A stretch of DNA of 33,845 nt from Rhodocyclaceae bacterium. Lineage in GTDB: Bacteria; Pseudomonadota; Gammaproteobacteria; Burkholderiales; Rhodocyclaceae. Numbering within the stretch: the stretch's first letter is position 1; each line of letters begins with the position of its first letter. Of this stretch, positions 1 to 33,845 are shown piece by piece. The notes beneath the pieces are model-generated. The model ran no database searches and was not told where the DNA came from. It saw only the letters and a program-made list of their open reading frames with translations. Location: positions 1 to 33,845 of the forward strand of contig JAOAHQ010000021.1 in assembly GCA_026415155.1 (NCBI GenBank), in the 5' to 3' direction. A program made the translations under genes and the position numbers.

Positions 1-90
1 CGCGATTTCCCGCAGGCTACGACCTTGCTCAAGGCTCAGCTGGATCATCGTCCGTTCTTCACAACTCAGGTGACTATAGCGTTTTCCCAT
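1..90 (-). CDS. IS30-family transposase, N-terminal fragment (cut by window edge)
   Basis: The minus strand from an ATG at 90 reads 30 codons to the window edge with no stop. It begins MGKRYSHLSCEERTMIQ and continues with LEQGRSLREIA. This is the N-terminal helix-turn-helix region typical of IS30-family transposases, where 'L(S/T)xEER..I......G.S.R.IA' is conserved. Only the start of the gene is present, so integrity of the DDE catalytic domain cannot be judged. The family assignment rests on these 30 residues alone. Confidence 0.75.
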   Translation of the reverse strand, partial: MGKRYSHLSCEERTMIQLSLEQGRSLREIA

Positions 91-148
91 CGCAGCATTT
101 TCCCTCCCTAAAGTGTTGCACTTTATATTTGAGACCGCCAAATTTTAA
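1..148 (-). mobile_element. IS30-like insertion sequence, one end
   Basis: The transposase start (position 90) is followed outward by about 55 bp of AT-richer sequence including AAGTGTTGCACTTTATATTT at about 111-130. That resembles the terminal repeat region of IS30-type elements, where the repeat lies a few tens of bases upstream of the transposase ATG. The exact outer end is not defined, because the other terminus and any target duplication are outside the window. The outer limit of 148 is an estimate from where composition changes. Confidence 0.45.
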
Positions 149-178
149 ATGCCAGGTTACCGTGAAATAGCTTGGCAG

Positions 179-207
179 CCTCCGGGCAGGGTTTCCCTGC
201 CCGGAGG
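179..207. repeat. Perfect 13-bp hairpin in the strip beside the IS
   Basis: CCTCCGGGCAGGG (179-191) and its exact reverse complement (195-207) are separated by TTT. It lies in the non-coding strip 149-370 between the IS end and the 3' end of the dehydrogenase gene. No T-run follows on either strand, so it is not a classical terminator. A second, shorter hairpin with arms CCCCGCCC/GGGCGGGG and loop GCGA lies at 293-312. Apart from these and the palindrome at 331-369, nothing gene-like is seen in this strip. Confidence 0.6.
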
Positions 208-330
208 CGGCACGCGCCGGAGGGCGCAAGCCGCGCCGGGCCTTGCTACGGAGCCGCCCGTGATTTACGAGCGTAAGCGAGCAAGAAAGTCTCCCCGCCC
301 GCGAGGGCGGGGTTGGGGGTGGGCGGGTGT

Positions 331-369
331 CTTTCATGATGCAGGGGCGCTGCCCCTGCATCATGAAAG
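331..369. repeat. Perfect 18-bp palindrome abutting the dehydrogenase stop codon
   Basis: CTTTCATGATGCAGGGGC (331-348) and its exact reverse complement (352-369) are separated by only GCT. The structure ends 1 nt before the TAA of the minus-strand dehydrogenase gene (371-373). It could stabilise or end that transcript, but no U-tract follows. It could equally be a REP-type element or a relic of the neighbouring insertion sequence. Confidence 0.7.
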
Positions 370-370
370 G

Positions 371-1246
371 TTATGCATGGCTGCTCAGCTTTTCGAGCAG
401 CTTCAAGGCGGCGATCGAATCTTCTTCGCCGAGCCCGCTGCCGACGAGGGCGTTGAAGAGCTGCGCCGTGGCGGCCGCGGCCGGCAGCATCAGGCCGAGG
501 CGGTGGGCTTCCTCCATGACGATGCGCAAATCCTTCTGGTGCATCCAGGCCTTGAAGCCGGGTTTGAAATTGCGCTCGATCATGCGCTGGCCGTGATGCT
601 CGAGGATGCGCGAGTAGGCGAATCCACCGAGCAGCGCCTCGCGCACCTTGGCAACATTGACGCCGCTCTTCGCCGCGAAGTTGAAGGCTTCGGCGACCGC
701 CATGACGCCCACACCCGTGAGGATCTGGTTGCAGGCCTTGGCGACCTGGCCAGCGCCGTGCTCGCCGATCAGGGTGACCGATTTGCCGAGCTTCTCGAAG
801 AGCGGCTTCACTTTCTCGAACACCTCGGGCTTGCCGCCCACCATGATGGTGAGCGTCGCATTGATCGCGCCGACCTCGCCGCCGGAGACGGGGGCATCGA
901 GAAACTCGACGCCTTGGGCCGCGAGCGCCGCGGCGATTTCGCGCGCCGCTTGGGGGGCGATCGTGCTCATGTCGACGATGATGAGTCCAGGCCGTCCGCC
1001 GCTCGCAAGCCCCTGTTCCCCGAGCACGACTTCGCGCACGTCGGGCGCGTCGGCGACCATCGTGAATACCACCTCGGCCTGGCGCGCCACCTCGGCAGGG
1101 GAGGGATGCACCGTGGCGGCCACCTCGCGGAAGGGTTCGAGCGAGGCGGCGCGACGCGCCCAGAGATGCAGGGCGTGGCCGGCGCGGGCCAAGTGGAGGG
1201 CCATCGGGCGGCCCATGAGACCCAGGCCAATGAAGCCGATCTGCAT
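371..1246 (-). CDS. NAD(P)-dependent beta-hydroxyacid dehydrogenase (GarR/MmsB family)
   Basis: 291 residues, the usual length for the 3-hydroxyisobutyrate / 2-hydroxy-3-oxopropionate (tartronate semialdehyde) reductase family. The N-terminus MQIGFIGLGLMGRPMA is the Rossmann GxGxxG dinucleotide-binding motif. DAPVSGG (substrate-binding loop) and GAGQVAKACNQ (with the catalytic Lys) follow in the expected order. The ATG at 1246 is chosen because it places the Rossmann motif at residues 5-10 and has AGGAAAA about 8 nt upstream; the open frame runs further up but has no family similarity. It is the last gene of a three-gene minus-strand unit, 31 nt after the PEBP gene. The exact substrate cannot be told from sequence. 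No glycerate or valine pathway genes are adjacent. Confidence 0.88.
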   Translation of the reverse strand: MQIGFIGLGLMGRPMALHLARAGHALHLWARRAASLEPFREVAATVHPSPAEVARQAEVVFTMVADAPDVREVVLGEQGLASGGRPGLIIVDMSTIAPQAAREIAAALAAQGVEFLDAPVSGGEVGAINATLTIMVGGKPEVFEKVKPLFEKLGKSVTLIGEHGAGQVAKACNQILTGVGVMAVAEAFNFAAKSGVNVAKVREALLGGFAYSRILEHHGQRMIERNFKPGFKAWMHQKDLRIVMEEAHRLGLMLPAAAATAQLFNALVGSGLGEEDSIAALKLLEKLSSHA

Positions 1247-1277
1247 GATGGATTTTCCTGAGCGGGATGTACGCCGC

Positions 1278-1748
1278 TTACGGGCGCTTCTGGTAGGTGC
1301 CGACGAGCTCGGCCATGGCGAGGGTGTGGCCCGCCATCGCCTTGTCCAGTTGCGCCTTGGTCGGCTGCTTGAGATCGGGCAGCACGACATCGAGCGCGTA
1401 GAGCTTGTGGAAATAGCGGTGCCGGCCGATCGGCGGGCAGGGGCCGCCATAGCCAGTGCGCTGCCAGTCGTTCACCCCCTCGAGGGTGCCCGGCGGCAGG
1501 GCCTTCACCGCCTCGGGCAGGCCTTCCGTGCTAGGCGGCAGGTGGTAGAGCACCCAATGCACCCAGGTCATCTTGGGCGCCGCGGGGTCGGGGGCGTCGG
1601 GGTCATCGACGATCAGCGCGAGGCTTTTGGTGCCTTCCGGCACGCCGCGCCATTGCAGGGGCGGCGAGACGTCGGCGCCCTGGCAGGTGTATTGCTGAGG
1701 AATCTCGCCATGATGGGCGAAGGCGGGGGAGGTGAGGACGAGGCTCAT
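1278..1748 (-). CDS. YbhB/YbcL-type PEBP (Raf-kinase-inhibitor-like) protein
   Basis: 156 residues with the bacterial PEBP signature. DVSPPLQW and VDDPDAPDP form the ligand-binding pocket, followed by MTWVHWVLYHLP, GYGGPCPP and GRHRYFHKLYALD. No signal peptide is seen, so it is probably cytoplasmic. The biochemical role of bacterial members is not well established; binding of phospholipid-like or phosphorylated ligands is inferred from the family. Its ATG overlaps the stop codon of the upstream GGDEF gene by 4 nt (ATGA), which suggests translational coupling. Confidence 0.88.
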   Translation of the reverse strand: MSLVLTSPAFAHHGEIPQQYTCQGADVSPPLQWRGVPEGTKSLALIVDDPDAPDPAAPKMTWVHWVLYHLPPSTEGLPEAVKALPPGTLEGVNDWQRTGYGGPCPPIGRHRYFHKLYALDVVLPDLKQPTKAQLDKAMAGHTLAMAELVGTYQKRP

Positions 1749-2734
1749 GCGGACTCCTTGACGTCTTCGAACAGGGTGACATCGGTATTGGCCCGATGCG
1801 GGCGGATCTTGTGCTCGGCGAGCAGCTTCTCATAGAAGCAGACCTGGTTGCGGCCATGCTGCTTGGCGTAGTAGAGCGCCTGGTCGGCATGGCCCAAAAG
1901 CTCGATCGGCATCGAGGTATCGGTGATGCGGGTCACGCCGATGCTCACGGTGACCTTTTCCACCTGCGGGAAGGCGTGGTTTTCGACCGTACGCCGTAGG
2001 CGCTCGAAGGTGAGTTCGGCGTCGTTTTCGTTATCGACATAGACGATGACGATGAATTCCTCGCCGCCGAAGCGGTAGATGAGGTCGGTCTTGCGGAAGG
2101 TGCTTTGCAGGATGCGCGCGATGATGATGAGCACTTCGTCGCCGTAGAGGTGGCCGAAGGTGTCGTTGATGTGTTTGAAGTGGTCGATGTCGATCTCGCC
2201 GATGAAGAAGGCGCCATTTTCTTTGCGGCGGCGGTGGCCGATTTTCTCGTCCTGATAGGCGGCGCGGATCAGGTTGAGCGCCTTTTCGAGCTGGAAATCG
2301 AAGGTGTGGCGGTTCAACAGCCCCGTGAGGCGGTCGATCTGCGAATCCTTGAGCACCGAGAGGTAGTTGTCGTAGATGCGGAACAGGCCGCACATCGTCT
2401 GGTGCTCGACGGGGGAAAGTTCGCTCTCGCGCGCGATCAAGAGATAGGCGATCACCGCGCGGCCGTTGCCGATGATCGAGAAGGTCGTCACACCCCGCGT
2501 GCTCGCCAGCGTCGAGAAGGTCTCCTCGGGCGCGTCATGGGAGAGCGCATCACCCTGGATGCGCACGGCGAATTCGGGCGGCTCGTTCTCGCGCACGTGA
2601 TAGATCGCTGCCCATGTGGGCGAGAGCATTTCATTGACCGTCTTCAGCAGGCTCACTTCGAGCATGTCGATGTCACGGTGGTCGGTCAGCGCGGCGATCT
2701 TGCCGACGAGCTCTTGCAGGGGGATCTTGACCAT
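1745..2734 (-). CDS. Diguanylate cyclase (GAF-like sensor plus GGDEF)
   Basis: 329 residues. Residues about 10-150 look like a GAF-type sensory domain with no membrane segment, so the protein should be cytosolic. The C-terminal half is a GGDEF domain that makes cyclic di-GMP from two GTP. It carries the intact active-site loop RFGGEEF and an RxxD product-inhibition site (RKTD) exactly five residues before GGEEF. The ATG at 2734 is the only convincing start: the frame continues upstream into the purL region but without similarity. No clear Shine-Dalgarno is visible. It is the first gene of the minus-strand unit and diverges from purL across 94 bp. Confidence 0.88.
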
Positions 2735-2773
2735 ATCGGAGGCAAGGGAAAGGGGGAGCGGTTGCACGAAGAA

Positions 2774-2783
2774 TATAATTGTA
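2774..2783. promoter_or_regulatory. Possible overlapping -10 elements for divergent purL and GGDEF genes
   Basis: The only AT-rich patch in the 94-bp divergent spacer contains TATAAT on the plus strand (2774-2779) and TACAAT on the minus strand (2778-2783). Each fits a sigma-70 -10 box for the gene it faces, about 50 nt from either start codon. No good -35 partner is visible at 16-18 bp for either, so these are candidates only. Confidence 0.35.
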
Positions 2784-2828
2784 GCCCCGCCCGGCGCTCG
2801 CCATCCATCACCCATTGAGCTTCGTTTC

Positions 2829-5800
2829 ATGGCCGAAATACTCTCCCTGCGCGGCGCTGCCGCCTTTTCCCCCGCCCGTCTCGCCCGTCTGCAAAAAGCG
2901 CTCGATGTGCCTGTGACGGCCGAGCACTGGTTCTTCGTCGAAACTGCTGCAGCGCTCGATGAGGGAGAGCTGGGCCGCCTCAAGGCGCTGCTGGGCATTC
3001 CCGCCTCCCTGCCGCCCGAGCCGTCCGGCGGCCTGCTGCTCGTTGTGCCGCGGCTGGGCACGATCTCGCCGTGGTCCTCGAAGGCTACCGAGATCGCGAA
3101 AAACTGCGGCTTCGGCAAGATCCAGCGCATCGAACGCGGCATCGCCTACCACCTGCCAGGCAGGGAAAAATCGGCGCTGGCGGGACGGCAGCTTGCGCTG
3201 CTTTATGACCGCATGACCGAATCGCTGCTCGATTCGTTCGCCGAGGCCGAAAAGCTCTTTCACCACGTTGCCCCGCAGCCGCTGACGAGGGTCGATGTCC
3301 TCGGCGGCGGGCGAGACGCGCTCGTGGCGGCCAATGCCGAACTGGGGCTTGCGCTCTCCGAGGACGAAATCGACTATCTCTTCGACAATTTCACGAGACT
3401 CGGCCGCAATCCGACCGATGTCGAGCTCATGATGTTCGCGCAGGCCAATTCCGAGCACTGCCGGCACAAGATCTTCAACGCCTCGTGGGACATCGACGGC
3501 GAGGCGCAGGCGCAGTCCTTGTTCCAGATGATCCGGCAGACCCATGCGGCCCACCCCCAAGGCACGATCGTGGCCTATGCCGACAATGCCGCCGTGATCG
3601 AGGGGGCGAAGATCAAGCGCTTTTTTCCTCAGGCAGACGGCCGCTATGCCTATGTCGAAGACGAGACGCACATCCTCGCCAAGGTCGAGACGCACAACCA
3701 TCCGACCGCCATCTCGCCCTTTCCCGGCGCGGCCACCGGCGCGGGCGGCGAGATCCGCGACGAGGGCGCGACGGGGCGCGGCGCCAAGCCCAAGGCGGGC
3801 CTGTGTGGCTTTTCGGTCTCCGACTTGAAGATTCCGGGCTTCGAGCAGCCCTGGGAATCCTCCTATGGCAAGCCCGAGCGCATCGCCTCGGCCTTGGAGA
3901 TCATGATCGAAGGCCCCTTGGGGGCGGCGGCGTTCAACAACGAATTCGGCCGGCCGAATCTCGCCGGCTATTTCCGCACTTTCGAACAGCCGTTCAACGG
4001 CGAGGTGCGCGGCTACCACAAGCCGATCATGATCGCCGGCGGCGTCGGCAACATTGCCGCGCGCCATTGCCGCAAGGAGAAATTCCCGGCCGGCACGAAG
4101 CTGATCCAGCTCGGCGGCCCGGGCATGCTGATCGGACTGGGCGGCGGGGCGGCCTCTTCGATGGCCACCGGCGCGAATACGGCCGAGCTCGATTTCGCCT
4201 CGGTGCAGCGCGGCAACCCGGAAATGCAGCGCCGCGCCCAGGAGGTCATCGACCGCTGCTGGCAGCTGGGCGAAGCGAACCCCATCCTCGCGATCCACGA
4301 CGTCGGCGCAGGGGGACTCTCCAACGCAATGCCGGAACTCGCTCACGACGCGGGGCGCGGTGCCTGGTTCGATCTGCGCCAGGTGCCGATCGAGGAACCG
4401 GGCATGAGCCCGCGCGAGATCTGGTGCAACGAGGCGCAGGAGCGCTATGTGCTCGCGATCGCCCCCGAGTGGCTCGATGAATTTGCGGCGATCTGCGCGC
4501 GCGAGCGCTGCCCCTTCGCCGTGATTGGCGAGGCGACCGAGGCGCGCCAGCTCGTCGTCGAAGATCCGCATTTCGGCAACCGGCCCGTCGACATGCCGAT
4601 GGAGGTGCTCCTCGGCAAGCCGCCGCGCATGCACCGTCAGGCGAGGCGCCAGAGGATCACGGCGCCGGCGCTCGATCTTGCCGCGATCGATCTTTCTGAG
4701 GCGGCAGAGCGCGTGCTGCGCCTGCCGGCGGTGGCCTCGAAATCCTTCCTCATCACGATCGGCGATCGCACCGTCGGGGGGCTCACCTGCCGCGACCAGT
4801 TCGTCGGCCCCTGGCAGGTGCCGGTGGCCGACGTCGCCGTCACCGCGATGGGCTTCGAGACCTATCGCGGCGAATGCTTCGCGATGGGCGAGCGAACGCC
4901 AATCGCGCTGCTCGATGCGCCAGCCTCGGGCCGCATGGCGATCGGCGAGGCGATCACCAATCTCGCCGCCGCCGATGTCGGCGCGCTCGGCCAGGTCAAG
5001 CTCTCGGCCAACTGGATGGCTGCTGCCGGCCACGGCCACGAGGATGCGGCGCTCTTCGACACCGTAAAGGCCGTCGCGCTCGAATTCTGCCCGGCGCTCG
5101 GCATCTCGATCCCCGTCGGCAAGGATTCCCTCTCGATGCGCACGCGCTGGGAGGAGGCGGGTGAGCGCAAAGAGGTCGTCGCACCGCTTTCGCTGATCGT
5201 CACCGCCTTTGCGCCCTGCGAGGACGTGCGCCGGACGCTGACGCCGCAGCTCGTGCGCGATGACGTGAAGGGCGAGACGGAGCTCATCCTCATCGATCTC
5301 GGGGCGGGGCAGAACCGCATGGGCGGCTCGGCGCTCGCGCAGGTCTATGGCCGGATGGGCGATGTGCCGCCCGATGCCGATGCCGAGCGGCTCAAGGCCT
5401 TCTTCGCCGTGATCCAGCAGCTCAACCGCGCCGGCATGATCCTCGCCTATCACGACCGCTCCGATGGCGGGCTGTTCGCCACCGTCTGCGAGATGGCCTT
5501 CGCCGGCCATGTCGGCGTCTCGCTCAATCTCGACACGCTCTGCTTCGATCCGCTCATGAACGACGTCGATGGCCTCGAACGCCAGCCGGAAATGCTCGAG
5601 GGCCGCCTCAAGGATCGCCTGATCGCGGCGCTGTTCAATGAGGAGCTCGGCGCCGTGATCCAGGTGCTGCGCGACGATCGTCCGGCGGTGATGCACGCGC
5701 TGCGCGAGGCGGGGCTCGGCGCCATGAGCCACATGATCGGCACCTTGAACGGCAAGGACGAGATCCGCCTCTGGCGCAATTCGAAGCTCGTCTTTAGCGC

Positions 5801-6728
5801 CCCGCGCGCCGCCTTGCAGCGCGTCTGGAGCGAAACGAGCTACCAGATCGCCCGCCTGCGCGACGATCCGGACTGCGCCCAGGAAGAATTCGATGCGCTG
5901 CTCGACGCCGATGATCCGGGCTTGAGCCTGCAGCTCACCTTCGATCCCACCGCGCCGTTCGCGATCGGCGGTGCTCGGCCCCGGATGGCGATCCTGCGCG
6001 AGCAGGGCGTCAATGGCGAGGTCGAGATGGCCGCCGCCTTCGATCGCGCCGGCTTCGAATGCATCGACGTGCATATGTCCGACCTCATGGCCGGTCGCGT
6101 GCATCTCGCTGATTTCAAGGGGCTGGCGGCCTGCGGCGGCTTTTCCTATGGCGACGTGCTCGGCGCCGGCCAGGGCTGGGCGAAGTCCATCCTCTTCCAT
6201 CCGCGCCTCGCCGACGAATTCGCCGCCTTCTTCGCGCGGCCGGACACCTTCGCGCTCGGCGTGTGCAATGGCTGCCAGATGATGGCGCATCTCGCGCCGC
6301 TCATCCCGGGCGCCGACGCCTGGCCGACCTTCCATCACAACCGCTCCGAGCGCTTCGAGGCGCGCTTCGTGATGGTCGAGATTCCCGAATCGCCCTCGAT
6401 CTTCTTTGCCGGCATGGCCGGTTCGCGGCTGCCGGTGGTGGTTTCCCACGGCGAGGGCAGGGCGGTCTTTGCGAGCGCGGCGCGGCCGCCCATCGCCTTG
6501 CGCTATGTCGACCATCGCGGAGCGGTGGCGACGCGCTATCCCGCCAACCCCAACGGCTCGCCCGAAGGCATTACAGGTGTGACGACGCCGGATGGCCGCG
6601 TGACGATCATGATGCCGCACCCCGAGCGCGTCTTCCGCAGCGTGCAGATGAGCTGGCACCCTGAGGGGCTCGGCGAAGATTCGCCGTGGATGACGATGTT
6701 CCGCAACGCGCGGCGGTGGGTAGGCTAG
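2829..6728 (+). CDS. purL: Phosphoribosylformylglycinamidine synthase (FGAM synthetase), single-chain type
   Basis: 1299 residues, close to the 1295 of the E. coli enzyme. It converts FGAR, glutamine and ATP to FGAM in purine synthesis. The order is N-terminal domain, two FGAM synthetase (AIR-synthase-like) halves with ETHNHPTAI and [11 protein letters not shown], then a class I glutaminase domain. The nucleophile is Cys1146 in GVCNGCQMM and the partners are His1264 and Glu1266 in PHPERVFRS. The ATG at 2829 gives an N-terminus ([13 protein letters not shown]) matching the family; the frame stays open upstream but lies in the divergent promoter region. relA follows 12 nt downstream. Confidence 0.98.
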
Positions 6729-6740
6729 CCGAAGCAGTCG

Positions 6741-8930
6741 ATGGTCTCTGTCAGCCACGCCCTGCCTGAATCGGGCCTCGATGAGGCCGCCCTCGCGCGG
6801 CTCGCCGCCGGATTGCCGCAGGAGGGCGCCGGCCGGCTCCTTGACGCCGTCGGCCGGGCGCGCGAGCTCTATGGCGAGGCGAAACTCGGCTCCGGCGAGA
6901 CGGCCTTCGATCATGGCCTCGGGGCGGCGCTGATCCTCGCCGGCCTCAACCTCGATCTCGATTCGCGGCTTGCGGCGCTCTTCTTCGCCGTGCCGGATTT
7001 CCTCGCCGAGGCGCGTAAGCAGCTCGCCGAGGAATGGGGGCCGGCCGTAGCCGAGCTCGTCGATGGCCTTTACCGGCTCAAGAACCTGCGGCCCTTGAAC
7101 CTCGCGAGCGGCCAGAACGTCGCAGCGCAGACCGAGATCCTGCGCAAGATGCTCTTGGCCCTTGCCGCCGACATCCGCGTCGTGATGGTGCGGCTTGCTT
7201 CGCGCACCCAGACTTTGCGCTGGCTCACGGATCACGACACGCCTGAGCGCACTGAGTTTGCGCGCGAAAGCCTGCAAATCTATGCGCCGCTTGCCAATCG
7301 GCTCGGTGTGTGGCAGATCAAGTGGGAGATCGAAGACCTCTCCTTCCGCTTCCTCGAACCGGAGACCTACAAGAAGATCGCCAGGCAGCTCGACGAAAAA
7401 CGGCTCGAGCGCGAGGCCTTCATCGCCCAGGCGGTGGCCCGCTTGAAGGCGGAACTCGCCCTAGCGGGCTTACCCCAGGCCGAGGTCTATGGCCGGCCCA
7501 AGCACATCTATAGCATCTGGAACAAGATGCGGCAGAAAAACCTCGATTTTTCCGAGGTCTATGACGTGCGCGCGCTGCGCATCATCGTCGATGAGGTGCG
7601 CGAGTGCTACACGGCGCTCGGCGTCGTGCATGCGCTCTGGCAGCCGATCCACGGCGAATTCGACGATTACATCTCGCATCCGAAGGGCAATTTCTATCGC
7701 TCGCTGCATACCGCGGTGCTCGCCGAGGATAGCCGCGCGCTCGAGGTGCAGATCCGCACCCAGGAGATGCACCGCCATGCCGAATTGGGCATCGCCGCCC
7801 ACTGGCGCTACAAGGAAGCCGGCAATACGCCGACCAAGGCCGATTCGGCCTACGACGACAAGATCGCCTGGCTCAGGCAGCTCCTCTCCTGGCGCGACGA
7901 GATCACCGATTCGGCCGAGTGGGTCGAGCAGATGAAGCGCGCCGCGCTTGATGACACGATCTATGTCGTCACGCCGCAAGGCAAGGTCATCGATCTGCCC
8001 AAGGGCGCCACGCCGATCGACTTCGCTTATCGCGTCCATACCGATCTCGGCCACCGCTGCCGCGGCGCCAAGGTCGATGGCCAGCTCGTGCCGCTCAACA
8101 CGCCTTTGCAAAGCGGCCAGCAGGTCGAAATCCTCGCCGCCAAGAGCGGCGGTCCCTCGCGCGATTGGCTCAATCCGGGCTTTCTCGTCTCGCCGCGGGC
8201 GCGCCAGAAGGTCAAGGCCTGGTTCGCCGCCCAGGAAGAAGCGAAGCTCCTTGCCGACGGGCGCGCCTGGGTGACGCGCGAATTGCAGCGCGGTGGCGCG
8301 ACGGGAGCCAATCTCGACGAACTTGCGCACAAGCTCGGCTTCAAGAGCACCGAGGCGCTTTTCCTCGCTGCGGCGAGAAACGAAGTCGGCCCGCGCGCGA
8401 TCGAGGCCGCCGTCAAGAGCGTGCCGGCCGCCGCTGTGCCCGAGCCCGAGATTCAAACCCATCGTGCCAAGGCGCAGGCGGGCGGGCAGATCCTCGTCGT
8501 CGGGGTGGATCGGCTCTTGACGCAGCTTGGCCGCTGCTGCAAGCCGGTGCCGCCCGATGCGATCGCCGGCTTCGTCACGCGCGGGCGCGGCGTCTCGGTG
8601 CATCGGCTCGAATGCGCGAATTTCCGCCACATGGCGGCGCGCAATCCCGAGCGCGTCATCGAGGCGGCCTGGGGAGAAGGCAGCCACCAGGCGCAACGCG
8701 TTTATGCCTGCGATCTCTTCGTCGAGGCGACCGACCGGCAGGGGCTCTTGCGCGACATCTCCGATATCTTTTCGAAAGAGCGCGTCAATGTCACGGCCGT
8801 CAAGACCCAGTCGAAGGCCGGCATCGCGCGCATGCACTTCACGGTGGAGCTTCCCCACGCGGGGCAATTGCAGCGCCTCCTCAAACTGCTCGGTGAGGTG
8901 AGCGGGGTGATCCAGGTCACTCGGGGCTGA
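6741..8930 (+). CDS. relA: GTP pyrophosphokinase RelA, synthetase-type ((p)ppGpp synthase I)
   Basis: 729 residues with RelA/SpoT architecture: pseudo-hydrolase, synthetase, TGS (YVVTPQGKVIDLPKGATP), zinc-finger-like region (LGRCCKPVPPD) and C-terminal ACT (DRQGLLRDISDIFS). The hydrolase region has lost the HD motif: where bifunctional enzymes have 'LLHDVVEDT' this reads ALFFAVPDF, so ppGpp hydrolysis is not expected. The synthetase keeps the EFDD signature at residues 306-309, which marks RelA rather than SpoT/Rel (RxKD). The protein should bind ribosomes and make (p)ppGpp during amino-acid starvation. It probably shares the purL transcript. Confidence 0.95.
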   Translation: MVSVSHALPESGLDEAALARLAAGLPQEGAGRLLDAVGRARELYGEAKLGSGETAFDHGLGAALILAGLNLDLDSRLAALFFAVPDFLAEARKQLAEEWGPAVAELVDGLYRLKNLRPLNLASGQNVAAQTEILRKMLLALAADIRVVMVRLASRTQTLRWLTDHDTPERTEFARESLQIYAPLANRLGVWQIKWEIEDLSFRFLEPETYKKIARQLDEKRLEREAFIAQAVARLKAELALAGLPQAEVYGRPKHIYSIWNKMRQKNLDFSEVYDVRALRIIVDEVRECYTALGVVHALWQPIHGEFDDYISHPKGNFYRSLHTAVLAEDSRALEVQIRTQEMHRHAELGIAAHWRYKEAGNTPTKADSAYDDKIAWLRQLLSWRDEITDSAEWVEQMKRAALDDTIYVVTPQGKVIDLPKGATPIDFAYRVHTDLGHRCRGAKVDGQLVPLNTPLQSGQQVEILAAKSGGPSRDWLNPGFLVSPRARQKVKAWFAAQEEAKLLADGRAWVTRELQRGGATGANLDELAHKLGFKSTEALFLAAARNEVGPRAIEAAVKSVPAAAVPEPEIQTHRAKAQAGGQILVVGVDRLLTQLGRCCKPVPPDAIAGFVTRGRGVSVHRLECANFRHMAARNPERVIEAAWGEGSHQAQRVYACDLFVEATDRQGLLRDISDIFSKERVNVTAVKTQSKAGIARMHFTVELPHAGQLQRLLKLLGEVSGVIQVTRG

Positions 8931-8950
8931 TTCTTTGCCGCGTTTCTTGC

Positions 8951-9196
8951 TCAGTGCAGCACGAGCCTGAAGCCCGGCGAGGCGTAGAGGGTCTCTTCGG
9001 TCTCGACGATGAAGAGGCCGTGCAAGAGCGCCATGATCTTGGCGATCGTAAGCCGCGAGAGCTGGTGGCTTGCTTCGAGCACGAGCTCTTCGCCATTTTT
9101 GAGCGCCGTGGCGAGCGGCCCATATTCGAAGCCCTGCTCGCCTTCCGTGCCGAGAAGCTCGTGGAGGTCGGTGGCGGGCGTGCAGTGGTATTTCAT
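8951..9196 (-). CDS. Conserved-looking small protein of unknown function, coupled to mobA
   Basis: 81 residues. The ATG at 9196 sits 8 nt after a strong Shine-Dalgarno (AGGAGGTG) and overlaps the mobA stop codon as ATGA, so it is almost certainly translated. No transmembrane segment, signal peptide or metal-binding cysteine pair is visible; the only Cys is Cys5. The sequence is mildly acidic and ends in a pattern that looks like a small alpha/beta fold (VLEASHQLSRLTIAKI, then ETEETLYASPGFRLVLH). I do not recognise a family. Its position after moaA and mobA hints at a link with molybdenum cofactor, but that is inference from neighbours only. Confidence 0.8.
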   Translation of the reverse strand: MKYHCTPATDLHELLGTEGEQGFEYGPLATALKNGEELVLEASHQLSRLTIAKIMALLHGLFIVETEETLYASPGFRLVLH

Positions 9197-9831
9197 CGTG
9201 CACCTCCTGCGCTGTTGTCTTCCTTTACGGCAGACGGGCAGGCAAGTTGAGTGCCATCGCTTGACGCGCCCAGATCGTCTGGCGTGTTGAAGTTGGCAAA
9301 GGCCGCAGCGTCGGGAAAATCGACCGGCAGCGCGCCTTCGGCAAGGCACCAGGCGCTCGCGCGCCGCTCGCCGCGGGCCAAAAATGCCGAAAGGGCCGGC
9401 AGTTTTTCCCGCCGGCAGAGCATGAAGGCGGGCTGCAGTCGGCCTGCCGCTTGCGCTACCGCGAGCGCCGCCCCTGCGGACTGCGCCGCGGCGTAGAGCC
9501 GGGCGACGAGATCGAGGGGCAGGGCAGGGCAGTCGCAAGGGACGCTCACGAGCCAAGGCGTCGGGCAGATGGCCAGGGCGCTTGCAAGGCCCGCCAGCGG
9601 CCCCTGGAAACCGGCCAGTTCATCGGTCACCACGGGATGGCCGAAGGCGCGATAGGTTGCGAGATTGCGGTTGGCGCTGATGATGAGCCCGCCCACCTGG
9701 GGAGCAAGCCGCGCGAGGACGCTCGCGACGAGCGGCTGGCCTTGGTAGGGGATGAGCCCCTTGTCGGCGCCGCCCATGCGCAAGCCGCGCCCGCCGGCAA
9801 GGATGAGGCCCGTGACGTTGCTAACCGCCAA
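9193..9831 (-). CDS. mobA: Molybdenum cofactor guanylyltransferase
   Basis: 212 residues. It joins GMP from GTP to molybdopterin to make the bis-MGD cofactor used by enzymes such as the NasA encoded at 14549-17329. The nucleotide-binding start [17 protein letters not shown] is diagnostic; PCDCPALP (metal/NTP site) and NFNTPDDL near the C-terminus also fit. No ATG precedes LILAGG in this frame. The best start is a TTG at 9831 overlapping the last codons of moaA by 11 nt, giving [14 protein letters not shown]. The stop overlaps the next gene's ATG. Confidence 0.92.
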
Positions 9832-10837
9832 TGTAGTGCATCTCGATCTTCTTGAGCCCCGGCGTGGCCTGAAGGCGCAATTGCGAATAGCGATCCTGGC
9901 GGGCGGCCCAAACTTGCGCGAGCGCGGCATCGAGCGCTTCATCGCTCGCGCCGCTGCGCATGAGCGCGCGCAGATCGAAGCCTTCGCTTGCGAAGAGACA
10001 GGTGTAGAGCCTGCCTTCGGTCGATAGCCGCAGGCGCGTGCAAGCATCGCAAAAGGCGCGCGTCACCGAGGAGATGACGCCAAGTTCGCCGGCGCCATCG
10101 CGGTAGCGCCAGCGCTGGGCGACCTCGCCGGGGTAGTTCGGCTCGAGCGGTTCGAGCGGAAAGTGTTCGCCAATCCGGCGCAAAACCTCGGCAGAAGGCA
10201 CGACCTCGTCAAGCCGCCAGCCGTTGGCGCTGCCGGCGTCCATGTATTCGATGAAGCGCAAGATGTGCCCGCTGCCGCGAAAGTGGCGCGCCAGCGGCAC
10301 GATTTCGCTCTCGTTCATGCCGCGCTTGACGACGCAGTTGATCTTGATGGGGGAAAGCCCCGCGGCGGCGGCGGCCTCGATGCCATCGAGCACGCGGGCG
10401 ACGGAGCATCCCGCTTCGTTGATGCGGGCGAACACGGCCTCATCGAGCGCATCGAGGCTCACCGTGACGCGCTTTAAGCCCGCGGCAGCCAACGCCGCCG
10501 CCTTCTGCGCGAGCAAGGCGCCGTTGGTGGTAAGCGCGATCTCGAGGCCCGGGATCGCGGCCAAGAGTTCGATGAGCCGCTCGATGCCGTTGCGCAAGAG
10601 CGGCTCGCCGCCGGTGAGGCGGATCTTCTTGACGCCGCGGGCGGCAAAAAGGCGCGCTAAGCGCGCGATTTCCTCGAAGCTGAGCAATTCGGCGCGCGGC
10701 AGGAAGGGGTAGCCGCGCCCGAACACCGTTTTCGGCATGCAATAGACGCAGCGGAAATTGCAGCGGTCGGTGACCGAGATGCGCAGATCGCGCAAGGCGC
10801 GGCCGCGGGCATCGAGAAGCGGGGGCAGGGTGCTCAT
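9821..10837 (-). CDS. moaA: GTP 3',8-cyclase (molybdenum cofactor biosynthesis protein A)
   Basis: 338 residues, a radical-SAM enzyme performing the first step of molybdopterin synthesis from GTP. The N-terminal cluster binds through Cys26, Cys30 and Cys33 (CNFRCVYC). [10 protein letters not shown] is the SAM-binding GGE region. The second cluster is in [18 protein letters not shown], and the chain ends in the functionally important GG. The ATG at 10837 is the first Met giving the family N-terminus. mobA starts inside its last codons, forming the operon moaA-mobA-81-residue ORF. moaC, moaD and moaE are not in the window. Confidence 0.97.
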
Positions 10838-10843
10838 GGAAGC

Positions 10844-10849
10844 ATTGTA
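10844..10849 (-). promoter_or_regulatory. moaA: Possible -10 box directly before moaA
   Basis: On the minus strand TACAAT (10849-10844) ends 6 nt before the moaA ATG. If used, transcription would begin at or next to the start codon, giving a leaderless message; in keeping with this, no Shine-Dalgarno is seen. No recognisable -35 hexamer lies 16-18 bp upstream, so support is weak. Confidence 0.3.
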
Positions 10850-10952
10850 GCGGCGAGGCCGACGGGAATGCCTGGGCCTCGATCGGGAATCCGGCTGGTT
10901 TCGATGCGCAGCGCATGCTAAAAAAGAACAATGCATCGCAAGGGAGGGATTG

Positions 10953-11163
10953 AACCCAGATTGTCCATTAGATCGGGCAGACGGTCTATGAAGAAACTCA
11001 ACGACATTTCCAATGCCCTACGCGGCGGCGCTTTTGCTGCGGGCGGCATCTTAAGCGCTCGTGCTCCTCGTCCAGAGGCACCGCTATGGACTCGTCGCCC
11101 GTGCGCGCATCTCCTCGCCCTCGCCGACGAGCGCCGCTCGCGTTCCAATGGACAATCTGGGTT
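10953..11163. mobile_element. 211-bp non-coding block bounded by perfect 17-bp inverted repeats (MITE-like)
   Basis: AACCCAGATTGTCCATT (10953-10969) recurs as its exact reverse complement at 11147-11163. The interior holds no credible gene; short open frames there have no recognisable sequence. This block makes up most of the 329-bp gap between moaA and the PhnD-like gene. The right repeat ends 3 nt before the PhnD-like ATG, so the element supplies that gene's ribosome-binding region and perhaps its promoter. No clear target-site duplication was found, so a miniature transposable element is only one reading; a very large stem-loop is another. Confidence 0.55.
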
Positions 11164-11166
11164 GAA

Positions 11167-12006
11167 ATGCTGCGCTGGCGTTTCCTGTTCCTGCTGTTAC
11201 TCGCCTGGGCGGGCTTTGCGTCGGCACAAACACCCGCCGTCCTCAAAATGGGGGTCTTTCCCTATCTTTCGCCGAGCCAGCTCATCGAGCAGCAAGAGCC
11301 TCTGCGCCGCTACCTCGAGGCGACGCTGGGGCGCCCGGTGGTGATGTCCTCCGCCCCCGATTTCCCGAGCTTCGTCAAACGTACGCAGCAGGGCGAATAC
11401 GATCTCGTCGTCACGGCGCCGCACATGGCGCGGCTGGCGCAAAAGCGCGATGGCTGGCAGGCCGTCGCGATGTCTGCTCAGCAGACGGCGACGACAATCA
11501 TCGTGCAGAAGGACAGCACCATCGGGCGCCTCGAAGACCTGCGCGGCAAGCGGCTCGCCGTGGGCAGCCGCTATTCCGTGACTTATCTCCTCGCCGAGGA
11601 AGCGCTGGGCAAGAGAGGGCTCAAGCTCGGCCGCGACGTCCTCGTGCAGGAGACGGCGAGTTTTTCGAACGTCTTGCAATCGGTGCTCGTCGGCGAGGTG
11701 GAAGCCGGTGCGACCCCAACCTTGCTGTGGGATAACTGGGTGCATGCCAATGCCGAGCAGCGCGCCAAGCTGCGCGAGATCTACCGCGCACCGCCGCCCA
11801 ATCCGCATTCCTTCTTCGTCATGATGCCGCCGGCGACGCCTGCCGCGGCGGTGGCAAAACTGCGCGAGGCGCTGCTCGCCTGGAATGAGACGCCGGAAGG
11901 GCGCGACTTCCTGCACAAAAGCCAGTTTCTGTCTTTCGTCGCGCCGACCGAAAAGGCGATGGCGCGCAGCGATCCCTTCGTCCATGTCCTGATCGAAGAC
12001 AAGTAG
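11167..12006 (+). CDS. PhnD-like periplasmic substrate-binding protein
   Basis: 279 residues. [21 protein letters not shown] is a clear Sec signal peptide with cleavage expected after ASA. The mature part follows the PhnD/phosphate-phosphonate binding-protein fold: [50 protein letters not shown] and [13 protein letters not shown]. The ATG at 11167 is chosen because it starts the signal peptide; an in-frame ATG at 11086 would add 27 basic residues that mask it. No ABC permease or ATPase for it is nearby. The next gene, 11 nt on, is a membrane histidine kinase, so it more likely serves as a periplasmic sensor subunit than a transporter part. The ligand is unknown. Confidence 0.85.
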
Positions 12007-12017
12007 GGGCGGGAAAA

Positions 12018-14543
12018 ATGAGCGAACGGCGCACGGTTCCTTGGTATCGCTCGATCCGCTTCCGCCTCGTCGCCGCCGCGCTCGCAGTGCAGGCGATCGT
12101 CTTCGCCCTCTTGCTTGCCAACAGTTTCCGTCTCACGGGAGAACTGCTCGAAACGCAAACCCAGGCGCGGCTCGAACGGCTCAAAACGCTGCTCAATGCC
12201 TCGCTCGCCGGCCGGGTGTTCTTGCACGATCACGTCGAGATCGAGGCCATCCTCGACGAGCTCCTCGCCGCTCAGCACGGTGAGATTTCCTACGTCGTCG
12301 TGCTCGACCGGCAGGACATTCCCCTCGTCACGCGCGGGCCGGTCGAGCTGCGCCGTCTTCCCAAGGCCGACCTTGCCGTGACAGACGCGCTCGACGATGG
12401 CATCTTCGATGCCTATGTGCCGCTTTCGATCGCAGGCACGCCCGTCGGCACGGTGCGCTACGGCCTGTCGCTGAAAAGTCTCGTCAAAGCCCGCGACGAG
12501 CTGATCGAGCAAGGCCTCTGGATCGCGCTGGCGGGTTTGGCGGCGAGCTTGCTGCTGCTAGCCATCGCCGGCTTTCTCATCACACGCCACATTCCCCATC
12601 TGCTTGCCGTGACCAACCGCATCGTCGCCGGCGAATACGGCTCGCGCGTGCCGTTGGGCGGCGTGCGCGACGAAATCGGCCTTTTGGCCGAAAACTTCAA
12701 CGCCATGTCGCAGAGCATCGCCGAGCGCATCCAGTCCTTGAAGGAGCGCGAAGCGCAATTGCGCGAGAGCGAAGCGCGTTACCGGGAGCTTGCCGCAAAC
12801 CTCGAAAGCGCCGTCGCGGCGCGCACCGTGGAACTCGCCACCGCGCGCGATGCCGCCGAGGCGGCCAACCGCGCCAAAAGCGAGTTTCTCGCCAATATGA
12901 GCCACGAGATCAGGACGCCGCTCAATGCCATCCTCGGCCTCACCTACCTCATGCGCGGCGAGGCGACGCCCGCGCAAGCCGAGCGTCTCGCGAAGATCGA
13001 TGCCGCCGGCAAGCATTTGCTCTCGATCATCAACGACATCCTCGATCTGTCGAAGATCGAGGCCGGCAAGCTCAAGCTCGAACATAGCGATTTCGCGCTC
13101 TCGGCCGTGCTCGACCAGGTGCGCTCGCTGATCGGCGAAGCCGCGCGCGAGAAGGGGCTCGCGATCCTCATCGAACCGGACGATGTGCCGCTTTGGCTCA
13201 AGGGCGACGTGCTGCGGCTCAGGCAGGCGCTGCTCAACTACGCGAGCAATGCGGTCAAATTCACCGAGCGCGGCAAGATTACGCTCGCGGCGCGCCTGCT
13301 TGAAGAAAAAGGCAACGATCTCCTCGTGCGCTTCGAGGTGCGCGATACCGGCATTGGCATCGACGCTGAGAAACTCGCGGGTCTCTTTCAGCCCTTCACC
13401 CAGGCCGATGCCTCGACGACCCGCCAGCATGGCGGTACCGGCCTGGGGCTCGCGATCACGCGGCGGCTCGCGGAACTCATGGGCGGCATGGTCGGCGCCG
13501 AGAGCGCGCCCGGCCAAGGCAGCACCTTCTGGTTTACCGCCAAACTCCAGCGCGGCCACGGCATCATGCCGCAGCCGCTGCCGCCGGCAAGCGACAACGA
13601 AGCGCGGCTGCGCGCACGGGCGGCCGGCAGGCGGGTGCTGCTTGCCGAAGACAATCTCGTCAACCGCGAAGTGGCGTTGGAACTCTTGCATGGCGTGGGG
13701 CTCGCCGTCGATGTCGCGGCCGATGGCCTCGAGGCGATCGAGCGCGCCCGGCAACAGCGTTACGATCTGGTGCTCATGGACGTGCAGATGCCAAACCTCG
13801 ATGGCCTCGATGCGACGCGGGCGATCCGGCAATTGCCGGGCTGGCGCGAGGTGCCGATCCTCGCGATGACGGCCAATGCCTTCGAGGAAGATCGCTTCGC
13901 GGCGAAGCGCTCGGGCATGAACGACCACATCGCCAAGCCAGTCGACCCCGACACGCTCTATGCCACCTTGCTCGAATGGCTTCCGGCGCAGAACGAAAAC
14001 GCCGCTCGCGAAGAGCACGAGGTGCCTTCCGGCACCGAGGCTTCTCCAAAAGTCGGCGCTGGCGGAAATCAAGACGTCCTGCCGGGCGCCGACTCAATAG
14101 GGCGAGTCGGCGCTGGCGGGACGGCCCCCCTTCCTGCCGCGGCGCCTAAGCTTGCGCCGGCCATGGCAGAGGAGGCCGCCTTGCGCGCGCGGCTTGCCGC
14201 GATCGCGGGGCTAGAGGTCCAGATGGGCCTTGCCCAGGTGCGCGGGCGGTGGCCGAGCTACGGCCGGCTGCTCGCGCTCTTCGTCGAGGCGCACGGGGGC
14301 GATGCCGAGCGGATCGCCGAGTTGATCGAGGCCGGCCAGCTTGCCGAGGCAGAGCGCGTGGCGCACGCACTCAAAGGCGCCGCCGGCAGCCTCGGCGCGA
14401 CCGCCGTGCAAGCCGCGGCCGAACGCCTCGATGCCGCGCTGAAGCTTGGCGATGGGCGAGCCGCCCGCACGGCCTTGCCGGCGTTGCGCGAGGAGCTCAG
14501 CCGGCTCGTCGGCGACTTGCAGCGCGCGCTTTTCGCGGCGTGA
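12018..14543 (+). CDS. Hybrid sensor histidine kinase (HAMP-HisKA-HATPase-REC-HPt)
   Basis: 841 residues. TM1 is at about 18-38 and TM2 at about 173-196, flanking a periplasmic domain of about 130 residues. HAMP and a coiled coil follow, then HisKA with phospho-accepting His296 in SHEIRTPLN, HATPase_c ([15 protein letters not shown]), REC with Asp588 in LVLMDVQMP, and a C-terminal HPt with His783 in [13 protein letters not shown]. The chain can thus run a full His-Asp-His relay to a separate response regulator that is not in this window. Between REC and HPt, residues 679-703 are encoded by a 74-bp interspersed repeat. It probably senses the state of the PhnD-like protein encoded just upstream. 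Its 3' end lies 5 bp from the convergent nasA. Confidence 0.95.
14052..14125 (+). repeat. Composite interspersed repeat, copy 1 (in the histidine kinase gene, sense)
   Basis: A unit GTCGGCGCTGGCG... at 14052, its palindromic partner GCGCCGAC at 14086-14093, and a second full unit GTCGGCGCTGGCGGGACGGC at 14106-14125. The copy at 17040-17113 has exactly the same length and spacing. Translated in frame it gives two VGAGG peptides joined by a PGADS linker, in the REC-HPt connector where extra residues should be tolerated. Confidence 0.85.
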
Positions 14544-14548
14544 TGGGA

Positions 14549-17329
14549 TCACGCGCTGTGCGGCGCGGTAAGCAAACGCCGAATCTCGGGCAGGCAGGAG
14601 CCGCAGGACGTGCCGCACTTGAGCTTTTGCTGTAACGCGGGAAGATCGGCGCCGGCGGCGATTTCCTGGCGGATCGCCGCTTCGCTGACATCGAGGCAGT
14701 TGCAGATCACCTTGCGCGGCGCGGCGGCCGCGACGGGGGGCTCGGCGCGCGGGGCGAAGAGCCAGCGGCGCAGCGCCTCGATGGGCAGCCCTTCGAGCAT
14801 CGCCGCGCGCAGCCACGCGGCGGCGGCATCTTCGCCGGCGAGCAACACCCCCGTGAGCCGCTCGTCCTCGATCTTGGCGAGCTTGATCACGTTGTGAGCC
14901 GGATCGCGGTAGGCAAGACAAGCGGCCTCCGGCAAATCGAGCGAGCGGGCGATCTCTTCGATGCGCTCGGGCGGCAGCGGCTTGGCACTCGCCACGCGCA
15001 GGGCGGCCAACGGCCGCTCGCGGCCGTCGAGGGTGAGCGCGGCGTAATCGAGGCTGCCCAGAAGCGGCGCGAGGCGCTCGCGCCATTGCAGCACCTTTTC
15101 GTGCCCATCGGCGGCCAGCCCCGCCGTGCGCAGCGCAGTAAGCCGCCAGGGCAGCATGGCGGGCTCGATGCGGATCGCCGCATGCTTGAGCTCGGGCTGC
15201 TTCGAGACGGGGTCGCAGGCGGACGTCGTCAGCGCATTGACGCCATCGTGGGCGAGGCTGCGCCGCCCCCAGTGCATCGCGAGAAAGGCCTGGCCGGGTT
15301 TGACCTGGTCGCTCGCCGCCACCGGCAGCACGATCTCACCGCGCGGGCTCTGGAGGCGCACGAGTTCGCCTTCCGTCAAGCCGCGCCGGGAAAGATCGGC
15401 GGCGGAAAGCTCGAGGCAGGGCTCCGGCGCGTGGGCAAACAGGCGCGGGATGCGGCCGGTGCGGCTCATCCCATGCCACTGGTCGCGCAGCCGGCCAGTG
15501 AGGAGATGAAAAGGCCGGCGCGCGTCGGTGGCCTCGGCGGTGAGCTGCGTGTCGATGGCGATGAACCTCGCCTTGCCATCGGGGTGGGCGAAGCGATGAT
15601 CGACAAAGAGGCGCGCCGAGCCTTGGCCCGCCCGCAGCGGCCATTGCACCGGCCCAAGCCGGTCGAGCGCTTCGTGCGAGAGCCCGCCGATGTCGAGATC
15701 GCGCCCGCGGGTGGTGGCGACGTATTCGGCATAGACTTCGGCGGGGCTCGCGAAAGGGAACAGCCGGCGTGCCGTCTCGCCAGCGCCGAGTTTCGCGCCG
15801 AGGGCGAGCGCGAAGTCGCGCGCGATCTGCCAATCCGGCCGGGCCTGGCCGGGCGGCGGCACGGCGGCGCGCACGCGCGAGATGCGCCGCTCGGAGTTGG
15901 TCACGGTGCCTTCCTTTTCGCCCCAGGTGGCGGCCGGCAGCAAGAGGTCGGCAAAGGCCGCGGTTTCGGTGTCCATCCAGGCCTCTTGCACGACGACGAA
16001 TTCGGCCCGGGTGAGCGCCGCTTTCACCTTGGCGAGGTCGGGCAGCGACTGGGCGGGATTGGTGCAGGCGATCCAGATTGCCTTGATCGTGCCTGCCGCG
16101 AGCGCTTCGAACATCTCCACCGCCGTCTTGCCCGGCGCCTCGGGCAACGCTGGAATGCCCCAAAGCCGAGCGAGTTCCGCGCGCTCGGCGGGGTCGTTGA
16201 GATTGCGATGCCCGGGCAGGAGGTTCGCCATCGTGCCGGTCTCGCGCCCGCCCATCGCATTGGGCTGGCCGGTGAGCGAAAACGGCCCCATGCCGGGCTG
16301 GCCGATCTTGCCGGTGGCCAGATGCAGGTGGATCAGCGCCGCGCCGTTCGCGGTGCCGTGGATCGACTGGTTGAGCCCCTGGCACCAGAAGGAAAGGGGC
16401 GCCTTGGCCTGTCCGAACAGCCGCGCCGCGGCGACGATCTCCTCCGCTTTCAGGCCGCAGGCGGCGGCCGCCGCGCCGGGCGTGAATTCGGCGAGCTGTT
16501 TTTTTAGCGACTCGAAGCCGCTCGTGTGCGCAGCGATGAAGGCTTCGTCGATCAGGTCTTCCCAGATGAGCACATACAGCATCGCCGAATAGAGCAAGGC
16601 GTCACTGCCCGGCGCGATGGCAAGGTGGAGATCGGCGGCGGCCGCGGTATCGGTGCGGCGCGGGTCGACGACGATCAGCTTGAGATCGGGATTTTTTTCT
16701 TTGGCCGCCTCGATGCGGCGAAAGACGATCGGATGGGCGTAAGCCGTGTTCGAGCCGGCGATCAGGATCAAGTCGGCGAGCTCGATGTCCTCGTAACAGC
16801 AGGGCACGGCATCCGAACCGAGGGTGGCCTTGTAGGCGGCCACCGCCGAGGACATGCACAGCCGCGAGTTCGAGTCGATGTTGTTCGTGCCGACGAGCGC
16901 GCGGGCGAGCTTGTTGAAGACGTAGTAGTCCTCGGTGAGCAATTGCCCCGAGACGTAGAAGGCGACCGCGTCCGCGCCGTGCGTCTCGATGATGTCGGCG
17001 AAGCGCTCGGCAGCCACATCGAGCGCCTGCTCCCACGAAGTCGGCGCTGGCGAAACCGAGGGCGTCCCGCCGGGCGCCGACTCGTTGCGGAAAGTCGGCA
17101 CTGGCAAGACGGCACGGTTTTCACGCAACAGCGGCACGGTCGCCCGTCCGGTGGCGACACTCGCGAGGTGCAGGGTGCTGCCCTTGGCGCACAGCCGGCC
17201 GAAATTGGCCGGATGATCCGGGTCGCCCACGACATCGACGATGCGCCGGCCATCCGAGCGGATCAGCACGCCGCAGCCGGTGCCGCAATAGCCGCAGACG
17301 CTGCGCGTCTCCCTCAGATGGCGATCCAC
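14549..17329 (-). CDS. nasA: Assimilatory nitrate reductase, molybdopterin catalytic subunit
   Basis: 926 residues. It reduces nitrate to nitrite in the cytoplasm. The N-terminal [4Fe-4S] site is CGYCGTGCGVLI...LCAKG. The molybdopterin domain (SRLCMSSAVAAYK, NTAYAHPI, WCQGLNQSIHGTANG) and dinucleotide-binding domain (HLLTGRLRDQWHGMSRTGR) follow. The last 55 residues form a BFD-like [2Fe-2S] domain (CNCLDVSEAAI...CGTSCGSCLPEI), as in Klebsiella-type NasA. The start is a GTG at 17329 that overlaps the end of nirD by 16 nt; no ATG precedes the Fe-S motif. Residues 73-97 are encoded by an antisense interspersed repeat. No diaphorase subunit is present, so the electron donor is unclear; NirB is one possibility. 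Confidence 0.95.
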   Translation of the reverse strand: MDRHLRETRSVCGYCGTGCGVLIRSDGRRIVDVVGDPDHPANFGRLCAKGSTLHLASVATGRATVPLLRENRAVLPVPTFRNESAPGGTPSVSPAPTSWEQALDVAAERFADIIETHGADAVAFYVSGQLLTEDYYVFNKLARALVGTNNIDSNSRLCMSSAVAAYKATLGSDAVPCCYEDIELADLILIAGSNTAYAHPIVFRRIEAAKEKNPDLKLIVVDPRRTDTAAAADLHLAIAPGSDALLYSAMLYVLIWEDLIDEAFIAAHTSGFESLKKQLAEFTPGAAAAACGLKAEEIVAAARLFGQAKAPLSFWCQGLNQSIHGTANGAALIHLHLATGKIGQPGMGPFSLTGQPNAMGGRETGTMANLLPGHRNLNDPAERAELARLWGIPALPEAPGKTAVEMFEALAAGTIKAIWIACTNPAQSLPDLAKVKAALTRAEFVVVQEAWMDTETAAFADLLLPAATWGEKEGTVTNSERRISRVRAAVPPPGQARPDWQIARDFALALGAKLGAGETARRLFPFASPAEVYAEYVATTRGRDLDIGGLSHEALDRLGPVQWPLRAGQGSARLFVDHRFAHPDGKARFIAIDTQLTAEATDARRPFHLLTGRLRDQWHGMSRTGRIPRLFAHAPEPCLELSAADLSRRGLTEGELVRLQSPRGEIVLPVAASDQVKPGQAFLAMHWGRRSLAHDGVNALTTSACDPVSKQPELKHAAIRIEPAMLPWRLTALRTAGLAADGHEKVLQWRERLAPLLGSLDYAALTLDGRERPLAALRVASAKPLPPERIEEIARSLDLPEAACLAYRDPAHNVIKLAKIEDERLTGVLLAGEDAAAAWLRAAMLEGLPIEALRRWLFAPRAEPPVAAAAPRKVICNCLDVSEAAIRQEIAAGADLPALQQKLKCGTSCGSCLPEIRRLLTAPHSA
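17040..17113 (+). repeat. Composite interspersed repeat, copy 2 (in nasA, antisense)
   Basis: Same structure as the copy at 14052-14125: unit at 17040, palindromic partner GCGCCGAC at 17074-17081, and a second unit GTCGGCACTGGCAAGACGGC at 17094-17113. It lies opposite to the direction of nasA. The host protein therefore reads PVPTFRNESAPGGTPSVSPA where other NasA proteins go directly from the early Fe-S domain to the SWEQALD segment. Confidence 0.85.
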
Positions 17330-17622
17330 ACCCGCCCGCCTTCGACTTTGGTGGGATACGGCTTCGCGCAGCCTTTGTCCGGCGCGACGGCTTCGCCGTT
17401 CTCAAATTGGATCTTCCAGGCATGGAGCGGGCAGGTGACCACCTTGCCCGCCACCAGGCCCTGCGAGAGCGGCCCGCCCTTGTGCGGGCACTTGTCGCGC
17501 AGCGCGAAGACTTCGTCCTCGGCGGTGCGAAACAGCGCGATCTCGCCCTGCGGGGTTTTCACGACGCGGCTGCCCAGGCGCGGAATCTCCTCGAGCGCGC
17601 AGACGGCTTTCCATTCGCTCAT
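17314..17622 (-). CDS. nirD: Nitrite reductase small subunit, Rieske type
   Basis: 102 residues, the usual NirD size. It contains a full Rieske [2Fe-2S] ligand set, CPHKGG...CPLHAW, which NirD of enteric bacteria lacks; electron transfer to NirB is therefore plausible here. The ATG at 17622 lies 1 nt after the nirB stop codon (17624-17626), and the gene overlaps the nasA start, so the three are translationally linked. It is soluble, with no signal peptide. Confidence 0.95.
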   Translation of the reverse strand: MSEWKAVCALEEIPRLGSRVVKTPQGEIALFRTAEDEVFALRDKCPHKGGPLSQGLVAGKVVTCPLHAWKIQFENGEAVAPDKGCAKPYPTKVEGGRVWIAI

Positions 17623-17623
17623 G

Positions 17624-20062
17624 CTAGGCCACCTCCAGCGCGACGTATTCGGGCGAGCGGTTCTTGACCGCCTGGGCCCAGGGGTCTTCATAGCCTTGTA
17701 AGGCGTAGAGCAGGCGTTCGTAAAGCGCCTTGCGCCGCGCGGCGTCCTCGACCACCTGCGCCTTGACGTAATCGAGCCCCACGCGGGCGACGAAGTGGCA
17801 GGTGCGCTCGAGATAAAAACCTTCCTCGCGGTAAAGCTGCAGGAAGGCGCCCGTGTATTCCTTGACCTCCTCGTCGCTTCTCACCTTGCAGAGGAACTGC
17901 GCGATCTCGGTCTTGATGCCGCCATTGCCGGCGACGTAGAGCTCGTAGCCGGAATCGACGCCGATCACGCCGACGTCCTTGATGCCGGCCTCGGCGCAGT
18001 TGCGCGGGCAGCCGGAGACGGCGAGCTTCACCTTGTGCGGCGCCCACATGCCGAAGAGCATCTTTTCGAGCTTCACACCCATCGCCATCGACTTTTGCGT
18101 GCCGAAGCGGCAATGCTCGGCGCCGACGCAGGTCTTGACGGTGCGGATACTCTTGCCATAGGCATGGCCCGAGACGAGGCCGGCGCGGCCCAAGTCGGCC
18201 CACACCGCCGGCAGCTTCTCCTTCGGAATGCCGAGGAGATCGATTCTCGCGCCGCCGGTCATCTTGACGGTCGGCACCTGGTATTTCTCGGCGACATCGG
18301 CGATGGCGCGCAGCTCGGCCGGCGTCGTGAGCCCTCCCCACATCCTCGGCACGACGGAGAAGGTGCCGTCCTTCTGGATGTTGGCATGCGCGCGCTCATT
18401 GATGAAGCGCGATTGCGGATCGTCCTCGGCCTCGTGCGGCCAGGTCGAGATCAGGTAGTAGTTGAGGGCCGGGCGGCAGGTCGCGCAGCCGTTGGGCGTC
18501 TTCCAGCCCAGCGCTTGCATGACGGCGGGGATCGAGAGCAGCTTCTGCTCGCGGATCGCCTGGCGCACGGCGCCGTGGGAAAGCTCGGTGCAGCCGCAGA
18601 CGGGCTTTTCTTTCGTCTCGGCCGGCTGGTAGGCGCCGCCCACCGTCGAAGCGAGGATCTGCTCGACGAGCCCGGTGCAGGAGCCGCAGGAGGAGGAAGC
18701 CTTGGTGTGCTTCCTCACCTCCTCGAGCGTAAACAGGCCATGGGTCTTGATCGCGCGGACGATGTCGCCCTTCTTGACGCCATTGCAGCCGCAGATCTCG
18801 GCGGAATCGGGCAGGGCGGCCGCATGGCTCTTGCCGGCATGGCCGGCATCGCCCAGATGATGCGGGCCGAACATCAGATGGTCGCGGATGGCGTGAATGT
18901 CCTGGCCGTCCTTGATGAGCTCGAAATACCACGCGCCATCGGCGGTGTCGCCATAGAGCACCGCGCCGGCGAGCCGCTGATCGCGCAGCACGAGCTTCTT
19001 ATAGACGCCGGCGGCCGGGTCGGAGAGCACGATCTCTTCCGTGCCCGCGCCGCCTTGGAATTCGCCAGCCGAGAACACGTCGATGCCGGTCACCTTGAGC
19101 TTGGTCGAGGTCACCGAGCCGGTGTAACGGCCGATGCCGAGCTGCGCCAGATGGTTGGCGCAGACCTTGGCCTGCTCGAAGAGCGGCGCGACGAGGCCGT
19201 ACGTGACGCCGCGGTGCTCGACGCATTCACCGACGGCGTAGATCTTCGGGTCGTAGGTCTGCAGCGTGTCATCGACGACGATGCCGCGGTTGCAGTGAAG
19301 TCCGGCGCTTTTGGCCAGTTCGATGTTCGGCCGGATGCCGATCGCCATGACGACGAGCTCGGCGGGGATCGCGCCGCCATCCTTGAAGCGCACCAGGCCG
19401 ACGCGGCCATGGGCGCCGGCTTCGAGCCGCTCGGTCTCTTTGCCGAGCAGGAATTTCAGGCCTTTCTTTTCGAGCGACTTTTGCAACAGATCGGCGGCGG
19501 TCTTGTCGAGCTGGCGCTCCATGATCCAGTCCGCAAGATGCACGACGGTGACCTCCATGCCCCGGAGCGCGAGGCCGTGGGCCGCTTCGAGGCCGAGCAG
19601 GCCGCCGCCGATCACGACCGCCTGCTGATGGCTTTTTGACGCCGCGATCATCGCCTCGGTATCGGCGATGTCGCGGTAGGCGATCACGCCCGGCAGCTCG
19701 TTGCCCGGGATCGGCAAGCGGATGGGCAGCGCGCCGGTGGCCAAGAGCAGCCGGTCGTAGGAGGCCCTGGTGCCATCCTCGGCGACGACCTCTTGGGCCT
19801 TTCTGTCGAGCTTCACGACCTTCTTGCCGGCATACAGCGTGATGCCGTGGTTTCGATACCAATCCCAGTCGTTGAGGACGATGTCGGAAAACTGCGCCTC
19901 ACCCGCGAGCACCGGCGAGAGCAGGATGCGGTTGTAGTTCGGGTGCGGCTCGGCGCCGAACACCGTGATCTCGTAGAGCTCGGGCGCGAGCTTCATGAGT
20001 TCTTCGAGGGTGCGGCAGCCGGCCATGCCGTTGCCGACCATCACCAGTTTCCGTTTCTTCAT
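17624..20062 (-). CDS. nirB: NAD(P)H-dependent nitrite reductase large subunit
   Basis: 812 residues. It reduces nitrite to ammonium with six electrons. In order: FAD/NAD domain (MVGNGMAGCRTLEEL, VVIGGGLLGLEAAHGLALRG), two BFD-type [2Fe-2S] modules (CGCNGVKKGDI...CGSCTG and CGCTELSHGAVRQAI...CATCRP), ferredoxin-like half domain, and siroheme/[4Fe-4S] site with ligands in TCVGAEHC and GCPRNC. The ATG at 20062 is preferred over the TTG one codon upstream because GGAG lies 6 nt before it. It follows nrtC by 11 nt. Siroheme synthase (cysG) is not in the window. Confidence 0.97.
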   Translation of the reverse strand: MKKRKLVMVGNGMAGCRTLEELMKLAPELYEITVFGAEPHPNYNRILLSPVLAGEAQFSDIVLNDWDWYRNHGITLYAGKKVVKLDRKAQEVVAEDGTRASYDRLLLATGALPIRLPIPGNELPGVIAYRDIADTEAMIAASKSHQQAVVIGGGLLGLEAAHGLALRGMEVTVVHLADWIMERQLDKTAADLLQKSLEKKGLKFLLGKETERLEAGAHGRVGLVRFKDGGAIPAELVVMAIGIRPNIELAKSAGLHCNRGIVVDDTLQTYDPKIYAVGECVEHRGVTYGLVAPLFEQAKVCANHLAQLGIGRYTGSVTSTKLKVTGIDVFSAGEFQGGAGTEEIVLSDPAAGVYKKLVLRDQRLAGAVLYGDTADGAWYFELIKDGQDIHAIRDHLMFGPHHLGDAGHAGKSHAAALPDSAEICGCNGVKKGDIVRAIKTHGLFTLEEVRKHTKASSSCGSCTGLVEQILASTVGGAYQPAETKEKPVCGCTELSHGAVRQAIREQKLLSIPAVMQALGWKTPNGCATCRPALNYYLISTWPHEAEDDPQSRFINERAHANIQKDGTFSVVPRMWGGLTTPAELRAIADVAEKYQVPTVKMTGGARIDLLGIPKEKLPAVWADLGRAGLVSGHAYGKSIRTVKTCVGAEHCRFGTQKSMAMGVKLEKMLFGMWAPHKVKLAVSGCPRNCAEAGIKDVGVIGVDSGYELYVAGNGGIKTEIAQFLCKVRSDEEVKEYTGAFLQLYREEGFYLERTCHFVARVGLDYVKAQVVEDAARRKALYERLLYALQGYEDPWAQAVKNRSPEYVALEVA

Positions 20063-20073
20063 CAATGTCTCCG

Positions 20074-20868
20074 TCAGGCCGCCAGCGGGTGGGACTGCTT
20101 GGCATAGAGGAATTCGATCACCGCCGAGCGGTAATCCATGTATTTCGCGTCGTGGGCCAGCGCCAGCCGGTCGCGCGGGCGCGGCAGGTCGACCGTGAGG
20201 ATCTCGCCGATGGTCGCCGCCGGGCCGTTGGTCATCATCACGATGCGGTCGGAGAGCAGCACCGCCTCATCGACGTCGTGGGTGACCATCACCGTCGTCG
20301 CCTGGGTGGCGGCGACGATCCTCATCAGCTCGTCTTGCAGCCGCGCGCGCGTGAGCGCATCGAGCGCGCCGAAAGGCTCGTCCATCAGGAGCACCTTGGG
20401 CTCCATCGCCAAGGCTCGTGCAATACCCACGCGCTGCTTCATGCCGCCGGAGATTTCGTTCGGATACTTGTGCATCGCATGGGCAAGGCCCACCAGTTCG
20501 AGCACCTTGGCCGTGCGCTCCTTGAGTTTCGCCTTTGGCTCGTTGGCCGCGAAGACGCGCTCGACGGCGAGATACACGTTCTCGAAGCAGGTAAGCCAGG
20601 GCAGGAGGCTGTGGTTCTGGAACACCACGGCGCGCTCAGGGCCCGGGCCGGCGATCTCGCGGTTGGCGCACAAGAGCGCGCCGCTGGTCGGCAGCAAGAG
20701 GCCGGCGATGAGATTGAGGAGCGTCGACTTGCCGCAGCCCGAGTGGCCGATCAGCGAGACGAACTCGCCTTGGCGGATCGACAGATCGATGTCGGCGAGC
20801 GCGACGAACTTGCCCTGCTTGGTGTCGAACGTCATGCCGACTTTTTCGACTTGCACGAACTTGTCCAT
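20074..20868 (-). CDS. nrtC: Nitrate ABC transporter ATP-binding protein
   Basis: 264 residues with all ABC ATPase motifs: Walker A GHSGCGKST, Q-loop VFQNHSLLPW, signature ISGGMKQR, Walker B VLLMDEPFGALD and switch His in VTHDVDEAV. The nitrate/sulfonate/taurine subfamily is indicated by the sequence and by linkage to nrtA and nrtB. It lacks the extra NrtA-like C-terminal domain of cyanobacterial NrtC and so corresponds in length to NrtD/NasD. GGAGG stands 7 nt before the ATG, which comes 1 nt after the nrtB stop. Confidence 0.93.
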   Translation of the reverse strand: MDKFVQVEKVGMTFDTKQGKFVALADIDLSIRQGEFVSLIGHSGCGKSTLLNLIAGLLLPTSGALLCANREIAGPGPERAVVFQNHSLLPWLTCFENVYLAVERVFAANEPKAKLKERTAKVLELVGLAHAMHKYPNEISGGMKQRVGIARALAMEPKVLLMDEPFGALDALTRARLQDELMRIVAATQATTVMVTHDVDEAVLLSDRIVMMTNGPAATIGEILTVDLPRPRDRLALAHDAKYMDYRSAVIEFLYAKQSHPLAA

Positions 20869-20869
20869 T

Positions 20870-21796
20870 TCAAGCCTCCGTATGCAGCCGGCGCGCGAGC
20901 GCCAGGAGCGTTTGTTCGAGAATCAGGCCGGTGAAGCCGATCACGAAAATGGCGATGATGATGTGCTCGACCTTGAGGTTGTTCCACTCATCCCACACCC
21001 AGAAGCCGATGCCGACGCCGCCGGTGAGCATCTCGGCGGCGACGATGACGAGCCACGCGGTGCCGATCGACAGGCGGATGCCAGTCAGCATGTAGGGCAA
21101 GACGCTCGGGAAGAGGATCTTGGTGACGATCTTCCATTCGGAGAGGTTGAGCACACGCGCGACGTTCAAGTAATCCTGCGGCACGCGCATCACGCCCTGG
21201 GCGGTGTTCATGATCATCGGCCAGATCGAGCAGATGAAGATCGTCCAGGTCGCGGCCGGATCGGCCTTCTTGAAGACCAAGAGGCCGATCGGCAGCCAGG
21301 CGAGCGGCGAGACAGGGCGCAACAGGCTGATGATCGGCCCGGCCATGCGCGAGAGCGTCGCGAAGCGGCCGAGCAAAAAGCCCAAGGGGATGCCGATCAG
21401 CGCGGCGATGCCGAAGCCGACGCCGACACGCGAGAGCGAGGAGAGGATGTTCCAGCCGATCCCCTGGTCGTTCGGCCCGTTGCGGTAGAACGGGTCGGAG
21501 AAGAGCTTCACGGCGGCCTCCCAGGTCTTGGCCGGCGTCGGCAGGCTGCCGCCCTTCATCGTCGCCAGATGCCAGACGAGGAGAAGCAGCAGGATGCCCA
21601 AGACGGGCGGGAGCGCCTGGGCGAAGAAGGCTCGCATCGCCGCGGCGTTCTGCTCGGTGCTGCTGGGGCCCGCGAGCTGCGAAGGCGGGGGCGGCGGCGG
21701 CACACGCAAGCCGGCCGGGGCGGGGTTGGTGCGGGCGGGCTGTGCCGTCTTGCCAGCGCCGACTTTCTCGAAGGCTTCCACGGTGATGGCAGTCAT
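20870..21796 (-). CDS. nrtB: Nitrate ABC transporter permease
   Basis: 308 residues, a BPD-type inner-membrane permease. It has about six hydrophobic helices (for example PPVLGILLLLLVWHL and the GVGFGIAALIGIPLGFLLG segment) and an EAA-loop region (LNLSEWKIVTKILFPSVLPYM). The ATG at 21796 is chosen because AAGGAG lies just upstream; the in-frame ATG at 21814 has none. The N-terminal 55 residues are unusual: residues 12-18 are the repeat-encoded VGAGKTA, and a proline-rich stretch (PPPPPPSQ) follows before the first helix. It is 24 nt downstream of nrtA. Confidence 0.93.
   Translation of the reverse strand: MTAITVEAFEKVGAGKTAQPARTNPAPAGLRVPPPPPPSQLAGPSSTEQNAAAMRAFFAQALPPVLGILLLLLVWHLATMKGGSLPTPAKTWEAAVKLFSDPFYRNGPNDQGIGWNILSSLSRVGVGFGIAALIGIPLGFLLGRFATLSRMAGPIISLLRPVSPLAWLPIGLLVFKKADPAATWTIFICSIWPMIMNTAQGVMRVPQDYLNVARVLNLSEWKIVTKILFPSVLPYMLTGIRLSIGTAWLVIVAAEMLTGGVGIGFWVWDEWNNLKVEHIIIAIFVIGFTGLILEQTLLALARRLHTEA
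21744..21763 (-). repeat. Interspersed repeat, single unit in nrtB (sense)
   Basis: The minus strand reads GTCGGCGCTGGCAAGACGGC, differing from the consensus unit at two positions. It is in phase with nrtB and encodes VGAGKTA at residues 12-18, preceded by K. It lies in an N-terminal extension outside the conserved permease fold. Confidence 0.75.
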
Positions 21797-21820
21797 CTCG
21801 CTCTCCTTGCGCATGAGGGA

Positions 21821-23071
21821 TCAGGCCTTGATCTTGAAGCCGTCGGGGTATTTGGCCGGCTCCTTGCCGTTCCAGACCACGCCGTCGATCAGCTTCGCTT
21901 CGCGCAGCTCGCCCTTGGGCAGCGGCACTTTCAACTGGCTCGCGGCCTCCTTGTAGAGGTCGATGCGATTGACCTTCTTCGCCACGGCGAGGTAGTCGGG
22001 ATGCTCCTTGAGCAATCCCCAGCGCTTGTGCTGGGTCATGAACCACATGCCGTCCGAGAGATAGGGGAAATTCACCGCGCCGTCGTTGTAGAACTTCATG
22101 TGGTTCTTGTCCGACCAGCTCTTGCCGAGGCCGTTCTCATACTGGCCGATCATGCGGCTTCTGATCACCTCGACGTCGGTATTCACATAGGCCTTGGCGG
22201 CGATGGTCTCGGCCGTCTGGCTGCGGTTCTTCGCCGAGGCGTCGATCCACTGCGAGGCTTCCAGCACCGCCATGATGAGCGCACGCGCGGCGTTCGGATG
22301 CTTGGCTGTCCATTCCGCCGTGGTGCCGAGCACTTTCTCGGGGTGATCGACCCAGATGTCTTGCGTCGTCGCGGCGGTGAAGCCGATGTTGTCGATGATC
22401 GCGCGGTTGTTCCACGGCTCGCCGACGCAATAGCCGTCCATGTTGCCGACGCGCATGTTGGCGACCATCTGCGGCGGCGGCACGACGATGGTCTTGACGT
22501 CCTTCATGGGATGGATGCCATGCGCCGCGAGCCAGTAATAGAGCCACATCGCGTGCGTGCCGGTCGGAAAGGTCTGGGCGAAGGTGTATTCCTTCTCCTT
22601 CTTCGCCACCAGCTTGGCAAGTGAGGCGCCGTCGGTCGCGCCCTTGTCCTTCAGCTGGTTGGAAAGCGTGATGCCCTGGCCGTTGTGGTTGAGCGTCATC
22701 AGCACGTTCATGTCCTTCTTCGGGCCGCCGATGCCGAGTTGCACGCCATAGACGAGGCCGTAGAGCACGTGCGCGGCGTCGAGCTCGCCATTGACGAGCT
22801 TGTCGCGCACGGCGGCCCAAGAGGCCTCCTTCGAAGGCACGATCTTGATGCCGTATTTCTTGTCGAAGCCCATCACCGAGGCCATCACGACCGAGGCGCA
22901 GTCGGTCAAGGGAATGAAGCCGACCTTGATTTCCTCTTTCTCGGGCTTGTCTGAGCCAGCGGCCCAGACGGCGGGAACGGCGCTCATCAGCGCGGCTCCC
23001 GTGGCAAGGCGCAGGAAGTCGCGGCGGGAAGGTTCGGCAGGCGGGGCAGGGCAGTGGGTTTCATGTTTCAT
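21821..23071 (-). CDS. nrtA: Nitrate ABC transporter substrate-binding protein (Tat-exported)
   Basis: 416 residues. The N-terminus has a twin-arginine signal (SRRDFLRLATGAALMSAVPA) with a likely cut after VWA, so the protein is folded before export. The mature chain matches NrtA/CmpA nitrate-binding proteins: IKVGFIPLTDCASVVMASVMGFDKKYG, FPTGTHAMWLYYWLAAHGI, MVANMRVGNMDGYCVGEPWNN. The ATG at 23071 has GGAG 7-10 nt upstream. It is the first gene of nrtA-nrtB-nrtC-nirB-nirD-nasA and sits 19 nt beyond a regulated terminator (23090-23142). The cytoplasmic nitrate sensor NasS is a homologue, but the Tat signal argues that this copy is exported. Confidence 0.95.
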   Translation of the reverse strand: MKHETHCPAPPAEPSRRDFLRLATGAALMSAVPAVWAAGSDKPEKEEIKVGFIPLTDCASVVMASVMGFDKKYGIKIVPSKEASWAAVRDKLVNGELDAAHVLYGLVYGVQLGIGGPKKDMNVLMTLNHNGQGITLSNQLKDKGATDGASLAKLVAKKEKEYTFAQTFPTGTHAMWLYYWLAAHGIHPMKDVKTIVVPPPQMVANMRVGNMDGYCVGEPWNNRAIIDNIGFTAATTQDIWVDHPEKVLGTTAEWTAKHPNAARALIMAVLEASQWIDASAKNRSQTAETIAAKAYVNTDVEVIRSRMIGQYENGLGKSWSDKNHMKFYNDGAVNFPYLSDGMWFMTQHKRWGLLKEHPDYLAVAKKVNRIDLYKEAASQLKVPLPKGELREAKLIDGVVWNGKEPAKYPDGFKIKA

Positions 23072-23089
23072 CTCGATCTCCGCAAGGTC

Positions 23090-23142
23090 AAAATGAAAAC
23101 GGCGTCGATCCCTGCCCCTTGGGGCAGCGATCGGACGCCGTT
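23090..23142 (-). terminator. nrtA: Intrinsic terminator in the nrtA leader (attenuator)
   Basis: The minus strand folds into a 20-bp stem, AACGGCGTC...GCTGCCCC-AA-GGGGCAG...GACGCCGTT, with one mismatch and one bulge. It is followed at once by TTTTCATTTT. It lies inside the leader 19 nt before the nrtA start codon, so it would block the operon unless read through. Its 5' arm overlaps the second ANTAR-type hairpin, so the two structures cannot form together. Confidence 0.9.
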
Positions 23143-23172
23143 GTCCATTCGTTCGGGCCGCCGTTGGCCCGA
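23132..23172 (-). promoter_or_regulatory. nrtA: Two-hairpin ANTAR-target RNA (P1 and P2), antiterminator
   Basis: P1 (23172-23153): stem TCGGGCC/GGCCCGA with loop AACGGC. P2 (23147-23132): stem TGGAC/GTCCG with the same loop AACGGC. The linker between them is five bases, ACGAA. Both six-base loops have A at position 1 and G at position 4, the established signature of RNA bound by ANTAR proteins. P2 uses the bases that form the 5' arm of the downstream terminator. Binding by NasT should stabilise P2 and let transcription proceed into the nitrate operon. Confidence 0.9.
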
Positions 23173-23188
23173 GCTCCACCACAGTTCT

Positions 23189-23204
23189 AGCAACCGGCAT
23201 GCCA
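23189..23204 (-). promoter_or_regulatory. nrtA: Sigma-54 (-24/-12) promoter of the nitrate operon
   Basis: The minus strand reads TGGCATGCCGGTTGCT. The invariant GG and GC are 10 nt apart as required, and only one base departs from the TGGCAC-N5-TTGCW consensus. The predicted transcript start is about 23177-23178, which puts hairpin P1 at the very 5' end of the leader, as in other nas operons. Upstream NtrC-like sites support it. Confidence 0.85.
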
Positions 23205-23281
23205 GACATTTGGGGAGGAGGGCGTTTTGCCCCGGGGCGAGCAGCGAGCAGCACTTCCGTCGTGGCGAGTGCCTCTGCAAG

Positions 23282-23301
23282 GTCGGCGCAGGCGGGACGG
23301 C
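23282..23301 (+). repeat. Interspersed repeat, single unit upstream of nrtA
   Basis: GTCGGCGCAGGCGGGACGGC, one base from the consensus unit. It is intergenic, lying between the sigma-54 promoter (23189-23204) and the NtrC-like sites (23305-23352). It shows that the repeat is a DNA element and not only a protein motif. Confidence 0.75.
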
Positions 23302-23304
23302 CGA

Positions 23305-23321
23305 TGCACCTGATGAGTGCA
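23305..23321. promoter_or_regulatory. nrtA: NtrC-binding site 1 (upstream activating sequence)
   Basis: TGCACC-TGATG-AGTGCA matches the NtrC dyad TGCACC-N5-GGTGCA at 11 of 12 defined bases. Its centre is about 135 bp before the predicted sigma-54 start point, a normal enhancer distance. It implies activation under nitrogen limitation. Confidence 0.8.
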
Positions 23322-23335
23322 AAAGCGGTGCCGGA

Positions 23336-23352
23336 TGCACCGCATCAGAGCA
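23336..23352. promoter_or_regulatory. nrtA: NtrC-binding site 2 (upstream activating sequence)
   Basis: TGCACC-GCATC-AGAGCA matches 10 of 12 bases of the NtrC dyad. It starts exactly 31 bp from site 1, about three helical turns, so two NtrC dimers would lie on the same face of the DNA. It overlaps the stop codon and last codons of nasT (stop at 23345-23347). Confidence 0.7.
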
Positions 23353-23920
23353 AAAGCTTCGCCATCTCGACGACGTTGGCGGCGACTTCGGCCAGCGGCT
23401 TCGATTTCTCCATGGCGAGCTTACGCAGCGCCGCATAGGCGGCTTCCTCATCGAGGCCGCGCAATTTCATCAAAATCCCCTTGGCCTTCTCGATGATCTT
23501 GCGCTCGGAAAGCTTGCGGCTTGCCTCGGCGAGCTCTTGTTTCAAGGCCTGGTGCTCTTCGAAGCGGGCGATCGCGAGCTCGATGATGGGTTTCAAGCGC
23601 GCACTGTCGAAACCATCGACGACATAGGCCGCGATGCCGGCTTTGACCGCAGCGCGGATCGTCTCGGTCGCGCCATCCTGAGAAAACATCACGACGGGCC
23701 GCGGCATCGACTGGTTCATCGTGCCGATGTGTTCGAGCGTGTCACGCGAGGGCGACTCGGTCTCGATGAGGATCACGTCGGGCTGGAGCGCCTCGATGCG
23801 CTCGGTCAGATCGAGAGCTGATGGCAGCACTGCCGCAACCTGGTGGCCGGCCTGGATGAGACCGGCACAGATTTCGACGGCGCGCTGCTGGGATTCGTCG
23901 ATGACGAGGATGCTGGCCAT
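23345..23920 (-). CDS. nasT: ANTAR-domain transcription antiterminator NasT (pseudo-receiver)
   Basis: 191 residues. An N-terminal receiver-like domain (about 1-125) joins through a coiled coil to a C-terminal ANTAR RNA-binding domain (ERKIIEKAKGILMKLRGLDE, then AYAALRKLAM). The usual phospho-accepting Asp is replaced by Glu53 (DVILIETESPSRD), consistent with NasT being controlled by NasS and not by phosphorylation. The ATG at 23920 (MASILVIDES) fits the receiver's first strand; an ATG three codons upstream (23929) is possible. Neither has a good Shine-Dalgarno. The target RNA lies in the nrtA leader, 173 nt downstream of the gene. nasS is not adjacent. Confidence 0.92.
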   Translation of the reverse strand: MASILVIDESQQRAVEICAGLIQAGHQVAAVLPSALDLTERIEALQPDVILIETESPSRDTLEHIGTMNQSMPRPVVMFSQDGATETIRAAVKAGIAAYVVDGFDSARLKPIIELAIARFEEHQALKQELAEASRKLSERKIIEKAKGILMKLRGLDEEAAYAALRKLAMEKSKPLAEVAANVVEMAKLLL

Positions 23921-23983
23921 GATTGGCATGCTGCAACAACTGCGCCAGAGGACTATGCACCCGTATGTTGCCCAATACTTTCG

Positions 23984-23999
23984 CATAATCGATATTATG
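23984..23999. promoter_or_regulatory. nasT: AT-rich dyad upstream of nasT
   Basis: CATAAT-CGAT-ATTATG forms a 6-bp inverted repeat in the only AT-rich patch between nasT and the ankyrin gene (125 bp). It probably lies in the nasT promoter region and could be an operator or simply contain -10-like sequence. No regulator can be named. Confidence 0.3.
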
Positions 24000-24020
24000 T
24001 AAAATAATGTCTAGGGAATT

Positions 24021-24056
24021 GAAAAACTCCCCGCGCGGCCCAGTATCAGCGCGCGC
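24021..24056 (-). terminator. Possible terminator at the end of the mltG-ankyrin operon
   Basis: On the minus strand a GC-rich region starting at the ankyrin stop codon can fold GCGCGC against GCGCGG. It runs through GGGGAG into TTTTT (24026-24022). The stem is short and includes the stop codon, so support is modest. Confidence 0.35.
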
Positions 24057-24681
24057 CAACCCGCTCGAGAAATTCGGCGATTTGGCTGTGGCTCGCTTTT
24101 TTCGCCATTTCGATTGCGCTGCCCTCGACGGGATCACGCACGCCAAGATCGGCCTGGGCGCCGACGAGGAGCCGCACGACCTCGAAATGCCCACGCTTGG
24201 CGGCGAGCATCAACGCCGTCTGGCCATTGGGAGCTTTCAGATTCACATCGGCTCCGGCGGCGATGAGGAGCGCCGCCACCTCGGTGCGCCCCTCGAAGGC
24301 GGCGTAATGGAGCGCATTCCAGCCACCGTGGTTCAGCTCGGGTTTGCGTTCGAGCAGCAGGCGGACGATTTCCGTATGGCCATGCAGCGCGGCGAGCATC
24401 AGCGCCGTGTCGCCATAGCGGTTGCGCCGCTGCACTGAGGCGCGGTTTTCGAGCAAGAAGCGGACGAGGTCGAGATTGCCATTCCGCGCGGCGATCATGA
24501 GCAGCGTCGTGCCTTGCGGGTCGGCGGTATTGACGTCGAGACCGCGGCGCAGCAGGCCGATGACGGTTTCGCTGTCCTTCATCTCGGCCGCATGCAGGAT
24601 GTCTTCATAGGCGCCGGCTTGGGCGGTGAGCGAGAGGCTGGCAAAGAGCGCAAAAATGCTTAGATAACGGTTTAACTTCAC
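24046..24681 (-). CDS. Exported ankyrin-repeat protein
   Basis: 211 residues. MKLNRYLSIFALFASLSLTAQAG is a Sec signal peptide, and five ankyrin repeats fill the rest (for example PQGTTLLMIAARNGNLDLVRFLLE, NGQTALMLAAKRGHFEVVRLL). Ankyrin repeats mediate protein-protein contacts; the partner is unknown and the expected location is the periplasm. The start is a GTG at 24681 overlapping the tatD stop codon by 4 nt (GTGA); no ATG would preserve the signal peptide. It is the last gene of the mltG-tmk-holB-tatD unit. Confidence 0.88.
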   Translation of the reverse strand: MKLNRYLSIFALFASLSLTAQAGAYEDILHAAEMKDSETVIGLLRRGLDVNTADPQGTTLLMIAARNGNLDLVRFLLENRASVQRRNRYGDTALMLAALHGHTEIVRLLLERKPELNHGGWNALHYAAFEGRTEVAALLIAAGADVNLKAPNGQTALMLAAKRGHFEVVRLLVGAQADLGVRDPVEGSAIEMAKKASHSQIAEFLERVGAR

Positions 24682-25457
24682 TGCTTAGACGCCTTGAATA
24701 AATTGAAGAAATTGTTGGTGGTCGCTTGGGCGATCTCTTCCAGCGGCTGCTCGCGCAGCCGGGCGATTTCTTCGGCGACGTGGCGCACCCAGGCGGGCTG
24801 ATTGGTCTTGCCGCGATGCGGCACCGGCGCGAGATAGGGCGCGTCGGTCTCAATGAGGAGCCGGTCAAGCGGCACGGCTTTCGCGACTTCCTTGAGCGCG
24901 GCGGCGTTCTTGAAGGTGACGATGCCCGAAAAAGAAATGTAAAAGCCCAGTTCGAGCGCTCTTTGAGCGACTTCGTGAGTTTCCGTAAAGCAGTGAAAGA
25001 CGCCGCCGACCTCGTTCGCGCCCTCTTCCTCGAGGATGCGCAAGGTGTCGACGGCAGCGGCGCGCGTGTGGATGATCAAGGGCTTGCCGCAGGCGCGGGC
25101 GGCGCGGATGTGAGTGCGAAAGCGCTCGCGCTGCCATTCGAGATCGCCCTTCAAGCGAAAGTAATCGAGGCCAGTCTCGCCGATCGCGACGACCTTGGGG
25201 TCTTGGGCTAGCGTGACGAGGGTCTCGATGTCCGGCTCCTGCGCTAGCGCTTCGGTATCCGGATGCACGCCGACCGCGGCGAACAGCCGCCAGTCTTCGC
25301 GTACGATGTCAAGCATGGCCGGAAAGCGTTCGAGCGTGACACCGGCGCAAAGCGCCCAGCCGACGCCCTGCTTTTCCATCTCGGCAAGCACGCCGGGGAG
25401 CTGTGCCTTGAGTTCAGGAAAATCGAGATGACAATGCGAATCGACGAACGGGGTCAT
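24678..25457 (-). CDS. tatD: TatD-family metal-dependent hydrolase (DNase)
   Basis: 259 residues, normal TatD length. Metal-binding motifs are in order: SHCHLDF near the N-terminus, GETGLDY, IIHTRAA, FHCFTE and ETDAPYLAP. TatD proteins are two-metal nucleases acting on DNA ends; family members like this one (YcfH-type) are usually next to holB. The ATG at 25457 overlaps the holB stop codon (ATGA). Confidence 0.93.
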   Translation of the reverse strand: MTPFVDSHCHLDFPELKAQLPGVLAEMEKQGVGWALCAGVTLERFPAMLDIVREDWRLFAAVGVHPDTEALAQEPDIETLVTLAQDPKVVAIGETGLDYFRLKGDLEWQRERFRTHIRAARACGKPLIIHTRAAAVDTLRILEEEGANEVGGVFHCFTETHEVAQRALELGFYISFSGIVTFKNAAALKEVAKAVPLDRLLIETDAPYLAPVPHRGKTNQPAWVRHVAEEIARLREQPLEEIAQATTNNFFNLFKASKQ

Positions 25458-26479
25458 GGGGCAAGCGGAGAAAAGGCGCGCACGCAGAGGTCTTCGAGGA
25501 AAAGGCGCGGGTTGAGCGGATGGTTCGCAAGGCCGCGCAGCGTGTTGAGCTGGCGTTGGACCTGGATCAAGGCCGGCAGGCTCGCGCGTTTTGCCAGGCT
25601 TTGCAAGGCGTCCGCCTGAGCCGGCAGATAACGCGGCGATGCACCAATGGCGCACAAGGCGAGATCAAAGAGCCATTTTTGCACGGCAATCACCAGCTCT
25701 TCCATGCCCAGGGTAGATTCGGCCTTGACGAGATTCTCCCAGCGGCCGGCGAGAGCGAGTGGTTCTTGCGGTTTCATGAGGTCTTGAATGACCGCTTCGA
25801 GCGCCTTCAGGCGGCCGGCGCGCTCGGCTTCGGCAACCGCCAGCGGCGCGTCGCCGAAAAACGGCAGCCAGCGCGCTCCTTTGGCAAGCTTCTGCTCGGC
25901 GAGCCAATTCCGCGCCGCTTCGGCCTGGGGGCGGGAAAACATGATGCGCCGGCAGCGGCTCAGGATCGTCGGCAAGAGCCGTCTCCACTGGTGAGAAACG
26001 ATTAAAAAATAAAATGATGGTGACGGTTCTTCAAGTATTTTGAGAAGAGCGTTGGCCGTCACGGCATTCATGGCCTCGGCCGGATCGATGAGGCAGACGC
26101 GCGCTCCGCTCCGATGGGCACCGACGAAAAAGAAGGCTTCGATCTCGCGCACCTGCTGGATGCGGATCTGCTTGCTCGCCTTCTTCTTTTCGCCTTCGGG
26201 AGTGCCAGCGCCCTCTTCCTCTTCGGACGCTTCGGGCTGTAGCAGGCGAAAGTCGGGATGCTGGCCGCTCGCCCACATGAGACAGGCGTCGCATTCGCCG
26301 CAAGCGGCTTCAAACGCCTCGCGCGGCCGCTCGCAGAGGAGGCGCGCGGCGAGCGCTTCGGCGAGCTCGCGTTTGCCGAGGCCCGGCGGGCCGGCGAAGA
26401 GCAAGGCATGAGGCAGCTGAGCACCCGGCCTGGTCAGCCGCCGCCAGATTTCGAGATTCAATATTTTTGGTTCAAACAC
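25454..26479 (-). CDS. holB: DNA polymerase III delta' subunit
   Basis: About 341 residues. It is part of the clamp loader that opens the beta clamp. Visible: [22 protein letters not shown] (P-loop-like), a zinc module [36 protein letters not shown], and SRC in TILSRCRRI. An Glu/Lys-rich insert ([18 protein letters not shown]) separates the zinc module from sensor sequences. No ATG is available; a GTG at 26479 overlaps the tmk stop and has GAAGAAA upstream, while a TTG at 26497 would add six residues. Neither is certain. tatD follows with a 4-nt overlap and no pilZ between. Confidence 0.9.
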
Positions 26480-27080
26480 TTGAGATGATTTCTTCAAGTT
26501 GTTTCTGAATTTCTTCTATGCTGCAGCTTGCATCGATGATGCGGATTCTTGCCGGATGGGCCGCGGCGCGGGCGAGATAGGCGGCGCGCACCCGGGCGTG
26601 GAAATCGAGCGTTTCCCGCTCGAAGCGATCGAGCGCGCGCGCTGCCCCTTGCATGCGCTGGGCGGCGAGTTCAATGGGGAGATCAAAAAGCAGCGTCAGA
26701 TCGGGCGCGAAATCGCCCTGCACCCAGCGCTCGAGGAGGGCGAGCTTCTCATCGGCAAGTCCCCGGCCGCCGCCCTGGTAGGCAAAGCTCGCATCCGTGA
26801 AGCGGTCGCAAACGACCCACTCGCCGCGCTCGAGCGCCGGCCAGATGACGCGCTCGAGATGCTCGCGCCGCGCCGCGAACATGAGGAGCGCCTCGGTCTC
26901 GAGATGCATCGGTTCTGAAAGCAAGAGCTCACGCAGCCGCTCGCTCAAGGGGGTGCCGCCCGGCTCGCGCGTTTGGATCACCGTTTTGCCTTGCGCGCGC
27001 AAGTATTCGACGAGCCAGGCAAGATGCGTGCTCTTGCCAGCCCCATCGATGCCTTCGAGCGTGATGAAGCGCCCTGCCAT
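26472..27080 (-). CDS. tmk: Thymidylate kinase
   Basis: 202 residues. It phosphorylates dTMP to dTDP. The P-loop is GIDGAGKST at residues 10-18; [19 protein letters not shown] (the DRF/DRY substrate motif) and the lid GGGRGL follow as in the family. The ATG at 27080 comes directly after the mltG stop codon (27081-27083) with no gap, and the 3' end overlaps the start of holB. Confidence 0.96.
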
Positions 27081-28085
27081 CTATCCCCTGCCCCGCTGAT
27101 ATTTGTCGACGGCGCGATTATGCTCTTCGAGCGTGCGCGAGAAGACGCTCGTGCCATCGCCCCGTGCGACAAAGTAAAGGTATTCGGTGGAAGGCGGATT
27201 GAGCACCGCCTCGATCGCGGCCATGCCGGGAAGCGAGATCGGCGTCGGCGGCAAGCCGGGCCGTGTATAGGTGTTGTAAGGCGTGTCGGTGAGGAGATCG
27301 ATCTTGCGCAGGTTGCCGTCGAATTTTTCGCCCAAGCCATAGATGACCGTCGGGTCGGTCTGCAGCGGCATGCCTTTCTTGAGCCGATTGACGAAAACTG
27401 AAGCGATGAGGCCCCGCTCGGCCGCCGCGCCGGTTTCCTTTTCGACGATCGAGGCGAGGATCAGCGCCTCGTCGATGCTCTTATACGGTGTGCTGGGATC
27501 GCGCCTTTCCCAGGCGCGCGAGAGGCGTTTTTCCATCGCCCGGTAAGCGCGCCGGTAGAGGTCGAGGTCGGAACTCTGGCGCGCGAACAGATAGGTGTCG
27601 GGAAAGAAGCGCCCTTCCGGGTGTGAGACGCTCGCGCCGATGCGCTGAAGGATTTCCCGGTCGGTGAGGCCCGCCGTGTCGTGGCGCAGATCGGGATGGG
27701 CGTCGATTGCGCGGCGCATGTCGCGGAAAGTCTTGCCTTCGACGATGACGAGGGCCGATTGCGTCACGTCGCCGGCGGTGAGCTTCTCGAGAAGCTGCCA
27801 GGCCGTCGTCCCAGCGCCGACTTCGTAGGCGCCGGCCTGAATCGACCGGTCGCGGCCAGTCAAGCGCCCCAGCAAGGCGAATTGCCAGGGAATGATGCCG
27901 ATGCCGGCCTCGCGCATCGTCTGCGCCGCCGCCTTGAGACCGAGACCCGGGCGGATGTCGAAGTCGATGCGCGGCTCGCGCAAGGGCACTTCGCTCGCAG
28001 CGACCCAGGCGAGCCAGCCGGCGAGCGCCAAGGCGCCCAGGCAGCCCAGGCCAATGAAAACGAGAAGGCGTTTGATCGCACGCAT
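27081..28085 (-). CDS. mltG: Endolytic murein transglycosylase MltG
   Basis: 334 residues. It is anchored in the inner membrane by one N-terminal helix (LLVFIGLGCLGALALAGWLAWV) with the catalytic part in the periplasm, where it cuts nascent glycan strands. The YceG signature includes the catalytic Glu in ILASIVEKETG, plus LQTDPTVIYG, YNTYTRPGLPPTPIS and YLYFVARGDG. Residues 89-95 (VGAGTTA) coincide with a diverged copy of the interspersed repeat unit, in a place where the family also has a similar loop. It is the first gene of the minus-strand unit and is divergent from ygfZ across 49 bp. Confidence 0.95.
   Translation of the reverse strand: MRAIKRLLVFIGLGCLGALALAGWLAWVAASEVPLREPRIDFDIRPGLGLKAAAQTMREAGIGIIPWQFALLGRLTGRDRSIQAGAYEVGAGTTAWQLLEKLTAGDVTQSALVIVEGKTFRDMRRAIDAHPDLRHDTAGLTDREILQRIGASVSHPEGRFFPDTYLFARQSSDLDLYRRAYRAMEKRLSRAWERRDPSTPYKSIDEALILASIVEKETGAAAERGLIASVFVNRLKKGMPLQTDPTVIYGLGEKFDGNLRKIDLLTDTPYNTYTRPGLPPTPISLPGMAAIEAVLNPPSTEYLYFVARGDGTSVFSRTLEEHNRAVDKYQRGRG
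27802..27821 (-). repeat. Doubtful diverged repeat unit in mltG (sense)
   Basis: The minus strand reads GTCGGCGCTGGGACGACGGC, 17 of 20 identical to the unit, with all three differences adjacent. It is in the same codon phase as the other sense copies and gives VGAGTTA. MltG proteins commonly have a similar 'YxVxxGTT' loop here, so chance resemblance is quite possible. Confidence 0.35.
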
Positions 28086-28134
28086 GGTCGAAGCCGGCTA
28101 TGATAACCGCTCCTCGAAACACTCCTTGTCTGCC

Positions 28135-29022
28135 ATGACCGAGTCCGCCTGCCACGTCCTCCTCACCGACCATGGCCTGATCCGCGCCAGCGGCGAAGAT
28201 GCCACAAGCTTCCTCCACAACTTGCTCACCAATGACATCAAGCACTTGAACGAGGGCGAAGCCCGCCACGCCGGGCTTTGCACGCCGAAAGGCCGGCTCA
28301 TCGCCACCTTCCTCGTCTGGCGCGAAGGCAATGATTACCTCCTGATGCTCTCGGCCGAAATCCTGCCGGGCATCCTCAAAAAGCTTTCGATGTATGTGCT
28401 AAGGAGCAAGGTGAAACTCACCGACGCGAGCCAGGAGCGCCGGCTCGTCGGCGTGCTCGGCGGGGCGCTGGGCCCCGCCGAGCCGATGCGCACTTCGCCT
28501 TGGGGGGGCGGCAGTGCGATCCGTCTCGATCCCCACCGCCTCGTCCTCGCGCTGCCGGCCGACGCGCCCCTGCCCGCCGAGCTGCCGCCGGCGGCGGAGC
28601 TTTCCGCCTGGCATCTCGCCGAAATTCGCGCCGGCATGCCCCGCATCGTCGCGGCAACCCAGGAAGCCTTCGTGCCGCAGATGGTCAATTATGAACTTCC
28701 CGCCGTCGGCGGCGTGAGCTTCCAGAAGGGGTGCTATCCCGGCCAGGAAATCGTCGCGCGCAGCCAATACCTCGGCAAGGTCAAGCGGCGCATGTATCGC
28801 GCGCGCTTCGATTCCCCTGTCGCGCCAGGCATGGAGATCTTCACGCCTGAGGCGGGCGAGCAGCATTGCGGCGCGATCGTGCTGGCCGCGCCCTCGCCCG
28901 AAGGCGGCCACGAGGCGCTCCTCGTCGTGCAAAGCTCGGGCGCCGAGGCGGGCGAAATCCATGTCGGCTCGCCAAACGGCCCGCGCGCGGCGTTACTGCC
29001 CCTGCCCTATTCCCTCGACTGA
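28135..29022 (+). CDS. ygfZ: YgfZ/GcvT-domain folate-binding protein for Fe-S cluster assembly
   Basis: 295 residues. YgfZ is a tetrahydrofolate-dependent factor helping assembly or repair of certain Fe-S enzymes. The diagnostic motif KGCYPGQE (Cys200) is intact, and the N-terminal FLHNLLTNDIKHL and C-terminal GcvT-like barrel are present. The ATG at 28135 matches the family start; the frame is open further upstream but overlaps mltG antisense. TATGAT at 28099-28104 may be a -10 box, without a clear -35. The next gene starts 4 nt after its stop. Confidence 0.93.
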   Translation: MTESACHVLLTDHGLIRASGEDATSFLHNLLTNDIKHLNEGEARHAGLCTPKGRLIATFLVWREGNDYLLMLSAEILPGILKKLSMYVLRSKVKLTDASQERRLVGVLGGALGPAEPMRTSPWGGGSAIRLDPHRLVLALPADAPLPAELPPAAELSAWHLAEIRAGMPRIVAATQEAFVPQMVNYELPAVGGVSFQKGCYPGQEIVARSQYLGKVKRRMYRARFDSPVAPGMEIFTPEAGEQHCGAIVLAAPSPEGGHEALLVVQSSGAEAGEIHVGSPNGPRAALLPLPYSLD

Positions 29023-29026
29023 AATC

Positions 29027-29884
29027 GTGCGCTTCACCGTCCGCCAATTCCGCGCCTGGCCGCACAAAAAAATCACGCTGCTTGGCATGTCGGGCGTGGG
29101 CAAGACCTGGCTGGCCTCGATGCTCAGACGCCACGACTGGTTCCACTACTCGGCCGACTACCGCATCGGCAAGCGTTATCTCGACGAGCCGATCCTCGAC
29201 CTCATCAAGCAGCAGGCGATGCAGGTGCCTTTCTTGCGCGAGCTCTTGCGGCGCGACTGGATCGACATCAAGAACAACATCAAGATCGACGACTTGGGCC
29301 CCGTGTTGACCTTCGTCGGCAAGCTCGGCAACCCTGCCCTGGGGGGCTTGCTGCTCGAGGAGTTTTCGCGCCGTCAGGCGATGTATCGCGCAGCCGAGAT
29401 CGCCGCCATGCACGATGTGCCCGCTTTCGTGAGAAAGGCGCAGGAAATCTACGGCTATGCCCATTTCGTCAATGATGTCGGCGGCAGCCTTTGTGAGCTC
29501 GAGGAGCCGGCCGTCATCGACCTTCTGGTCGAGCACACGCTGATCCTCTACATCCAGGTCACGACGCCGGAAGAGGAAGCCGAGCTGATCCGGCGCGCGC
29601 AGTCCGACCCCAAGCCGCTTTATTTCCGGCCGGCCTTCCTCGCCGAACAGCTGCCGAAATATCTCGCCGAGCGGCAGCTCTCCGACATCCGCGAAGCCGA
29701 TCCCGACGACTTCACGCGCTGGATCTTCCCGCATCTGTTTCATGCGCGCATGCCGCGCTATGAAGCGATCGCGCGTCCTCATGGCTATACGGTGACCTCG
29801 GCCGAAGTCGCGGCGCTGCGCGACGAGCGGGATTTCCTCGCCCTCGTCGAGGCGGCGATCGCGCGCACGCCTTCATGTGCCTGA
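29027..29884 (+). CDS. P-loop ATPase/kinase-like protein of unknown function
   Basis: 285 residues from a GTG at 29027, 4 nt after ygfZ. The Walker A motif GMSGVGKT is at residues 20-27, right after a short beta strand (KKITLLG), as in small nucleoside-kinase-type P-loop proteins. Other landmarks are HYSADYRIGKRYLDE, HFVNDVGGSLCELEEP (a plausible Walker B/acidic region) and VEHTLILYIQVTTPEEE. No membrane segment is seen. I recognise it only as a P-loop NTPase. Its stop overlaps the start of the NRDE gene by 10 nt, so the two are co-translated. Confidence 0.8.
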   Translation: MRFTVRQFRAWPHKKITLLGMSGVGKTWLASMLRRHDWFHYSADYRIGKRYLDEPILDLIKQQAMQVPFLRELLRRDWIDIKNNIKIDDLGPVLTFVGKLGNPALGGLLLEEFSRRQAMYRAAEIAAMHDVPAFVRKAQEIYGYAHFVNDVGGSLCELEEPAVIDLLVEHTLILYIQVTTPEEEAELIRRAQSDPKPLYFRPAFLAEQLPKYLAERQLSDIREADPDDFTRWIFPHLFHARMPRYEAIARPHGYTVTSAEVAALRDERDFLALVEAAIARTPSCA

Positions 29885-30642
29885 TCCTCCTCGCCTGGCA
29901 GGCTCACCCGGATTTTCCGCTCGTGGTGGCTGCCAATCGCGACGAATTCTTTGCCCGGCCGACGGCGCCCGCCGCGTTTTGGCCAGAGGCGCCTGAGGTG
30001 CTCGCCGGCCGGGATCTCGCCGCAGGGGGCAGCTGGCTCGGCATCACACGCCGCGGGCGCTTCGCGGCGCTGACCAACTTTCGCGATCCGTATCGGCAGC
30101 GGCCCGAGGCTCCCTCGCGCGGCAGGCTGGTAGCCGATTTTCTGACGACAGACGTCGCGATCGAGGATTTTCTCGATTCGCTCGATGCGGCCGCCTACAA
30201 CGGCTTCAACCTCTTGTTGGGCGATGGAAAGCGCCTCTTCGCCTTCAGCAATGTCACGCTGCGCCGCCATGAGCTCGCACCGGGCGTCTATGGGCTTTCG
30301 AACGCCCTGCTCGACACGCCCTGGCCCAAGGTCGGCCGTGCCAAGGCGGCGCTCGCGGCGGCGCTCGATGCGCTGCCGGACGAAGCCGCGCTGTGGCGGC
30401 TGCTGGCCGACGACACCGTCTTTCCAGATGAAGCGCTGCCGAGCACGGGCGTCTCGCTCGAATGGGAGCGGCTCCTTTCTGCCGCCTTCGTCCGCGGCCG
30501 CGATTACGGCACGCGCGCCTCGACCGTGCTGAAAGTCGGCGCTGGCGGGACGGCCCCTTACGTCACCTTCGACGAGCAGACCTGGCTGCCTGGGGGCCAG
30601 GCCGGCGCGCGGCGACGTTTTCGCTTTTCGGTCACCCGATGA
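29875..30642 (+). CDS. NRDE (TANGO2-like) family protein
   Basis: 255 residues. It begins MCLILLAWQAHPDFPLVVAANRDEFF, the defining start of the family: Cys2 would become the N-terminal residue after Met removal, as in Ntn-type hydrolases, and NRDE gives the name. GGSWLGITRRGRFAALTNFRDP and GLSNALLDTPWPKV also match. The biochemical activity of bacterial members is not settled; haem or lipid handling has been discussed for eukaryotic TANGO2. Residues 221-227 are the repeat-encoded VGAGGTA, replacing part of the usual penultimate beta strand. The last 11 bp overlap the convergent YkuD gene. Confidence 0.9.
   Translation: MCLILLAWQAHPDFPLVVAANRDEFFARPTAPAAFWPEAPEVLAGRDLAAGGSWLGITRRGRFAALTNFRDPYRQRPEAPSRGRLVADFLTTDVAIEDFLDSLDAAAYNGFNLLLGDGKRLFAFSNVTLRRHELAPGVYGLSNALLDTPWPKVGRAKAALAAALDALPDEAALWRLLADDTVFPDEALPSTGVSLEWERLLSAAFVRGRDYGTRASTVLKVGAGGTAPYVTFDEQTWLPGGQAGARRRFRFSVTR
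30535..30554 (+). repeat. Interspersed repeat, single unit in the NRDE gene (sense)
   Basis: An exact match to the consensus GTCGGCGCTGGCGGGACGGC, preceded by AAA as in the kinase copy. It is in phase with the gene and encodes VGAGGTA (residues 221-227) preceded by K, in the C-terminal part just after YGTRASTVL. Confidence 0.85.
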
Positions 30643-31110
30643 TCTCGACCGGCGTATAAACCGGCACGAGCTCGAAGAGCTCGATGATGTCGGCGTTTCT
30701 CATCCGCACGCAGCCGATCGAGCCAGGCACGCCCATCGGCACCGTGTCGGGACTCCCGTGGATGTAGATGTAGCGGCGCATCGTATCGACCTCGCCCAAG
30801 CGGTTCTTGCCGACCTCGCAGCCGGACAGCCACAGGATGCGCGTCAGGATCCAGTCGCGGCCCGGAAACTGCGCGGCAAGTTCCGGCGTCCAGATTTCGC
30901 CGGTCGGCCGCCGGCGCACGAAAACGGTGTTCGCGGGCATGCCGGCGCCGATCTTTGCCCGCACGATGTGGCGGCCGCGCGGCGTGCAGTAGCTGCCGCG
31001 CACTTCGCCGGCGCCCTTGGCAGCGGTCGAGACGCTATAGCGCTTCATGAGCGCGCCGCCTGCATCAAAAAGCGCCAGCGTCTGCGCGGGCAGGCTGATC
31101 TCGATCTTCA

Positions 31111-31111
<1 letters not shown>
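30632..31111 (-). CDS. YkuD-domain L,D-transpeptidase-like protein without signal peptide
   Basis: 159 residues. The catalytic motif IHGSPDTVPMGVPGSIGCVR contains the nucleophile Cys134, the expected His and the following Arg. L,D-transpeptidases form 3-3 crosslinks in peptidoglycan or attach proteins to it, which requires export. Here the protein starts MKIEISLPAQTLALFD directly at the domain, with no signal peptide and no upstream in-frame start outside tadA. The ATG overlaps the tadA stop by 1 nt (TGATG), which fixes the start. Its substrate and location are thus open questions. Confidence 0.88.
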
Positions 31112-32833
<1,722 letters not shown>

Positions 32834-32861
32834 GCTCTCCTCCTATAGTTAATGGCCGTTG

Positions 32862-32889
32862 CCGGCGTCGATTCTACGTGCGACGCCGG
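32862..32889 (-). terminator. Hairpin after the PPDK-like gene
   Basis: CCGGCGTCG (32862-32870) and CGACGCCGG (32881-32889) form a perfect 9-bp stem with a 10-base loop, 17 bp beyond the PPDK stop codon and about 28 bp before the EAL-HDOD ATG. No T-run follows on the minus strand, so it may act as an RNA 3'-end stabiliser more than an intrinsic terminator. Confidence 0.4.
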
Positions 32890-32905
32890 TCGAGTGCGGA
32901 GAGCC

Positions 32906-33845
32906 TCAGGCGTTTTTCATCACCTCGCCGCCTCGTTCGGCGAGCGCCGCCTGGGCGGCCGCCAAACGCGCAATCGGCACGCGCGGGCCCGAGCAGGAGA
33001 CATAGGTGAGCCCGATCTTGTGGCAGAAGGCGATCGAGGCCGGATGGCCGCCATGCTCGCCGCAGATGCCGACCTTGAGATCGGGATTGGTCTTGCGCCC
33101 TTCGGTGACGGCGAGTTTCATGAGCTCGCCCACGCCCTTCTGATCGAGCACCTCGAAGGGGTTGTCCTGCAGGATGCCCGATTCGATGTAGCCCGGCAGG
33201 AACTTGTTCTCGGCATCCTCGCGCGAGAACGAGAAGGTCGCCTGAGTGAGGTCGTTGGTGCCGAAGCTGAAGAACTGCGCCATCTCGGCCATCCGGCCGG
33301 CGCGCAGGCAGGCGCGCACCACCTCGAGCATGCTGCCGAACTTGTAGCCGACGTTGATGCCGTGGGTGAGCTCGACCACCTTGTGGATGCGCTTGACGAT
33401 GTCGTGGATGCGCTTGAGCTCCTCGACGGTCGCCACCTGCGGCACCATGATCTCCGGATACACCTCGATGCCCTCCTTGGCGCACAAGGCGGCCGCTTCG
33501 AGGATGGCCTGGATCTGCATCGAATAGAGCTCGGGGTAGGTTATCCCTAGGCGCACGCCGCGGTGGCCGAGCATCGGGTTGACCTCGGAGAGCTGGCGCA
33601 CCTTCTTCAAGGTGCGCTCCTTCTTGACGATGATGTCCTCCTCGAGGTGGCTGTCCTTGAAGTCCTGCATGCTCTCGGAAAGCTTGGAAAGCCCATCGGC
33701 ATACTGCTGGTAGAGCTTCGGGTTCAGGAGCTTCAAGGTCTCGGGCAGCTCTTCGAGCGCCTTTAACGAGTCGCGCAGGTGGTGCAGGTGGGCGATTTCG
33801 AGCTCGAGCTGGGCGGCGGTGGGCAAAAACTCATGCAGCGGCGGG
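32906..33845 (-). CDS. ppdK: Pyruvate,phosphate dikinase, C-terminal part (cut by window edge)
   Basis: The last 313 codons of a gene whose 5' end is outside the window; the frame is open to the edge, where it reads PPLHEFLP, a conserved PPDK segment. It continues with NPMLGHRGVRLGITYPELY, FFSFGTNDLTQATFSFSREDA and GICGEHGGHPASIAFC, and ends with the catalytic Cys in YVSCSGPRVPIARLAAAQAAL. PPDK interconverts pyruvate, ATP and phosphate with PEP, AMP and pyrophosphate. The visible part is the PEP/pyruvate-binding TIM barrel. The stretch of about 70 residues between PPLHEFLP and EVNPMLGHRG is helical and Lys/Glu-rich (SKLSESMQDFKDSHLEED) and looks longer than usual. Confidence 0.92.
   Translation of the reverse strand, partial: PPLHEFLPTAAQLELEIAHLHHLRDSLKALEELPETLKLLNPKLYQQYADGLSKLSESMQDFKDSHLEEDIIVKKERTLKKVRQLSEVNPMLGHRGVRLGITYPELYSMQIQAILEAAALCAKEGIEVYPEIMVPQVATVEELKRIHDIVKRIHKVVELTHGINVGYKFGSMLEVVRACLRAGRMAEMAQFFSFGTNDLTQATFSFSREDAENKFLPGYIESGILQDNPFEVLDQKGVGELMKLAVTEGRKTNPDLKVGICGEHGGHPASIAFCHKIGLTYVSCSGPRVPIARLAAAQAALAERGGEVMKNA

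Follow-up and report, generated by a model that had tools for sequence, protein, structure and literature searches.

A 23-bp word dispersed through Rhodocyclaceae genomes as a candidate DNA uptake sequence, and a 54-bp module associated with it

Results

A repeated word in and between the genes of the window

The window, the whole 33,845-nt stretch of Rhodocyclaceae DNA analysed here, carries copies of a 23-bp word, AAAGTCGGCGCTGGCGGGACGGC, in several functionally distinct genes and between genes. Eight matches with no more than three mismatches are present where 0.09 would be expected; these copies (tags), a borderline match and the two copies of a 54-bp module are as follows.

3167..3189, + strand: 23-bp tag, 1 mismatch in the 20-bp core; purL, sense, SALAGR frame
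6882..6904, + strand: weak tag, 4 mismatches, borderline; RelA/SpoT gene, KLGSGETA
14052..14105, + strand: 54-bp in-frame module of 18 residues; hybrid histidine kinase linker, between the receiver and Hpt domains
14103..14125, + strand: tag, 20-bp core perfect; immediately 3' of the 54-bp module, VGAGGTA frame
15771..15793, - strand: tag, 2 mismatches; nasA-type gene, sense, KLGAGETA
17040..17093, + strand: 54-bp module; antisense to nasA
17091..17113, + strand: tag, 3 mismatches; antisense in nasA, the inherited tag divided by the module
21744..21766, - strand: tag, 2 mismatches; ABC permease gene, sense, near the N-terminus, EKVGAGKTA
23279..23301, + strand: tag, 1 mismatch in the 20-bp core; intergenic
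27802..27824, - strand: tag, 3 mismatches; mltG, sense, EVGAGTTA
30532..30554, + strand: tag, perfect; NRDE/TANGO2 gene, sense, KVGAGGTA

A preliminary description of this DNA had reported a 20-bp unit at a set of positions, and every one of them holds a real copy, those called partial at 14052 and 17040 being divergent copies; its list was nevertheless incomplete, lacking 3170-3189 (+), 15771-15790 (-) and 27802-27821 (-), all with three mismatches or fewer. The two 74-bp composites (14052-14125 and 17040-17113), the intergenic position of the copy at 23282 and the antisense position of those at 17040 and 17094 in the nasA-type gene are as it gave them. The single codon phase that it proposed is only a preference, since the purL copy at 3170 is read in another frame (KSALAGR) and 9 of 37 sense copies across the genome sample lie in phase 2.

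Copy number, sequence and placement of the word

The repeat expected from the window is borne out genome-wide: the 2.38-Mb genome (83.5% complete) contains 529 copies at up to three mismatches, against three for the reversed pattern, and the complete genome G017 contains 408. At exactly four mismatches the count falls close to chance (15 copies, where the reversed word has 6). A logo of 98 copies shows near-invariant ends, a variable middle and sharp boundaries, with 24, 1, 0, 0, 0, 0, 3, 4, 15, 10, 11, 2, 32, 33, 10, 1, 1, 0, 2 and 0 variants at successive positions; immediately outside the word the information drops to 0.3 bit or less, and the flanks have no common sequence across these copies. 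The single unit is not palindromic, and neither of the two copies tested folded as a hairpin (z +0.27 and +0.34).

These 98 copies lie in 434 kb of the genome and, by gene calls from our own codon model, comprise 37 sense, 25 antisense, 35 intergenic and one partial copy; the sense copies are distributed 28/0/9 over phases 0, 1 and 2. The intergenic share of 35/98 is reached although only 6.5% of the DNA is non-coding, and in G017 24 of 79 copies are intergenic although 8.7% is non-coding. The word occurs about once per 4-5 kb, in both orientations and throughout the sampled contigs. Its spacing is more even than chance in both genomes (CV 0.61 against 0.96±0.09, and 0.68 against 0.99±0.11), with none of 2000 simulations matching the observed evenness in either. 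By eye, the five longest stretches without a tag in the sample look like ordinary runs of genes, nuo, sdh and thi among them, with no obvious islands. Strand polarity across the GC-skew flip was absent in 400 kb of G017, and we rejected an oriented chromosome signal on this lack of replichore polarity. A terminator role was also rejected: none of 35 intergenic copies has a stem of at least 7 bp, a loop of at least 3 and a T run in a scan. One copy, on C4 at ~29982, looks terminator-like by eye; its two-base loop escapes the rule of that scan.

Origin in place and conservation within genes

Alignment with orthologues shows that most copies were built where they now stand, through substitutions together with small indels; a minority lie in added segments. 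In a gap test, 39 of 45 copies aligned without gaps to half or more of their untagged orthologues and three sat in segments absent from orthologues; counted by place, these are about eight places (an eye count), five of them built in place and three in orthologue-absent segments. Between our genome and G017, 19 places, which overlap partly with the mltG and nuoG loci, divide into nine shared, one intermediate and nine with an untagged partner; four of these partners are strictly gapless and one has at least six residues missing. NuoG is mixed: 10 of 22 tested copies are mostly gapless and the other 12 show largely 1-2 residue indels, with gaps of at least five residues at one site in three genomes. 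The tatD tag is present in 13 of 20 orthologues, and the six untagged ones are nearly equal in length.

Within the window, the nasA place at 15771..15793 holds a tag with at most three mismatches in 6 of 8 orthologues, and the mltG place at 27802..27824 does so in 7 of 18. The NRDE/TANGO2 tag at 30532..30554 is common to 4 of 15 orthologues, 11 being untagged; the aligned orthologues, tagged or not, are three residues shorter directly after the tag place. In the listed sense, phase-2 pair with the purL letters, the G017 tag occupies exactly the homologous place. No clear orthologue spanning the kinase linker at the 14052 module was found among its too numerous paralogues.

Inside genes the word is conserved as DNA: third bases are conserved above the flanks and residues are not. 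For copies in our own genome only, four-fold third-base identity is 39/49 in the tag against 146/262 in the flanks (p 0.0015), with residue identities of 0.68 and 0.73; for G017 copies only, the figures are 45/58 against 133/239 (p 0.0026), and 0.75 and 0.73. These values come from a repeat that counted the genomes apart; an earlier third-base test, like the copy counts at the 19 places, took shared places from both genomes, and in its decoy control p = 0.023 was also reached by one small decoy word out of six. The same peptides do often recur at the same places in orthologues (the nine shared places), which the preliminary description would have taken for an ancestral protein motif; we attribute this to inheritance and maintenance of the DNA word itself. 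Its preferred view, a repeat at the DNA level, agrees with the antisense and intergenic copies and with the conserved third bases.

A 54-bp palindromic module within existing tags

The module has inverted-repeat arms, a length that is a multiple of three and an encoded peptide, and our genome has nine units of it. The two composites are 79% alike over 76 nt; the one at 14052 folds strongly (z -5.1) and that at 17040 does not (z -0.6). In nasA the 18-residue insert is missing from 8 of 8 orthologues, seven of which hold one undivided tag there, and in tatD it is missing from 20 orthologues, among them G004, which has another module. In these two genes the module has inserted in frame inside existing tags and left a tag behind. 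It also forms tandem arrays, with a period of mostly 54 bp and of 57 bp in one G004 array. Only 4 of the 30 genomes tested, all from a single genus, have the composite more than twice, and hundreds of units per genome are present even where the composite was not found. The suggestion that single units are half-elements left by deletion is thus reversed, the units being primary and mostly built at sites that exist in orthologues.

Dialects and competence genes

Several Rhodocyclaceae genera have the word, in dialect forms. Compared with G000, and with one genome sampled per genus, G026 has T at position 6 (62%), G019 and G026 have G at position 21 (87% and 92%), and G086 has A at position 5; the word was absent from the 100 kb of G064 examined for dialect. 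Of 20 tag-rich genomes, 19 have ComEC and 18 have ComP_DUS-family pilins, and both are equally common in untagged relatives, including G006, so that the tag is so far without a link to competence genes. In our genome (G000) a pilin of this family is encoded at C25:1900-2121. As a marker of the tag the ComP_DUS pilin proved uninformative, since 34 of 37 genomes of the family have it; a pilin signature was seen in 15 of 30 loci at first look.

Discussion

A candidate uptake sequence and its rivals

We propose that AAAGTCGGCGCTGGCGGGACGGC is probably a DNA uptake sequence, by which cells would recognise their own kind of DNA in natural transformation. Under this proposal we infer receptor binding, preferential uptake and drive: binding would fall to a receptor on the cell surface, probably one of the minor type IV pilins; the type IV pilus and ComEC would draw in tagged fragments, which would then recombine into the chromosome. 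Uptake bias and recombination together would complete near-matches through point mutations and then maintain them as full tags, with build-up in tolerant places such as gene ends, spacers and protein linkers. As a second layer, the palindromic module enters existing tags in frame, as in nasA and tatD, and leaves a tag behind.

The word resembles the DUS of Neisseriaceae and the USS of Pasteurellaceae in being short, non-palindromic, present in hundreds of copies far above the control, spread over the genome in both orientations, commoner outside genes and also found within them, and divided into lineage dialects; substitution as the origin holds for most copies, not all. The cited excerpts describe DUS and USS as having more copies outside genes than expected, with others inside genes, and as having dialects (PMC3630211, PMC1626085, PMC1939737, PMC5031613), and report that by this same gap test USS are likewise not insertions (PMC1626085). 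Inverted DUS pairs are frequently adopted according to the part of PMC3630211 drawn on here; unlike these, our word has one terminator-like pairing by eye and 0/35 by scan. It further differs in its length, 23 bp against the 10-12-mer DUS and the 9-bp USS core, in being a different word in Rhodocyclaceae, outside both known families, and in having some copies in added segments. At ~1 per 4-5 kb, the density of our word is lower than that of the classical uptake sequences.

The same features could arise if a cellular DNA-binding protein, such as a nucleoid organiser or a segregation, repair or recombination factor, used the word as its site, which would then be kept because chromosomal occupancy is useful and not for DNA uptake. 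Position-specific constraint, even spacing, DNA-level conservation and dialects would all follow from such a site as well. FtsK- and Chi-type sites, however, show replichore polarity, which our word lacks in the 400 kb examined; no single region of the sampled contigs holds all the copies, and cellular factors do not usually have long, near-perfect sites by the hundred. Regulatory sites are described as relaxed, in contrast with the strong consensus of uptake sequences, in the portion of PMC1626085 used here. We regard a binding-protein site as unlikely.

We consider it less probable still that the unit represents a mobile element, or what is left of one (REP/RAYT, MITE or a Rickettsia-type palindromic element), copied to new places. 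Copy number is high, the 54-bp module is truly inserted, and orthologue-absent segments do occur, at 3/45 copies (3 of ~8 places), at one NuoG site in three genomes and in 1/9 partners. Most tags, however, are gapless against untagged orthologues or differ by 1-3 residue indels, and the unit has neither shared flanks nor palindromic structure. Like REP elements, which go with RAYT transposases, it is short, dispersed and partly extragenic; in the search for such a transposase, as the preliminary description had advised, 13 of the 20 genomes rich in tags, our own and the complete G017 among them, gave no detected Y1_Tnp (RAYT-type) gene, and on this ground RAYT/REP was rejected. The likeness to Rickettsia palindromic elements put forward in that description fits the module, an intragenic palindrome that enters nasA and tatD in frame, and not the single unit, which by gap tests and folding is not an inserted palindrome. 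For the module the likeness is one of features; in contrast to those elements it enters a pre-existing tag and builds tandem arrays, and the Rickettsia elements are longer than 54 bp. An ancestral protein motif, VGAG[G/K/E]TA, kept in unrelated proteins has a very small probability: the commonest sense phase does encode it (28 of 37 sense copies), yet antisense, intergenic and partial copies together make up 61 of the 98, other phases are used in nine sense copies and third bases, not residues, are conserved. We rejected it on these grounds.

Implications of an uptake tag

Sequence-tag self-specific uptake is known for species of two families, as the excerpt of PMC5031613 states. If the word is such a tag, a bolder extension, which we put forward tentatively and think somewhat doubtful, is that Rhodocyclaceae form a third self-specific uptake family with genus dialects, exploited by a selfish tag-inserting module; as the module leaves a tag behind, it could be carried along when the host takes up tagged DNA in preference to other DNA. 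In the literature outside subscription journals we found no paper joining 'uptake sequence' with 'Rhodocycl', none on Rhodocyclaceae tags among the titles listed and none with the letters GTCGGCGCTGGC. A third family with about four distinguishable word forms would allow ideas on the evolution of such tags to be tested independently, and the receptor could be sought as a pilin that co-varies with dialect, a co-variation proposed for ComN/PpdA of Pasteurellaceae in the section of PMC12616744 cited here. The environmental group to which the tag-bearing bacteria belong is abundant in wastewater, as stated in the cited part of PMC7054561, and part of it would trade DNA selectively with its own kind. 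The tag could then serve in genetic tools for these bacteria, and the tag-inserting module would represent a new kind of coexistence between an element and transformation.

By its logo the word is not the DUS of Neisseria itself, GCCGTCTGAA, nor any of the listed dialects in the part of the list compared; only GCCGTC is shared, on the reverse strand. This hexamer begins both the reverse complement of the word and the DUS 10-mer, possibly by chance.

Sequence and genomic placement of the tag

The 20-bp unit of the preliminary description is part of a longer, 23-bp word (the tag). At up to three mismatches, 98 copies were counted in a 434-kb sample of the genome (the window and 20 stretches of 20 kb), with 17, 35, 24, 22 and 15 copies in mismatch classes 0 to 4, compared with 0, 0, 0, 1 and 6 for the reversed word. 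Genome-wide, 266 copies lie on the forward strand and 263 on the reverse, where the control gives 2 and 1. Among the sampled copies the information content climbs at three A's just ahead of the 20-bp unit; at the 3' boundary it is at most 0.3 bit over the next two bases and then close to zero, and the farther flanks have no common sequence. The unit varies chiefly at positions 1, 9-11 and 13-15, while positions 2-6 (TCGGC) and 16-20 (ACGGC) are nearly without variation; random decay of a copied element, by contrast, would be expected to change every position.

With genes called by our own codon model, without curated annotation, the 98 copies comprise 37 sense, 25 antisense, 35 intergenic and one partial, where non-coding DNA makes up only 6.5% of the sample. 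For G017, a relative with a complete genome, 400 kb hold 79 copies; 24 of these lie between genes, against a non-coding share of 8.7%. The single fixed codon phase proposed earlier is dominant rather than exclusive: phase 0 accounts for 28 of the 37 sense copies (VGAG[G/E/K]TA) and phase 2 for the other nine (SALAGR), and in G017 phases 0, 1 and 2 hold 20, 2 and 11 sense copies. Copies are spaced more regularly than random in both genomes, with gaps below 1 kb under-represented (6 versus 18.9 expected, and 3 versus 14.2 in G017); in G017 neither side of a GC-skew flip favours one strand. The uptake sequences of Neisseriaceae (DUS) and Pasteurellaceae (USS) are likewise evenly spaced in their genomes.

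Distribution among relatives

The family is Rhodocyclaceae, as a contig of one genus member, G005, is identical to one in the deposited MAG RC263 bin.43. In the same genus, 17 of 18 other genomes carry 149-658 copies (up to two mismatches); the exception, G006, has none at this threshold and no comparable word in 122 kb. Its MltG is distant (61% identity), and this genome is useful as an untagged outgroup. Among 18 genomes drawn from other genera of the family, G019 has 480 copies and G026 has 606, with 0-5 in the other 16; 24 genomes of the same order have 0-5 each. Across 395 genomes of the family, our own included, at least 20 copies are found in 56, spanning seven genera (our count from the table). 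The word varies between genera: it reads AAAAGTCGG[T/C]GCTGGCGGGACGGCG in G026, has G at position 21 in G019, and reads AAAAGTCGACGCTGG.G..ACGGC in G086, where it ranked first among over-represented words without prior input, its 10-mer occurring 16 times in 95.6 kb. In G064 no word was recovered from 100 kb, despite 26 copies genome-wide. G097, the only genome sampled of genus g80, has 17 copies (up to two mismatches), of which the matches listed include ten on five contigs, among them C66, C104 and C557; foreign contigs in the MAG, or recent import, are possible explanations.

Most tags are built in place

To examine how copies arise we applied a gap test earlier used for the USS of H. influenzae (PMC1626085). 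At the mltG locus, 21 genomes gave 79 copies (up to three mismatches), of which 45 were testable against untagged orthologues (at least five mismatches); 16 outside genes or partial, and 18 in genes with fewer than three orthologues, were set aside. Thirty-nine of the 45 were gapless relative to half or more of the orthologues that lack the tag, and six were not. Of 283 comparisons, 194 were gapless, 28 lacked 1-4 residues, 45 lacked 5-14 and 16 differed otherwise. By eye, these copies represent about eight places: five built in place (L,D-transpeptidase, MltG and three in the NRDE gene) and three inside segments missing from orthologues. In the nuoG test, 22 of 29 copies (up to two mismatches) were tested, seven lacking a gene with an orthologue; these are essentially two nuoG places and one elsewhere. 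Ten were mostly gapless and 12 were not, and the 117 comparisons divided into 47 gapless, 46 with other indels and 24 with at least five residues missing.

Our genome and G017 yielded 95 orthologue pairs with 26 copies at 19 places, partly overlapping the mltG and nuoG loci. Sixteen copies (nine places) are common to both, one is intermediate and nine face an untagged partner, of which four are gapless, three lack 1-5 residues, one lacks at least six and one has extra residues. For tatD, 13 of 20 orthologues are tagged (up to three mismatches), one has four mismatches and six are untagged (6-9 mismatches) yet nearly equal in length, for example AAAAATAGVTTIVVPA in G009 versus 16 residues in G018. 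In nasA, at 17040, the sole untagged orthologue (G016) equals the tagged ones in length. Taken together, these alignments indicate that the majority of tags formed where they now stand, at tolerant spots prone to indels, with a minority within added segments. A gradual origin of uptake sequences by point mutation is argued in PMC1939737.

Within genes, what is conserved is, judging from third bases, the DNA. For 11 copies picked in our genome, with the partner unconditioned, four-fold third bases were identical with G017 at 39 of 49 sites in the word and at 146 of 262 across flanks of 20 codons (p = 0.0015), with residue identities of 0.68 and 0.73. For 13 copies picked in G017 the figures were 45 of 58 and 133 of 239 (p = 0.0026), with residue identities of 0.75 and 0.73. 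Shared places occur in both sets, and the pooled figure (84/107 versus 279/501) counts them twice; a version conditioned on both genomes (35/40 versus 79/148) is biased. One of six decoy words also reached p = 0.023.

A 54-bp module inside existing tags of two genes

The 74-bp composite consists of a 54-bp module followed by the tag. Our genome holds nine module units at eight places, about six of them in genes as judged by open frames; G002, G004 and G017 hold 48, 17 and 61 units. Thirty genomes were tested, and the remaining 26 have 0-2. Arrays with a 54-bp period were found, one G004 array having 57 bp. In nasA (17040-17113), seven of eight orthologues carry a single unsplit tag in antisense (1-3 mismatches; eight in the eighth), within which our genome has gained precisely 18 residues. 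In the tatD of our genome the insert again lies at the inherited tag. In these two testable genes, then, the module entered an existing tag in frame and left a tag behind. As for a RAYT-type transposase, no Y1_Tnp gene was detected in our genome (83.5% complete).

The G004 tatD (L337) carries a different in-frame tandem module at that same tag, with units of about 81 bp that encode the peptide VGAGPSQADVPPVGGSEPGLRAWGANE; tags could thus be places where in-frame tandem arrays generally tend to grow. The NRDE gene of G007 (L167) has a 36-residue in-frame expansion, twice 18 residues, between two tag copies, despite which the 54-bp module core was not found in G007.

The tag as a candidate uptake sequence

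We consider the word probably to be a DNA uptake sequence, as it matches these in most of the features tested: abundance, homogeneity, mostly in-place origin, dialects, intergenic excess and a frame preference driven by tolerance. Such tags are described for two families in PMC5031613, and DUS dialects, as well as Neisseriaceae genomes without obvious DUS, in PMC3630211; among the matches listed in our literature search there was no paper on Rhodocyclaceae tags. The reverse complement of the word starts GCCGTC(T/C), as does the neisserial DUS 10-mer GCCGTCTGAA (PMC3630211); this likeness over six or seven bases may be accidental or a vestige of related receptors.

A minor pilin, the type of receptor put forward in PMC12616744, may read the word, and our genome encodes a ComP_DUS-family pilin (G000:C25:1900-2121). 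Pilins of this type are present in 34 of 37 Rhodocyclaceae genomes, untagged G006 included, and ComEC in 28 of 29 genomes examined; being near-universal, they provide as yet no genetic link between the word and competence genes. The chief rival is that a putative chromosomal binding protein would use the word as its site. Counting the mltG locus by places (5 of 8) beside copies (39 of 45) shifts weight slightly towards such rivals, with uptake still the probable reading.

A second dispersed repeat

The window also contains a repeat unrelated to the tag:

10950-10975 and 11141-11166, inverted pair, second repeat, CAGATTGTCCATT / AATGGACAATCTG

This repeat is dispersed, its 10-mer AATGGACAAT occurring in 19 copies in 400 kb of our genome versus 0.12 expected.
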